Made by a program: the position numbers and the translations under genes. Of a stretch of DNA of 64,000 nt, positions 1-64,000 are shown in pieces. Position 1 is the first letter of the stretch. Each line of letters opens with the position of its first letter. The stretch comes from Lepidostoma basale (taxonomy: Eukaryota > Arthropoda > Insecta > Trichoptera > Lepidostomatidae), in the NCBI GenBank assembly GCA_022606425.2, contig JAHDVF020001364.1, forward strand, positions 992,001 to 1,056,000, in the 5' to 3' direction. The notes beneath the pieces were generated by a model. The model saw nothing but the letters and a program-made list of their open reading frames with translations, ran no database searches and was not told the DNA's origin.

Positions 1-39
1 TCATTATCGTCTCTGTAATCCACCAAAGTTTAAGTTATC

Positions 40-83
40 GGATATGAATGGATCACGTTGTCGCGGAAGACCGAAGAAAACGT
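40..83 (+). mobile_element. LA LINE, 5' piece of a SINE-split copy
   Basis: The peptide NGSRCRGRPKKT matches the GRPRKTWHDQ region of LA. The copy stops inside the KKT codons, where SINE S1 starts, and resumes at 428 with the HDQ part. Confidence 0.6.
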
Positions 84-427
84 CCTTTGTGGCAGAGTTT
101 TAAGAGCTCTGACTGCCATACCGAAGGTTTCGGATTCGATTCCCGGAGATGGCAGTGTGATTTTCACACGATGGCGATAGATTAGCTACCTATCACATAT
201 CATGAGAATCAATATAATAACTAAAAACAAATTGTGTACAGTAATTGGGTTCAAACGACCTGTTGGTTTGTGATATCCTTGCAATTGATATATATTAAAT
301 ATAAATTCCGGATGGATAGGGAACAGGCCTTGGAAGTGCATGAGCGAGGCTGACGAAAGGGCGAGGCTGCGCCCTTTAACAGCTTCGGGTATGTGGTGGG
401 AACCCCCTTCTCTGTTGTATAATAAAA
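84..427 (+). mobile_element. tRNA-derived SINE S1, near full length
   Basis: The head has a Pol III A box (TGGCAGAGTTTTAAGAG) and a B box (GGATTCGATTCC), as in tRNA genes. A body with TAGATTAGCTACCTATCACA follows, then GGGTTCAAACGACCTGTTG, then a distal part (GCTGACGAAAGGGC to GGTATGTGGTGGGAACC). Other copies lie at 9034, 14484, 15655 (minus), 24035 and 27192, with distal fragments at 2785 and 42405. This copy interrupts an LA LINE. The head no longer folds as a perfect tRNA, so it is not a tRNA gene. Confidence 0.8.
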
Positions 428-552
428 GGACATGGCATGACCAAATAAATTAAATTTTAAAGACCGTACATTTTGGAAGTCGGAAGAATCAACATGCGTA
501 TGACTTGTTTTTTTATTGTGGAAAAAGCTATATAGGTTTTTCAGGATAGAAA
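428..552 (+). mobile_element. LA LINE, 3' piece of the same split copy
   Basis: ACATGGCATGACCAAATAAA and the following GTCGGAAGAATCAAC match the LA end between WHDQIN and the RNRRAC motif. It decays after about 550 without a recognisable GTTA tail. Confidence 0.55.
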
Positions 553-1142
553 AGCTCCTTGATCCTGGTCGTTTTGCTCATAGGCAGTCTGATTCGCCCA
601 ACCTAACCAGATCAGTCCGAATATTATGCACTAGGCGCTGCCTAGGCCTTCCTAGTAGTCTAACTCTGGTTGGTCTAGACGCGTACAGGGTCTTGATTGC
701 TCTGGTCTCGGTATGTGATGCCTAATCCATGCTAGGCTACTGCCACACAAGGTGCTCGTTAAAAGGGGCTGCTGGTTCATTGTACGGATATCTTGGTTAC
801 TCCTATGCCTCCAAGTTCCCGCTGCAACACCAGGTCTGGGTACCATGATCATTCGTAGGATCCTATTCTCAAATCAGTAGATTCTATGTTGTTCTCTATC
901 CCTATCTATCTCTATCTTGTCCATGACTCTCTCACACCTTTTTATCTTCACTTTCAAAAGCAAAAATTGTAAAACAAAAAGAAACGAAAACATGTTAAGA
1001 GGATTTTTTCAATCCATTAAATTAGTAACCCATGAGCTAGTACTAAAAAAAATAATGAAAAACAATTGACCCACTTCTCAAAAAGGTTCGTCATCACTGC
1101 TCTAGAAAAAGATAAGGATGATGTTAAGGTCAAATAACTTAC
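553..1142. other. No recognised feature (intron sequence)
   Basis: AT-rich sequence immediately downstream, in the gene's sense, of the Ig exon donor. I see no repeat, RNA gene or coding signal. Short open frames here lack splice context. Confidence 0.5.
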
Positions 1143-1292
1143 CCAAAGCGAAGCCATCCTTGGCCCACTGGACTTGTCCGGCCAAGTTGGAGATCTCGCA
1201 TTCGAGGATAGCTTCTCCGCCTTCCAAAACCTTGGCATTCTTTGGCTTCACCCTGAACGACTGCTGTTGCGCTGTGGCAACCACTAACACCC
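1143..1292 (-). CDS. Internal exon: signal-peptide end plus first half of Ig domain, nephrin/Neph-like adhesion protein
   Basis: Read on the minus strand, a pyrimidine-rich tract ending in CAG precedes the exon and a consensus GTAAGT donor follows it. The 150-bp exon begins with two bases of a split codon and ends with one base of the next, so it is a symmetric 1-1 exon, usual for Ig-domain genes. It encodes about 49 residues: a hydrophobic GVLVVATA that looks like the end of a signal peptide, then QQSFRVKPKNAKVLEGGEA, the first Ig cysteine in LECEIS, and VQWAKDGFALG with the core tryptophan. The VQW(T/A)KDGFALG motif is typical of the first Ig domain of nephrin and Neph proteins (insect sns, hibris, kirre, roughest), cell-surface molecules used in myoblast fusion, nephrocyte slit diaphragms and eye patterning. 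The next exon should lie below position 1 and exon 1 above 1292. Which paralog it is cannot be decided from 49 residues. Confidence 0.82.
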
Positions 1293-1379
1293 CTGGAAAA
1301 AGGAAAAAATACAAGTGAGAACAATGATAACGTCTAAATACAAGGCATATTCAGGTCATATGATCAAGGGAATCATTTG

Positions 1380-1720
1380 GGGTGATATTTCGAGATGTGG
1401 TTCTGGCGGCGAATGCTGCGTTTACCTTGGACGGTAATAAGAACAAACCGGTCGATCATTGACAGGCAGAGTATCAGGGTATTTTATTTATTAAGTATTT
1501 TGGGCACACAGCGCGGATAGATCAGAACAACTTTGAAAAGCTCATCATCATGGGAAAAGCGGAGGGAAAGCCAAAACAAGGACACCAACCAAGCCAATCA
1601 AATCAGGATGTTGACTAGTCCTCTCATTAACTGCAGCCTGGACACTGGCGGGTGACAGGAGCGCATGAAGTGCCATGGTGGAAACGACCCCCAATCAAGA
1701 GAAAATTAGGGGGGGAAATA
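1380..1720 (+). mobile_element. LI LINE remnant (RTE-like 3' end)
   Basis: It aligns by eye with 52940-53245 through shared phrases such as CCTTGGACGGTAATAAGAAC, GAAAAGCTCATCATCATGGG and GGAGCGCATGAAGTGCCATG. The second copy reads PWTARRTNQSI, an RTE-type C-terminal sequence. This copy has several frameshifts. Confidence 0.55.
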
Positions 1721-1924
1721 TGAATTTCTGCACTAGATCGTTGAGGGCAACATATAGGGTCGACGAGATATTGGTAAGAGGTAAATCTTCTGGCTACACA
1801 ATATAAGAAACTGGCATGGCTTGGGGAGGGTCGAGGATCTGTTTCGAGCTGCCAGGGGCAGAGACGTCTACTCTCAGGTGATGGTTAACGTTAGAGAGAT
1901 CTGACATGACACCAATTGAAGAGT

Positions 1925-2069
1925 AGAGAGATAACGTCGTTTTCCATGGCAGGCGAAAAGGCCAATCTGAGAACAAGTCGTTAGGCGCAAATGGCTATGG
2001 ATCAGTCACCCTGAGACGGAACCAGTCTGCATCGCTTAAAGAACTAGACTCTTCCACCTGTGGATTCAA

Positions 2070-2142
<73 letters not shown>

Positions 2143-2295
2143 AGAGCCACCTGGAGAAAAACACTGCAGGATGAGATTAAGGCGTCAGGATTCACGTGGA
2201 ATGGTGTTAAGCATTAGGCATGAGATATAGTCGAGTGAGAAGAAACCTTGAAGCTCTATGCACTAAGGAGGTGTTATAGAACAAGAAGAAGGGAA
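1925..2295 (+). mobile_element. LD LINE 3' end with internal AG microsatellite
   Basis: CCATGGCAGGCGAAAAGGCC through GGAGGTGTTATAGAACAAG parallels the better copy at 46803-47135 (GGCAGGCGAAAAGCGAAATT to GGAGGTGTGACAGGACAAAA, then AAG repeats). The 46803 copy carries GKRKRGRPT followed by tryptophan-rich C-terminal motifs. Here that coding segment is replaced by about 70 bp of AG dinucleotides. Confidence 0.65.
2071..2139. repeat. (AG)n microsatellite
   Basis: An almost pure AG dinucleotide run sits inside the LD remnant, replacing the purine-rich GRP-motif codons. Confidence 0.95.
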
Positions 2296-2303
2296 GAAAA
2301 TGA

Positions 2304-2885
2304 TAAACTAACCACCTAACCATCACGTCGTCTTTACGAAGGGGTAGGAGAAAATAATTTAACACCACAATGTTCTTTCCTGACAAGCTCCTCTCGGTTC
2401 CTCAACAATCACACATCGTGACATGCACGCACGTCGATTTTCTCCGAATCTTCAGATTGAAGTTGACATTTAATATATTTGATTGATTTCATATCGCCAC
2501 GTTTCCCTCGCTTTTTCTCTATTCCTTAATACGTCCACGGCGTTTACATGTTCTATATTTATCAATATTTCTTCATGTATTCTTTGCATGTGTCCAAATC
2601 ATCTTAACGTTAATTTTTATGTTTATTTATAACACTTTTAATCGCACTGCATTCACTTCTTGTATTTGCATTTGACATTCTATTACACATAGATTAACCA
2701 CACAATCGACAAAGAGATTTCATTTCTACTGCTTTTATTCTACTTTCATCCTTCTTTTGCTAATTCCATGCTTCATTATCATACAGCATGGTCAGAAAAG
2801 TGGGTTCCCACCACATACCCGAGGTTGTTATAGGACGCAGCGTCGCCCTTTCGTCACATAAGCGTCGGCACAATAACACCATATG
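2304..2885 (-). mobile_element. LA LINE 3' end, split by an S1 SINE fragment
   Basis: It begins with AACTAACCACCTAACCATCA, the reverse of the GTTA tail and GACGGCGTGATGGTT end. It runs back through the WHDQIN and RWFGHMER regions to CATAAGCGTCGGCACAATAA (PTLMYGSE region). The copy is heavily mutated and interrupted at about 2785-2857. Confidence 0.75.
2785..2857 (-). mobile_element. S1 SINE distal fragment
   Basis: GTGGGTTCCCACCACATACC and the following CGCCCTTTCGTCA are the reverse complement of the distal end of the S1 copy at 354-410. LA sequence lies on both sides. Confidence 0.6.
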
Positions 2886-3302
2886 TAGAATATTTACATT
2901 AAAAGTAAATACAAAGAACCGGTTAGAGGCATTTGAAATGTGGCTTCACCGAAGAATGTTCAGGATCACATGGACAGACAGAGTGACGAAAACAGAAGTC
3001 CTGAATCGTGCAGGAGTAAATAGAGAGCTGCTGACATTGATCTAAGTCCGCAAGATTTCATATCTGAGTCACGTTCTACGAGGGGAAAAATATCGCCTGC
3101 TGCATCTAATTTTTAAGGGAAAAATAGAGGGCCGCAGGGGAGCAGGAAGAAGGCAGATCTCTTGGCTGCGTAATGTGAGGGAATGGACGGGAATCGGAAC
3201 TGTGGAGGAGCTATTCCGGACAGCGCAGGATAGGGAAGAGTTTACCGGAGTGATCGCCAACGTCGGGGGGACCTGACAGGGCACTTTAAGAAGAAGAAGA
3301 TA
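2886..3302 (+). mobile_element. LB LINE 3' end with (AAG)n tail
   Basis: The translation shows FEMWLHRRMFRITWTDRVTK, TEVLNRAGVNRELL and later GRRQISWLRNVREWTGI, the conserved C-terminal part of LB reverse transcriptase proteins. It ends in CACTTTAAGAAGAAGAAGA. One stop codon and a frameshift make it a pseudogene. Confidence 0.8.
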
Positions 3303-3555
3303 GAATATTTCCATTTAAAAAAGTGGTCACTCTTACTGTTCCATATCGTATTTTTGTTTGAACGCCGCTTTAGAATGGGTAAAGTGAAGTCACTTTGTCG
3401 TAATGTATGGAAAAGTGTACTGGCGCTGTGTGTAACTAAAACAAACCGAGCCAATCTCTCTGTGTCCACTACATTTTTCATTTCACCGCAGCATCTCCAA
3501 CACAGTGATGGCCGCAGAGAAGTGGAAGATAGAATTAGATTATGAATTAATAAAT
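3303..3555. other. No recognised feature
   Basis: Spacer between the LB and LA copies. It holds a short open frame with no similarity I recognise. Confidence 0.4.
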
Positions 3556-4012
3556 TTTAAACCCTAATGTATAGAAACGAAACATGGAACTGGCAGAAGA
3601 AGGAAGAGAGCAGAATAAATGTGGTAGAAATGAGGTCCCTAAGACGTATGTGTGGTAGAACGATGTACGAAAGAATCTCAAATCTGATATTAGAAAGGAA
3701 TGTAGAGCAAAAGAAGGTATCAAGAACAAAATTTTGAAAGGATCGCTTCGTTGGTTCGGACATATGGAGCGCATGGGTGAAGAAAAAATGGTTAAAAAAG
3801 TATACGTTAACTACAAATGGAATACGGAGTCGAGGTAGACCGAGAAAAACATGGCATGACCAAATTAATCTAATTTTAAAGGTTGGTCATGTTAGAAGTC
3901 GAAAGAATCGACGTGCGTGTATGACTCGCTGTATGAATGTGGAGGAAGCTAGAGAGGTGTGTCAGGATAGAGTAGTGTGGCGGTCCATTCTATCTGCCAA
4001 ACTTTTGCCGGT
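3556..4012 (+). mobile_element. LA LINE 3' end
   Basis: Peptide pieces RSLRRMCGRTMYERISN, GSLRWFGHMERMGEE, RGRPRKTWHDQI and VCQDRVVWRSILSA occur in order. Frameshifts separate the first half from the second, and the GTTA tail is replaced by AAACTTTTGCCGG. Confidence 0.85.
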
Positions 4013-4071
4013 TTATTTGTTTGTAGTATTTCCTATCATACTCGTATATTAAAATAAAACCAACAAATCAA

Positions 4072-4262
4072 GTTAACTAACCATCAAGCCGTCTCCGAAA
4101 CAGTAGGCAGAAATAAAGGACCGCCACTCTGTTATTTCCTGACATACATCTCTCGAATCCTTTACATTCATACATCGTGTCATGCATACACGTCGACTTC
4201 TACGACTCCTCCAACGCCTCCGGAGAGACGGCGTGATGGTTAGTTAGTTGGTTAGTTATTTG
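4072..4262. mobile_element. Inverted pair of LA 3' tails
   Basis: The left part, to about 4216, reads the LA tail on the minus strand (TTAACTAACCATCAAGCCGT). The right 45 bp reads it on the plus strand (GGAGAGACGGCGTGATGGTT, then AGTTAGTTGG). The unit therefore has terminal inverted repeats made of two LINE ends. Confidence 0.7.
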
Positions 4263-4451
4263 AATCGTAAATTAAACATGTGTTGTGTATTGAATATCAC
4301 TATAAAAGGACGTGCCGACAAAAACGAAAAGAGTGAAAAAATATAACAATTGTTATTTATAATATAAATAAAGTAAAAATATATAAAAGTTTTACATATT
4401 TTTTTCGTTATTAAAAGATTTTGGGATCTTGGGAAAATCTGTCTTACTCGT

Positions 4452-4557
4452 CTTTCTTGACCAACGTTTCGGAGACCGATGCAGTCTCCATCTTCATTAA
4501 GATCTCCCTAAAGATGAAGACTGCAACGATCTCAGAAAAAAAAGCCGAGTCCCCGGG
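4452..4557. ncRNA. Head-to-head hammerhead-like pair (GGAGAC family)
   Basis: On the minus strand (4452-4500) a TGAAGA box, stem GGAGAC with GTCTCC, GAAAC, and a GTTGGTC site occur in hammerhead order. On the plus strand (4501-4555) a decayed second copy reads AAAGATGAAGACTGCAACGA followed by a damaged GAAA box. Both resemble 14622-14672. They are likely remnants. Confidence 0.5.
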
Positions 4558-4589
4558 TTTTTTTAAGATAAAAAAAAAAACACTTTTTT

Positions 4590-5285
4590 TTTAATCTAAC
4601 AACAATGATTTAAATTAATGATATTAGAATTTCTTTTACATTCTTCAATATGAACAGAAAATACCTCATTATTATGAAGAAGGGAACTGGTCGTTTTCAG
4701 GCTCGAACCCAAGTCCCCTGGATCAGGAGCCAAGCTCCTAGACCAGAGGTCAGCAAAGTGCGGCTCTTTAACCTCTTAATTGCGGATCCGGCACAAATGT
4801 TAAAGGACGGGCGCGCAAGACGCGCCGATGGTATCGGCGGGTGACGACTGCGGGGTGCGCGGTGCGAGAGAGACTCTTCTCGCGGTTCAATAAGTCTGGT
4901 TGGCGTTGGATAGCAGTCAACTCACCAGTCGCTTTGATAAGGTCATGGTGGTCAGCGCTTGTCGTGTTTGCAAGTCGCGCACGTGTTACAAGGGTTTTTT
5001 TTTTCCATGATTTTTGAATAATATGTCTCATTATGGATTCCTTAATTATATATTATTTTTTTATCAATGAATAAAATGTTTATTATATATGATATCAAGT
5101 TTTATTCTGCGTAAGTACCTGTAATTTAAAAAAGTGCTGAAATTATAATAAATGTTTGCTAATCTAGAAGCTAATAAACAGAATTGTCTCTTATTTTTTT
5201 TAAATCGTTGTAATGTACATATTTGGCTCTTTGGCAAATAAGTTTGCCGACCTCTGTCCTAGACCACCACCCGATTACACATTGC
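4590..5285 (-). mobile_element. tRNA-like SINE S2, split by a hAT element
   Basis: On the minus strand an A-box-like GGTGGTCTAG start (at 5257-5275) continues at 4743 downward with a GCTTGGCTCC arm and the B box GGGTTCGAGCC. The body then matches 13905-14106 (GAAGAATGTAAAAGAAATTC). A hAT-type insertion at 4744-5256 separates the two pieces. Confidence 0.75.
4744..5256. mobile_element. Non-autonomous hAT element (MITE) with 8-bp TSD
   Basis: The ends CAGAGGTCAGCAAAGTGCGG and (reverse complement of the right end) CAGAGGTCGGCAAAC form terminal inverted repeats of the hAT CAGRGGTCGGCAAA type. TCCTAGAC is repeated exactly at 4736-4743 and 5257-5264. No transposase frame is present in the 513 bp. 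Removing the element and one repeat restores SINE S2. Confidence 0.9.
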
Positions 5286-5327
5286 TACCAACCGTGAAAA
5301 TCTACGCGTTTATTTAAATTATTTCGG

Positions 5328-5615
5328 TTAGATGGTTTGGACATATGGAACGAATGCATGAGAGTAGAATGGTCAAAAAGTTGTACACAAGCAGCGTGAG
5401 TGGAAAAAGAAGCCGAAAAAGCATGACATGACCAAATTAATCAATGACTAAAACGCGGCCACATTCAAAGTCGGAATTTTCAACGTGCGTGCATGGTACG
5501 ATGTATGAATGTAGAGGAATCCCGAGAGGTATGCTAGGACAGAGCATTGTGGCGATCCATCCTCTCTGCCTACCTCGAGGGCAAAATGGCGTGATGGTTA
5601 GTTAGTTAGTTTTAT
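5328..5615 (+). mobile_element. LA LINE 3' end with GTTA tail
   Basis: RWFGHMERMHESRMVKKLY is followed by degenerate copies of the later LA motifs and by GGCGTGATGGTTAGTTAGTT. Confidence 0.8.
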
Positions 5616-5617
5616 TT

Positions 5618-5960
5618 CGGTTAGAAAGTTTCCGGCCGCCACTGTACCGGCCGCCCAATGAAATAGCGCCGTTCGCCCACCTGTGACGTCACAGGATTTG
5701 CGGTCCCACGTTGGGTGCCCGGAGCGCCACTGCCGCGGTCCTCCCAGCCGCCATTGTGCCGCCCCAGATGTAATGCCGGTCCGACGGGAGGATGGCAAAC
5801 TTTCCCGAAACGTATTTACACTCGAGACCACTCGACGGATAAATCGGCCCCCGGATGGAGTATTTAACATCTTCCCCTGTAATTGATTGGCTCCGATGAC
5901 GTCCGGAAATATCCGGAAGCGGATATATCACCGAATTTGTAAGCGACCTATTTTTTTCTT
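5618..5960. other. CpG-rich island of unknown function
   Basis: GC- and CpG-rich sequence unlike its surroundings. It includes the palindromic CRE-like TGTGACGTCACA near 5681 and several GCCGCC and TCCGG motifs. No open frame here resembles a protein I know. It could be a regulatory element or promoter-proximal region of the Ig gene, but nothing proves this. Confidence 0.35.
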
Positions 5961-5994
5961 CTACGTGCCATGGTAAGCTATAAAAGATCTTGTA

Positions 5995-6650
5995 GGGATG
6001 GTCCTAACATAACCAAGTCTCTACTCATTTATTGTTTCTGGGTCATGTGATCTTCTTCTTCTTCTTTTTGTCCTGTCACACCTCCGTGGTACATAGGGCC
6101 TCAAGGAACCTTCTCCACCCGACTCTATCGCATGCCTGATGCCTAACATCATCCCAAGTGAGGCCTGCTGCCTTAACCACTTCTCCAGGTGGCTCTAGAT
6201 CTACCTCGCTTTCTCTTTCCCCCCATAGGGGACCAGTCTAGTGCACCCTGAGCGATGCAGGCTGGGTTCCGTCTCAGAGTGTGACCGATCTACTGCCATT
6301 TGCGTCTAGCGACTTGTTCTCTAATTGGATTTTCGCCTGCCATGGTCCAGAGGACGGCATTTGACACTGTTTGGGGCCAATAGATTTTAAATATTGAGCG
6401 AAGGCACCTATTTATATGGGTCATGTGATAAGGGGAGAAAAATACCACCTCCTTCGACTGATATTAATGGGTAAAGTGGAAGGACATCGGGGAGTTGATG
6501 GAAGGCAGCTGTCCTGGCTGAGGAACATCAAAGAGTGGACAGGAATAACAAGAGTTCGGAACCAGTTCCAAGTGGCGCAGGATAGAGATGCCTTTGATTG
6601 CCAACGTTGGGGGGAGCTGACACGGCACCGAAAGAAGAAGAAACAATGAT
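5995..6650 (+). mobile_element. LB LINE 3' end, split by an LD insertion
   Basis: LB motifs GHVIRGEKYHLLRLILMGKV and SWLRNIKEWTGITRV are present at 6416-6600, with the end GGCACCGAAAGAAGAAGAAA. The region before 6050 reads TTCTGGGTCATGTGA, the same codons, because the LD insertion duplicated them. Confidence 0.8.
6051..6417 (-). mobile_element. LD LINE 3' end inserted in LB, 11-bp TSD
   Basis: It begins with TCTTCTTCTTCTTC (reversed AAG tail) and TGTCCTGTCACACCTCCGTG, then runs to GCCATGGTCCAGAGGACGGC, the reverse of 46803-47135. GGGTCATGTGA occurs at 6040-6050 and 6418-6428 as a target-site duplication. Confidence 0.85.
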
Positions 6651-6699
6651 GTAAAACTCCATATTAAATAGTTAATACAAATGAAAACGTCGGTTTTTC

Positions 6700-7078
6700 A
6701 CTAACTAACTAACCATTACGCCGGTTCTCTGGAGGGGTAGGCAGAGAATATAAACCACCATACCGTTTTATCTTGACATACCTTTCTAGATTCCTCCACA
6801 TTTATACATCATAACATGCACACTCGTCGATTTTTCCGACTTCAAATGTGGCCACCTTTCAGAATTTCATTAATTTAGTCATGCCAAGCTTTCCATGATC
6901 TTCCACGGTTTCTATTTTCACTCGCATTGCTTGATTACAACATTTTAACCATTCTTCTCTCGACCATTCACTCCATATGTCCAAACCATCTCAGGGATCC
7001 TTTTTTTAATTTTACTTATGATACAATCATCTGCCTTACGTTTCTTCCTTATTTCAAATTTAAATAAAATATTATATT
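6700..7078 (-). mobile_element. LA LINE 3' end
   Basis: CACTAACTAACTAACCATTA is the reversed GTTA tail. Reversed LA motifs follow up to CCTTACGTTTCTTCC. Several indels are present. Confidence 0.75.
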
Positions 7079-7082
7079 CGTG

Positions 7083-7272
7083 TCAAACCGAGGAAAACAT
7101 GGATGACCAAATTAATCAAATTTTAAAGGTGGTCATGTTAGAAGTCGGAAGAATCGAAGTGCGTGTATGACTCGCTGTATGAATATCGAGGAATCTAGAG
7201 AGGTGTCAGGATAGAGTAGTGTGGCGGTCCATTCTCTCTGCCTACCCCTACGGGGAAACGGCGTGATGGTTT
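7083..7272 (+). mobile_element. LA LINE 3' end
   Basis: Short copy beginning within RGRPRKTW and ending CGGGGAAACGGCGTGATGGT, with no clean GTTA repeats. Confidence 0.75.
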
Positions 7273-7274
7273 AT

Positions 7275-7920
7275 TGTTGTTGTTATATTCAATTATAATA
7301 CAATTATTTTTTATAACTATAAGTTTTACTATAATTATTATCTTGAATTATCTAGTTTTATCTTACAGAAATAAGTGTAAATTCAAACATTGTTTTATAC
7401 TTTATCTGAAACATGTTGGACACTACACGCCCTTCATCCGTGCATTTTTTTTAACTATTCCAGATTTCCAATCCAAAGCAGTGATCATATCATTTTTTTG
7501 ATCACGATTATTTCACTATTTTGTTCACGATACTTTAATCCAATCTGACAACAATCGTTCTCCGGCTATCACGGTCTTCACGAAAGAGCGTCAAATGGAG
7601 AAATGATGTCCATCACACATTACCAACAGTTTAACTTTCTCTACCAGCCTTTCCCCTAAATCCCACCCCCGAAACACAATCGATACACCCCCCCATCAAT
7701 TACAGACTTCTAGGAGTTTAACCGGGGGTCGTGAAAATTACTACCCTGCGAATCCTATTGCCACATTCCGATCGACTATTGCGACCATAATTCTCCGCAA
7801 ACACCACTTCGGATGGCACTTTGTACAATTCCGACTAAGCGAGTGCACTGTGAATATAAAAACCAAATACGAGTCGTGAAATATAGTACAATCATGTAGG
7901 CTTGCAATATAATATATAAG
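7275..7920. other. No recognised feature; part moderately GC-rich
   Basis: The first 225 bp is AT-rich. About 7560-7860 is richer in GC, with C runs and CpG, without a convincing coding frame. It could be unique intronic sequence. Confidence 0.4.
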
Positions 7921-7921
7921 A

Positions 7922-8458
7922 AACTAACTAGCTAACTAACCATCACACCGTCTCCCGAATCGGTAGGCAGAAGGAAGGGACTGCCACACTTTACTTTCAT
8001 GACATATTTCACTCGCTTCCTTAACATTCATACATCGTGTCATGCACGCGCGTCGATTTCTCTGATTCCTCATATGGCCGACAAATAATATTTTATTTAT
8101 TTAATCGTGCCACGTTTTCCTCGGTATTCCTCTATTTCTGGTTCCATTTACATCGTTAACATATAATTTTTTTAACATTATTTCTTCATTCATTCTCTCC
8201 ATATGTCCAAACCATCTTAATGATCCTTTCATTATTTTGTTCATAACACCATCATTCGCACCGCATTCACTTCTTATATTGTCATTCGACACTCTATCAT
8301 ACACAGAGTATTCACATATTCGTCTAAGAGATCTCATTTCTACTGCATTTATTCTACTTACATCCATTCTTTGCCAGTTCCATGCTTCGCTTCCATACAT
8401 AAGGGTCGGTAGAAGAACACCATTGTACACTGCCAATCTAGCTTTTTTGGATAGGTTT
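7922..8458 (-). mobile_element. LA LINE 3' end with 111-codon open frame
   Basis: The frame at 8101-8436 encodes MAVYNGVLLPTLMYGSEAWN, then SLRRICEYSVYDRVSN, GSLRWFGHMERMNEE and PRKTWHD. The first stop falls after KTWHD; the remaining tail is decayed but ends with the reversed GTTA repeats. About 530 bp is a typical 5'-truncated length here. Confidence 0.85.
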
Positions 8459-8554
8459 TAAAAACCAAGTACGTGTCACAAAACACAGTAGCATCACACT
8501 CGATTACAATATAATATATGTATTGTTTATAATTAAATGTATGTATTGTAACAT

Positions 8555-8665
8555 ACCAACGATAATCTTAACCTGAAACGCCGCCAAAGAATGGTTAAAT
8601 GCTATTTATGGTCAATTCTACTTACAGAAGAAAGAATAAATGTGGTGGAGATGAGGTCCCAACAC
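8555..8665 (+). mobile_element. LB and LA fragments
   Basis: 8570-8605 (GATAATCTTAACCTGAAACG) matches LB. 8617-8662 (AGAAAGAATAAATGTGGTGG, AGATGAGGTCCC) matches LA. Both are too short to characterise further. Confidence 0.5.
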
Positions 8666-8919
8666 AACACCAAAAGAAAATGGTTGAATTTTTAATAATG
8701 ATTCTTCTTCTAATTTTCCTTTTAATATATTAGATAATAACAGAAAATATGTATTCCGTATGAAGTGCCACTGTCCCTTTTGTTGCTACTAGTGCTCCTG
8801 GTATTCCGCCTACAACGCCTTCAAGATCGTCCAACAGAGCTTGCATTGTATCCTTTCTGAACATAATATATACCAACGGAGATCTTTAAGAACAAAAATC
8901 TATTTAATATAAGAAAGAT

Positions 8920-9450
8920 AGATGTTTGGAAAATCTGTGTATGATAGAGTGTTGAATGCAAAAATAGGAAGTGAATGAAGTAGCAATAAAAGTATTAGGA
9001 ACAAAATCATGAAAAGAACAATAAGATGACGATATTCGTGGCAGAGTGGTAAGAGCTCTGACTGCCATACCGAAGGTCCCGGGTTCGATTCCCGTCGATG
9101 GCAGTGTGATTGTCACACTATCTTTGGTCTGGTGTAGAATTCTCGTGACAATTAAATGACGATAGATTAGCTACCTATTACATGTCACGAGAATCAATAC
9201 ATCAGCTTAAAACAAATTTTATACAGTAATTGGGTTCAAACGACCTGTTGTATGCGCAAAACAAATGGTTTGAACACCAAGAAAGAATAAAAATAAAAAA
9301 AATTGTTAAAAAATAATATATTAACGATGTTAACGGAACGAGAAATAGAGAAGACGAATAATGTTGAGGAACCGAGAGAAGCATGTCAAGAAAGAAAAGT
9401 GTGGCAGTTTATTATTTCTGCCTACTCCTTCGGGGAGACGGCGTGATAAA
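8920..9450 (+). mobile_element. LA LINE 3' end, split by SINE S1
   Basis: The left piece (TATGATAGAGTGTTGAATGC) and the right piece from 9261 to CTTCGGGGAGACGGCGTGAT together cover the last third of LA. The right piece has lost most of the RNRRAC region. Confidence 0.7.
9034..9260 (+). mobile_element. tRNA-derived SINE S1 with intact A and B boxes
   Basis: Best-preserved head: A box GTGGCAGAGTGGTAAGAGC, B box GGGTTCGATTCCC, then TGGCAGTGTGATTGTCACAC, TAGATTAGCTACCTATTACA and GGGTTCAAACGACCTGTTG. The copy lies inside LA. Confidence 0.85.
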
Positions 9451-9605
9451 TAAAAACAATTTGGAAGTAAAACATAAGCGAAATCCTGCAGAACACATGA
9501 AAATAATGCAGCCAAACATTGCCAGCTTGTTTACTATAAAACGAAATGCAGTGTATCTGTGTTGGAAATAAAATTTATCAACAGATATGGTACATGAAGA
9601 ATACA

Positions 9606-9728
9606 ACAGATACGTGCCAAAGAAGTAGACAGAGAGAATGGACCGCCACACTTCTCAATCCTGACACACACAACACACATTCATACAACGAGACATACAG
9701 GCACGTCGATTCTTCCGACTTCTAATAA
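9606..9728 (-). mobile_element. LA LINE tail fragment
   Basis: GAATGGACCGCCACACTTCT to CAGGCACGTCGATTCTTCCG is the reversed SAYP to RRACM region. LF sequence follows directly. Confidence 0.65.
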
Positions 9729-10240
9729 TTTGAAATCTGCATTTGATGAGCAGCGCACGTCCACCAACAGGTCCTCCAGGTACTCTCGGCGTGGGCGTCC
9801 CCTAGAGTTTGTCCCCTCGGTCATACCCTCCATTATGGCATGCAAGAGGCCTTCTTGTCGTATTACATGGCCGATCCATCTTGCACGCCTTTCGGACAAG
9901 GTCCTGAGCAGGTGCCTTCCTCCTTCGATTCTCTGGAGAACCTCCTCATTTGTGATGTGGTCTCTCCAGGAAATTCCTAATAGTATTCTATAGGACCACA
10001 TCTCAAAAACCTCAAGTCTCCGTTTATATCATTCGGATAGGCACCATGTCTCGCAGCCGTACATCAAGATACTCCATACATAGGTATTGATGAGGAGTTT
10101 TCTCAGTTTTAGGTCTATATTATTCGACTCTATTATTTTCGACCTTTTATTAAATGCAAGCCTAGCCTGATGTATACGGCTATCGACCTCGCTCTTAGAC
10201 CGACCGTCCCATGTTATTTTGCTCCCGAGGTAGACAAATA
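9729..10240 (-). mobile_element. LF LINE 3' region with 106-codon open frame
   Basis: The frame at 9681-10001 reads WSYRILLGISWRDHITNEEV, RRARWIGHVIRQEGLLHAIM and GRPRREYLEDLLVDVRCSS, conserved C-terminal features of an RTE-like LINE. Upstream minus-strand sequence to 10240 continues the same protein with stops. Relatives are at 31488-31889 and 46100-46350. Confidence 0.75.
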
Positions 10241-10660
10241 TTATATCATATATAATACATATAAATTATATCATATATAATATCGTTTTATTAACGACGC
10301 ATTAAGCATCATACAGAGAATATTCAACATAGCATTCCTATGTATAGACATAAGGAATCATTTTATACGCGATTCGTTTTGAAACACCATTTATATATTT
10401 ATATTGTATATAGTAAATGTACAAAATGTCTACATCTGATTATCCGAACAGCCGAATGTCGGTCTCGGCAAACATCGGTAATTTCCGGCACCGCAGAATG
10501 CTTTTGGCTAAGGCCCAGATCCCGATAAACCGGGAAATGCAAGGAAAATATCACACACACACATACGAAACATTTTCTATAGATGGGGCTAATGAATTAA
10601 TAATGACGGGGACATGACCAAAAACTGTTGAAGATTTAATTTGTTTCCAAATTCAAATTA
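10241..10660. other. No recognised feature
   Basis: AT-rich with a short GC-richer patch around 10440-10540. Short open frames only. Confidence 0.35.
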
Positions 10661-10667
10661 AGAATTA

Positions 10668-10990
10668 ACTTACTAACTATCCATCACGCCGTTTCACCTA
10701 AGTGGCAGGTGAATGCAGAGAATGGACGTCCATATTACGTTATCCTGACACACATCTCAAGTTTCCTCCACATTCATACAGCGAGTCATACACAAAAGTC
10801 GATTATTTTCAAATCAAATCACTTTATTTCATCAACAGATATTACAAAATTAATTTTTAAGGCATCTATTGAGAACAGTATCAGTATTTGCTATTCTATT
10901 ATATTTCTTTTTCCCGCACATTCTTCTCATTGATCTCATTTCTACGGCATTTATCTTACTTTCATCATTATTTGTCGCCTTCAAGCTTTA
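10668..10990 (-). mobile_element. LA LINE 3' end, split by an LG tail
   Basis: Reversed LA tail (CTATCCATCACGCCGTTTCA) to AAGTCGATT, then after the LG fragment CTCATTTCTACGGCATTTAT and CATACATAAGG, more 5' parts of LA. The middle of LA is missing. Confidence 0.65.
10808..10905 (-). mobile_element. LG LINE tail fragment
   Basis: AAATCAAATCACTTTATTTC and CAACAGATATTACAAAATTA, then GGCATCTATTGAGAACAG, match the LG 3' untranslated end at 62160-62240. Confidence 0.75.
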
Positions 10991-11096
10991 ATTCCATACA
11001 TAAGGATTTTTTTGTATGTTCGCCATACTTTGTATTGTAGATGTTTTATTTGCCTTTTTCTTTTTTATGTGCTTTGTATATACAACAGTATTAAAA

Positions 11097-11146
11097 TTAC
11101 ATATCAGACATGTTTCGGACAACCAGTCCTTCTTCAGTGATACATA
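11097..11146 (-). ncRNA. Hammerhead-like ribozyme motif (GGAC family)
   Basis: On the minus strand: stem I strand ATGTATCA, box CTGAAGA, one A, stem II GGAC/GTCC with loop TGGTT, GAAAC, self-complementary ACATGT as stem III, site GTC, then TGATATGT, which pairs with the stem I strand (8 bp with two G-U). All hammerhead positions are in order, except for one extra base before stem II. Confidence 0.65.
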
Positions 11147-11231
11147 TTTAAAATATTATAAAAATGTTTACAAATATGATCAATTTTGGCAGACAACATC
11201 TGTCAAAATTGATTATATTTGTAAACAAGTT

Positions 11232-11637
11232 TATACTAACTAACTAACTATCACGCCGTCTCCCCGGAGGGGTAGGCAGAAATAAAGGAACGCCACACTG
11301 TTCTGTCCTGACATATATCTCTCGCCTCCTCCACATTCATACATCTTGTCATGCACGCACGTCAATTTCTCCGACTCCTCACGTGACCGACATTCAATTG
11401 ATTGATTTGATCGTGCTACGTTTTCCTCGGCCTTCCTCTATTTCTAGCTCCGTTCACTTCTTTACCATTCTGTCTTCACTCATTCTTTCCATGTGTCCAA
11501 ACCATCTTAATGACCCTTTCCTTATTTTGTTCATAACACGTTCATTCGCGCCACATTCACTTCTTATATTTGCATTTGTCACTCTGTCATATACAGACTT
11601 GTCACACATTCGTCTTAGAGATCTCATTTCTACTAAA
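11232..11637 (-). mobile_element. LA LINE 3' end
   Basis: Reversed tail CTATCACGCCGTCTCCCCGG; reversed motifs continue to GTCTTAGAGATCTCATTTCT. It separates the two arms of the ribozyme-like inverted element. Confidence 0.8.
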
Positions 11638-11670
11638 TAATTTTATAATATTTTAAATATGTATCTTTAT

Positions 11671-11722
11671 AATATGCATCACTGAAGAAGAACTGGTTGT
11701 CTGAAACATGTCTGATATGTAA
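11671..11722 (+). ncRNA. Hammerhead-like motif, decayed
   Basis: CTGAAGA, a weakened stem II (GAAC/GTCT), GAAAC, ATGTC and TGATATGT in order. Stem I has a two-base bulge relative to its partner at 11097. Confidence 0.5.
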
Positions 11723-11790
11723 TTTTAATAGTGTTGTATATACAAAGTGTATAAAAAAAGAAAAAGACAAAACATACGTAAGGGTTTGAA

Positions 11791-12200
11791 GTTGTTGTAA
11801 AAAAACGTTTTTTGATTTTACAATTATTTTAGATAAACTTCTTTCAAGAGATTTCAGTTGAATCTTTAGTTTATCTTAAATAAATAAATATTTTTAATGT
11901 CTGTACAAAATAACGACAAAAAACGTTTATTTTAATTGGAATTACGTTTAAGTTCTGACCGGTATATTGGATCTCTGACGAAAGAAAAAAGTCAAGATGC
12001 GCCACGATAAAGTAAACGCCTGCACTATACAGGTATAACAATTTCCTATTGTGGTGTTTTTTATGCAATATAAAATGTATGAAATACGTTCATTACACAA
12101 TTTTTACTAATATAATTATGAAACCCTTAACAAAAATAATTAAAAAACACTTGCAAAATTTGTATTGTATATAAACAACGGAAATTTTCAATGAATTCCT
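11791..12200. other. No recognised feature
   Basis: AT-rich; no structure beyond short A and T runs. Confidence 0.35.
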
Positions 12201-12224
12201 CTACATTAATTTGTTTTTATTATT

Positions 12225-12400
12225 TAATTTTGATAAATTAGCGAGTCAAATTTTCCATCTTCCTGTTTATCGCACTAACAATGCTCAAAGCGCGGCAATG
12301 TATAGAATTTGTGACAACTTCGATAAGCATTTTGGAGACATTGATGTTTTCCATTTGAATGAGACCATAATTTTGCATGATATTGTAACTTGTTATTACT
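12225..12400 (+). mobile_element. Diverged LG-like LINE C-terminus
   Basis: The frame reads FHLPVYRTNNAQSAAMYRIC and DIDVFHLNE, which parallels the LG C-terminal FYLPAARTNLPLVTPVGRAI and EIDVFHVSE. It is more diverged than the other LG copies and probably an older or separate subfamily. Confidence 0.6.
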
Positions 12401-12550
12401 TTTTATTTTTTATTTTTCTCTTTATTTCCACTACTATTATTTTTAACTCTTAATTTTTTTTTTCGATTAGAAGCTTGGTGGTTGGACACATATAAAAATT
12501 ATAAACAGTTTTTTATATATTTGGTATAAAACCACTTCATTTTTGAGAAT

Positions 12551-12593
12551 GAGGGCTTACCGGTTTCGCTCCATGGGAGCTTCCTCAGGGTTT
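12551..12593 (-). ncRNA. Hammerhead-like motif (GCTC family)
   Basis: Minus strand: CTGAGGA, one A, stem II GCTC/GAGC with loop CCATG, GAAAC, self-complementary ACCGGT as stem III, site GTA. The flanks pair poorly in this copy. The fragment at 43717-43752 and the copy at 13015 suggest an original GCC/GGC stem I. Confidence 0.5.
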
Positions 12594-12639
12594 TATACAT
12601 ACTATAAAAATCAACTTAACCTACAGTCCCATCTTTAAT

Positions 12640-12960
12640 ACCCTTCCCCTCTACCCCTCTACACCTAATAGCTAATTACTAACATCCGCCTCTACCCCTC
12701 TACATCTAATAGCTAATTACTAACATCCGCCTCTCCCCCCCCTCTCTCTCCCCCCGCTCTCTCTCTCTCTCCCCCCGCTCACTCTCTCTCTCTCCCCCCG
12801 CTCTTTCTCTCTCTCCTCCCTCTCTCCCTCCGCATATCTCTCCCTCCCCTCTCTCTCTCTCTCTCTCTCCCCTCTCTCTCTCTCTCTCCCACCTCTCTCT
12901 CTCTCTCTCTCTCTCCCACTTCTCTCTCTCTCTCTCCCTCCCCCCTCTCTTTCTAAATTA
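12640..12960. repeat. CT-rich low-complexity tract
   Basis: Long runs of CTCTCT interspersed with CCCCC on the plus strand, preceded by two copies of a CCTCTACCCCTCTACA-type unit (about 12647-12735). Confidence 0.95.
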
Positions 12961-13014
12961 GCCGCCTTCCTTTAATGTAATTTGTATCACGATGTTCAAT
13001 TTTTAGTATGTATA

Positions 13015-13056
13015 GAGCTATGAGGAAGCTCGGATAGTGCGAAACCGGTAGGCCTG
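13015..13056 (+). ncRNA. Hammerhead-like motif (GCTC family), decayed
   Basis: ATGAGGA, one A, GCTC with GTGC, GAAAC, ACCGGT, site GTA and then GGCC. It is the mirror partner of 12551-12593; the first core base is mutated. Confidence 0.45.
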
Positions 13057-13254
13057 CCCTCATTCTCAAAAATAATGTGTTTGTATACCAAATACATAAA
13101 AATAAATGTTTAATTAATCTTAATTATTTTGTTTAGTCTCATTTTGTCTTAGTTTAACTTCAGTCTCGTTTCACAATGTTAATTATTATTTTATATTTGT
13201 GGTAGAATATAATTGGCTTACTTAATATAAAAAATATATATTTTCTCTCTTATA

Positions 13255-13460
13255 TAGCTTTTATATTTGCAGCGCCAAAAAAACCCGGCGCCGCGTATTT
13301 CGCACTTGGCGGGATATTAGATTGATATTTTTCACGAAACGTGTTGTCGCGTCGACAATTCTCAACGTACTGACTTCGAACCGGTCTCGTTGCGGAGGGG
13401 AATGTAGCCAACATGTCGAAAATAAAATCCATCCGGTCGTGAGAGTCTCAGTACACTTAC
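13255..13460. other. CpG-rich island of unknown function
   Basis: Contains GGCGCCGCG, GTCGCGTCGAC and other CpG-dense words in an AT-rich neighbourhood. No splice-bounded reading frame that I recognise. Confidence 0.3.
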
Positions 13461-13506
13461 TTTCTAGATATGCTTTGTATGTTATTGATATCGCTGTGTG
13501 TTACGC

Positions 13507-13831
13507 TTAATAAATAAATAAAATAAAAATAGATTTAAAAAAATTGCAATGCATGCGGCAGATCCTTGCAATGCTCCTTGAGCCATCGGCAGGATCGGAC
13601 ATAAATAAAAGAAAGACTGTGGAGTCGTTTTTTATCCCTTCCCGTCTATTCAGACGTGCCTTGACTTTGATTAACCCTATCTTGACTATACATGTACATA
13701 ATGTACCCCATCTAGACACTAGCGTAACGGGGGTATGCAACCAGAAAGCATTGGGGATGCTGAGATCCTTCACATTTAACACACATTCACAAGCTTCTAA
13801 AAACCTGACATATGTATCAATATTATTATAA
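13507..13831. other. Unassigned open frames on both strands
   Basis: Overlapping frames of 95 codons (plus) and 91 codons (minus) share this stretch. I recognise neither protein. It is not one of the repeat families described here. Confidence 0.25.
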
Positions 13832-13904
13832 AAAAAACATGTATTTTTTCTTGAACACAGTGTATGATAAAATTAATGACTCCGTGGCAGAATGGTATTT
13901 TATG

Positions 13905-14106
13905 TTATTTTTTGGTTTTACATTTTTTCTTTAAAAAGACTAACACCAAAGATTTAAATCAATGATATTAGAATTTATTTTACAATCTTCAATGTGAGCA
14001 GAAAATAGCTCATTATTATTAAGAAGGAATCTGGTCGTGTCCAGGCTCGAATCCAAGTCCCCTTGATCAGAAGCCAAGCGTTCTATCGCCTAGACCACCA
14101 CCCGAC
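13905..14106 (-). mobile_element. tRNA-like SINE S2, complete head
   Basis: Minus strand: GGGTGGTGGTCTAGGCGATA (A box), anticodon-arm-like GCTTGGCTTCTGATC, B box GGATTCGAGCC, then a body ending in TTTAAATCTTTGGTGTTAG and a T-rich tail. It matches the split copy at 4590-5285. Confidence 0.75.
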
Positions 14107-14483
14107 ATTGTTTTACATATAAAAGAAATAATACATAATAAATAACTAACAAATTATTTATAAATATATATTTTTATATATGACTAGTGCACCCGATAGA
14201 CGTGGTCCTGCTTAAAAGTTGGCTTACTCTTGCTATGAGCTGGTTTAGCAAACTTTTTTTCAATATTCGTATTTTCAATGCTAAATGAATTTGAATTTTA
14301 AATCTACGCCACGCCACAACGCAAGTGATGTGCGCATGCTTAAACACAAAATTCGACATCAGCGCCATCTATGGTAAACAAACATAACTATGAATTATTT
14401 TAAGAAGGTAAATTACTCATGAACTTCCTAGAAGGTTTTAACGGTCAACAAACAATTAAGAGACCCGCTCAAAAACACAAAAA

Positions 14484-14615
14484 GAAAGAAATTGGGTTCA
14501 AATGACCTGTTGTATACGAGCCTGAAAAATGTACGAGCACGGCTGACGAAAGGGCTCCGCTGCACTCTATAGCAGTCTCAGGTGTGTGGTGAGACCTTAT
14601 GTGACATTACCACCA
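14484..14615 (+). mobile_element. S1 SINE 3' portion
   Basis: Begins GAAATTGGGTTCAAATGACC and continues with GCTGACGAAAGGGC to GGTGTGTGGTGAGACC, the distal S1 segment. Confidence 0.7.
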
Positions 14616-14621
14616 CCACAT

Positions 14622-14672
14622 TATCCTGAAAATGGAGATTGCAACGATCTCCGAAACGTCAGTCGAGAAGGA
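14622..14672 (+). ncRNA. Hammerhead-like motif (GGAGAT family)
   Basis: CTGAAAA, one T, stem II GGAGAT/ATCTCC around TGCAACG, GAAAC, a small stem III closed by GTCA, then GTC and GAGAAGG. The same family lies at 4452-4557, where stem II is GGAGAC/GTCTCC, a compensated change. Confidence 0.5.
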
Positions 14673-14704
14673 GAAATCACACGGTGTTACCCAAAATCAC
14701 ACAA

Positions 14705-15505
14705 AACATGACGTCTTTCATATTCGTGAAAGTACATTCAGAAGACAAATACTCTTGACTTTGGAGAGTATAAGGTATTCCTAATGTCGAACCATCTCTG
14801 ATGGGTTCCTGGTATTATATATTTTTTTATATTTTACCTGTTCTCAATACAGGATTATTAGAACGAAACAATTTCGAGAAAGAAGCCTACCGAAGAATTC
14901 AGTTGAGTTGGGCGGCCTTTGGGAAATTACGTCATGTTCTCACTTCCAAAATACCACAATGCCTCAAGACTAAAGTCTTCAACCAGTGTATTTTGCCAGT
15001 CATGACGTAGGGAGCCGAGACGTGGACATTGACAAAAGGTCTAGTCTTCAGATTCAAGGTTGCTCAGCGCGCCATGGAAAGAGCCATGCTTGGAATAACC
15101 TCGAGGGACAGATTTAGAAACGAATTTATTCGACAACAAACCAAGGTGACTGAGGTGACTCTACGGATAGGCGGGCTGAAGTGGCAGTGGGCTGGCCATA
15201 TCTGTAGGAGAACCGACAGCCGATGGGGAAGACGGGTTCTGGAGTGGACACCGCGTACAGGATTCCGTAGAGTTGGACGTCCCCCTGCCCGCTGGACCGA
15301 CGATCTGAAGAGGATTGCTGGACATGAATGGATGGGAGCGGCAATGGATAGAGAGCGGTGGTGGGCTTTGGGAAAGGCCTACATTCAGCAGTGGATGACA
15401 GACGGCTGATGATGATGATGATGATGTTCTCAATAGATGCCTTAAACTATAATATAATTGTTGTTTGTAATATCTTTTGATAAAATAAACTGATTTGATT
15501 TGATG
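14705..15505 (+). mobile_element. LG LINE 3' end, split by an RTE insertion
   Basis: The left piece carries TCTTTCATATTCGTGAAAGT (VFHIRES) and the termination region, then the tail up to TGTTCTCAATA. The tail resumes at 15425 with TGTTCTCAATAGATGCCTTA and ends in TGATTTGATTTGATGA. Confidence 0.85.
14850..15424 (+). mobile_element. RTE LINE 3' end (LC-related) with 11-bp TSD
   Basis: The frame carries NNFEKEAYRRIQLSWAAFGK, an in-frame stop where MTYGAETWTL is expected (Tyr to TAG), then an open stretch at 15029-15409 with AMERAMLGITSRDRFRNEFI, KWQWAGHICRRTDSRWGRRV and ARWTDDLKRIAG. It ends in the (ATG)n tail typical of RTE LINEs. TGTTCTCAATA at 14839-14849 and 15425-15435 is the target-site duplication. 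Apart from one nonsense codon the preserved part is intact, so it is fairly young. Confidence 0.92.
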
Positions 15506-15511
15506 ATGATC

Positions 15512-15600
15512 ACTCAGGATAGAAGGGAGTGAAAAATACGACGGGAGACCTACGTCCAGGAGTGGACGGCCACATCATGGTGAAGAAGAAGAAAGATGAG
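15512..15600 (+). mobile_element. LC-like LINE tail fragment
   Basis: CCTACGTCCAGGAGTGGACG, then AAGAAGAAGAAAG, resembles the terminal GTCCAGGAGTGGACG and AAG tail of LC. Confidence 0.5.
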
Positions 15601-15654
15601 GTCACTCTGTTGTAACTCTGTCATGAAGGCAGTTTTTTTTTTTAATTAATTTTT

Positions 15655-15897
15655 TTTTTATGTACACAACAGGTCGTTTGGACCCAATTACTGTATATAA
15701 TTTTTAATTATTTAGCTATTATATTGATTCTCGTGACAAGTGATAAGTAGCCAATCTATCGCCATTTATTGTCACGTGAATTCTACACCAGACCAAGGAC
15801 AGTGTGACAATCACACTGCCATCGCCGGGAATCGAACCCAGGACCTTCGTCATGGAAGTCAGAGCTCGTAACCACTCTGCCACGAAGGTCGTCAAGT
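15655..15897 (-). mobile_element. tRNA-derived SINE S1
   Basis: The reverse complement shows the A box GTGGCAGAGTGGTTACGAGC, B box GGGTTCGATTCCC and the body through TTGGGTCCAAACGACCTGTT. It ends in T-rich (plus-strand) sequence that would be the A-rich 3' end. Confidence 0.85.
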
Positions 15898-16400
15898 CGT
15901 CAGTTAGTTAGTTAGTTTGTTAGAAAGACACGGTGGTTTATCCTGCACGTTTCGAGAAGGCAGGAAGGGTGAGCCACTGCGCTCGGAAAACTCAACTATA
16001 CAATGGAAAGACATAGAGAATCCTCAATTTACTTTTCAAAAAGTACATCCCTCTGTTTTTCCTTTCAGACGAATTGCCCCCAGTAAGTTTCGCGGAAATT
16101 CCGACATTTTGAAACAGAGAAACGCTTGCCAATTCCTACGCTCCATCCTTTCTTTTTTCGTTTCATTCGTTTTGTATCTGCTTTGTGCCAAATTTCATAA
16201 AACACATCGCGTATATATCTTGCAGAATGGCTATCCAAAAAATTAATTTAGATCCGAAATAAACAATACAAAAAATAATCTTATTTTGTGAAACTTTACA
16301 AATTGACGATTATTCCTACAATCATAATTTATTGTTTCTTGAACAGTGATTTAAGAATAAAATAAAATCCTTTATAAAACGTATTCAGCTTAATTCCATT
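15898..16400. other. No recognised feature
   Basis: A 109-codon open frame at 15917-16246 has no similarity I recognise and no splice context. The rest is AT-rich. Confidence 0.35.
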
Positions 16401-16404
16401 TGAT

Positions 16405-16735
16405 TTTAAAGGAATGTAGAGCGGAAGAAGGCATTATGAAAGGATCGCTGCGTTGGTTCGTACATATGGAACGCATGGATGGAGAAAGAATGGTTAAGAA
16501 AGTATACGTTAATGATTTAAATGGGGTACGGAGTCGAGGCAGACCGATGAAAACATGGCATGATCAAATTAATCAAATTTTAAAGGTTGGTCATGTTAGA
16601 AGTCGAAGCAATCGACGTGCGTGTATGACTCGTTGTATGAATGTGGAGGAAACTAGAGAGGTGTGCCAGGATAGAGTAGTGTGGCGGTCCATTCTCTCTG
16701 CCTACCCCTGCGGGGAAACGGCGTGATGTTTTTTT
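16405..16735 (+). mobile_element. LA LINE 3' end with 108-codon open frame
   Basis: Open from 16400 to 16726: GSLRWFVHMERMDGERMVKK, SRGRPMKTWHDQINQILKVG, RRACMTRCMNVEETREVCQD and RVVWRSILSAYPCGETA, stop in the conserved GGCGTGATG end. The C-terminal frame is intact, but the copy starts inside the gene and cannot be active. Confidence 0.88.
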
Positions 16736-16954
16736 TGTTTGTTTGTTTCCATTTGATTTTATATTATTTATTGTTTCTTGGACAATAATTTGACAAAAAC
16801 TTTGATTGGGCGACTATAACGCGTAAAAAATTCTGCAATAATGCGCCAAGCATACGTTTCATACGCAAATGGGTTAAAAAGTTTTAAAAGACCGTTAAAA
16901 CACCGGAAAAACCAAAATAATCAAGAATAGTAGAAAACGTGGAGAGTGTTAATC

Positions 16955-17575
16955 AGTCTGTCGATTATCAGTCAGCTGAGCCGTCATTGGAATTTTTCTG
17001 TTCGACTAAATGAGTGCCGCAAACGCGAAGGTTTACACTTGGACCATATTATTTTAAAGAAACTAACTAACTAACCATTACGCCGTCTCCCCAAAAGGGT
17101 AGGCAGAAGTTTCTCCGACTCCTCACGTGACCGACATTCAATATTTGGTTGATTTGATCGTGCCACGTTTTTCTCGGCCTTCCTTTATTTCTAGCTCCGT
17201 TCACGCCGTTTACATATACCTTCTTTACCATTCTGTCTTCACATATTCTTTCCATGTGTCCAAACCATCTTAATGACCCTTTCCTTATTTTGTTCATAAC
17301 ACTTTCATTCGCACCACATTCACTTCTTATACTTGCATTTGTCACTCTATCATATACAGATTTGCTACACATTCGTCTTAGAGATCTCATTTCTACTGCA
17401 TTTATTCTACTTTCATCCTTCTTTTGCCAGTTACACGCTTCACTTCCATACATAAGGGTCGGCAAAAGAACACCATTGTGTACTACTAATTTATAAATAT
17501 TTTTTCATAAGTAACGAACTTTTTTTAAATCGATTCACTAAATATAAACTTTCTATTGAGACACCGTGTATAAGA
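16955..17575 (+). mobile_element. Tc1/mariner transposase C-terminus, split by LA
   Basis: FSVRLNECRKREGLHLDHII is the C-terminal end of a mariner-like (IS630 superfamily) transposase; the same end is at 30640-30740. After the LA insertion (17064-17494) the sequence resumes with AAATATAAACTTTCTATTGA and GACACCGTGTATAAG, which corresponds to the terminal repeat region near 30790. Confidence 0.7.
17064..17494 (-). mobile_element. LA LINE 3' end with 132-codon open frame
   Basis: The frame at 17067-17465 reads MPTLMYGSEACNWQKKDESR, RSLRRMCSKSVYDRVTNASI, GSLRWFGHMERICEDRMVKK and GRPRKTWHDQINQILNVGHV, then a deletion removes most of the RRACM region and joins to the end GACGGCGTAATGG. It lies inside a mariner remnant. 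Confidence 0.88.
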
Positions 17576-17589
17576 TTCGGCACTATAAT

Positions 17590-17665
17590 CTAATTGTGCA
17601 CTGCCATATTTGCTTCAATGGATGTGTTTCTATTTACCGTGATAATTTCGAGTGCAAAATTTATT
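17590..17665 (-). mobile_element. LA LINE internal fragment
   Basis: GTGCACTGCCATATTTGCTT and the following GTGATAATTTCGAGTGCA are the reversed codons of the K(A)RMAVHNG region. Confidence 0.5.
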
Positions 17666-18170
17666 TTGTTATTTCATATAAGATATTGCAAAAGGGCGAA
17701 TATTTCGGACCGTAATTTTCTTCACCCGTATTATTTGAAAAAAATATGCGTGTTCAAACATAATAAAATTGAATCACAAAGAACTACCCCCACCACGGCA
17801 CGACGCCGACAACAAAGCCGCGAGCCGGGAAGCGAAATTTCTCGAGGTGGTTCAAAATTGACTGCTTAATTTTTTTTCTGTTTACGAATATACATTTTTT
17901 TTTATTTGGCACACACTTCGCACATAATAAGGATTTAGATCTCGTCAGGTTTTTACGCTTTCCCGCGTTTATTCAAATATGGAATCGTCCCGGGCGCGCG
18001 CGGTAGGATCCCCTACAAGGGGAGAAATATTCCATATTATTTGTTTTACTCTCTTGTACATTCCTTCATTTGGAAAAGCGTTATTGTTGTATATATTTTT
18101 TCGAATTTTCAAATGAGATATTTTATTTATTGCATTCTAACGCAAATATACAAAATATAATAACGTGAAC
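17666..18170. other. No recognised feature; one CpG-rich patch
   Basis: AT-rich apart from about 17790-17860 and 17970-18020 (CCCGGGCGCGCGCGG near 17990). No gene recognised. Confidence 0.35.
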
Positions 18171-18171
18171 A

Positions 18172-18245
18172 TGTTATTGACCATACAACTACGGTGGAAG
18201 GATGACCTGAACAGACGTGTTGGAATAACCTGGATGCAGTCTGCA
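18172..18245 (+). mobile_element. LC LINE, left piece
   Basis: ACGGTGGAAGGATGACCTGA to ATGCAGTCTGCA is the WKDDLNRRVGITWMQSA segment. The remainder is at 19433-19515, beyond an LB insertion. Confidence 0.8.
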
Positions 18246-19432
18246 TTATCAATGACGCAGGTGTAAGGCTTAAATATCTTGGTAGTTATCATAGACAGCA
18301 TCGACCCAGAAAAATAAGTGAGGTGCAGAATAGAGATTGCGAGGGCCGCATTCAATAATATGAGACCATTGCAATGACAACATCAACTTGAAATTGAGAC
18401 AGAGGATGGTCAAGTGATATATTTGCTTGATTATTGTAATGGAATTTATGGAAACAGTCCAAAACAACAAATAAACAAACTTCAATCTGCCTTCAATGCA
18501 GCAACAAAGAGTTTCACTGGCTTAAAGTCCAGAAAGAATCCAGTACCTACAAACTCTCCTGGACAGACTATAAAGCGCTACATGGAATGGCACCAAGTTA
18601 TATATCAGAACTCTGTATAACGGACAGCCTAAATACAAGGAAATCCACACTTCGCTCGGCGAACTCCTCGGCAATAGGAAGATTAGTTGAGCCGAAGCGT
18701 TGCCCCAATACAAATTTCGGGGATCGAGCGTTCGCGGTAGCCTCTCCATCAGCTTGGAACAATCTCCCTTCACATCTCAGATGCATAAATGATCCGACAG
18801 ATTTCAGATCTAAACTGAAAACCCATCTTTTTCATATTTCATACCCGATTTAAACATTTATACTTTGTTCTACTACACTTTTTTTTAACCGATAGCGAAA
18901 ATTTAGTTTTTTTAGATTAAAAACACGTCTTAATGCGCCTTTGAGGTGATAACATCACAAAAACGGCGCTTTAAAAGTTAGCATATTATTATTATTATAT
19001 TTGCGCCACATTACTATACGGAATGGACACCTGGACCCTCAAAGTGAACACAATAAACCGTATAGAAGCACTTGAAAAGTGGTTCCATCGCAGAATGTTG
19101 CAGATCTCATGGACTGATATGGTCACCAACAATGAGGTGCTACGTAGAACCAGAGTAGGAAAAGAATCGTTGTCTGATGTGGAGTCTAGAAAGATGGCAT
19201 ATTTGGGACACATTCTCCGCAACGAGAAATACGATCTGCTGCACCTCATCATATAAGGGAAGATCGAGTGTAGGCGCGGCGTGGGAAGACCCCAGATGGC
19301 CTGGCTCGAGAATATCAAGGAATGGACCAGAGTTCGGGGGGTGGGGGAGTTGTCCCGTCTGGCAAAAGACAGAGAGGCTTACGCCAGGATGATAGCCGAC
19401 GTCCGGAGGACCTGACATTGCACTCGAAGAAG
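18246..19432 (+). mobile_element. LB LINE inserted in LC, itself split by an L2 LINE
   Basis: The left part (IRLKYLGSYHRQ-like codons, AATAGAGATTGCGAGGGCCG) and right part (19004-19432: TWTLKVNTINRIEALEKWFH, SWTDMVTNNEVL, GRPQMAWLENIKEW) are LB. The end is CACTCGAAGAAG. CAGTCTGCA at 18237-18245 and 19433-19441 is the target-site duplication. Confidence 0.88.
18426..18995 (+). mobile_element. L2-like LINE 3' end inserted in LB, 8-bp TSD
   Basis: It encodes LDYCNGIYGNSPKQQINKLQ, SAFNAATKSFTGL, then after a frameshift MAPSYISELC, GDRAFAVASPSAWNNLPSHL and DFRSKLKTHLFHI before the stop. These are hallmarks of L2/CR1-group reverse transcriptase ends (APSYLSEL, GDRAFSVAAPRLWNSLP). The tail has ACGGCGCTTTAAAAGTTAGC and ATT repeats. 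TATATTTG flanks it at 18418-18425 and 18996-19003. Confidence 0.92.
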
Positions 19433-19515
19433 CAGTCTGCACAAGAAAGAGTGACGTTGAAGCGAATGGAGAATGCCTTTGTCCAGAAGTGGCGGAAATA
19501 GGCTGAAGAGGAAAA
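19433..19515 (+). mobile_element. LC LINE, right piece
   Basis: CAGTCTGCACAAGAAAGAGT to TCCAGAAGTGGCGGAAATAG continues the LC end interrupted at 18245. It matches 21190-21275. Confidence 0.8.
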
Positions 19516-19559
19516 AGTAATTAAAAAATTATAATAAAGCGATTTTTCATTATATAAAA

Positions 19560-19670
19560 CACAAAAAATTAAAACAACATTTTAAAGATAATACACGTAT
19601 TGCAAAAATTATTAATGTATCCTCCGAAACATGTCGTGTTTTTTATTATTTTTTTAATAATAAGTGGATT
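19560..19670 (+). mobile_element. Ribozyme-bearing repeat fragment (GGAGG family)
   Basis: TATCCTCCGAAACATGTCGT, GTTTTTTATTA and GTGGATT match 19984-20045. Only the 3' half of the hammerhead-like motif (19617-19641) remains. Its GTC is followed by GTGT, which would pair with the ACAC that precedes CTGAAGA in the other copies. Confidence 0.5.
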
Positions 19671-19958
19671 CTTCTTCTTCTTCAAGTGCCCTGTCGGGTC
19701 CTCCCAACGTTGGCGATCACCTCGGCGAACCTGTCCCTGTCCTACGCCGCTAGGAACTGCTCCTCCACACTTCGGATGCCGGTCCACACCCTCACGTTTC
19801 GCAGCCAGGACATTTGTCTCCTTCCGGGCCCTCGGTGTCCCTCAATTTTCCCCTCCAATATCAGTTGAGAAGGTGGTACTTTTCCCCACGCAGCATATGA
19901 CCCAGATTTGAAATCTTCCGAACCTTGTTAGTTGATAACAGTTCCCTGTCAATTAATT
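19671..19958 (-). mobile_element. LB LINE 3' end
   Basis: Reversed AAG tail (CTTCTTCTTCTTCAAG), then the reverse of ANVGRTRQGT-type codons, RGPEGRQMSWLRN and HLGHMLRG. Best preserved between 19680 and 19900. Confidence 0.85.
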
Positions 19959-19983
19959 AAGACTCATATTAGAAAAAGAAGAT

Positions 19984-20170
19984 ATTTTTACACCTGAAGA
20001 TGGAGGTATCCTCCGCAACATTTCGTGTTTTTTTAATATTTTGTGGATTAAACAAAGCTATTTTCAATTTTCTAAGTATATTACTATGGAATTTCAGTGT
20101 TAATGCCTTGGCGTTCAATAAGTTTAGTAGTAATAGATCCAGAATTTTTATTTGAATAGAAAGATAAAAT
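19984..20170 (+). mobile_element. Ribozyme-bearing repeat (GGAGG family)
   Basis: The hammerhead-like motif (19984-20029) has CTGAAGA, T, GGAGG/CCTCC with loop TAT, then mutated GCAAC and ATTTC. The following 130 bp (TGGATTAAACAAAGCTATTT, GTATATTACTATGGAATTTC, GCGTTCAATAAG) is the reverse complement of 35450-35560, so motif and flank form one repeat family. Confidence 0.6.
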
Positions 20171-20224
20171 ACATATTCAACAGAATCACTGAGGATCCGT
20201 ACGATATACGAATATATCGTCAAG

Positions 20225-20500
20225 ACTTAGAAAGCCGAATTGGATTCACGCGTTTTGTAACACATTTTCATAAGGATTCACAAGGACAAATTGTGTTTTA
20301 TTTCCTTTCGGTCCAGGAGTAAATAATACGTCCCGACAGCTCCTTTGTGTCCTCTCCACAGCATCGCGAGCATCCCCCGTCCGCGTTCCAATTATTTACG
20401 GAGAGATTCACTTATCTGGCGATATGCCGTCTTTATACAGATTCGTCCCGCGAATCGTATCAGATGAACCGGTTTATACGAGAGTTGACACAAATTAAAT
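20225..20500. other. Unique GC-richer segment
   Basis: Non-repetitive, CpG-containing sequence (for example GCATCGCGAGCATCCCCCGT). No reading frame or repeat recognised. A candidate for a conserved non-coding element. Confidence 0.3.
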
Positions 20501-20504
20501 CGAA

Positions 20505-20765
20505 ACTAACTAACTAACCATCACACCGTTTCAGATGAGGGGTAGGCAAATTGATCACAGCATTGTTCTGTCCTAACATACTTCTCTCGTTTCATACACG
20601 CACATCGATTTCTCCGACTCCTCACGTGACTGACAATTAATGTTAGATTGATTTGCAAATGCCACGTTTTCTTCAATCTCCATTCACATCGTTAACGTAT
20701 ACTTTCTTAACTGTTCATTATTTTTTCATGCGTTCCTATGTCCAAACCAACGATGTAATCTTTTG
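20505..20765 (-). mobile_element. LA LINE 3' end
   Basis: CTAACTAACTAACCATCACA, then reversed RRACM and WHDQ regions to CATGCGTTCCTATGTCCAAA. Diverged, with deletions. Confidence 0.75.
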
Positions 20766-20874
20766 ATATAATTTTTAATATTTTGTATACGAATGAAAAT
20801 TTTTAATCCAATTAGATAGTAAGATGCAGTGATGTTTGTTAAGTTTGTTAATTGCACTATTTTGAAGTGAAAAC

Positions 20875-21285
20875 TGAAAACATATTCTTTCCATGTGTCT
20901 TGAAACTATAACATTGTCCAAACAAAGTGCCGAGAAACTACGAGTAAGAGCCATGTAAAGAGCCATATTAGGAATAAGCCTAAAATACAGAGTAAGAAAC
21001 GATACGGTGAGAGAAAAAACAAAAGTCACTGACATCATCCACCGGGTGGCGACTCTGGTCACGTAGCGAGAAGCTCGGACGAAACATGAACAAGAAGACT
21101 GCTGACTTGGAGACCGCTGACAGCAAAGAGAAATGCAGGGCGACCGCAACTACGCTGGAAGGATGACCTGAACAGACATGTCGGAATAACCTGGATGCAG
21201 TCTGCACAAGACAGAGTGACGTGGAAGCAAATGGAGGAGGCCTTTGTCCAGTAGTGGACGGGAATAGGCTGAAGAAGAAGGTTTT
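20875..21285 (+). mobile_element. LC LINE 3' end
   Basis: Order of codons: SAEKLRVRAM, AILGISLKYRVRNDTV, TDIIHRVATL, then GDLETADSKEKCRATATTLE-type frameshifted reading, WKDDLNRHVGITWMQSAQDR, VTWKQMEEAFVQ, and GAAGAAGAAGG. It is interrupted by frameshifts. This copy provides the intact target site for the LB insertion at 18245. Confidence 0.85.
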
Positions 21286-21299
21286 GAAGTATAATACTT

Positions 21300-22115
21300 A
21301 GAACTTACTAACTAACTTACTTACCATCACGCCGTCTCCCCGGGGGGGGAAGGCAGAAATAATGGAACGCCACACTGTACTGTCCTGACATACTTCTCTA
21401 GCTTCCTTTACATTAATATATCTTGTCATGCACGCACGTCGATTTCTCCGACTCCTCACGTGACCGACATTTAATATTTGATTGATTTGTTCATGCCACG
21501 TTTTCCTCGGCCTTCCTCTATTTCTAGCTCCGTTCAGGCCGTTTTACCTACCATACCTTCTTTTCCATTCTATCTTCACTCATTCTTTCCATGTGTCCAA
21601 ACCATCTTAATGACTCTTTCATTATTTTGTTCATAACACTTTCATTTGTCACTCTATCATATACAGATTTGGCACACATTCGTCTTAAAGATCTCATTTC
21701 TACTGCATTTATTGTACTTTCATCCTTATTTTGCCAGTTCCATGCTTCACTTCCATACATAAGGGTCGGCACAAGAACACCCTTATGCACTGCCATCTAA
21801 GCTTTTTTGGATAGGCTTTTGTTTGCGATGACAACTTTAAGTGCACCATTTACTCAGTTGCCTGCCCCAACCCTTCTTTCAATATCCTTTACCACCCTCC
21901 CATCCTTTGTGACATACTTCCTAAAAAAACAAATTCATCCACTTGTTCCAGATTTTCACCGTTCACACTAATGTTGCAGACTGTCATGCTTCCTTCTTTT
22001 TCGAAATTCAGTACGTTGGACTTATTCACATTCATAATCAAATCGTATCGCTTGCATACCTCATACATACTAGACACCAGGGCTTGTAGTTCATGCTCGT
22101 TGTCTTAGAATAAAT
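21300..22115 (-). mobile_element. LA LINE, long copy
   Basis: About 815 bp. Reversed GTTA tail, SAYP, RRACM and GRPRKT regions, a frame at 21548-21796 (MAVHKGVLVPTLMYGSEAWN, FGHMERMSEDRM), then 21889-22077 with VNKSNVLNFEKEGSMTVCNI and VNGENLEQVDEFVFLGSM, the segment just after the reverse transcriptase active site. Frameshifted; part of the region after the active site is preserved, as in 60496-61240. Confidence 0.9.
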
Positions 22116-22400
22116 ATTTTCGGTGATATATCGCGGGGCGGATCTCCAGATTTGACGGTGGCTTCACAATCAATCTAGATCTGATTAACAATCGACCCCG
22201 TGACTGATTTTGCGTCTATTTAAACTATAGGTTTAAATAATCAAAAGGAAGCGAGCTCTCCGTCACACGCCAAGTCCGCGTCTTCCTGTCATTGTGAAAC
22301 AGAAAAACTTTCTTGGACGTCCGCTCTTCAAAGATCATTCTGCCCGTCCATTCACTCCTTGATCTGCTAGACAAATATACAAATTTTAAAAACTGTTAAT
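22116..22400. other. Unique segment
   Basis: Moderately GC-rich, non-repetitive here; no gene recognised. Confidence 0.35.
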
Positions 22401-22438
22401 GAATAAACTTTGTTTTTTGTATCACAATTGTATTTTAT

Positions 22439-22488
22439 TTCACGCGACAGCTGTTTCATCAACCAATGTTGACATCATCAGGTGTTAC
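22439..22488 (-). ncRNA. Hammerhead-like motif (GTCAAC family)
   Basis: Minus strand: AACAC, CTGATGA, one T, stem II GTCAAC/GTTGAT with loop ATTG, GAAAC, eight-base self-complementary ACAGCTGT as stem III, site GTC, then GCGTG. Stem I has one A-C mismatch that a CpG-decay mutation would explain. Confidence 0.65.
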
Positions 22489-22577
22489 AATAATATATCA
22501 AATGTCAAATTTACCACGTACAATCTAGCTAACAAAATAATAATACTACCTTCAACTTTTGTCACCTTTCATATTAA

Positions 22578-22682
22578 TGTAATCTTCTTCTTCTTCTTTT
22601 TGTCCTGTCACTCCTCCGTGGTGCATAGGGCCTCAAGGAACCTTCTCCACCCGACTCTATCGCAAGCCTGATGCCTAACATC
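22578..22682 (-). mobile_element. LD LINE tail fragment
   Basis: CTTCTTCTTCTTTTTGTCCT and ATAGGGCCTCAAGGAACCTT match 6055-6160. Confidence 0.85.
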
Positions 22683-22736
22683 GTTTTTGACTCTATACTA
22701 TGTGTAATTGAGGACCGTTTTCACAAAGCGAAATAT

Positions 22737-23205
22737 CTACGAAATATCTGGTCTGGAGGAACAAGCACATGCGTATCGACAGCAAGATCAGAATCTATAA
22801 AACATGCGTGCGACCTATCATGACGTACGCTGTAGAGACGCGGGCTGTCACTGTGCGAACCATGGGACTACTAAGAACATCGGAGATGAAGGTTCTAAGA
22901 TCAATTACTGGAAAAACCCTCCGAGATCGTGTCCGCAACGCAGACATAAGAAAAACCTGCGAAATAGAGGATATCGTTCAGTGGAGTAGATCCAGAAGAA
23001 GATGCTGGAGGGACCATGTAGCCCGAATGGATGGTGACAGACTCGCATATACAGCCGCTTATGAAATCCCCTCCGGACACCGTTCACCTGGAAGACCGCC
23101 TAAGAGACGGAGGGACAGCTGGATCTTATCATCCGACGAGATATGATTTCTGTGTCACAGATCGTCAGATCTATTAAAAGAAGAAGAAGAAGAAGAAGAA
23201 GAAAT
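22737..23205 (+). mobile_element. LE LINE 3' end with 125-codon open frame
   Basis: The frame at 22769-23146 reads RIYKTCVRPIMTYAVETRAV, RTSEMKVLRSITGKTLRDRV, CEIEDIVQWSRSRRRCWRDH and SPGRPPKRRRDSWILSSDEI, then stop and an (AAG)n tail at 23177-23203. This is the C-terminal part of an RTE-like LINE polyprotein. The preserved part is uninterrupted, so it is relatively young, but 5'-truncated. Confidence 0.92.
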
Positions 23206-23654
23206 ATCTACGTAATGTAAATTTTTCAGGAGAAGGTTTTTTTCATGTTAAAAATAATATGTTTTGTATGAAATCGCGATATTTGAACCGCTACAACTTC
23301 GCACATATACCGTTTTATTAAAATTTTATTTCACCAATCGATAGAGCTCACATGGAAGAACCCATTTCCATAATAAACTTTTTTTTTGCAGAAATTTCAC
23401 TCTGTGAAAACGGTTCTCAATTGTTCCTTCTACTTACTGTTTTATTATTATTATTATTATTTTATTATATTTTCCACCTTTAATATTTTCTCCTATAAAT
23501 AATAACTAAGCGTTCTTTTAATTAAACTATTTAGGTACCTAACTCAATTACAGCAAGAGCTTCAAAATTATATCAAAGCAATTATTCAAATTGTCATAGG
23601 AACAAATACACATTAAGATTCCAAAAATCACGAAAATTTGACATTTGATATATT

Positions 23655-23708
23655 ATTGTAACACCTGATGATGTCAACATTGGTTGATGAAACAGCTGTC
23701 GCATAAAA
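23655..23708 (+). ncRNA. Hammerhead-like motif (GTCAAC family), mirror copy
   Basis: Identical core to 22439-22488 in the opposite orientation: CTGATGA, GTCAAC/GTTGAT, GAAAC, ACAGCTGT, GTC. After GTC it has GCATA instead of GCGTG, a CpG-decay change. Confidence 0.62.
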
Positions 23709-23734
23709 TGAAATACAATGTGAAAGGTATGTCA

Positions 23735-23776
23735 GACGGACAAAACATTCAGGGAGACGGCGTGATGGTTAGTAAG
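23735..23776 (+). mobile_element. LA tail fragment
   Basis: AGGGAGACGGCGTGATGGTT followed by AGTAAGTTA. Confidence 0.65.
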
Positions 23777-24034
23777 TTACAACCGACAGCTTTAATTTTA
23801 TTAATTAAAAATAATGTTTCAATATTACCGTGTGTTGTCCTGCAAAACAGGTATATTTTCTCACGGCTGCTTCTGTCACAGATTGACCAAAGAACAGCAT
23901 CCGTTATTCACCCATGGCGAGATGGACCGACAGGTGTGATTATGTTAATTATTTAATAATATATACTCGAGGATCGATACGAATACATTATCAATATAAC
24001 GCAAACTGTGTTGGTTTCACGTGGGAACGCGTAA

Positions 24035-24210
24035 ACGACGACCTTCGTGTCCGAGTGGCGAGTGCTGTGACTGTCACATCGAAGTTTCCGCGTTCTATTC
24101 CCGGCGACTGCAGTGTGATTGTCACGCTGTCTTTAGTGTGATGTAGAAATCACGTGACAATAAAATGGCAATAGATTAGCTACTTGTTAAGAGAATCAAT
24201 TCTAAGTAAT
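24035..24210 (+). mobile_element. tRNA-derived SINE S1
   Basis: GTGTCCGAGTGGCGAGTGCT (A box region), CGTTCTATTCCC (degenerate B box), then the S1 body to GATTAGCTACTTGTTAAGAG. The distal segment is missing. Confidence 0.75.
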
Positions 24211-24365
24211 CGTGCCCCTGCATAAACCAACAACCCACCAAATCACCTTTCCTATCAGACGTAAGAGGAATAGCGTCAACAGCTGAACCTCTGTAAGCCA
24301 GAAGAGGTTAAGATTCAAATTTTACGCAAGCCGGGTTTCTAGGTTTCTATGGGAGTATCGCCACT

Positions 24366-24428
24366 GCGTGGAAGCAAATGGAGGAGGCGTTTGTCCAGGA
24401 GTGGACGGGATAGACAGAAGAAGAAATA
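24366..24428 (+). mobile_element. LC LINE tail fragment
   Basis: GTGGAAGCAAATGGAGGAGG, TTTGTCCAGGAGTGGACGGG and AGAAGAAGAA. Confidence 0.8.
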
Positions 24429-25230
24429 AATGCGAAAAATGTACATGTGTGCTTTTGCTGAATAGGTAGAGTCCGTTCACTACAGGGAGATCGTTTGCAA
24501 TAGTATGAGTTACAGTGCGTTCACAAAAAATCTAGTAGCTATTTTTATTTTATTTTTTTATGATTCGAAAATCAAAAAATGTTTCAATCATATATTCAAG
24601 CATTGAAATAAATAAACATGTTATTTTATTAACAAAAATGCTATCGGCTTAATTGTAATGATTATGAAAATTAAGTTCATTTAAAATATAATTATGTTAT
24701 TTATTGTTCCTTGGAAAAGCGACTAAGGGTGAGACTAACATTAATAATGATTTTTTTTCCTTTTTTGGTTTCAATTACAATATTTGATCCTTGCAGATGT
24801 TTATCTCTAGGATATTATTACTATAATAGTTATATAAAAAATTCTTTCTATAATATATTATGTATTTAAACTGACCCGAAAGTGCATTTTCTTTTACGGT
24901 AAATTTGCGATTAATCAATAATAAAATTAAATTTTAAAAACACCCCTGCAAAACGAGTATTTTTTTAATCACCGAGTATACGAGTTTGACATTTGACCCG
25001 GCAACCAATCAGATTCCAAGAAAGATCACCATACTAACACATAAGCTATAGCTCTTCGGTTAGTGAATCAACTATACGAAATGTTGTTATTATTGAATAA
25101 GTATACTATACATAGATAACGCATATAAGCGGGAGAGATTGGAAATAAGAAAAGCTCCGATAATGGTCCAAATCAGTTGAAAAGTTAATAAATCTTCCCG
25201 TGAAATATATCATCATTGTGTGTCCATTGA
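24429..25230. other. No recognised feature
   Basis: Very AT-rich, without repeats or coding frames that I recognise. Confidence 0.4.
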
Positions 25231-25234
25231 AATC

Positions 25235-25420
25235 TCAGTTTGGAAAACTTGCATGGGAGGCTCCAGCGGCGGCAAATAAGGGATGGCCAGACCGAAGTGT
25301 TTCGGTTGGTGACTCGATCCCACGGCCTTTTTTTGGGGATGCAAGGGACCAACCCTCTGCAGCTTCGAAGAGATGGACATCTCATAACCCATTTATTTAG
25401 ATTTAATAAATTTTTCGACT
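25235..25420 (+). mobile_element. LG LINE internal fragment
   Basis: FLGMQGTNPLQLRRDGHLIT followed by HLFRFNKFFD matches LLGMLGTNSLQLRRDGHLIT in the copy at 62295-63038. Confidence 0.8.
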
Positions 25421-25545
25421 AGTAAAATAACGTACAGTAGACACGTAAAGTCGAATCTCCGTTGCATTTCTGGTATTATATTTATAACATAGTTTACCTA
25501 TTTTCAATTATATTCCTTATCAAATGGTTTGTTTGAAATGTCTCA

Positions 25546-25590
25546 GACATTTGATAATGCCTTACACAGGCGATACATGTCATTCACATA
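25546..25590 (+). ncRNA. Hammerhead-like motif, decayed (TTGATAA family)
   Basis: TTGATAA, one T, stem GCCT/AGGC around TACAC, GATAC for GAAAC, then ATGTC and ATTCACATAAAATATAATA-like flank. The same flank follows the motifs at 29612 and 56504. Core changes should make it inactive. Confidence 0.4.
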
Positions 25591-25679
25591 AAATATAATA
25601 CAATTTCTAGAAAACAGTTTTCATCCATATTAAGGATTTAATATGGAGTTTAACATCAGTGATCAAGAAAATCTCTTGA

Positions 25680-26185
25680 CCCAGATGTAGAGATAAAATG
25701 CAGAATCGAGGCAGCAAGAGCTACGTTTAATAAAATGAAATCTCTCTTCTGCAATGATAACGTAAACTTGAAACTCCGCCAGAGAATGATCAAATGCTAT
25801 GTGTGGTCTGTTTTATTGTACGGGTGTGAAACATGGACCTTGACCGTCGAATGCTCAGACATGGTTACCAATACCGAAGTCCTGAGACGAGATAGAGTTG
25901 ACAGGGAATTGTTATCAACTATCAAGGTTCGAAAGATCTCACATCTGGGTCATGTACTGCGTGGGGGAAAGTACCACCTTCTCCAACTGATATTGGAGGG
26001 GAAAATTGAGGGACGCCGAGGGCCCGCAAGGGGACAAATGTCCTGGCTGCGAAACGTGAGGGAGTGGACCGACATCCGAAGTGTGGAGGAGCTGTTCCTA
26101 GCGGCGCAGGACAGGGACAGGTTCGCCAAGGTGATCGCCAACGTTGGGGGGACCCGACAGGGCACTTGAAGACGAAGAAAAAGTT
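25680..26185 (+). mobile_element. LB LINE 3' end with 144-codon open frame
   Basis: Open at 25735-26169: MKSLFCNDNVNLKLRQRMIK, YVWSVLLYGCETWTLTV, a deletion removing the FEMWLHRRMLRIPWT segment, then MVTNTEVLRRDRVDRELLST, KISHLGHVLRGGKYHLLQLI and QMSWLRNVREWTDIRSVEEL. It is the best LB copy in the window. Confidence 0.92.
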
Positions 26186-26231
26186 GAAGAAAAAATAAAT
26201 ATTTCATTATCATTAAAAATATAAGTACAAC

Positions 26232-26440
26232 ATACCATCACGTCGTTTTCCCGAAAGGGTAGACAGAGAAAAAGTACTGCCACACCTTCGACATATAAAC
26301 TGTTTTTTTTGTAACATCAAATCGCACCCACCGGTGTTACCAGAAACAGATTGGTTATGTTTTTAACATGGCCGACCTTAAAAATTAGATTGATTTTATC
26401 ATGCCGTGTTTTCCTCGGTCTTCCTCGTTAAATACAAGTG
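26232..26440 (-). mobile_element. LA LINE 3' end, decayed
   Basis: CCATCACGTCGTTTTCCCGA to TGCCGTGTTTTCCTCGGTCT, with the middle deleted. Confidence 0.6.
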
Positions 26441-26760
26441 ATCATTGGTAAAGCTCCCGAGGCGCCACTGGGCGCGGGACTCTATAAATTATGCGAAAAT
26501 CCAAATCCAAGGGAGGACGGCTTTGTGCCTAGGAAACTGAGTTAATTTATCGACTTAAACTTAAGTTCTAGTTACCGATTTACGAGTACCCCACGCAGAC
26601 CCTGCTGGGATCATTAAGACAGGGATCTCAAATTGTTCCAAACTTTTCAAACTTCCGTATTTCAAAAATTGAATATCAATTGAATCGATATTAGAACGGA
26701 TCCGAGCTGAATTTTGAAAAGTTATCATCATTACGTATCAAAAGAAAGAGAGACAAAGGT
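26441..26760. other. No recognised feature
   Basis: Spacer with a short GC-richer start (CTCCCGAGGCGCCACTGGGC). No gene recognised. Confidence 0.35.
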
Positions 26761-26764
26761 GAAG

Positions 26765-27195
26765 CTTGGAGCAGAAGAAGGATGAAAGTAGGATAAATGC
26801 CGTAGAAATGAGGTCACTAAAAAGAATTGTGCGGAAAAACTAATGATGAAGTAAGAAAGGAATATAAGGCGGGTAAATGCGTGATAAATAAAAACAAGAA
26901 AGGGTCACTAAGATGGTTTGGACATATGGAACGAATGAGGGAAGAATGGTTAAAAATATATACTCGTAAAAGTAGTGTGAATGGAAAAATTAGTCGAGGA
27001 AGGCCAAGGAAGACATGCCATGACCAAATTAATTAATTACTGAAAAGCGGCCATGTTCGAAGTAGGAACAATCGACGAGCGTGCATGTCACGATGTGTGA
27101 ATGTAGAAGAGGCGTTTTGTCAGGATAGAACAATGTGGCGATCCATCCTCTCTGTCTACCCCCCCGGGGAAACGGCGTGATGGTTAGTTAGTGGC
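26765..27195 (+). mobile_element. LA LINE 3' end
   Basis: KKDESRINAVEMRSLKR, KGSLRWFGHMERMREEWLKI, SRGRPRKTCHDQIN, then CGACGAGCGTGCATGTCACG and the end GGGGAAACGGCGTGATGGTT. Frameshift near 26840. Confidence 0.85.
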
Positions 27196-27262
27196 ACAGT
27201 GGTAAGAGTTATGACTGCCACACCGAAAGTCCCGGGTTCGATTCCCGGCGATGGCGGATCAG
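27192..27262 (+). mobile_element. S1 SINE head only
   Basis: GTGGCACAGTGGTAAGAGTT and CCCGGGTTCGATTCCCGGCG: A and B boxes are intact, but the body is missing. It directly follows an LA tail. Confidence 0.75.
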
Positions 27263-27430
27263 AGAAATGTGTGATACCCAGGATGCGAGATACAAAGAAA
27301 AAGATATTGGAGAGATCGTGTGGAAAGAACGGACACCCAAAGATTACCACACCTTGACCTACGTAGGAAACCAGAGAGAAGAATGATGCCTGGAACACCC
27401 CCAAGACATGGAGACAGCTGGGAATCCACA
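27263..27430 (+). mobile_element. LE-like LINE fragment
   Basis: Reads RYWRDRVERTDTQRLPHLDL and MPGTPPRHGDSWEST, matching RRRYWRDHV.RM and PGRPPKRWRDSWES of LE. Confidence 0.6.
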
Positions 27431-27885
27431 AACAGGCCCAAGCGGCCTCCAACCAGTATTGTAAGAAAAATAAGAATACGGTATCTTTACTATAGTCTAT
27501 AGGCCCAAAGCAAAACCATAAAACAATATTATCTTTGTATTATGATAAATGATCTATACATTGCCTCTGTAAATTATACAAGCTAATTTAAATACATTTT
27601 TCACTTTGCCAAACATGTCCAAAAGAGGGTCCTGTGTTTTTCTAACCCTGGCGGGAGATCCTAGACCCCTTATGATAGATATTAATAAAAATATGACCAA
27701 ACTTGAGTCGTAAATTCTCCCGAAATGTCCGCTCCCTTGATCCATTACCCCGATCCTCTCTCGCCCACCCTTTTCTACCTTTTAAAAATTACCATTCCTT
27801 AATAATACATTATTTTAACCCAAATTTACAAATAAATCCTTCAATTTAAACGTTACGATATTAACTATTGAATCGAAATAAAGTC
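27431..27885. other. No recognised feature
   Basis: AT-rich; no repeat family recognised. Confidence 0.35.
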
Positions 27886-27889
27886 AAAA

Positions 27890-28110
27890 GTGAAAGTAGT
27901 GAAAAAAAAACGTCGTTTTATTTGTCTTTTTTTATATATATACTTTGTATATATTATACAACACTATTAAAATTACACATCAGACATGTTTCGGACGACC
28001 AGTCTTTCTTCAGTGATACATATTATAAAGATACATATTTAAAATATTATAAAATTGTATGCAAATATGATCAGTTTAGACAGATGTTTTAAAGATTTAT
28101 TTTGGAACGT
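27890..28110 (-). mobile_element. Ribozyme-bearing repeat arm (GGAC family)
   Basis: TTTGTATATATTATACAACA and AATTACACATCAGACATGTT match the arms at 11010 and 49505. The hammerhead-like motif is at 27974-28025: CTGAAGA, stem GAC/GTC, GAAAC, ACATGT, GTC, with stem I ATGTATCA/TGATGTGT mostly retained through G-U pairs. Confidence 0.55.
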
Positions 28111-28169
28111 TTATGCTTTTGTTATAACAAATATTATGAATCAATTTAAAATGTAAAATAAACCCAAAT

Positions 28170-28265
28170 AGTCAGATTCGAAAGGCCAGAGCAATATGGC
28201 GGTCCATCCTCTCTGTCTACATCATATGGGAAAACGACGTGATGGTTAGTTTGTTAGTTAGTTAT
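28170..28265 (+). mobile_element. LA tail fragment
   Basis: AGAGCAATATGGCGGTCCAT, CTCTCTGTCTAC and ACGACGTGATGGTTAGTTTG. Confidence 0.7.
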
Positions 28266-28790
28266 AATACTTTGGAAAACAGACGTTTTTATCAATACTT
28301 ATGAATTAATATGATGACGGAAATTCATTTTAAATAATAATGATGTTTCTAACACAGTCGACCAGTCTGTCGATGCTAGCGAGCCTGGCGAAACCAATCG
28401 CTGTCGAAATAAAGACAAAAGTGGAAGTGGTTAAAAAATCTCGCTTTATTTAATTATTACTTAATATTGAATTTTCAGCACAGTTTAGGAAAAAATATTA
28501 TTACAGGCATTTTATCTTTTCAAACAGTTTAATCTAGCAGCAGGATGTGTGTTACAAGTTCACATCCTTTTGTCCCCAATAATTACGAGGACGTTAGCGA
28601 AGAGGATAGTGCGGTGTAATTAGCTAATAATAGGACAAGCTTTCAGAGACACTCGCCTTACAGATACGTAATCAAATTTAAATTATGAAATATATATACA
28701 AATTTCAAGTCACATATTACTTAATACAATATAAGAGTCATAGGATCAAAAGGTGAATAATAGGTAGATGCGTTTTAATAATGAATTAAG
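28266..28790. other. No recognised feature
   Basis: AT-rich. Around 28390-28450 there are phrases also near 27880 and 50045 (AATAAAGACAAAAGTGGAAG), the outer edge of the ribozyme-bearing repeats. Confidence 0.35.
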
Positions 28791-28797
28791 TACAAAC

Positions 28798-29370
28798 AAA
28801 CCGTCATGCCGTTTCCCCGCAGGCTTAGGCAGAGAGAATGGACCGCCACACTACTCTATCCTGACACACCTCTTTAGATTCCTCCACATTCATACTTCTT
28901 TTTCTTCTTATTCAAGTGCCCTGTCGGGTCCCCACAACGTTGGCGATCACCTTGGCGAACCTAGTCCTATCCTGCGCCGCTCGGAACAGCTCCTCCACAC
29001 TTCGGATGCCGGTCCACTCCCTCACGTTTCGCAGCCAGGACATTTGTCTCCTTCCGGGCCCTCGGTGTCCCTCAAATTTCCCCTGCAATATCCGTTGGAG
29101 AAGGTGGTACTTTTCTCCACGCAGTATATGACCCAGATGTGAGATCTTTCAAATCTTGATAGTTGAGAACAACTCTAGCTCGCCTCAGGACTTCGGTTTT
29201 GGTAACCATGTCTGTCCAGGGAACTCTGAGCATTCGGCGATGGAGCCACATTTCAAATGCTTCCAGTCTGTTCATACAATGAGTCATAAACGTAAGTCGA
29301 TTTTTCCAACTTCTAACATGACCAACCTTTAAACTTTGATTAATCTGGTCATGCAATGTGCTCTTCCATG
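28798..29370 (-). mobile_element. LA LINE 3' end, split by LB
   Basis: ACCGTCATGCCGTTTCCCCG to CTCCACATTCATAC, then from 29271 TTCATACAATGAGTCATAAA to TGGTCATGCAATGTGCTCTT. Confidence 0.8.
28896..29270 (-). mobile_element. LB LINE 3' end inserted in LA, 7-bp TSD
   Basis: Reversed LB: AAG tail, then SWLRNVREWTGI and HLGHILRGEKYHLLQRI codons, up to FEMWLHRRMLRVPWTDMVTK at 29190-29270. TTCATAC is duplicated at 28889-28895 and 29271-29277. Confidence 0.9.
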
Positions 29371-29611
29371 AATTCCAGCAGGACGGGGCAACGTCACACA
29401 CGTCCAATACGTCTCTGCCACGAGTTTGTGAATTTTTCCCTGGCAAATTGATCTCCAGGAGAGGTGACATAAATTAGCCTCCACGCACTCCTGATTTAAA
29501 CCCTTCTGACTTTTTCTTGTGGGGTTATCTCAAATCTAAAGTTTACGCCAATAAACTGACCGACCGAAAATAAATTATCAATCAATTTTCTAAAAGTTTT
29601 ATTATATTTTA

Positions 29612-29655
29612 TGCGAATGACACGTTTCGCCCTTCTAAGGCATTATCAAATGTGA
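29612..29655 (-). ncRNA. Hammerhead-like motif, decayed (TTGATAA family)
   Basis: Minus strand: TTGATAA, T, stem GCCTT/AGGGC, GAAAC, ACGTGT, GTC, ATTCGC. The core differs from CTGANGA at two positions shared with 25546 and 56504. Confidence 0.4.
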
Positions 29656-29926
29656 CGAAACTTCAACTCGTTGCAGTTTATATTTATACACTAGTAAATG
29701 GAGCAGAATATGGTAATTAACAAAAATTGATGTGACTTTATACATTTTTAACAAATAATTATTTGGGTAGGTCCATAAATATTGGAAAGTGTTTCTTGGA
29801 ACTCGTTAAAAAATTCTATGACAATGATTACATGGTTAGGATACTGAATGATATTATAAAAATCAAAAATAACTTAAATAGTCCATTGTTTTGGCCGAAA
29901 CACTATGATACCATAACATTTTAAAA

Positions 29927-30092
29927 CTGTTAAATTAAATAACTTTGTTTTTGTATCACAATTGAATTTTATTTTACGCGACAGCTGTTTCTTCAATTAA
30001 GACAGAATGGTAAACATAGGTCGATGAAACAGCTGTCGCGTGAAATAAAGTACAATTGTGATACAAAAACAAAGTTATTTAATTTAACAGTT
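29927..30092. repeat. Near-perfect 65-bp inverted repeat with paired GAAAC..GTC motifs
   Basis: Left arm AATAACTTTGTTTTTGTATC to CGCGACAGCTGTTTC; right arm GAAACAGCTGTCGCG to GATACAAAAACAAAGTTATT. These are the 3' halves of the GTCAAC-family motif in inverted orientation with a 27-bp centre. The CTGATGA boxes are mutated away. Confidence 0.8.
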
Positions 30093-30214
30093 TCAAAAAT
30101 AAGTTATTTGAGGTAGTACGAAATAGTGTTTCTAATAAAAAACATCTTCTTACAAATTGTTTACAAATGATTTTACATACGAGTATTTCAGGGTGACTAA
30201 TGATTCTACTAACT

Positions 30215-30550
30215 TACTAACTAACTAACCATCACGCCGTCTCCCCGAAAGGGTAGGCAGAAAGAATGGACTGTCACACTTTTACTGATGCGGCACTCCA
30301 TCCTTCTCTTTTCGCTCCGCGGGAGACGCGGTGTGATGGGTTGCGAACCTCATCGCCACCAATAGGCATCTCCCGCGCACACTTCGATCGTCCGACACCC
30401 AAAAAATAAATCTAAAACAAATAATATAAAATACAATGATATATAATAAAATATAATTATTATATATAAAATTCTAAGTATTATATATAAAATAAAATCT
30501 TTATCCTGCGTGCGTAGACTCAATCTATGTACTCTTCTCTTTTGCATCTG
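30215..30550 (-). mobile_element. SINE-T copy (short element with LA 3' end)
   Basis: Minus-strand order: AT-rich head, GATCGAAGTGTGCGCGGGAG, GGTGGCGATGAGGTTCGCAA, CATCACACCGCGTCTCCCGC, then GTGTGACAGTCCATTCTTTC and the LA tail GACGGCGTGATGGTTAGTTA. The unit repeats at 41500-41790 and 59757-59910. Only its last 70 bp or so match LA. Confidence 0.75.
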
Positions 30551-30799
30551 AAATGTGAAATAAATACAACACAGCGAAAATGTAGAAATGCGCGCGAAAA
30601 TAAATTATTTGTCACGAAATAACAGCCATCACGGAGTCTATCTGGCGAGCCATCATAAGAAGTTTTACTGTTCGACTAAATGAGCACCGCGAACGCGAGG
30701 GTTTACATTTGAACGATATTATTTTTAAGAAACATTTTTTTATTCGATCCACTATATGTATATAAACTTTCTTTTGAGACACCTTGTACTTGCAATGTT

Positions 30800-31345
30800 A
30801 TGTAACTACGTCGGTAGGTAAAAATGGAGGGGGTGTTCTCATGGGACCAAAACGGAAATGGAAGTCTTCAAACAATGGTGGGTCATGGGAAGTCTAAGCG
30901 GGCAAAGGGGTAATTAAAGAGCTAATTAAATCTCGGTCGAGAACTTTACACCGGCTCGTCAGATTACACAAGCGCCCGCTAGATGGCGTTACATTTCAGA
31001 TTTGCGACAAACAATATTTGAAAACTATTCTCGATTATTCAAGTATTATAAATAACAAAAAAAAATGCAATAAAGTGTTTTAATTTAACAGTTTAAAATG
31101 TTGTAATAAAATTTAATATCTAAAATAAAATGAAGCTACAGGGTGTGTCTATAACACTCCATTGTTTAAAAAACAAGTAATAGGGCAGCAAAGGAACACG
31201 GAATAATTATAATACTGTTACAACTTTCCAGGATAATTATCCTTAAGTGCTGAATTACTTTTGGAATTTTAGTCTCAGTTAAAACCGAGTAGGGAGTACC
31301 CCAAAAAAATTACATTTCATTATTAATAAATCATTATAAAAATAA
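30800..31345. other. Unique segment
   Basis: Some GC-rich patches (GAACTTTACACCGGCTCGTC, AAGCGCCCGCTAGATGGCG) and AT-rich remainder. No gene recognised. Confidence 0.35.
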
Positions 31346-31351
31346 AGACCT

Positions 31352-32245
31352 TTGTTTTTTCTCACCTTATTGTTTCCGACTCTGTCTCTTAGGCTATTTC
31401 CTAACATGGCTCTTTCCATAACTCTTTGAGTCACTCGTAGTTTCTGAGCACTTTATTTGGACAATGTTATAGTTTCAAGGCCATAAGTGATAAAAAAAAT
31501 ATTCGAGTCCAATAACATAGACCTAAACCTCCGAAAACAACTAAAAAAAACATTTGTGTGGAGGTTTTTACTATACGGCTGCGAGACTTGGTGCCTAGGC
31601 GAAAGAGAGCGCAAAAGACTGGAGGCGTTTGAGATGTGAACCTACCAACGAATTGCCCATGTTTCATGGAGGGACCACATTACAAATGATGAGGTTTTCA
31701 GCAGAGTTGAAGAGATAAAGCAAATGTTGAACACCATAGCGGAGAGGCGCGCGAGATGGATTGGTCGTGTGTTGCGACACGAATGTTTCCTGCATGATGT
31801 ATTGGAGGGAATGGTCGAGGGATCAATTGGCAGAGGACGACCTCGCCAGGTATACCAAGACCAGATTTGCCAAGATATGGGCTACACGTCTTATATATCG
31901 CATGCAGCCCAGCTTAGTCCAATGTTGCTCTTGAGCTCTGCGGTATGGTTTTCTTGTCCCAATCGAATATTGTGTCACAAGAACTGACATTATCCACCAG
32001 GTGGTGACTCTTAAGTGGCAATGGGCAGGTCACGTAGCCAAAAGCTCGGACAAAACATGGACAAGAAGTCTGCTGACTTGGAGACCGTGAAAGGCAAAGA
32101 AAAGTACAGGGACACCGCAACTACGGTGGAAAGATGACTTGAACAGACATGTCGGAATAACCTGGATGCAGTCTGCACGAGACAGAGTGACATGAAATGA
32201 AGTAGTGTTTTGTCCAGGAGTGGACATGATAGGCTGAAGAAGAAT
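31352..32245. mobile_element. LC LINE in two opposite-facing pieces with an LF insertion
   Basis: 31352-31487 and 31890-31982 are LC on the minus strand (GACTCTGTCTCTTAGGCTAT; CCCAATCGAATATTGTGTCA). 31983-32245 is LC on the plus strand (TGGCAATGGGCAGGTCACGT to GTCCAGGAGTGGACATGATA). LF occupies 31488-31889. The head-to-head junction at about 31982 suggests 5' inversion during retrotransposition. Confidence 0.75.
31488..31889 (+). mobile_element. LF LINE 3' region
   Basis: ERRARWIGRVLRHECFLHDV, LEGMVEGSIGRGRPRQVYQD and QICQDMGYTSY at 31724-31900; upstream TTTACTATACGGCTGCGAGA (LLYGCE) and GGAGGGACCACATTACAAAT. Relative of 9729-10240. Confidence 0.75.
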
Positions 32246-32261
32246 AATAATAATACTATAA

Positions 32262-33112
32262 GTAAATGGTGTTCTTGTGCCGACCCTTATGTATGAAAGT
32301 GAAACATGGACTGGCAATAGGAAAATGAAATGATCCTACGAGGATTATGATGCACGAGAGTCCAGAGGGCCGTCGACAGTAATGAGAAGCATAAATGAGA
32401 ACATTGCGACATATTGTGGGGAGAACCCTTAGAGATAGGATACCCAATTAAGAAATTCGCAAATCCTGCAAAATTGAAGACATAGCGAGATGGAGTAGGC
32501 AGGGACTACATCGAAAGAATGAATCCAGCAAGAATTCCTAATATCTTAATCAGGATAAACGCCGTAGAAATGAGATCACTAAGAAGAATATGCGGGAAAA
32601 CGTTCTATGATAGAATACCGAACGATGAAATAAGAGAGAAATGTAAGGCAGAGGACTGCATCATGGATAAAATTAAAAAAGGATCCTTGAGATGGTTTGG
32701 ACATATGGAACGAATGGATGAGAGAAGAATGGTTAAAAAGTTGTACACAAGCAGCGTGAGTGGAAAAAGAAGCCGAGAACGACCGAGGAAAACATGGCAT
32801 GACCAAATTAATCAATTACTAAAAGGCGACCACATTCGAAGTCGGAATAATCGACTGTAGAGGTATGTATGAAACAATGTATGAATGTAGAGGAAGCCCG
32901 AGAGGTATGCCAGGACAGAGCATTGTTGCGATCCATCCTCTCTGCCTACCCCTCCGGGGAAATGGCGTGATGGTTAGTTAGTTAGTTAGTTAGTGATGCA
33001 CGAGACTCCAGAGGGCCGTCGACCACCAAAGAGATGGAGAGAAGGTTGGTCGCCTTGAAAGAATGTTGATATCCTGCATAAACAGATCGCAAGATCTACA
33101 ATAAGAAGAAAT
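32262..33112 (+). mobile_element. LE LINE 3' end, split by an LA insertion
   Basis: After an LA scrap (32262-32325), LE codons read RTLRHIVGRTLRDRIPN, CKIEDIARWSRQGLHRKNES, then continue at 32993 with GATGCACGAGACTCCAGAGG, CCACCAAAGAGATGGAGAGA and the AAG-type end. LA sits at 32546-32992. Confidence 0.8.
32546..32992 (+). mobile_element. LA LINE 3' end inserted in LE
   Basis: INAVEMRSLRRICGKTFYDR, CIMDKIKKGSLRWFGHMERM, RERPRKTWHDQINQLLKGDH, then a short indel, VEEAREVCQDRALLRSILSA, and four GTTA units. The related LE copy at 40165 is uninterrupted at this point. Confidence 0.88.
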
Positions 33113-33545
33113 TCATTATTAAAAAAAAGAAACGCCTTTAAATAATATGATATAATTGATATTAATGAAAAACATTACTCACATTCAGAGAATCTAAATA
33201 CAAACTAGACGGCTTTGATCACGACCGTAAAACAGAACGCTTTATCCAGTAAATTAATTAATTAATCAAAGTGAATACTTTGTGTTGGGACACCCGACAT
33301 CTCTCTGCGGAGCAGACAACACATCTCAATTCTAATTGAATTTAGAATACTTTAAACGTATTCCCGGCGAGTGCTTTCCCGCTCAGAACAAGGAACCAAG
33401 TGCTGGGAAATTGCTGGAGCTCATCACCAAGCTCGGGTTCAATTTCACTCAACAGAAATTAAACACGACGCGCTTTAAGGGTTGATTATTAATTAATTAT
33501 TTAACAAGCAACAAAATGAGCTGCAAGTACATAACTAAACAACTA
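33113..33545. other. Unique segment, partly GC-richer
   Basis: 33180-33500 is non-repetitive (ACCAAGCTCGGGTTCAATTT and similar) with no frame that I recognise. Confidence 0.35.
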
Positions 33546-33546
33546 G

Positions 33547-33685
33547 ATGACCTTCGCAGCAGAATGGCAAGGGCTGTGAGCGACGACATCAATTGTTCTT
33601 TACTCCTTCACGCAGAATAAACCTTCCTTTGGTGATGCCAGTAGGAAGAGCAATTCAGACGCTGAATTTAAACCTTTCGGATTTT
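33547..33685 (+). mobile_element. S1 head scrap and LG fragment
   Basis: CCTTCGCAGCAGAATGGCAA resembles the S1 A-box area. TTCCTTTGGTGATGCCAGTA, then GGAAGAGCAATTCAGACGCT, is the LG LPLVMPVGRAIKLL segment. Confidence 0.55.
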
Positions 33686-33711
33686 TTAAATACAATAGGT
33701 CGTTTGACATG

Positions 33712-33965
33712 CACTTTCATTATCCATGTGTCCAAACTATCTTAATGATCCTTTCATTATTTTGTTCAAAACACTTTCATTCGCACTGCATTCACATCTT
33801 ATATTATCATTCGAAATTCTATCATATACAGTTTTTCCACACATTCGTCTAAGAGATCTCAATTCTACTGCATATATTCTACTTTCATTCTTATTCTGCC
33901 AGTTCCATGCTTCGCTTCCATGCATAAGGGTCGGTACAAGAACACCATTGTGCACTGAACTAATG
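33712..33965 (-). mobile_element. LA LINE internal fragment with 83-codon frame
   Basis: VHNGVLVPTLMHGSEAWNWQ, RSLRRMCGKTVYDRISNDNI and ESVLNKIMKGSLR. It lacks the 3' tail, unusual for LA. Confidence 0.85.
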
Positions 33966-34013
33966 AAAACTAAAATTAAATGATTCATAAGCTACATTAA
34001 AAAAAATATCATT

Positions 34014-34215
34014 GAACTAACAAACCATCACACCGTTTCTCCGAAAGGGGTACGCAGAGAGAATGGACTGTTTGATCATGACAAACCTCGAGTTTTCTCT
34101 ATTTTCATACTTCCTTACATGCACGCTCTTCGACATTTCCGACTTTGAATGTGGCTGTAAATAATACATAATTTTCCCCACATTGTTCTGAGAGATCTCA
34201 TTTTTTCTGCATTTA
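34014..34215 (-). mobile_element. LA LINE 3' end, internally deleted
   Basis: AACAAACCATCACACCGTTT to CATGCACGCTCTTCGACATT, then GAGAGATCTCATTTTTTCTG. Confidence 0.7.
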
Positions 34216-34261
34216 ATCCGAGGACTGGTTGATCCGAGGCCGGTTTAGAGGGGTTCTACTT

Positions 34262-34808
34262 TACTAACTAACTAACTAACTAACCATCACGCCGTCTCCC
34301 GAAGGGGTAGGCAGAAAGAATGCACTGCCATACTTTTCTCTCCTGAAACATTTCTCTCGCTTCCACAACATTCACACATCGTGTCATGCACGCGCGTCTA
34401 TTTCTCTGACTCCTCACGTGGCCGACATTCAATATTTGATTTATTTGATCGTGTCATTTTTCCTCGGTCTTCCTCTATTTCTGGATCCATTTACATGGTT
34501 AACATATATTTTTTTTTACCATTCTTTCTTCATTCATTCTTTCCATATGTCCAAACCATCTTAATGATCCTTTCATTGCTTTGTTCATAACACCATCATT
34601 CGCACCGCATTCACTTCTTATATTTTCATTCGACACTCATCATACACAGAGTATCTACATATTCGTCTAAGAGATCTAATTTCTACTGCATTTATTCTAG
34701 TTTCATCCTTCTTTTGCCAGTTCCATGCTTCGCTTCCATACATAAGGGTCGGTAGAAGAACACCATTGTGCACTGACATTCTAGCTTTTTTGGATAGGTT
34801 TAAGTTTA
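34262..34808 (-). mobile_element. LA LINE 3' end
   Basis: Five GTTA units reversed, then GCCGTCTCCCGAAGGGGTAG and the full run to CATTCTAGCTTTTTTGGATA (SKKARM). Frame broken by small indels. Confidence 0.88.
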
Positions 34809-34869
34809 CTGCATTTATTCTTTTATATAATAGGCCGGTTTATCCCAGAACCGATTTAAAGGAGTTCTA

Positions 34870-35435
34870 CTTTACATATAGTATTATATAAAGTGCTTTT
34901 TTCGTTTCACTTTCCACATTTTTATTTTCTATTTAACATTAGTTCCACTAGCTTGAACCACTTTAGAAGACACGAAATCGGCACATAAAATTTTTTTCCA
35001 TCATTTTTCAAATGAAATATTTCACGCAATCTTCTCTATTGAAAATTTATCTCAAAATATAACATATTTTCCGTTTATGAAATTACATAAATACTCTCAA
35101 ACAAAAAAATATATAGAGCCATACTTGAGTACAGTTCTCTATTGAAATTATATTAAAAACTTCCTCTATTTAAAGTTGGCGCAAATCTGCTAGTAAATTT
35201 GATAATATTGTATTTCCTTCCGATATTCCGCCGTCTCTTTCTCCCGCACTTTGTAAGTTAGAGCGTCGTCTCTGTCTCGCCAACCCCTAAAGCGAAGGCC
35301 CGAATTAGACAAAGATATTCGAAACATTCTTGAGAATTAGTTGAGTATTTTTTAAGATTAAATCTCGCTTAAGGCGAATGAAAAACGAATAGAAGAAAGC
35401 GATATCTGAGCAATTCTTACTGAGGTATTTTTGCA
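34870..35435. other. No recognised feature
   Basis: AT-rich; a slightly GC-richer stretch near 35220-35310. Nothing recognised. Confidence 0.4.
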
Positions 35436-35439
35436 GCTA

Positions 35440-35625
35440 ACAATTGAATTGAAGATATTTTAACTTATTGAACGCTAAGGCACTGTGAAATCCCATAGTA
35501 ATATATTTAGGAAATTAAAAAAAACGTTGTTTAATCCACTAATTATTAAAAAAAATATTTAAAAACATGACATGTTTCGGAGGATACCTCCATCTTCAGG
35601 TGTAAAAATATAATAAAAACTAAAC
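35440..35625 (-). mobile_element. Ribozyme-bearing repeat (GGAGG family)
   Basis: 35450-35560 mirrors 20040-20160. The hammerhead-like motif at 35562-35612 (minus) has ACAC, CTGAAGA, T, stem II GGAGG/CCTCC with loop TAT, GAAAC, ACATGT, GTC, then ATGT. Stem I ACAC/GTGT is broken only by one CpG-type change. Confidence 0.62.
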
Positions 35626-36385
35626 AAAGAAAGACTAATATAAAAATGCATTTAAAATTCGATACAATAATTCAAATTTAAAAATTTCCCTGTGCTATTG
35701 GTTATAAGTAGGTACTAACAATTATTTTTTAACAGTAATAACTAATAAATAATATTAAATAATAATAATACATGATGATAACATAAAAAAAATATAAAAA
35801 TTGTAGTTAAGAAAAAAACATACATTTGAAAAGACATAATTTATAAAGAAATAAATAAATGATTGATTTGCATTTGATAGGGAATGGGAGCTTGGGAGAT
35901 TAAAATTGAATGTAGAGGGAGTATTTAAGGAGAAAGGAGTAAAAGGAGGAATCTGACTACAAATGATGTTTTCACCCAATTGCATCGACTTTCTAAATTT
36001 TAAATTCAATTAAATAGTATGTTTTAATCACTATAACATTTAAGTCATAAGGTTGTGAAATGTGATTATAGAAAACGATTGGTTTCTATATGTTTTATTA
36101 TATTTAATGGGAACGACATATTTCGAAATGCTAGTGCATAATCAAAATACCTTAGCAAGGGGAAGTGCCTAATACGGATTATGCCTTAGTACGGAGAAAC
36201 GTCTGATTTCTAGAAATTATATTGTATTTGATGGGAATCACGTGTTTTACCTTCAAATGATATATTTGAGACACATTCATTTGATAATGACTAAGGAAGA
36301 TTAAACATATTATTTCCATTACTAATAATTAGTTTTCTTTTTCTTCTATCTATAGAACTTGTGGTCTGTTCGAAGGAGAACAATC
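35626..36385. other. AT-rich sequence with decayed ribozyme-like scraps
   Basis: At 36110-36152 (minus) TTGATTA, GAAAT, ATATGTC occur in hammerhead order with a poor stem II. CATTTGATAATGAC at 36280 resembles the TTGATAA family. Otherwise nothing recognised. Confidence 0.35.
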
Positions 36386-36387
36386 GA

Positions 36388-37095
36388 AGTCATCAAATCA
36401 AATCAAATCAGTTTATTTCATCAATAGACATTACAAAATTAAGGTTTAAGACATCTTTTGAGAACAGGTAAAATAATATATTTAGTCTACATCCAGAAAC
36501 GCATGACAGATGGTTCTGTAGGTGATCCACATAAGTGGACTTCTACGCTGAACCAGCATATTTCATGATGAAATATATGACACGAATAACCGAAAACGCC
36601 TGACTTAGGACCTACTTATCAAAACTGATGAGCCGGGGCCCAGATTTATTCAGTTTGGTCACTACGTCACTGCATCGTGAGCAAATGGAAGCAAAGCATA
36701 TAAAAGCGGTACATCCGACCACCATGGACAGTATTCCTTCTTGCGACTTCTAACCGACACGAGTCTACGCCGTCAAGTCTACGTACGAGAAACCTCCGAC
36801 CCTCCTACCGAGCTACGAAACTGTCTACACTGCTACGCCACGTAACTTCCGACGAGTCTTCGCTCCCGCCGACCGACGCGACTGCCCAGCGAGCCATCAG
36901 CCCCAGCTGCTATCGACGTCCAGGCGCACGCTCTATCACGAGTACATAATACTGTTAACGTATGATTACTTGTGATCTGCAATAAACGCTGAAACCTCCA
37001 CTGCTTTTATTTCTCACCACATCCCCCAAAGTTCGACATTAGGATGACAAGATACTCTCCAAAATCAAGAGTATTTGCCTTCTGAATGTACTTAT
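36388..37095 (-). mobile_element. LG LINE 3' end, split by a solo LTR
   Basis: AAATCAAATCAAATCAGTTT and CAATAGACATTACAAAATTA to ATGACAGATGGTTC, then after the LTR GTTCGACATTAGGATGACAA and TCAAGAGTATTTGCCTTCTG. Same order as 62158-62345. Confidence 0.88.
36517..37030 (+). mobile_element. Solo LTR of an LTR retrotransposon, 4-bp TSD
   Basis: 514 bp starting TGTAGGTGATCCACATAAG and ending CACATCCCCCAAA, flanked by GTTC at 36513-36516 and 37031-37034. Inside are a TATA box (ATATAAAAG, 36698) and a polyadenylation signal (AATAAA, 36981) in the right order for U3-R-U5, followed by a T-rich stretch. No retrotransposon genes adjoin it. The 3' boundary AAA is unusual; the last two bases could belong to a longer imperfect duplication. 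Confidence 0.8.
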
Positions 37096-37107
37096 TTTAC
37101 GTCTAAG

Positions 37108-37175
37108 TATGTCTACGACTCCTCGCGTAACCGACATTTAATAATTGAGTGATTTGATCGTGCCACGTTTTAGTT
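37108..37175 (-). mobile_element. LA LINE fragment
   Basis: CTACGACTCCTCGCGTAACC, then TGATTTGATCGTGCCACGTT. Confidence 0.7.
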
Positions 37176-38185
37176 TATTTATTTTTTATTAATTATCGCT
37201 TGATGATACATCAATACTTAAGAAACGATTGGTTGAAGGATACAAGCGTAATTCCGGCCGTTCTACTTTCATCTTTTGACCCAAGAAATGTATTTTCCCT
37301 TCAATACTTTATTACAATCATTACGCCAGAAACTTTCGCCGTTTCCATCTGGATGGCCAGGCCTATGTACAATATCATATAACACAGCACATAAAAACAT
37401 TTCATCACTTGATTTAACATCTAAAAAATATATATTTATTGTAGTTTTATATATTGGAGTTATACCAAGAGAAATCATGATTTCTCACTCAATTATCTCA
37501 GAAATAAAGTAATTCTCATCTCATTTATTGGTTAATCGATGTATGATTAATTGTATAGAATTCCATAATTATCTTATTAAAATAAACATAAGTTGTTTAA
37601 AAAATAGAAAATAAAAATTCTATAAATGATAAGAAAATTCTATTATGATATGAAGCATTATAACTACCTGTAAACTCATTCAAATTTTTGTTTTCTCTTA
37701 TTTCAAATATAATATTTTTCAACTGAATTATTGTTTCGTGGAAAAAAAAATTCGTCATTATATTTTTCAAATTCTAAGAATCCTGTTAAAAAAAGAGTCA
37801 GCCAATCACTGTCCACAGAAATACCCAGAAATTAAACTAACAATGCAACTATAATTGTAAACCACTTCCAAAAATAATCTGTGTAGAAGTGGGGGGGACA
37901 TACCCCAAAGTCTATATAAGTAACACATTATATTTAAGCCTGCACACTCGAAGATGTCCTCATAAGACGAAACACGTGTCGTGAATATTTCATATCATTT
38001 ATAGAATTTTTAGTTCCTTATTTTTAAAAAACTTTTGTTTAATTTAATAACATCATTTATTGGTTTTTGAACAATGGACTAAAACTCATATCAAACAATT
38101 AATACGAATGAAAACGTGGGTTTTATACTAGTTTTATGACATGTTTCACCTGTCTGAGGCATTCCGTTTCCTCTTTCTTCAAATA
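37176..38185. other. AT-rich sequence with one decayed hammerhead-like motif
   Basis: At 37941-37986 (plus) CACAC, TCGAAGA, T, stem GTC/GAC, GAAAC, eight-base self-complementary ACACGTGT, GTC and GTG are in hammerhead order. The rest has no recognised feature. Confidence 0.4.
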
Positions 38186-38189
38186 TAAA

Positions 38190-38860
38190 AGTATAATAAA
38201 TTCAGTTGAAATTAGATCACTAAGAAGAATGTGCGGAAAAATATATAACATATATGACATTGAAATAAAATGCAGAATTGAAGTTGCACGAGCTGCATTT
38301 AATAAAATGAGAACATTCTTTTGCAACGATAATCTTAACTTGAAACTCCGACAAAAAATGATTAAATGTTATATATATGGTCTGTTAAACTATATGGCTT
38401 CGAAACCTGGACTCTGAAATTGAATGTAATGAACCGGTTGGAAGCTTTCGAGATGTGGATACACCGCAGAATGCTCCGTATACCGTGGACCGATAGGGTC
38501 AGTAATGCAGACGTACTACAGAGAGCCAGAGCCAATAGAGAGCTGTTGTCGAGTGTGATAATTAGAAAAGTCATGTGGTAAGGGAAGAAAAATACCACCT
38601 CCTTCGACTGATATTAATAGGTAAAGTGGAGAGACGTCGGGAAGTTGGTAGAAGACAGCTGTCCTGGCTGCGGAACATCAAAGAGTGGACAGGAATAACA
38701 AGAGTTCAGAACCTGTTCCTAGTGGCGCAGGATAGAGATGCCTTTGCTGCAGTAATCGCCAACGTTAGGAGAACCTGACACGGCACCGAAAGAAGAATAA
38801 TATACGATAGAATACCAAACCATGAAATAAGAAAGAAATGTAAGGCAAATGATTGCAAAA
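38190..38860 (+). mobile_element. LB LINE 3' end inside an LA copy
   Basis: LA codons (VEIRSLRRMCGKI) end near 38245 and resume at 38797 (IYDRIPNHEIRKKCKANDC). Between lies LB: EIKCRIEVARAAFNKMRTFF, LEAFEMWIHRRMLRIPWTDR, SWLRNIKEWTGITRVQNLFL, ending GGCACCGAAAGAAGAAT. A deletion in LB removes the LGHVLRG codons. Confidence 0.88.
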
Positions 38861-39262
38861 AAACTAACTAACCATCATGCCGTCTCCCCGAAGGCGTAGG
38901 CAGAAAGAATGGACTGCCACACTTTTCTTTCCTGACATATTTGTCTCGCTTCCTCAACATTCATACATCGTGTCATGCATGCGCGTCGATTTCTCTGACT
39001 CCTCACATGGCCGACATTTAATATTTGATTTATTTGATCGTGCCACGTTTTCCTCTGTCTTCCTCTATTTCTGGTTCCATTTACATCGTTAACATATAAT
39101 TTTTTTACCATTCTTTCTTCATTCATTCTTTCCAAATGTCCAAACCATCTAAATGATCCTTTCATTATTATGTTCATAACACCATCATTCGCACCGCATT
39201 CACTTCTTATATTTTCATTCGACACTCTATCATACACAGAGTATCCACACATCCGTCTAAGA
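38861..39262 (-). mobile_element. LA LINE 3' end with intact 125-codon C-terminus
   Basis: Frame 38875-39252 reads MCGYSVYDRVSNENIRSECG, GSFRWFGHLERMNEERMVKK, RGRQRKTWHDQINQILNVGH, RRACMTRCMNVEEARQICQE and VWQSILSAYAFGETA. No stop or frameshift in the preserved part, so a young, strongly truncated copy. Confidence 0.92.
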
Positions 39263-39546
39263 TTGCAATGGAAGTAAAATTAAAAATGGATGATCCCTGA
39301 GATGGTTTAGACATTTGTAACGAAGGGACGAAATGGTTAAAATGTTTTATACAAGCAGTGTAAGTAGGAAAAGAAGCCGTAGAAGACCAAGATAAGTATG
39401 GCATGACCAAAGACGGCCACATTCGAAGTCGGAAAAATCGACGAGCGTGCATGATACGATGTTTGCTCGAGAGGTATGTCAGGACAGAGCAATATGGCGG
39501 TTCATCTGTTCTGCCTATCCTAAGCGGCGTGATGGTTAGTTAGTAA
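39263..39546 (+). mobile_element. LA LINE 3' end, decayed
   Basis: GATCCCTGAGATGGTTTAGA, AGCCGTAGAAGACCAAGATA, CGACGAGCGTGCATGATACG and GGCGTGATGGTTAGTTAGTA. Confidence 0.75.
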
Positions 39547-39945
39547 GTTTTAAATAAATAAAATGAAAGATTTTCAAATTCCCCCGGTTTTACGGAGATG
39601 TAATCCAAGAATCGATAGCGTTTGACCTTTAAAGGGAATGTGAAATAAACACGAAAATTGGAAAAATATAACAGAGTTGCTTTCGCCCGCGATATAAATA
39701 TATTTCACCGAGCTATTTCAATGGGTAACGAATGGAAAAACGAACAAAAAATCATCGTGCCACAGAACAGCCGCGAAACATTTACGTTCGACGTGTTTCG
39801 CCTTACAAGGGCATCATCAAAAAGTTAACAATTTTTATTTATTTTTAACGATGTAAAACTCCATATAAGTGTATTTATTGTTTCTTCAACAATCATATAC
39901 CAAAAATCAACATATTAATTAATTAATACACATGCAAAACTTTTT
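39547..39945. other. Unique segment with one hammerhead-like scrap
   Basis: 39785-39826 (minus) carries TTGATGA, T, stem GCC/GGC, GAAAC, self-complementary ACGT, GTC, GAACGT; stem I is weak. The rest has no recognised feature. Confidence 0.4.
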
Positions 39946-39949
39946 TATA

Positions 39950-40305
39950 AAACACGCATCAGATCCATAATGACCTACGGAATCGAAGCAAGAGCAGACA
40001 CTATCAGAGTAGCAGAAATTTGAACATTACGACCTATTGTGATAAGATACCAAATGAAGTAATTCACAAATCCTGCAAAATTGAAGACATAGTGAGATGG
40101 AGTAGACAGAGAAGACGATTCTGAAGGGACCACATCGAGAGAATGGATCCAGCAATAATTCCTAATATCGTGATGCACGAGACTCCAGAGGGCCGTCGAC
40201 CACCAAAGAGATGGAGAGAAGGCTGGTCGTCTTCATCACAGGAAGAAAGTTGATATACAGCATAAACAGATCGCAAGATTCACAATTAGAAGAAGAAGAA
40301 AACGT
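39950..40305 (+). mobile_element. LE LINE 3' end
   Basis: RIRSIMTYGIEARADTIRVA, CKIEDIVRWSRQRRRF, then CACGAGACTCCAGAGGGCCG and AAAGAGATGGAGAGAAGGCT (R.PKRWREGW). Ends in AGAAGAAGAAGAA. It shows the empty site for the LA insertion at 32546. Confidence 0.88.
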
Positions 40306-40436
40306 TTTATACTAGTTTTATTACATTTTAAGTGAATTATACAAAATAAAATAAAACATAAAAAACAGACGTTTTCATTCATATTAACTAAAAGTGAATT
40401 TCTTCGTAAAATATTAATTATTGTATAACTATATAA

Positions 40437-40740
40437 TTAACTAACTAAAGATCACGCTGTGTAGGGTAGGCAGAGAGTATAGACCGCCTTTCGAGCATCC
40501 TGTACATTCATACATCAAAACATGCACGCATGATCGAATATTCCATCTACGAATGTGACAGCCTTTTAGTATTTGATTAATTTAGTCTGCCATGCTTTCC
40601 TTTGTCTTCCGTGGCTTCTTTTTCCACTCACACTAATTGTATACAACATTTTGACCATTCTTCTCTCGTTCATTCGTTCTAAATTTCCGAACCATCTCAG
40701 GGACCCTTAAATAAGTTTACTTATAAGCAATCATCTGCCT
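40437..40740 (-). mobile_element. LA LINE 3' end, decayed
   Basis: ATTAACTAACTAAAGATCAC to GGTTCGGAAATTT-type reversed codons; ends near CATCTGCCTTACATGTCA. Confidence 0.7.
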
Positions 40741-40802
40741 TACATGTCAATGGTTGGCAAAATAGCTGTCGCGACACTCTTAAGCGAATAAAAAAAAATT
40801 CT

Positions 40803-41345
40803 TATATTATGACAATATCCAAAAAAGCTAGAATGGCAGTGCACAATGGTGTTCTTCTACCGACCATTATGTATGAAAGCGAAGCATGGAACTGGCAAAA
40901 GAAGGATGAAAGTAGAATAAATGCAGTAGAAATGAGATCTCTTAGACGAATATGTGATATTCTGTGTATGATAGAGTGTCGAATGAAAATATAAGAAGTG
41001 AATGCGGTGCGAATGATGGTGTCATGAACAAAATAATGAAAGAATCATTAAGATGGTTTGGAAATATGGAAAGAATGAATGAAGAAAGAATGGTAAAACA
41101 ATTATATGTTAACGATGTAAATGGATCCAGAAATAGAAGAAGACCGTGGAAAACGTGGCACGATCAAATAAATCAAATATTGAATGTCGGCCGAATGTGA
41201 GGAGTCAGAGAAATCGACGCGCGTGCATGACACGATGTATGAATGTTGAGGAGTCAAGAGAAATATGTCAGGAAATTAAAGTGTGGCAGTCCATTATTTC
41301 TGCCTACCCCTTCGGGGAGACGGCGTGATGGTTAGTTAGTTAGTT
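40803..41345 (+). mobile_element. LA LINE 3' end, about 540 bp
   Basis: SKKARMAVHNGVLLPTIMYE, KKDESRINAVEMRSLRRICD, YDRVSNENIRSECGANDGVM, SLRWFGNMERMNEERMVKQL, KTWHDQINQILNVGRM, then RRACMTRCMNVEESREICQE and four GTTA units. Two frameshifts only. Confidence 0.92.
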
Positions 41346-41499
41346 GGTTATGACAATGTTTTAAATTTTAACAGTAATAATGTTGAAGTACGAGTATCAT
41401 AGTGTTTCGGCCAAAATAATGGACTATTTAATTGTAATGATTATATTTAACGTAGAACTTGGGTTTTTAAAAGATAACGAGAATTATAAATTTGAAATT

Positions 41500-41790
41500 A
41501 AACTAACTAACTAACTAACCATCACGCCGTCTCCCCGAAAGGGTAGGCAGAAAGAATGGACTGTCACACTTTAACCGATGCGGCACTCCATCCTTCTCTT
41601 TTCGCCCCGCGGGAGACGCGGTGTGATGGGTTGCGAACCTCATCGCCACCAATAGGCATCCCCCGCGCACACTTCGATCTTGCAACATCCACAAAATAAA
41701 TCTAAAACAAATAATATAAAAAAAATGATATAAAATAAAATAACAAAATAAAAATAATTTAATACAAAATGTTATTTTTAGATGGTGCAC
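41500..41790 (-). mobile_element. SINE-T copy
   Basis: Same order as 30215-30550: LA tail, GACTGTCACACTTTAACCGA, CGCCCCGCGGGAGACGCGGT, GGGTTGCGAACCTCATCGCC, TCCCCCGCGCACACTTCGAT, then AAATCTAAAACAAATAATAT. It shares the AT-rich head with the 30215 copy. Confidence 0.75.
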
Positions 41791-43390
41791 ATTTGTCTAT
41801 TTAATTTATGTTCCACGAATCCACCGTTTTTTTAAATTTAGCACATAATGAAATAACACATAATGTTTTTCCGATGTTGCACATGTTGACATGGACGATC
41901 CGGACTTTTGTGTTTATTTAATTTATGTTACACGTATCCACCGTTTTTTAAATTAGCTGTTATATGATTTAATTAATGATCCACGTATCCATTTTTTTTA
42001 TTTGGCAGTAATTAGGCACTTAAATCCAACCAACACCAGCAAGAACTTTAAAATAATATTGAAGAAATTATTCAAATTGTCATTGGAACAAAATTGTCAT
42101 TTGAAATTATTTCAGGGTAAATCTCCGATTATCGGAAGATAGTCGATAAATTGCGAAAAGATAATAACAGTTGATGTGGGCGGGTGGGGGAGATTGGACT
42201 TCTGTGTATTTTCTGATATTATTTATTAGAATTTCCAAGTTGAACCCCCTTTGAGCGATTCTGCTTAGATTATCACATTTCAATACAAAAAGTACCCCGT
42301 ATTTATGGGCGATCTTATCATCGGTCCCGGTATATAAAGAAAACTTGAAGAAATGACAAACAACAAACCACGCTTAAAGAGTAAGCTGAGAGAATGGACC
42401 ACTTCATACCAGAGGCTGTTATTAGGCGCAGCGGCGCCCTTGAGTCACCTGCTCGTACACTTCATAGGCCTTCCAGAATTTACATATAACCACTTCAATA
42501 CCGTAAGGCCACTGGTGGCCACTACGTAGGCGCACCACCAATACCGTAAGGCCACTTTCTATTAAAAATGATTCCAGTAGGAATTAAAAAAAAATATTGT
42601 GTGGTTAGCGACATCTATACACTATCTCTGCAAGAAATATGAACCTTCTGACGTTAGTCGATCTTATTGATTTTTGTAGAAGTCGAGCACTAGGGCTACC
42701 ACTTATGGTGAGATCGATTTATTGCTTTAAAAATTATACCTGAATTTCAAGTGTTTTGGCGTTTTAACCTTGACTTTAACAAATTTCAGGACACAATTTC
42801 AAATTTGCCCGTTTTTACAAAATAAAAATATAATAATATTGAGATAGGCCTGAAATGTAAACTCTAAAGAATTAAATTTCAAGGGATATTCAAAGAACTG
42901 ACACTTTGATTTTTTAATGTTCGCTCTCAATAAATATGTATTTTGTTAAAATAAAAATAATATTTACGAGTATTTATGCTTGTGAACCCTGAAAGAAAAA
43001 TCAAATATACGAAATTTCGATAATGCAACTTGAAAAATTTAATCTTGATACATAATTTTATAGGTAAACTCTAAACATAATACATAAAATCCATTAGCCC
43101 TATTTTTTTTTAATAATTAAAAACATGCAATATGTGAGTGTTACTAAGCTACAAACATCACGGTTAAGGGGGTATTTTCGTCTATACGCTCGAATTTTAG
43201 TTGTTTTTTTCCGAAAAAAAAAAACAATGAATAAATAAATATGTTTAATATCCATTTTTTCATAAATTATTTATTGACAAAATTCCAGTCCTTTCAGTGA
43301 TCTGAGAAAACAATTTCTTTAAAATTCTTAAAGAAGAAGGATGTAGTTAACGCACGAAGTAGGGAAATTTTGAAGAAGAAAAAAACTAAA
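41791..43390. other. Largely unrecognised AT-rich sequence
   Basis: Contains a tandem-like pair of ATTTAATTTATGTTCCACGA/ATTTAATTTATGTTACACGT segments (41800-41980), an S1 distal scrap (about 42405-42460, minus) and a near-duplicate of AATACCGTAAGGCCACT at about 42509 and 42541. No gene recognised. Confidence 0.35.
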
Positions 43391-43393
43391 TTT

Positions 43394-43640
43394 TACTTGC
43401 AATCATCTACCTTACATTTCTTTCTTATTTCATCGTTTGGTATTCTATCATATACCAATCGTTTTATTCACTGTTCTTTCCTGACGTACCTACTATTCTC
43501 GCTAACTCAACATTCATACATTGTGTGAAAATAAATAATTAAAACGAATTAGAACGCCTGTTTTCTATAAGTAAATCGTACATCTTTTGTTTTTGTCGGT
43601 TTAAGAAACACCATTGTGTGTAGCCATTTTAGCTTTTTCG
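43394..43640 (-). mobile_element. LA LINE fragments
   Basis: ATCATCTACCTTACATTTCT, GTTCTTTCCTGACGTACC, CTCAACATTCATACATTGTG and, at 43604, AAGAAACACCATTGTGTG with CATTTTAGCTTTTTCGGA. Order is scrambled by deletions. Confidence 0.5.
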
Positions 43641-43716
43641 GAATGTGGCAATAGGAAAAGATAGTTTCTAAATATTCGTTTGAAGCATTCACTTTGTGGT
43701 AAGACACTTTAATTTT

Positions 43717-43752
43717 TATTTTCGCTTGTACCCAAGCTTCCTCAGGGCTTCG
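43717..43752 (-). ncRNA. Hammerhead-like motif fragment (GCTT family)
   Basis: GAAGCC, CTGAGGA, A, stem II GCTT/AAGC with loop GGGTAC, GAAA, then truncated. Compared with GCTC/GAGC at 12551, both strands of stem II changed together. The preceding GCC would pair with the GGC after the site at 13045. Confidence 0.5.
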
Positions 43753-43759
43753 TAATAAC

Positions 43760-44130
43760 TAGTCGGCAATTAAAATAACCGCATAGTGGTGAAAAATAAA
43801 GCGCAGTGTTTTTATTTCTATTTTATTTTAAATATAAATAATAAAAAAATTAAAGATAATTTCTGTTTCACAGATCATCATATATATTTAAAAAAGTTTT
43901 TTTTTGTCATTTCTCGTGTATACATGATTCACAAGGGAGTCTTATCGTCATATCGGTTCTTGGAAATGTTCAAAGGGAATTTTTTTAGCAAAGCGAATCA
44001 TCTTCGGATGGCGAATGAAATGTGTACATTTTGAGAATTTATCATTTCAATGTAATATAATACATTATTATATGTTTGTATCAAACATTTATCTGTCAAT
44101 TTAACAGGTACCATAATCGAGAGCTAGGAA
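43760..44130. other. AT-rich; unassigned 82-codon frame
   Basis: A frame at 43786-44034 gives a low-complexity Lys/Phe-rich peptide with no similarity I recognise. Confidence 0.3.
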
Positions 44131-44135
44131 AAGCT

Positions 44136-44425
44136 ATGAAACATATATTCATTCATTTCTCGGCGCTACATCCCGGCGTGGGACTTGGCCACCTCCACAA
44201 CGGTCCTCCACTGACTTCTGTCTCTGGCCATCTCTCTCCATGTCCCAGCTCCTTCAATTTTCTCGCAATCTTCTTCCACGCAATCCGCTCATTTTTTCCT
44301 CGGTCTACCTCTTGGTCTCGTTTCGCGGGGCACCCATTTGGATATAATTTGTGGTGTTCTACCCTCCGGTTCTCATTCTTTCCACATGGCCAGCCCACCG
44401 TAGGCGTTGAGACTTACAGAATGAA
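44136..44425 (-). mobile_element. LH LINE 3' end (RTE-like)
   Basis: Minus strand: RWAGHVERM, then APRNETKRWTEEKMS, LRENGRSWDME, RDGQRQKSVEDRCG across two frames, ending in ATGAATGAAT repeats, which are typical of RTE 3' tails. Confidence 0.7.
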
Positions 44426-44514
44426 ACTATGAGACATCTTTTTTTTTTTAATATTGGTATGGAGTACTTTAATTTGTAGTGTAACATTATTAAATAAAAT
44501 TCACTTGTAATATT

Positions 44515-44712
44515 TGCATATAAACAAATACTCTTAACTTTGGAAAGTATCTTGTCTTCCTAATGTCGAACCATCACTAATGCGTTCCTGGTATTATGTT
44601 GTATGTGTATAATATCTAACCTGTACTCAATAGATGCCTTAAAAATTTATGCTGCTTGTAATGTATTTTGAGTAAATATATTACAGACTTGATTTGATTT
44701 GATTTGATAAAC
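44515..44712 (+). mobile_element. LG LINE tail
   Basis: AAATACTCTTAACTTTGGAA, ATGTCGAACCATCACTAATG, CTGTACTCAATAGATGCCTT and (TTTGA)n. Confidence 0.85.
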
Positions 44713-44764
44713 TACTTTATTTGCAAAAACCCACTGGAAAAAATATGGAGAATTTCAAATTAAA

Positions 44765-45225
44765 AACTAACTAACTAACTATCACGCTGTCTCCACGAAG
44801 GGGTAGGCAGAAATAATGGACTGACACACTTTTCTTTTCTGACATATTTCTCTCGATTCCTCAACATACATCGTGTCATGCACGCTCGTCGATTTCTCTG
44901 ACTCCTCACGTGGCAGACATTCAATATTTGATTTATTTGATCATGCCACTTTTCTTCAGTCTTCCTCTATTTCTAGTTCCATTTACATCGTTAACATATA
45001 TTTTTTTTGCCATTCTTTCTTCAAACATTCTTTCCATATGTCCAAACCATCTTAATGATCCTTTTATTAATTTGTTCATAACACCATCATTTGCACCGCA
45101 TTCACTTATTATATTTTCATTCGACACAGATTATTCGCACATTCGTCTAAGAGATCTCATTTCGACTGCATTTATTATATTTCCATCATCCTTTTGCCAG
45201 TTCCATGCTTCGCTTCCATACATAA
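44765..45225 (-). mobile_element. LA LINE 3' end
   Basis: Reversed tail then SAYPFV, RRACM and a frame at 44933-45127 with SNENIISECGANDGVMNKLI and KGSLRWFGHMERMFEERMAK. Ends near CGCTTCCATACATAA. Confidence 0.88.
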
Positions 45226-45561
45226 TAATTCCATATTTTTTAATTAATATTCTGGTTAATAAGAAATTATCCTTAATTATTTCCTAATGATAATGACTCA
45301 CCGTTCTAACATCCTATTTGTCCTCGTGCACACTTTCTCTTCATTTATTTTTTCACATGTTGTTCTCTGATTTTATGTTTAGTTTATTCTCTTACCATGA
45401 TGATGCTCCGGCGGGAGCTAAACCGTTTGGTGTTGACAAATAAAGTGGTTTAGATATAATTACAAGTTTATTTATCTTTTTTCTTTTTTTTTCCTAAGTG
45501 TAAGCCTTGTGGCCTGTTTCTCAAGAGGAATTGGCCTCCTGCGAGGTCGACTATAACGTTT

Positions 45562-45722
45562 ATATTTCTTAACCATTCTTCCTTCATTCATGCGTTTCCA
45601 CATGTGCAAACCAAAGCAGTGATCCTTTCATAATTTTATTCATAATACTTTCTTCCGCTCTAGATTACTTCATTATATCAGCATCACTTATATCATCCTT
45701 CTTCTGCCAGTTCCAATTTGAA
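45562..45722 (-). mobile_element. LA LINE internal fragment, decayed
   Basis: TTCTTAACCATTCTTCCTTC, TGATCCTTTCATAATTTTAT and CATCCTTCTTCTGCCAGTTC. Confidence 0.65.
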
Positions 45723-45994
45723 GTGTTATCCCAACGTAGCATACAATATAAAAGTGATTTTTTAAATGACTTACCAAAAACTATTAACAAACGCATCTTT
45801 GTTTGATTTAGAATCTTCATTTAATAAGTTTTAACTTATTTTACCTGAAACAAAGAGAAAATATTAATTAGTATTGACAAAATTAATTAATAAACACATT
45901 ATTTGCGAGCGCTTCATAACGAAAGCAAGATAAAGAACTTTTGAAATTACAAGACTAATAAGACAATACCATTTGCAAGCTGAAATGTGGACAA

Positions 45995-46545
45995 CTTACT
46001 ATGGAGAGACAGATGCTTGGCATTAGTCTGAGGGACAAAATACCAAATACTGAAATCAGACGCCGAACGAAGCTTGTCGACGTCTCCCTCTGGTTTCAAT
46101 CCTGGGATTGGTTTGCAGCAATTTCCTCTATTCTTATCTTACATTCTTCCCTGTCTTGTGCGGCTCTTTTGAAATCTGCATATGTTGAGCAGCGCACGTC
46201 CACCAACAGGTCCTCCAGGTACTCTCGGCGTGGGCGTCCCCTAGAGTTTGTCCTCTCGGTCATACCCTCCATTATGGCATGCAAGAGGCCTTCTAGTCGT
46301 ATTACATGTCCGACACGCCCTTCGGACAAGGTCCTGAGCAGGTGCTTTCCTTCGATATAATGGACCGTATTACCAAACTCAAGTGAAAATGGGCAGGACA
46401 TGTCACCAGAAAGCGAACAGAGAGATAGGCATCTAGAGTCTTGACGTGGAGACCGTGGGAGGAAAAAATGAGCATTGGTCGACCCCAAAAAAGATGGGCT
46501 GACGACCTAATTCCGGAGTCGGGGGAAGAAGATGGATGATGTCTT
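45995..46545 (+). mobile_element. LC-related RTE LINE, split by LF
   Basis: ERQMLGISLRDKIPNTEIRR ends near 46095. After LF it resumes at 46352 with MDRITKLK (frame), GAAAATGGGCAGGACATGTC, GACGTGGAGACCGTGGGAGG and AAAAGATGGGCTGACGACCT (KRWADDL). Ends with GATGGATGATG. Confidence 0.75.
46100..46350 (-). mobile_element. LF LINE 3' region
   Basis: RLEGLLHAIMEGMTERTNSR, RPRREYLEDLLVDVRCSTYA and FKRAAQDREECKIRIEEIAA in one frame (46096-46350). Nested in the RTE copy. Confidence 0.82.
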
Positions 46546-46802
46546 TCGTTTACTTCAGTTGCTGCAGCCGCATCTCGTATTTTTCCTTCTGGGCCATTAT
46601 CTCCTTCATGAAGCCTCCCTTCTTACTCCATAACTCAACTAGGGATTGGAGCATTGATTTGACATTTCATTTAATTCTTTTGTAAAGCATACATTGATGT
46701 TAATAACAATAACAAAAAAATCTTTAAATTTTTCTTGTTAATAATAAAAACCTAAATTTAAACAATTTATAAATTATAAAAGCCATCAAAAATAATGAAA
46801 AT

Positions 46803-47135
46803 ATGTGTCAAATGCCGTTCTCTGGACCATGGCAGGCGAAAAGCGAAATTAGAGAACAAGCCGTTAGACGCAAATGGCAGTGGATCGGTCAAAATCTGAG
46901 ACGGAACCCAGCCTGCATCGCTCAGGGCACACTAGACTGGTCCCCTATGGGGGAAAGAGAAAGCGAGGCAGACCTACAGCCACTGGAGAAGAACCCTGCA
47001 GGACGAGGTTAAGGCAGCAGGCCTCACTTGGGATGATGGTAAGCATCGACCATGCGATAGAGTCGGGTGGAGAAGATTCCTTGAGGCCCTATTCACCACG
47101 GAGGTGTGACAGGACAAAAAGAAGAAGAAGAAGAA
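46803..47135 (+). mobile_element. LD LINE 3' end, best copy
   Basis: AVRRKWQWIGQNLRRNPACI, then across a frameshift WSPMGERE/GGKRKRGRPTATGEE and codons for a W.RTLQDEVKAAGLTWDD-like segment, and the end GGAGGTGTGACAGGACAAAA with AAG repeats. It serves as reference for the copies at 1925, 6051 and 22578. Confidence 0.82.
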
Positions 47136-47334
47136 ATTATATTCAATTCCCATGCTCGATATGTTCCCGTTACATCTCTCCTCTCCCCAATCCTAATTAT
47201 ACCCCTTCCACTCGACATGTTCCCGTTACAACTTCCCTCTCCTCGATCCTAATTATACCCCTTCCACTTTTATACATAACTCGACCTCCATTTAGTATAT
47301 AAGTGACCGCTCTATTTTATTTGATTGTTAAAAT

Positions 47335-47385
47335 TGTATACATTGATAAAGGTTACTTATAACCGAAACACATTTGAGTTCAGTG
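47335..47385 (+). ncRNA. Hammerhead-like motif (GGTTA family), decayed
   Basis: TTGATAA, A, stem II GGTTA/TAACC around CTTA, GAAAC, then ACATTTGAGTTC without a clear stem III. The stem is strong, the core and site are not. Confidence 0.35.
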
Positions 47386-47521
47386 AAAATACAAAGTATA
47401 ATTATATTTATTCAAACAAAATCTTTAGTTACATAGTTTCAGTATTGAGCCCACGATACGTAAAAAGTAATATAGATTTATATGGTGGTCAAAATAAAAA
47501 TTCAGAAGTCCCAAGGATGAA

Positions 47522-47640
47522 GAAAAATATACTGGCCTCACACAGCTTTGACCCGCTGGCAAGCGGTAAGCGTGACGAGTTCGCCGGTGTCTTCCCCGGT
47601 TCAATTCCCCGTGTGAGAAAATCTCTCAAGCGAGACCACC
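47522..47640 (+). mobile_element. tRNA-like SINE head, third family
   Basis: CTGGCAAGCGGTAAGCGTGA resembles a Pol III A box, CCGGTTCAATTCCCCGTGTG a B box, and GGCCTCACAC at the start could pair with GTGTGAG after the B box as an acceptor-like stem. Only one copy is present, so family status is inferred. Confidence 0.5.
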
Positions 47641-47744
47641 TTTGATACATAATACCCCAATGCATTATATTACGAGTATATAACAGTGTGTGTGAGAGTT
47701 TACACACACATACAACACGAGTATAAGAATGCAGTAATTCAATA

Positions 47745-48042
47745 ATTGAAATCCATCCAATGGTTTGGACATATGGAAAGAATGAATGAAGAAAGAATGG
47801 TAAAAAAATTATATGTTTACGATGTAAATGGAACCAGAAATAGAGGAAGACCGAGGAAAACGTGGCACGATCAAATACATCAAATATTGAATGTCGGCCA
47901 TGTGAGGAGTCAGAGAAATCGACGCGCGTGCATGATACGATGTATGAATGTTGAGGAAGCGAGAGCAATATGTCAGGAAAGAAAATTGTGGCAGTCTATT
48001 CTTTCTGCCTACCCCTTCGGGGAGACAGCGTGATGGTTAGTT
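47745..48042 (+). mobile_element. LA LINE 3' end with intact 95-codon C-terminus
   Basis: QWFGHMERMNEERMVKKLYV, RGRPRKTWHDQIHQILNVGH, RRACMIRCMNVEEARAICQE, LWQSILSAYPFGETA, then GATGGTTAGTTGG. Confidence 0.9.
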
Positions 48043-48044
48043 GG

Positions 48045-48482
48045 TTCGTCCAAGAGACTTATTTTCCACAACATTTTTTTCATTCCACTTCCTTTAGGAA
48101 GTTCCGTTCGACACTTCCGTAAATAAGGGATTTTTAGCCATTTCCTCATGGCAATTTTTGATCTCGTGCAGTCAAAGGTTCAGCGCTTATCGGACCTCGG
48201 GGGAATGGTAAAAGCTAAAACTGAAAACTAGAACCTGCTCACCCGGTGCGGGGGTACGTGTACTACTTCCGGCGTATTTCCGGTATTGTAAACGGAAGTA
48301 CCCCACCCCCAAGGAAATGCATTTTCAATTTCCCGGAACAAACTTTCAGACAGAACCCGAAATCGAGTTGTTCCTGAGTTTTTATTGGACCGTGATTGCT
48401 AGTTTAAAAGGCAATATGCTGCACGGAAAAGGGCGGGCGGTGAAGAAAATGCGGCGTAAACATGTTGAGCATATTTGTAAAA
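48045..48482. other. Unique GC-richer segment
   Basis: CCGGTGCGGGGGTACGTGTA, CTTCCGGCGTATTTCCGG and similar; no frame recognised. Another candidate non-coding element. Confidence 0.3.
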
Positions 48483-48612
48483 TATAAAATAAGTATGGAA
48501 GCGAAGTATGGAGCTAGCAAAAAAAGGATGAAAGTAGAATAAACGCAGTGGAAATGAGATCTTCTAGATGAATGTGTGGAAAACCTTTGTATGATAGTGT
48601 GTCGAATAGATG
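48483..48612 (+). mobile_element. LA LINE internal fragment
   Basis: AAAGGATGAAAGTAGAATAA, CGCAGTGGAAATGAGATC and TATGATAGTGTGTCGAAT. Confidence 0.8.
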
Positions 48613-48714
48613 CCAGCAAGCTGCCGAAACCGGGAGAAGACACAAACATTACTGGATTTTAACTAAATAGACAATTCAAAATGATCTCTTACGTATTCTT
48701 ACATATTAAGGATT

Positions 48715-49090
48715 CTTTGAGAATTCCGTCATCTTGGAGGCTATCCATCTTTGTGTTCAGGAAGGTTATCTTCGACAGCGTCAGCACAGACTGTTTTATC
48801 TCCCAGCATGCAGAACCAACCTGCCTCTGGTGATGCCGGTGGGGAGAGCAATCAAACTGCTGAACATGATCGCTTCGGAGATCGATGTCTTTCATATTCG
48901 TGAAAGTACGTTCAGAAGCCAAATACTCTTGACTTTGGAGAGTATCTTGTATTCCTAATGTCGAACCATCTCTCATGCGTTCCTGGTATTATATATTTAT
49001 TATACTTTACCTGTTCTCAATAGATGTCTTAAACTATAAAAAATTGTTTGTAATATCTTTTGAGAAAATAAACTGATTTGATTTGAATTG
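48715..49090 (+). mobile_element. LG LINE 3' end
   Basis: Codons for YLRQRQHRLFYLPACRTNLP, LVMPVGRAIKLLNMIASEID, VFHIRESTFRSQILLTLESI in frame (48734-48958), then ATGTCGAACCATCTCTCATG and TGATTTGATTTGAATTG. Confidence 0.9.
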
Positions 49091-49104
49091 ATTTTTTTAA
49101 TTTT

Positions 49105-49475
49105 CTTTATAGAGTGTCGTATGAAAATATAATAAGTGAATGCAGTGTTAATTAAAGTGTTATGAACAAAATATTGAAAGGAACATTAAGATGGACTAGA
49201 TATATGGAAATAATGAATGAAGAAAGAATGGTAAAAAGTATATATTAACGATGTAAATGGAACTAGAAATAGAGGGAGACTGAGAAAAACGTGGCAAGAT
49301 CAAATAAATCAAATATTTAATATCGGCCACGTAAGGAGTCGAAAAAATTTACATGAATGACAAGATGTATGAATGTTGATGAAGCGAGAGAATTATATCA
49401 AGAAAGAAAAGTATGGTAGTCCATTCTTTCAGACTACCCCTTCGGGAAGACGGCGTGATGGTTAGCTTGTTAGTT
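49105..49475 (+). mobile_element. LA LINE 3' end, decayed
   Basis: GAGTGTCGTATGAAAATATA through GGAACATTAAGATGGACTAG, CTGAGAAAAACGTGGCAAGA and GACGGCGTGATGGTTAGCTT. Confidence 0.8.
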
Positions 49476-49608
49476 TTATTAAATATAATGATGCGTTTGA
49501 AATAACTACTTTTGTTTCTTCTATGTTCGCCATACTTTGTATTGTAGGTGTTTTATTTTATTTTTATATATTAGTATACAACACTTACACAAAAAAAAAA
49601 TTGAGTTA

Positions 49609-49655
49609 AATATCAGACATGTTTCGGACAACTCGGTCCTTCCTCAGTGATATTA
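49609..49655 (-). ncRNA. Hammerhead-like motif (GGAC family)
   Basis: AATATCA, CTGAGGA, A, stem II GGAC/GTCC around CGAGTT, GAAAC, ACATGT, GTC, TGATATT. Stem I is a perfect 7-bp match. Among the most complete copies. Confidence 0.65.
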
Positions 49656-49778
49656 TAAAGATATCTTAAATTTTATAAAATTTATCTATTTTTTTTTAAT
49701 ATATTTTGTATCACTTACATTAAAGAATTCTGGCAGATCATGTAAACAATTTTATAATATATTTATTATGTATATTTA

Positions 49779-49822
49779 TAATATGATTCACTGAAGAAGG
49801 ACTGGTTGTCCGAAACATGTAA
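49779..49822 (+). ncRNA. Hammerhead-like motif, site deleted
   Basis: CTGAAGA, A, GGAC/GTCC around TGGTT, GAAAC, ATGT, then a deletion that removes the C of the site and the 3' strand of stem I. Confidence 0.5.
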
Positions 49823-49925
49823 TTTTAATGTATTATAATTTTAATTATTTTAATGTAAGTGTTGTGTATACAAAGTATATAAAAAAGAAAAAGAGAAATT
49901 TTATAATATTTTTAATATCTTTATA

Positions 49926-49978
49926 ATACGAGTATCATTGAGGAAGGACCGGGTTGTCCGAAATATGTCTGATATTTA
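49926..49978 (+). ncRNA. Hammerhead-like motif, mutated core
   Basis: GTATCA, TTGAGGA, A, GGAC/GTCC, GAAAT, ATGTC, TGATATT. Two core changes. Confidence 0.48.
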
Positions 49979-50045
49979 AATTTATTTTATTTTATTAAGT
50001 GTTGTAATAAAAGTATATAAAAAATAAATTTAACTATTATACTTT

Positions 50046-50500
50046 TGTCTTTATTTCGAAAGCGACCGGAATTGCCAGACTGGTTATCCAGCCTGGCAAA
50101 ACTGAAAAAGAAAAATGAATTATGACGATGAATTTACGGTTAACCCTGTATCAACAGCCCTTGAGATAAGTAAAATTAAATTATATATTTCTGTTATATA
50201 TTAATTACCTATTTGGACATTAATAAGGGTTACTGTCTCTACGCACAATACATCACGATGATGAAAATACTTTTTATAACGACTAGTGTCACGTGACGTC
50301 ATCTTACACCCCGGTAGACATCTCCTTCTTCTGTCCTTAGAGCGGAGAGGAAAGATAAATATATGATATGCCACATGCATAGTAATTTTTAATTCAACTA
50401 TCGAGCACGTTATTCTGCACTTCCCGACGTTCGTCAGCAATAGATGGAAGCTGGATTAAGAGACCCAGAAGGGGGCGGTACCCCTCGACGACATTCCGGA
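50046..50500. other. Unique segment
   Basis: Includes GTGTCACGTGACGTCATC near 50286, a combined E-box/CRE-like palindrome. No gene recognised. Confidence 0.3.
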
Positions 50501-50504
50501 TAGG

Positions 50505-50965
50505 ACAGGGTTTTCCAACCTCATTTGTACTATGCCCCAATTCAATGATTAAAAAAATCTCCACGCCCCCCAACCAATTTTTTATTTACCTATCAAATTC
50601 TGAAAAATAAAAAATAATCCAATCTTAATAGATGGCGCTAGTGTAGATTGAACTAAAAAAATGTGATGTGTGGTGTTACATTGTAGCATATATATATCTT
50701 CCAAAAAATTGTCAGACATGGTGGTCGTAAGAAGGGCGGAATGGATAATGTTGTATTAGGTACATAAAGCGTGCGCTTAACCCAACCAATGACAGGTCAT
50801 AAGTCCTGTAAACGCCTCGACCATCATACTCTGTTTCCAATTTGCATCTTCGTCTCTATTGAGATACAATTAATCCTTAAAATGATAACCCGCAATGGAT
50901 AAAATCCAGTATTTGTCTAGTATTTGTATACATTCAAAATGCTAAAAAATGAATTGCTTTAAATA
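50505..50965 (+). repeat. R1 interspersed repeat (possible hAT-type end)
   Basis: Begins ACAGGGTTTTCCAACCTCAT, which resembles hAT ends of the CAGGGGTTCCCAACC type. Its body (GATGGCGCTAGTGTAGATTG, GTCATAAGTCCTGTAAACGC, CTCTATTGAGATACAATTAA) recurs inverted at 56660-56925 and in part at 57300-57415. Confidence 0.6.
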
Positions 50966-50984
50966 AAAAATGTACATAAATAAT

Positions 50985-51250
50985 ATAAACTATTTTTTTC
51001 TTCTATGCATGTTCGCCATACTTTGTGTTGTAGATGTTTTATATAATATTTTTTTTTCTTTATCTGTCAAAACTTTAGTATTTTATAATAATAACTACAA
51101 AACTGTACATATTTGTAAACAATTTTATAATTTTAAATATCTTTATAATATCACTGATGAAAGACTGGGTTGTACGAAACATGTCTGATATTTAATTTAA
51201 TTTTTATTAAAGTTAGTGTTGTACACAAAGTATATAAAAAAGAAAATGAA
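50985..51250 (+). mobile_element. Ribozyme-bearing repeat (GGAC family)
   Basis: TGTTCGCCATACTTTGTGTT starts the arm; the motif lies at 51145-51195; AAAGTATATAAAAAAGAAAA ends it. Confidence 0.55.
51145..51195 (+). ncRNA. Hammerhead-like motif with canonical CTGATGA core
   Basis: AATATCA, CTGATGA, then AAGACTGGGTTGTAC (stem II weak, GAC/GT with mismatch), GAAAC, ACATGT, GTC, TGATATT. Stem I is 7 bp and perfect; the core is canonical; stem II is mutated. Confidence 0.6.
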
Positions 51251-51544
51251 ATATATACTGTTTTTATTTAATTTTCACTAATAAATAATATGCATATTAT
51301 GTTACATTTCTACTCAAAAGAAAATTAATACGATTCTTGGGCTTGATGTGAATTGCAAAGACTTTTTATTTGAGGTACTTTGGTCAATTTTAAATCTTAA
51401 ATCTCCAAAGGTTGTGATATCACGACGATTTCGTATTTCGTTTCGAAAAGTCTAAGTTCGACAACAACGTAACATATTATGATTTGCGCATTACCCCCCG
51501 CCCAAGACATTCAAATTGCCCCTCGGTGTGGCATACGCCCCACG
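51251..51544. other. No recognised feature
   Basis: AT-rich spacer; short open frames only. Confidence 0.35.
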
Positions 51545-51612
51545 TTGATCACGCCCACTCCATTCTCTCTGCCTGACCCACAGGGAAACTGCGTGATGGT
51601 TTGTTGTTGTAT
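51545..51612 (+). mobile_element. LA tail fragment
   Basis: CTCCATTCTCTCTGCCTGAC and GGAAACTGCGTGATGGTTTG. Confidence 0.7.
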
Positions 51613-52008
51613 TCGTTGTCCTAATAAAGTGAATATTAATAGATTGAAACAACCGTTAAGACATTACACAATTTTGATCAATTTTCTGTCATCAAGCCAG
51701 GATGCAAAGTCTCCATTCGCTCAGACACTAGCAGTGTCTTCCTTGAATAAATATTCATTTTCGAAAAAGTACAATTATTTCGGCATATTCCTTTTGGGGT
51801 TCTTTCGTCAACGTATCCGACATCCCCACCCGCCCCTTCACACGGTGCCGGGTGTCACAAAAAAGACAGGAAGAAGTATCCTACAATACACGAGACTGTG
51901 TCCAATTATTTTCTTTTTGTCACACTGCCCACTGGGCCAAAGGTTTCCCCCATAAATGACTAACTCCATATAACGAAATCCCTCTTAATACGAAATTCTG
52001 ATAATTGT
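51613..52008. other. Unassigned segment
   Basis: A 158-codon frame spans 51479-51955, partly over the LA scrap; I recognise no domain. CCACCCGCCCCTTCACACGG is GC-rich. Confidence 0.3.
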
Positions 52009-52009
52009 A

Positions 52010-52600
52010 TCTTCTTCTTTTCATTGATCCACTCCTATTGGACGCTGTACAGCATCATGGCTATTTCTCCCCTTGATACAGCAGCTCTAAACAGGAATAT
52101 TGTGCTGCAACTGAACCATTCTCCAAGGTTTTCTAGACACAATTTTCTTCTTCTCCTGACACTTCGTTTTACGTTAATTTTACCTTGGACAATCAGTTGC
52201 AGCACTTTGTATATACATATCTTCGGTGGGTTGTCCTGAGATGATGATGTCCAGCCATCTCTACATTTCTTTGGCGGCCTTCCTAGTAATCTCTCGCTGC
52301 TTGGGTTTTCATCTTTAACAATTTTTGCAATTCTTGAATTCCCCATGCGGTCCACGTGGTCTCTCCAAAAGCGCCTTCTGCTTATTCCCCATCTCACTGT
52401 GTCTTCAACACCAGAGACAGACCTTATCGTTTCATTTCTGATCCGATCTCTGGGGGTTTTGCCTGCGATGGAGCGTAGGGTTCGCAATTCTGCTACTCTA
52501 AGAAGGTTCTTAGTTCTATTGGTATCGGCTCTGACCTCTATTCCGTACGCCATGATGGGGCGAACGCATGCCTTGTATATCTTTGTATATATCATTTCTC
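52010..52600 (-). mobile_element. LE LINE 3' end with 186-codon frame
   Basis: Frame 52035-52595: IYTKIYKACVRPIMAYGIEV, RADTNRTKNLLRVAELRTLR, SIAGKTPRDRIRNETIRSVS, RWGISRRRFWRDHVDRMGNS and LLGRPPKKCRDGWTSSSQDN, then KICIYKVLQ and a read-through of non-LE sequence. Longest open LE frame here. Confidence 0.9.
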
Positions 52601-52930
52601 ATAATGTGCCCAAAGTATTCCAGTTTCCTAGGCCTTATGGTCTTTACAGTTCTGACTGTAGTACTCGCGTTTCCAACTCTGTCTCTTAGGCTTATTCCTA
52701 ACATGGCTCTTTCCGTGGCTCTTTGGGTCACTCGTAATTTATCGGCACTTTTTTTGGACAATGTAACAGTTTCAAGACCATAAGTCTTAACTGGCAGAAC
52801 GCAGGCTTCATAGACTTTCCGTTTCAGGTTGATCGGTATTTTCGGTTTTTTAGGATGTAACTTATGTTGCTGCTCAGCTGCCCAGTTTAGTCCAATTTAG
52901 TGACGAAAATATTTGTTAAAGATGAAAATG
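52601..52930 (-). mobile_element. LC LINE internal region
   Basis: RVTQRATERAMLGISLRDRV, GNASTTVRTVKTIRPRKLEY and FGHIMRND in one frame (52516-52761), then LC codons up to CAGTTTAGTCCAATTTAGTG. It adjoins the LE copy directly. Confidence 0.75.
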
Positions 52931-52939
52931 GAAAAATAA

Positions 52940-53520
52940 ATATGAGAAGACCGAAGAATATTTTACGTATACCCTGGACGGCAAGAAGAACAAATCAGTC
53001 AATCATAGACTTGCTAGGTATCAGGGCAATACTCTTGCGGATGTGTTCTCGGATAGTGTGAAAATATTTTGGACACATAGCCAGGAGAGATCAGGACAAC
53101 CTTGAAAAGCTCATCATCATGGGCAAAGTGGAGGGAAGGCGACCAGATGGATGACCACCGAGCCGCTAGAACTATCAAATCAGGGCGATGACTGGTCTCT
53201 CATTAGCTGCAGCGTGGAGACAGGAGCGCATGGAGTGCCATGGTCAATGGTTTACATCAGGGGTTTCCAAACTATGGCCCGCGGGCCAAATCCGGCCCGC
53301 CAGTGTCATCAATCCGGCCCGCGACAGCTAATGACCAGTGTCATCAATCAGGCCCGTGACAGCTAATGGCTTATTGTTGTTGTGATAAGTACTCGGTGAA
53401 TAGTCTAGAAATTATAAATAATGGCAGGAAAAATAAAATGTAGGAGTAATCAGTATGACCCTAGTTTTGGATGGACATGACCCTCAATCATGAGAAATAC
53501 GATTGAGGAGAAGAATTATA
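52940..53520 (+). mobile_element. LI LINE remnant, split by a hAT fragment
   Basis: TACCCTGGACGGCAAGAAGA (PWTARRTNQSI), GGACACATAGCCAGGAGAGA (FGHIARRD), GAAAAGCTCATCATCATGGG; resumes at about 53485 with CCCTCAATCATGAGAAATAC. Same order as 1380-1720. Confidence 0.72.
53258..53480. mobile_element. hAT-type element end or MITE
   Basis: CAGGGGTTTCCAAACTATGG, then GCCCGCGGGCCAAATCCGGC, is the classical terminal sequence of hAT elements of this kind. A tandem duplication of the CAGTGTCATCAATC..GGCCCG..GACAGCTAATG unit follows. The other end and TSD were not found. It lies within LI relative to the copy at 1680. Confidence 0.7.
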
Positions 53521-53619
53521 TATTAAAAAAATATATTTATATTGCTTATCTTTCATCCATATTCTGCCAATTCCAAGCTCACTTCAATACACCTGTACAA
53601 GGAGTATTGCGTTGAGTTG

Positions 53620-53935
53620 GTATGAAATAATTCGTCGTAACGAGGTGAGAGTGCCCGCGCCCATCCAGGCCCGAACTCGAACATAATTAATCACCCGGGC
53701 ACAAAAACAAAGGGCCGAACTGGGGAAAGAATGCCGGGAAGCTGACGTGTCAAGTTTCCGGCCAGATTTTCGCTTAGTCGGTAGGAAGCAGGACGGAAGA
53801 ATTTTCCATTTTCAAAAATCGCTGGCTCGTGAATTGCCAGAGTAAACAGCCTTAAGCAACTTTGCGTCGGGGCTCGATTCGGCCGTATCGACTTATCAAT
53901 CCGAAATTACTTCACCCCTTATATTTGAAAAATGC
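53620..53935. other. Unique GC-richer segment
   Basis: GAGTGCCCGCGCCCATCCAG, GACGTGTCAAGTTTCCGGCC and GCGTCGGGGCTCGATTCGGC. No frame recognised; candidate non-coding element. Confidence 0.3.
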
Positions 53936-54039
53936 TGATTGCACAAAAAAAATTTAAGAAATTTAAAAATATTCGCTGTGAACCTGTTTTCAGAGCCTTT
54001 TAACTTCTTAAAAATACATGTTTACGATTTAAACGTAAT

Positions 54040-54140
54040 AAAAAAATAAAGGAACACCCAGAAAAATGTGGCACGATGAAATCTATCAAATATTAAATTT
54101 TGCCCAGTCAAAATCTATCAAATATTAAAAACCCAGACAA
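54040..54140 (+). mobile_element. LA LINE fragment
   Basis: AAAATGTGGCACGATGAAAT and CTATCAAATATTAAATTTTG, the second phrase duplicated. Confidence 0.6.
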
Positions 54141-54174
54141 TTTTCTTATAAGATATAAACTACAGTAAAATATA

Positions 54175-54445
54175 CGAAAAATTTCTAATGATAGCAGGAA
54201 AGACTCTTCGAGATAAGGTGAGGAACACAGCTATTAGCGAAATCTGCAAGGTGATGTCGTGAGATGGGGCAGACAACGCAGAAGACTGCAGAGAATGGAT
54301 CCCACCAGAATCCCACACGTTGTGGCGCATCAGATTCCTACCGGCTACCGTCCCACCGGAAGACCACCAAAGAGATGGAGGGATAGCTGGGAGTCGACCT
54401 CCCAAGAGAGGCCAGCCTGATTACAGGAACATACCTAATGTCTAA
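54175..54445 (+). mobile_element. LE LINE 3' end
   Basis: MIAGKTLRDKVRNTAISEIC, WGRQRRRLQRMDPTRIPHV, HRKTTKEMEG/ KTTKEM-type shifted reading of RPPKRWRDSWES, and GAGGCCAGCCTGATTACAGG. Nearest relative is the minus copy at 55630. Confidence 0.82.
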
Positions 54446-54449
54446 AAGA

Positions 54450-54675
54450 ATAAGATATGTGGCTCCATTGCCGAATGCTCAGAATTCCTTGGACAGACAT
54501 GGTTACCAATACCGAAGTCCTGAGGCAAGCTAGAGTTGACAGGGAACTGTTATCAACTATCTAGGTTCGGAAAATTTTACATCTGGGTCATATACGAGTA
54601 CTGCGTGGGGAAAAGTACCACCTTCTCCAACTGATATTGGAGGAGAAAGTTGAGGAACGCCGAGGGCCCGTTAAC
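54450..54675 (+). mobile_element. LB LINE fragment
   Basis: TGTGGCTCCATTGCCGAATG, TTGGACAGACATGGTTACCA, GGTCATATACGAGTACTGCG and GGGAACGCCGAGGGCC-like codons. Confidence 0.8.
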
Positions 54676-54734
54676 ACTGTGGAATTCCATAATGACGATT
54701 TTTATGAATAAAACACTGTTATTTCCACTATTCG

Positions 54735-55085
54735 GTTTATTTCTCGGGTCGGGACGACACTGTGCGAACTAAGGGTCTGCTAAGAACATCTGAGATGAAG
54801 GTCCTAAGATCAATTACTGGAAAAACTCTCCCAGATCGTGTCCGCAACGCATACATAAGAAAAACTTGCTAAATAGAGGACATTGTTCAGTGAGTAGATC
54901 CAGAAGAAGACACTGGAGGGACCATGTAGCCAGAATGGATAGTAACAGAATCGCTATAAAGCCACTTATGAAATCCCCTCCGGACACCGCCAACTTGCAA
55001 GACCGCCTAAGAGATGGAGGGACAGCTGGACCTCATCATTCCACTAGACGTGGTTTTTGTATCACAAATTGTCAGATCAATTCAA
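54735..55085 (+). mobile_element. LE LINE 3' end
   Basis: RTKGLLRTSEMKVLRSITGK, TLPDRVRNAYIRKTC then stop, RSRRRHWRDHVARMDSNRIA, KSPPDTANLQDRLRDGGTAG. Close relative of 22737-23205. Confidence 0.88.
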
Positions 55086-55104
55086 AACAAGAATAAGATT
55101 TTAT

Positions 55105-55154
55105 TTTTTCGACATGTTTCAAAGGTTTTACACCTTCATTATCGGGAGAACGAT
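55105..55154 (-). ncRNA. Hammerhead-like motif (GAAGG family), decayed partner
   Basis: Minus strand: TTCTC, CCGATAA, T, stem GAAGG/CCTTT, GAAAC, ACATGT, GTC, GAAAA. Slightly more mutated than its mirror copy. Confidence 0.5.
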
Positions 55155-55165
55155 ATAAATGTTTC

Positions 55166-55219
55166 TATCGTTCTCCCGATGATGAAGGTGTAAAGCCTTC
55201 GAAACATGTCGAGAAGAAT
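55166..55219 (+). ncRNA. Hammerhead-like motif (GAAGG family)
   Basis: TTCTC, CCGATGA (one change from CTGATGA), T, stem II GAAGG/CCTTC around TGTAAAG, GAAAC, ACATGT, GTC, GAGAA. Stem I TTCTC/GAGAA is perfect. It forms a head-to-head palindrome with 55105-55154. Confidence 0.58.
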
Positions 55220-55510
55220 AAACTCAAAAGTGTTTTAATTCAAAAAATCGAAATTATTATACAAAATTGAGAGTATCTCTCTGTTACTTTGAAGACTCTT
55301 TATTCTGTGTCCGTCAAAGGATTATTTTGGGTAATTTATTGACGTCGTAAAATGGGTACGCAGTAAATACTTTAATAAAGTTTTTTTATTATGTTAGGCA
55401 GGTGAGCATATGAAGATTTATTTGAGATAGTTTAAAGATATGTTAGAAGAGACAAATAAAAAAAGATCCTTGGAGAGGTAAATGATCGGCGTGAGTTTTA
55501 GAGATAAAAT
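55220..55510. other. No recognised feature
   Basis: AT-rich spacer. Confidence 0.4.
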
Positions 55511-55514
55511 ATAA

Positions 55515-55585
55515 AAAGAAGAATAGCACACATCCGTCTATGCAATCGCATTTCAACAGCATTTATTTTACTTTCATCTTTAAAG
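55515..55585 (-). mobile_element. LA LINE fragment
   Basis: GCACACATCCGTCTATGCAA and TATTTTACTTTCATCTTTAA. Confidence 0.55.
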
Positions 55586-55629
55586 AAAAATATCTACTAA
55601 ACTATGTGAATACGAATAGAGATGTGAAT

Positions 55630-56120
55630 TATTTCTTGTTCTTCTTCTTCTTCTCCTTATAGACGTTTAGTCTGTTCCTGAAATCAGGCTGGCCTCTCTT
55701 GGAAGGTTGACTCCCAGCTATCTCTCCATCTCTTCGGCAGTCTTCCGGGGGGACGGCAGCTGGCAGGAATCTGATGCCCCACATCGTGTGGGATTCTGGT
55801 GGAATCCATCCTCTGCGCGTGCGCATACCAGTATCTTCTGCGTTGTCTGTCCCATCTCACGACATCCTCGACCTTGCAGATCTCGCGGATAGCCGTGTTC
55901 CTCACCCTGTCTCGAATAGTCCTTCCTGCTATCATCCTCAGCATCCTCATCTCTGCCACCCGTAGTTTAGCCTTCGCTCTTGTGGTATCCGCTACGGTCT
56001 CAATGGTATATGTCAGTATAGGCCTTACGCAAGTTTTATATATTCTGACCTTACTGTCAGTTCTCATATACTTGTTTTTCCATATTATATCCTTGAGACA
56101 ACCTGATACCACCGAAGCCT
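55630..56120 (-). mobile_element. LE LINE 3' end with 142-codon frame
   Basis: Frame 55684-56112: IWKNKYMRTDSKVRIYKTCV, RPILTYTIETVADTTRAKAK, RVAEMRMLRMIAGRTIRDRV, CKVEDVVRWDRQRRRYWYAH, RPPGRLPKRWRDSWESTFQE. Intact over the preserved part; reversed AAG tail at 55640. Confidence 0.92.
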
Positions 56121-56249
56121 AATTGATTTGTCCCTTTGTTTCAGTGACAAGATCATTTTGACTGAGCAGATCCACTAATTAATTAATACAATAATAATAA
56201 TAATAATAATCCACAATTAATTAATATGAACAAAACCCAAGCAGCAAGA

Positions 56250-56335
56250 GACTACCAGGAAGACCGCCAAAAAAATAAAGAGATGGCTGGACATCATCAT
56301 TCCAGGACAACTCACCGTCACAAACAGGTCATACG
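56250..56335 (+). mobile_element. LE LINE fragment
   Basis: CCAGGAAGACCGCCAAAAAA, GAGATGGCTGGACATCATCA and TCCAGGACAACTCACCG. Confidence 0.65.
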
Positions 56336-56503
56336 ACCTAACGACCGAAAATTTTACATAAAATTCGTTAATTGATTCCAAGATGTGCTTTGCAGTATTT
56401 TTCAACTTTCGCCTCGTTACTATTATAAACGATTTCAATTGCCTTAATTACCTATTCTGTTACATTAACTCGGTTATATAAACGATGACGCACTTGATTC
56501 TCG

Positions 56504-56546
56504 CCACATTTGATAATGTCTTAGAGAGACGAAACTTGTCATTCAA
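56504..56546 (+). ncRNA. Hammerhead-like motif (TTGATAA family)
   Basis: CACAT, TTGATAA, T, stem II GTCT/AGAC around TAGAG, GAAAC, TTGTC, ATTCA. Compared with GCCT/AGGC at 25546 both stem strands changed together. Core substitutions predict inactivity. Confidence 0.42.
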
Positions 56547-56659
56547 TCTAAAATATAATAATTCTCATATAAGACATGCGTTTTCATTCATATTAATTAT
56601 TTAATGTGGAGTTTGATATCATTGTTTAAGAAACAATGTACAAACAAAAAAGTTTTTTA

Positions 56660-56925
56660 AGAATTAATTGTATCTCAATAGAGACGAAGGTGTAAATTAT
56701 TTGGAAACAGAATATGGTAGTCGAGGCGTTTACAGGACTTATGACATGTCATTGGTTGGGTTGATCGATCGCTTTATGTAATACAACATTCCCCATTCCG
56801 CCCTTCTACGAACATCACGTCTGACGATTATTTGAATGTTGTATATATGCTACCATGTTGAGAAACATTTTACATATTTTAGTTCAATCTACACTAGCGC
56901 CATCTCTTGAGACTAGAGATAAGCA
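56660..56925 (-). repeat. R1 interspersed repeat
   Basis: TTGTATCTCAATAGAGACGA to TCTACACTAGCGCCATCTCT is the reverse of 50625-50890. Confidence 0.85.
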
Positions 56926-57081
56926 TTAAGCAAAAAATCTTTATTAATGTAATGAAAAAGCTATCAACCCAATTATCACATATTGCTAGATAACGCAGTG
57001 CTTTCCGTGTATAGCGATTTAATTGCCGTGATCAGTTTTGTACTTATTCCATATTCAGACAATATTTTCCACAACTTTTCT
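56926..57081. other. No recognised feature
   Basis: Spacer; one short ORF only. Confidence 0.3.
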
Positions 57082-57225
57082 CTATTAACGGCCATGTGAT
57101 GAGTCAGAGAAATCGACGCGCGTGCATGACACGATGTATGAATGTTGAGGAAGCGAGAGAAATATGTCAGGAAAGAAAAGTGTGGCAGTCCATTCTTTCT
57201 GCCTACCCCTTCGAGGAGACGGCGG
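57082..57225 (+). mobile_element. LA LINE 3' end
   Basis: GGCCATGTGATGAGTCAGAG to TACCCCTTCGAGGAGACGGC: RNRRACMTRCMNVEEAREIC and VWQSILSAYPFEETA. It lies between the two inverted R1 pieces. Confidence 0.88.
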
Positions 57226-57299
57226 CTTGGAGAAAAGTCTCCAATTTTTATATGATTTTTTAACTTTGACCAGTTTTTATACAACATTTTGTTTTTTTA

Positions 57300-57415
57300 A
57301 TAATTTACAACTTCGTCTCTATTGAGATACAATTAATTCTTAATGATTCATACACCCGTAATGGGTAAAATCCAGTATTTGTCTACAAGTATTTGTATAC
57401 ATTAAAAAAAAAAAA
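57300..57415 (+). repeat. R1 repeat, partial
   Basis: CTTCGTCTCTATTGAGATAC to AGTATTTGTATACATT followed by an A run; matches 50845-50940. Confidence 0.8.
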
Positions 57416-57541
57416 AGAGTTTTTGTTTAAATTCAAATTTATGTCACCGAGCGGCCACAATGGTGAGATATTTTCAATTTATATAAGGAAATCAATCCTT
57501 TGTCTTTGAATAAACCAACAAGATGTTTATTGCGTTTCTAG

Positions 57542-57693
57542 AAGTGCTGCGGCTCGAATATCAATCCAGCGTATCCAATAAAGTGACGTTACGCTTGTCA
57601 AGCGGTCGGATTTTGGGAGTGATACCGCGACATTCCTGGGAGACTTGTGCGGAGGAGTGTGCCGGGGGATGCCTTCCGACATCCGCCCGGGGA
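57542..57693 (+). CDS. Possible exon with PAN/Apple-like sequence (weak)
   Basis: A TTTATTGCGTTTCTAG acceptor-like sequence precedes and GTAACC follows. The frame encodes about 50 residues, with SVSNKVTLRLSSGRILGVIP and HSWETCAEECAGGC. The NK-L-G..I...S.E.CA..C spacing recalls PAN/Apple modules. GC content rises locally. The donor is not consensus, no neighbouring exon was found and the strand is opposite to the Ig exon, so it would be a different gene. It may be chance. Confidence 0.2.
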
Positions 57694-57894
57694 GTAACCG
57701 ATAGAGCCAGCGATGCAGTAAAATATTTACAGAAATAAACAAAAGAAGAAAAAACTACAATAAAAGTGTAAGAAAAACTTATTTTTGATAAACTTAAGGT
57801 GTTATAACTGTGCGGAAATTCATAACGTAGATTATTTAATTTACTTGATTTGGGAAGCATGTTTACAAGAGATGAAACAATGGATTAAGACATC

Positions 57895-58185
57895 GAAAGA
57901 AGGATCGGTGTTGAGAAAAAACAGAATGGGGGTTGAAAGCGAATATAAATGGAATATGCTTCCTGCACGCCTCAGATGCATTGACAATCCGACAGATTTT
58001 AAATCTCACCTAAAAACCCACTTTTCAAAATATCGCATAAAATGTAAACAACATCTGATTGCTGGTGTCACATACAGCTCTCATTACTAAAAACATTGCT
58101 AAAACGCCCTTAAGGTGGGCTATTCACGAAAACGGCGCTATACAAATTAGCCTAATTATTATTATTATTATTATAAATATACCCA
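57895..58185 (+). mobile_element. L2-like LINE 3' end
   Basis: WNMLPARLRCIDNPTDFKSH, LKTHFSKY, then tail phrases AAACGCCCTTAAGGTGGGCT, AACGGCGCTATACAAATTAG and ATT repeats, the same plan as 18780-18995. Confidence 0.85.
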
Positions 58186-58269
58186 CTAGCCGTACATTAT
58201 CCAAATATAATGGTATCCACATTGAAATATATCCACGTCGTCACTGCAAATAGACACATATCCACTAAA

Positions 58270-58492
58270 GCAAAGGTGGCAAGTACATAATGTAGTTCTA
58301 GTGCCAAACTTTATGTATGAATGATTAGAGCTTGAAACTGGCATTCGATATCGGAAAAATCGATGAGTGTGCATGTTTCGATGCATGAATGTAGATGTTG
58401 CTTGAAAGGTATGTAAGGTAGAGCAGTATAGCGGTCCAACTTCTCTGCCTACCCCTCCGGATAAACGGCGTGATGGTTAATTAGTTAGTTTT
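58270..58492 (+). mobile_element. LA LINE 3' end, internally deleted
   Basis: GTAGTTCTAGTGCCAAACTT (VLVPTL), then AAATCGATGAGTGTGCATGT and ACGGCGTGATGGTTAATTAG. Confidence 0.7.
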
Positions 58493-59140
58493 AATTACCA
58501 CCAAAAATATGGATCGACAACTAGGAATTAACTTCACGGGAGGCCAATCTCTCTTAAGAAACAGGCCAAACGCCTATATTAAGAAGAAAAAGAAGACTAT
58601 TTTTGTTAAAAACTGTAAAGTACATAGAACTCATTAAGAAATGCATTTTCTACTCCCTCATTTAGCTTATTTCCGGTTAGTAAAGCGCATTCGAAAAGGA
58701 TTTCGCTAATAAGGGCGAGTTTCCTTTGTGGCTCGTCATAACATTTACAAAGTGCAGGCTCCGTGTTTACGTCGGGTCTTCGGAGAAATGTGAGCCGTAA
58801 GGTTGAAAAAAGGCGGTTTATAATAATAATTAAAAAAATAAAAAAAAAAAAAAAGAGCGAAAGGAAAACAAAAGACTGCTGGTACGCTTATTCCGGGCTA
58901 GACTTGACTTTTTTTATGCGAAGTATTTCATTCAAATGATAATGGAAGGCTTCGCGGTCGTGAAATAATATAATAAAGTATCGCACCGATGCACTGGGAG
59001 ACAAAGAAGAAGAAAATTATTCATCCTTGCGTGTTTATACAAAGCATAATGTTCTTTTAAAAAATGCGATACTGAAAGAAATACTAGTACATTCATTTAA
59101 ATGCTCATAAAAGCAGTGGACCCACTACTTAACCTCTATC
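58493..59140. other. Unique segment with an A run
   Basis: 58660-58980 is GC-richer and non-repetitive; 58833-58853 is an A run. No gene recognised. Confidence 0.35.
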
Positions 59141-59144
59141 CAAC

Positions 59145-59182
59145 TAATTAACTATCACGCTATTTCCCCGGAGGGATAGGCA
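59145..59182 (-). mobile_element. LA tail fragment
   Basis: TTAACTATCACGCTATTTCC and CGGAGGGATAGGCAG. Confidence 0.7.
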
Positions 59183-59995
59183 GTCTTCTTGTCCACTTTT
59201 CATCTGAGCTTCTGGCTACGCGACCTGCCCATTGCCATTATAGAGTGGATGATGTCAGTGACGTTTGTTTTTTCTCTCACCGTATCGTTTCTGACTCTGT
59301 CTCTTAGACTTATTCCTAACATAGCTCTTTCCATGGCTCTTCGGGTCACGCGTAGTTTCTCGGCACTTTGTTTGGACAATGTAACAGTTTCAAGACCATA
59401 AGTACCAACTGGCAGAACGCAGGCTTCATAGACTTTTCGTTTCAGGTTGATCGGTATTTCCGGTTTTTAAGGATGTAACTCATGTTTCCGAAAGCTGTCC
59501 AGCTTAGTACAATTCTTATTTTTAAATGTGCGGTTTGGTTATCTCGGCCCAATCGAATATTGTGTCCCAGGTATGTATATTCTTGTGACATTCTCTATTC
59601 TGTTGTTGTCTACGTTTTCCACGTTTTCTATCTTGGTCTTTGCCAGGTTCATATTCAAACCTACAGATTTGGAAACATCGTTTAGTTCTTTCAGCATTTC
59701 AGCTAGTTCCTCCGGAATGTTGCTCACGAGTACGATATCATCGGCAAAACGTAGATAACTAACTAACCATCACGCCGTCTCCCCGAAAGGGTAGTCAGAA
59801 AGAATGGACTGTCACACTTTTACTGATGCGGCACTCCATCCTTCTCTTTTCGCCCCGCGGGAGACGCGGTGTGATGGGTTGCGAACCTCATCGCAACCAA
59901 TAGGCATCTTGCAAAACGTAGATGGTTTAAATATTTTCCATCAACATGGATTCCTTCAGTTTCCCAGTTCAGATTTTTGAAAATGTATTCGAGGG
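59183..59995 (-). mobile_element. LC LINE including reverse transcriptase active site, split by SINE-T
   Basis: Minus strand, 5' to 3': ENWETEGIHVDGK-like codons, YLNHL (59924 to about 59960), the SINE-T insertion, RFADDIVLVSNIPEELAEML, KELNDVSKSVGLNMNLAKTK, IENVENVDNNRIENVTRIYI, then AMERAMLGISLRDRVRN and IHSIMAMGRSRS-type 3' codons. FADD is the catalytic box of the reverse transcriptase palm. Longest LC copy in the window; frameshifted. Confidence 0.9.
59757..59910 (-). mobile_element. SINE-T inserted in the LC active-site codons, 13-bp TSD
   Basis: 154 bp bounded by GCAAAACGTAGAT at 59744-59756 and 59911-59923. Minus-strand order: AAGATGCCTATTGGTTGCGA, AGGTTCGCAACCCATCACAC, GCGTCTCCCGCGGGGCGAAA, AGTGTGACAGTCCATTCTTT, then the LA tail. 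It is shorter at its 5' end than the copies at 30215 and 41500. Confidence 0.93.
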
Positions 59996-60019
59996 CGAAT
60001 GTGAACAGTTAAGAAAATT

Positions 60020-60137
60020 TACGTGTTACGATATATAAATATTCAAGAATTACCATAGGTATATCAGGATAAAGTAGTGTGACGGTCCATCATATCTGCC
60101 TACAGAGAAACGGCGTGATGGTGAGATAGTAAGTTTT
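60020..60137 (+). mobile_element. LA LINE 3' end, decayed
   Basis: AGGATAAAGTAGTGTGACGG, TCCATCATATCTGCCTAC and GAAACGGCGTGATGGTGAGA. Confidence 0.75.
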
Positions 60138-60490
60138 TTTATAGAGATCAATACCACGCGAATATAACATAAGATAGCAAGAAAAAAAACTAGTTTAAAT
60201 TTCACACAAGTAAACACAAGAGGGAATTTTTTCTCGTACTTAGAACGGAAGGTTCAAAAAATAAATATGATTGTTTTCCGATAGATTCCTTGTAAGGGGA
60301 ATCGATTTAAGGTGAATTGATCAGTATTGACCAGATCCCGAAGGCGCATATTGGCGAATTACAAGGGTGTGTTTAAGGCTCTTTTAGAAATGTAATGATC
60401 TAATATAAAAAGGTTGTACCCTAGAGACGAAAGAGGACTTAACACTTTGCGGACCGAACAAAATTTAAATATAATAATAAATATTATGAT
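60138..60490. other. No recognised feature
   Basis: AT-rich; nothing recognised. Confidence 0.4.
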
Positions 60491-60495
60491 TATTA

Positions 60496-61240
60496 TTTCA
60501 CTAACTAACTAACCATCACGCCGTCTCGCCGAAGGGGTAGGCAGATATAATGGATTTCCACACTTTTCTTTCCTGACATATTTCTATCGCTTCCTCAACA
60601 TTCATACATTGTATCATGCACGCGCGTAGATTTCTCTGACTCCTCACGTGGCCGATATTCAATATTTGATTTATTTTATTGTGCCACGTTTTCCTCGGTC
60701 TTCCTCTATTTCTAGTTCCATTTACACCGTAAACATATAATTTTGTTACCATTCTTTCCATGTGTCCAAGCCATCTTAATGGTATTTTCATTATTTTGTT
60801 CATGACACTATCTTTCTCACCGCATTCACTTCTTATATTTTCATTCGACACTCAATCATACACAAAGTATCCACACATTCGTCTAAGAGATCTCATTTCT
60901 ACTGCATTTATTCTACTTTCATCCTTCTTTTGCCAGTTCCATGCTTCGCTTCCATACATAAGGGTCGGTAGAAGAACACCATTGTGCACTGCCATTCTAG
61001 CTTTTTTGGATAGGTTTTTGTTTGCGATGACAACTTTAAGTGCACCATTCACTTTGTTGCCTGCCCCAACCCTTCTTTCAATATCCCTCTCCACTGTAAA
61101 CATACTACCTAAATACACGAACTCAACTACTTGCTCCAAATTTTCACCATTCACGCTAATGTTGCAGACTGTCATGGTTTCTTCCTTTTCAAAAATCATA
61201 TCCTTGGACTTATTAACATTCATCATCAGATCATTTCATG
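60496..61240 (-). mobile_element. LA LINE, best long copy (about 745 bp)
   Basis: Frames 60852-61226 and 60516-60851 are in the same reading frame, separated only by a stop where CGA became TGA (VYDRVSN). Together they read MMNVNKSKDMIFEKEETMTV, NGENLEQVVEFVYLGSMFTV, NKVNGALKVVIANKNLSKKA, HNGVLLPTLMYGSEAWNWQK, RGRPRKTWHNKINQILNIGH and SAYPFGETA. A short deletion shortens the MERM..VKKLY segment. It is 5'-truncated just after the reverse transcriptase active site. Confidence 0.95.
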
Positions 61241-61261
61241 CATACCAAAGGCTCGATAACA

Positions 61262-61376
61262 ATAAATATAACTATCCATCACGCCTTCTCAGAAAGTAGT
61301 CAGGAAGAATGGACTGCCACACTGTTCTTTCCTGACACACTTCTCTCGCTACCTCAACATTTATACATCGTGTCAA
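61262..61376 (-). mobile_element. LA tail fragment
   Basis: CTATCCATCACGCCTTCTCA to CATTTATACATCGTGTCA. Confidence 0.8.
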
Positions 61377-61930
61377 TATATAAAATATAAAATAAAATAA
61401 TTACGGCGCTAAAGGTGTTACAAAGGAAGAGAGAAGCAAATAATTTAATAAAAAAAACATTCCGACGATGAAGATACCGGATACCCGCCATTGGCTGGAA
61501 GACATTCCGAATAGATATGTGTTTACCCCATGCATTGGAAATGAACGTCCTTACACGTGCCACATCGCTGAATGATTCTTTCCGTGTCTAAACCATCCTA
61601 ATTTTATTTGACACTCAATCATTACTACAAATTCGCTGGAGAGATCTAATTTCAACTACGATAATCTAAACCTGAAACTCCGACAAATAATAGTTAAATG
61701 CTATATAGATATGTGTTTAATCCTTGCATTGAAAATGAACTAGTTGGGCGATATACACGTCCTTATACGTGCGACATCACTGAACGATTCTTTCCTTGTC
61801 TAAACCATCCTAATTTTATTTGACACTCAATCATTTACTACACATTCGTCGAAGAGATCTCATTTGAACGACAATCAGATCAGTAACGATAATCTAAACC
61901 TGAAACTCCGACAAAGATACATTGTTTTTC
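61377..61930. repeat. Duplicated segment of LA and LB scraps
   Basis: Two similar stretches (about 61497-61715 and 61700-61915) repeat ATATGTGTTTA, AATGAACGTCCTTACACGTG, TCTTTCCGTGTCTAAACCAT and GATAATCTAAACCTGAAACT. Parts resemble LA (reversed) and LB (NLNLKLRQ). It looks like a local, imperfect tandem duplication. Confidence 0.55.
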
Positions 61931-61934
61931 CGAA

Positions 61935-63403
61935 CATCCTTCTTAGTGACCTCATTTCTACGGCATTTATCCTACTTTCATCCTACTTCTGCCAACTACA
62001 AGCTTTACTTCCATACATAAGGGTCGGCACTAGAACTCCATTGTGCACTGCCATCTTTGCTTCAGTCGATATATTTCCATTTGCGGTAATTGCGGTAATA
62101 TTTATGTTGTTTCCAGCTCCAACCGTTCTTTCGATATCTTTCTCCATTTTTCCATCTCAAATCAAATCAAATCAAATCAGTTTATTTCATCAACAGACAT
62201 TACAAAATTTATTTTTAAGGCATCTATTGAGAACAGGTAAAATAATATATTATATATAGTATACTACCAGAAACGCATAAGAGATGGTTCAACATTAGGA
62301 AGACAGGATACTCTCCAGAATTAAGAGTATTTGCCTTCTGAACGTACTTTCACTAACATGAAAGACGTCGATCTCCGAGGAGACCGCGTTCAGCAGACTA
62401 ATTGCTCTTCCCACCGGTGTCACCAGAGGCAGATTGGTTCTGGCAGCCGGTAGGTAAAACAATCTGTGCTGTCGCTGTCGGAGATATCTATCGGGGACAA
62501 AAAGCCGAACACCCTCCAGTACGGCCGAGTTCTCGAAGTATCCCCTAATTAATCTAAAGAAATGGGTAATTAGATGTCCATCTCTTCGAAGCTGTAGAGA
62601 ATTGGTTCCGAGCATTCCCAAAAGAAATGCCGTGGGATAGAGCCAAGGATAGCTACCATACTCCCTCATGTAGAGATACCTCAGAAATTTTTTCTGAACC
62701 CTCTCCAGCATAATGGAATATCTCGCCTCGTGAGGACTCCATATCACAGAACCACTTTCGAGTCTGCTCCGAACCAATGCGTTGTATAGGACTCTGAGCA
62801 CATTGGGATCCCTGAAAACTCTGCCGGTCCGGACGATGAAGCCCAACATCTTCAGTGCAGTGCCACAAATCCTCTCAACATGTGCACGAAAAGTCAGCCT
62901 ACTCTCATAGATGATCCCGAGATCTCTCATCGTAGATACATGTGCTAGTTGCTGGTTGTTCATTGTGTATCTATAATACACAGTTCTCAATGCTCTAGTA
63001 AAAGATAGCATAACGCATTTAGAGACATTGAATTGCATTTGATTACTGTGACTCCAGTTGACAATATTATTGATGTCCGACTGGAGGCGAAGACAGTCTC
63101 CAGGATTTTTAATTTCCAGGAATAATTTCAGATCATCGGCAAATAAAAGAAATCTCTTGTAAACATGCTTCCCAGGTAGACAAATTCGGTAACTTGCTCT
63201 AATTTTTCACCGTTCGCACTTATGTCACAATCTGTCGTACATTCTTCCTTTTCAAATACCATAACTTTAGACTTTTATACGTTCATCACAAGGTCATACT
63301 TATTGCATACTTGGTACATTCTTGACACTAGGACTTGTAGACCGTCCATGCTGTCAGCGATTAAAACAGCGTCGTCTGCATATAGAAAATAGCTGATAGA
63401 CAT
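61935..63403 (-). mobile_element. LA LINE with reverse transcriptase YADD box, split by LG
   Basis: 61935-62157 holds VHNGVLVPTLMYGSKACSWQ-type codons back to the DIERTVGAGNN segment. After LG, 63162-63403 holds LEQVTEFVYLGSM, DCDISANGEK, VCNKYDLVMNV and YFLYADDAVLIADSMDGLQV. YADD is the catalytic box. This is the only LA copy here reaching the active site. Confidence 0.9.
62158..63161 (-). mobile_element. LG LINE (CR1/jockey-like), longest copy, 247-codon frame
   Basis: The frame at 62295-63038 reads MQFNVSKCVMLSFTRALRTV, YRYTMNNQQLAHVSTMRDLG, IIYESRLTFRAHVERICGTA, LGFIVRTGRVFRDPNVLRVL, YNALVRSRLESGSVIWSPHE and ends RRQILLILESILSS. FNVSKC..M.F and DLG(I)..DS.LTF..H are hallmarks of the reverse transcriptase thumb of CR1/jockey-group LINEs. 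The tail holds GAGAACAGG and (TTTGA)n on the minus strand. The frame is uninterrupted but truncated before the active site, and it lies inside an LA copy. The minus-strand continuation 63040-63160 reads into LFLEIKNPGDCLRLQSDINN. Confidence 0.95.
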
Positions 63404-63850
63404 GTCAAATCAAATCAAATCAAATCAAAAGACATTACAAACAGGAAAATGTTTAAGAGATGGTTCGACATTAGGAAGACAAGATACTTTCTAAAGTCAA
63501 GAGTATTTGTCCCCTGAACGTACCTTCACTAATATAAAAGACGTCGATCTCCGAGGAGACCGCGTTCAGCAGACTAATTGCTCTTCCCACCGGTGTCACC
63601 AGAGGCAGATTGGTTCTGGTGGCCGGTTGGTAAAACAATCTGTGCTGTCGCTGTCAAAGAAATCTATCAGGGCCAAAAAGACCAACACCCTCTAGCACGG
63701 CCGAGTTCTCGAACCCCTGGTTAATCTAAAGAAATGGGTAATGAGATGCCCATCTCTTCGAGGCTGTAAAGAATTGGTTCCGAGCATTCCTAAAAGAAAT
63801 GCCGTGGGATAGAGCCACGGATAACTACCATACTGCCTCGTCTATGTCGT
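63404..63850 (-). mobile_element. LG LINE 3' end
   Basis: Reversed (TTTGA)n, ATGGTTCGACATTAGGAAGA, then codons of SEIDVFYISE, LPLVTPVGRAISLLNAV, RQHRLFYQPATRTN and LLGMLGTNSLQPRRDGHLIT. A 3' deletion removed part of the tail. Relative to LA it sits directly beyond the YADD box. Confidence 0.9.
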
Positions 63851-64000
63851 TCATTTTCGCACCAGGCAGTGTTCCAGTTGATCTAGTTTTCCACGAAACA
63901 GGTGTTATGGTAATAGACGTCGGACCGCAAGGCGGTCAGAGATAAGGGAAGGATGGTGCGATGGGAAGAGATAATCGCGGACAGAAGTGGACATTAAGTA
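63851..64000. other. Unassigned end of window
   Basis: Contains CGTCGGACCGCAAGGCGGTC, a short palindromic GC-rich word. Too short to assign. Confidence 0.3.

Follow-up and report, generated by a model that had tools for sequence, protein, structure and literature searches.

Hammerhead-like motifs with one fixed extra base in Lepidostoma basale: probable ends of short Penelope-like retroelements, mostly in head-to-head inverted pairs

Penelope-like elements carry minimal type I hammerheads that were reportedly described by Cervera and de la Pena in 2014, and Lunse et al. are said to have presented hammerhead variants in 2017, which we set beside the sites treated here. A close known system is the hammerhead of the chrysanthemum chlorotic mottle viroid, reportedly the subject of De la Pena and Flores in 2001; it differs in belonging to a viroid, in its long stems and in having no retroelement. 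The hammerheads of Penelope-like elements are described as dispersed, minimal type I motifs almost without helix III that are thought to cleave as dimers (PMC6155905, PMC7761336), and going by these descriptions the sites found here share the dispersed, nearly helix-III-less form. For the Penelope copies of Adineta vaga, head-to-head inverted pLTRs with an optional tail and palindromic junctions have been reported, as well as solo pLTRs and the capture of unrelated foreign DNA between pLTRs (PMC3846280). The inverted head-to-head arrangement and the optional tail are common to those copies and the present sites, whereas some of the A. vaga copies have target duplications of 8-10 bp, of which there is no clear example here, and the available part of that paper holds no discussion of hammerheads (PMC3846280).

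In PAc, the Poseidon element of Anolis carolinensis (Penelope/Poseidon clade), the hammerhead stands where the ORF begins, as has been published for Penelope-like elements; the start codon follows G8 and cleavage falls 26 nt past the ATG, as against 25-30 nt from A9 here, and in vitro both DNA strands are cut and extended (PMC11167929). From the ATG position given in that text we infer that the PAc hammerhead quite possibly has the extra-base spacing of the sites described below. PAc is autonomous and encodes both RT and endonuclease (PMC11167929), whereas no coding part was seen within the hammerhead-bearing elements studied here. Metazoan non-LTR retrozymes likewise are small repeats that lack coding sequence and contain type I hammerheads, for which Penelope-type enzymes have been proposed as movers, but they are described as tandem arrays with a mostly stable helix III, in contrast to the inverted pairs and the loopless stem III found here (PMC7229834). 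Finally, the heliconiine butterflies harbour Penelope elements that are alike by description in being short, numerous and non-autonomous; the hammerhead is not discussed in the available part of that work (PMC6685494).

We have analysed 64,000 nucleotides of the L. basale genome (contig JAHDVF020001364.1, positions 992,001 to 1,056,000; the window) and an independent sample of 260 kb of the same genome. Strict sites were defined as GANGA, one nucleotide, a stem with a minimum of 4 bp and GAAA. When the spacing between GANGA and stem II was set to 0, 1, 2 or 3 nt, the window yielded 0, 11, 1 and 0 sites (means of 0.4, 0.5, 0.7 and 0.4 in 40 shuffles) and the sample 0, 21, 7 and 1, where four of the seven 2-nt matches were copies of one unrelated repeat. 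Requiring the complete CTGANGA box reduced the sample counts to 0, 15, 0 and 0. The hammerhead core CUGANGA...GAAA...UH is present in window and sample, with a complete box at 15 of the 21 strict sites of the sample; one of the 21 (L142 9276) is chance-like, three to four others have incomplete boxes, and many other copies are altered. Strict motifs occur about once per 6 kb in the window and once per 12 kb in the sample. The inserted base between A9 and stem II is nearly always A or T, and the canonical arrangement without a base at that position was found at none of the strict sites in window and sample. The extra base, from which an earlier note on this DNA had taken the activity to be uncertain, is a constant feature rather than a sign of decay, and the rule across the sites.

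The same picture emerged from sites that were not chosen for stem II pairing, but by GAA followed by a perfect palindrome (AC-NN-GT or AC-NNNN-GT) and H. Both strands of the window together hold 19 such anchors (mean 2.3, maximum 8 in 60 second-order Markov sequences), in 10 of which a stem with 4 bp or more lies directly before GAAA (Markov mean 0.35, maximum 3). Nine of these have a CTGANGA box with at most two mismatches 0-2 nt upstream of the stem (Markov mean 0.03, maximum 1), in all nine cases separated from it by exactly one base. The hammerhead-like motif set proposed in the earlier note is therefore real. Its figure of about two dozen sites holds when degenerate copies are counted (26 listed sites; cf. 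Table 1), but only 11 are strict; in the rest the box, the stem or GAAA is disrupted, and these are included for their likeness to a family. The hammerhead models of Rfam gave no match in the whole window at the gathering score, in 46-58 kb of the window at E up to 10, or at 7 of the 26 loci at E up to 3.

Table 1. Hammerhead-like cores, inverted pairs and a tail end in the window
Position	Strand	Family	Features
4452..4505	-	H	Box ATGAAGA, stem II GGAGACTG/CGGTCTCC
11048..11772		A	Head-to-head inverted pair
11099..11145	-	A	Core, intact box, stem II GGAC/GTCC, stem III ACATGT, GTC
11674..11720	+	A	Core, decayed stem II GAAC/GTCT
12491..13125		D	Head-to-head inverted pair
12550..12596	-	D	Core, stem II GCTCC/GGAGC, stem III ACCGGT, GTA; stem I unclear
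13012..13058	+	D	Core, degenerate
14618..14672	+	H	Second copy, degenerate box
19986..20031	+	C	Core, GCAA replacing GAAA; additional partial copy 19589-19643
22421..23724		B	Head-to-head inverted pair
22438..22489	-	B	Core, stem II GTCAAC/GTTGAT, stem III ACAGCTGT
23657..23708	+	B	Core, stems as in 22438..22489
27975..28021	-	A	Core, one mismatch in stem II
29612..29660	-	F	Degenerate, stem II GCCT/GGGC
29880-29893	-		Tail end word CAAAACAATGGACT, beside family B pair 29897..30132
29897..30132		B	Inverted pair that retains the tails but not the boxes, GAAAC at 29991 (-) and 30026 (+)
35562..35607	-	C	Core, stem II GGAGG/CCTCC
37939..37988	+	E	Degenerate box, stem II GTC/GAC, stem III ACACGTGT; inverted tail 37567-37641
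39783..39830	-	F	Degenerate; 18.5-bit model match
43702..43753	-	D-like	Stem II GCTTG/CAAGC, stem III lost
49549..50035		A	Inverted pair; right arm a tandem of two
49609..49655	-	A	Core, intact; dimeric hammerhead fold predicted for two copies
49783..49829	+	A	Core, 3'-side stem I lost
49930..49977	+	A	Core, 148 nt downstream of the 49783..49829 core, same orientation
51146..51193	+	A	Core, decayed stem II; inverted tail-only fragment near 51005-51070
55054..55267		G	Inverted pair
55103..55153	-	G	Inverted partner
55168..55218	+	G	Box CCGATGA, stem II GAAGG/CCTTC, stem I TTCTC/GAGAA; 20.7-bit model match, though absent from the model-building set
56505..56546	+	F	Degenerate, stem II GTCT/AGAC

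All stem II pairs that the earlier note had listed were located in the window (GGAC/GTCC, GTCAAC/GTTGAT, GGAGG/CCTCC, GCTC/GAGC, GCTT/AAGC, GAAGG/CCTTC, GGAGAY/RTCTCC and GTCT/AGAC), and the covariation it had claimed was found both between families and within family B. Between families, 86.4% of the cells of the stem II arms are paired versus 69.4% after shuffling and at most 43.6% after sliding; in one between-family test the arms had been picked beforehand as paired stretches, so that this test addresses only the interchangeability of arms between families. The alignments comprised 18 sites (A1), 10 sites of families A, C and D only, with 49783 omitted (A2), and 17 of 21 rows assembled for family B (A4). 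Omitted from the last were window 29991, which has lost both box and stem II, L130 4729, the core of which equals that of 6250, and L146 5680 and window 23873, judged by eye not to belong to the family. Covariation within family B was unexceptional by two of five measures (60 and 77 of 500 shuffles). In its 17 rows G8 and A9 hardly change, unlike the letters of stem II, which vary; GAAAC is invariant, which is not independent evidence since the rows were selected by GAAAC-like anchors.

The other stems are less uniform. Judged by eye, families A, C and G have a good stem I, whereas that of B and D is poor or missing. For family B, a more distant stem I formed by upstream TTGTAACAC and GTGATACAA in the tail was considered as well, and was dropped because by eye the pairing is good in certain copies only. 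Stem III is tiny and self-complementary, as had been proposed, and as it lacks a loop a complete three-stem core requires two RNA copies; a dimeric hammerhead fold was predicted for one of the six dimers folded.

A clear regularity concerns the arrangement of the sites. Among the 32 strict sites of window and sample, 24, at some 18 separate places, have an inverted relative within 1.5 kb on the 5' side, and three have one on the 3' side; the members of one pair were scored as two sites. Tandem relatives accompany nine of the 32 (10 scores). The order of Penelope-like pLTRs, inverted head-to-head or tandem, is thus found here. Moreover, conserved tails lie 3' of the motif, and by eye the arms of several pairs stop at different points of the tail; together with a conserved tail end this corresponds to the optional tail of Penelope-like elements. 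In 324 kb the tail end CAAAACAATGGAYTAT occurs at 13 places, at 7 of which it begins 96-107 nt past a GAAAC of family B. Re-counted from A9 this start lies at +115 to +126, to be compared with the start of PAc reverse transcription at 111-118 nt into the ORF (PMC11167929). A tail hairpin is present at 9 of the 26 listed sites, from which it was itself defined. The link to Penelope-like elements, drawn in the earlier note on other grounds, finds its strongest support in the head-to-head pairing and the tails. The term remnants, used there, suits the copies in the window but not the L130 pair elsewhere, the arms of which are identical except for an AT repeat; this pair and that of L131 look recent. 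Inspection of eight places for target duplications gave candidate matches of 9, 11 and 13 bp at three, which may be due to chance, and no clear or fixed duplication at the others.

Pattern searches for Penelope RT and GIY-YIG motifs found none in 274 kb. In a Pfam search with 10 of the 95 open frames there was one weak RVT_1 match only, under its cut-off; further RVT_1 matches were obtained as well, which may belong to any RT clade. By eye the open frames resemble pieces of LINEs, and a peptide HIRLRDLIST upstream of two sites was set aside as antisense LINE-like sequence, also by eye.

Taken together, the sites are probably the conserved ends (pseudo-LTR, hammerhead and tail) of short, probably non-autonomous Penelope-like retroelements that are mostly present as head-to-head inverted dimers. 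The RNA would carry a minimal type I hammerhead with CTGANGA, an inserted A or T after A9, stem II, GAAA and the loopless stem III, and a Penelope-type reverse transcriptase and GIY-YIG endonuclease would be provided in trans. This enzyme would cleave AT-rich DNA and begin reverse transcription within the tail from both broken strands, which would leave two 5'-truncated copies pointing apart with the tail ends outermost; each pair would stem from one insertion event. Cleavage of the RNA would be dimeric or protein-assisted. More tentatively, and with some doubt on our part, the sites may represent a hammerhead lineage with an obligatory unpaired base after A9, its families differing in every stem, that needs either dimerisation or the retroelement protein for its activity; with priming at both ends of a DNA break, the standard product would then be an inverted dimer without a coding part.

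It is rather unlikely that the fold has been preserved as a signal for binding or priming by the RT/endonuclease of the element, without cleavage in life and with an ancestral likeness to the hammerhead. Such a role would fit the observations that PAc hammerhead mutants insert in vitro like the wild type and that no RNA-seq reads with their ends at the cut site turned up (PMC11167929), as well as the altered core bases in many copies here, whereas the conservation of G8, A9 and GAAAC next to variable stem II letters in the 17 GAAAC-selected rows of family B, and the cleavage of PAc when protein is given (PMC11167929), argue against it. Animal retrozymes, i.e. tandem units that form circular RNA through hammerhead cleavage and are mobilised by Penelope enzymes, would account for the small size, the single 148-nt tandem at 49783-49977 and the tandem relatives noted above, but are improbable given that the inverted arrangement predominates and that published invertebrate retrozymes are described as tandem units of 170-400 nt, usually with a stable helix III (PMC7229834, PMC7761336). 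MITE-like DNA elements, the long terminal inverted repeats of which would hold the hairpin incidentally, seem very improbable: L131 8775-8981 is indeed an almost perfect palindrome and the motif patterns revealed no Penelope protein in 274 kb, but one would not expect a terminal inverted repeat to hold a hammerhead-type core whose stem shows compensatory changes, the arms of several pairs end at differing tail points (by eye), tandem copies exist and no fixed target duplication was seen at the eight places inspected. Chance hairpins in AT-rich DNA can practically be dismissed, for although a very relaxed scan of the window gave no excess (12 matches versus 5-18 in eight shuffles) and a bare box-GAAACATGTC pattern matched viral contigs by chance, with a stem of 4 bp or more in 10 of the 121 matches listed and no preferred spacing, the strict scans of the window and the independent 260 kb rise clearly above shuffles solely at the 1-nt spacing, which refutes this explanation.

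A review describes the role of the hammerhead in Penelope-like elements as unknown (PMC7761336). The kind of element described here is already known; what is of interest is that the extra base is fixed and the pairing regular. With its frequent strict motifs in several families, its young copies and its natural compensatory changes, the genome of L. basale offers a ready comparative set, which could show which letters of the core persist, which stem is dispensable and where insertions end. In addition, the head-to-head insertions allow the two-sided priming of the lizard protein to be tested on genomic copies, and the fixed extra base is a precise prediction that can be tested cheaply.

The hammerhead-like motif is a real RNA fold that bears signs of selection. 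In the five families with clear cores the arms of stem II pair at 20 of 20 positions and, with arms that had been read off as paired, permutation between these families gave full pairing in the true order only (1 of 120). In an alignment of ten of the 26 listed sites (families A, C and D) 86.4% of the cells are paired, versus 69.4% after shuffling and at most 43.6% after sliding. Within family B (17 rows, 16 distinct sequences), where the stem II variants include GTCAAC/GTTGAT, GCCAAC/GTTGGC and GGTAAC/GTTACC, the covariation score was 0.246 versus 0.144 and was equalled in none of 500 shuffles; two of the five covariation measures were unexceptional (60 and 77 of 500 shuffles). The covariation of stem II proposed in the earlier note is seen both across families and inside one of them. 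A covariance model built from the ten-site alignment recovered non-training sites, namely one more family A site as well as G 55168, F 39783 and an unassigned site, 38130 (E-values 0.0016 to 0.012 for these three); family E and the second G copy were matched only with E above 1, and family B of the window was absent at E up to 5. A dimer of the 49609 core is predicted to fold into a complete hammerhead whose stem III has 6 bp, and that exact structure was not predicted for the other five dimers folded.

When sites were picked by a palindromic stem III, and not by stem II pairing, the window yielded 19 anchors (2.3 expected). A stem precedes ten of these 19 (0.35 expected) and a CTGANGA-like box is present at nine (0.03 expected), separated from the stem by one base in all nine. 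Spacings of 0, 1, 2 and 3 nt between box and stem II occur at 0, 11, 1 and 0 sites in the window; a very relaxed motif scan of the window gave no excess. An independent sample of this genome covered 260 kb, of which 21 stretches along contig C1 made up 210 kb and the first parts of C2-C6 another 50 kb. Here the numbers were 0, 21, 7 and 1, with means of 1.4, 2.3, 1.6 and 2.1 over 12 shuffles; for a complete CTGANGA they were 0, 15, 0 and 0. Most of the 2-nt matches in the sample, four of the seven, are copies of one unrelated repeat, which is listed in the table (window 50840-50920 and L121). In the sample the extra base was T at 15 sites, A at five and C at one; in the window it was A at six and T at five. 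It had earlier been taken as a ground for doubt; it is instead a constant feature.

The layout is also regular. Among the 32 strict sites of window and sample (GANGA, a spacer nucleotide, a stem of at least 4 bp and GAAA), 24 are accompanied by an inverted relative no more than 1.5 kb away on the 5' side, representing about 18 separate places as each pair member was counted; three have one on the 3' side, and for nine there is a tandem relative on at least one side. To judge by the identical arms in L130 and the almost perfect palindrome in L131, the genome has seen recent insertions, even where the copies in the window are old.

A small TTGT..ATAC.AAA hairpin occurs 14 times in the window, and in nine cases it follows a listed site of family A, B, D or G at no more than 110 nt on the 3' side; only 9 of the 26 listed sites, from which the hairpin was defined, have it. 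The longest family B tails terminate in CAAAACAATGGAYTAT, which occurs 13 times in 324 kb: seven copies begin 96-107 nt downstream of a B-type GAAAC (degenerate in one case), one begins 117 nt after a family C core in L143, two lie at 247 and 249 nt from a core and three have no core within 260 nt. Since a family C hammerhead in L143 carries the family B tail end, tails are common to families with unlike stem II. Matches to tRNA above the gathering score were found in L130, L132 and L135.

Features of the window and of sampled loci outside it (L numbers)
Location	Strand	Feature
Window 11099/11674, 49609/49930, 51146 and its inverted fragment; L135		Pairs whose arms stop at different tail points (by eye)
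Window 29991/30026; L130; L131		Pairs whose arms stop alike (by eye)
L130 4753/6226		Arms identical across about 185 bp outside AT repeat; LINE-like open frame in between
L131 8775-8981		Nearly perfect palindrome
L143 2286-2443		Family C hammerhead, then family B tail end (GGCCAAAACAATGGACTAT) starting 117 nt after core
L130 7573	-	Family B tail broken by apparent tRNA-derived SINE
Window 50840-50920; L121 after 8522		Different repeat (ATCTCAATAGAGACGAAGATG..., CCCACCGTGGGTTA); long inverted repeat in L121 (by eye)
Window 12698-12981		CT-rich microsatellite separating both arms of family D pair
Window 8191-8459, 38862-39148, 47760-48046, 60750-61018		Examples of LINE-like debris; shared 3' portion GGTAGGCAGA followed by TTAG/CTAA tails
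Window 62298-63206	-	303-aa open frame; weak RVT_1 match (E 0.0068, under its cut-off)

The assembly comprises 768.8 Mb in 1572 contigs, and the window, positions 992001-1056000 of contig C469, is dense in dispersed repeats, many of them LINE-like as judged by eye; the LINE-like debris forms repeat families, in both direct and inverted orientation, with as many as 18 copies. A pattern search of 274 kb revealed no Penelope motif. At three of eight places matches of 9, 11 and 13 bp, perhaps due to chance, are candidate target duplications; the other five gave no clear one.

The published data on the lizard element Poseidon PAc of Anolis carolinensis fit the repeats described here. Its hammerhead lies at the start of the ORF, where it is cut 26 nt past the ATG, and reverse transcription starts 111-118 nt into the ORF; both DNA strands are cleaved and extended, the hammerhead cleaves only with protein present, and insertion is independent of that cleavage (PMC11167929). 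The PAc ATG following G8 (CTGATG-ATG) suggests that this element may share the spacing seen in our repeats. For Adineta, inverted pseudo-LTRs in head-to-head order are described, with palindromic junctions and, optionally, a tail (PMC3846280). Because both the PAc data and this inverted layout fit, the repeats are most likely short non-autonomous Penelope-type insertions. A Penelope-type enzyme would then move them, two-sided priming would give the insertions, and the hammerhead-like fold may cleave. In Lepidoptera, short non-autonomous Penelope elements (PMC6685494) and Penelope elements (PMC9026859) have been reported. A literature search found no paper combining Penelope, hammerhead and Lepidoptera; key papers on these ribozymes were outside its reach, and such work may exist. 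The carrier is probably a mobile element of a known kind, and what is distinctive is the fixed insertion in the core together with the very regular layout of inverted pairs.
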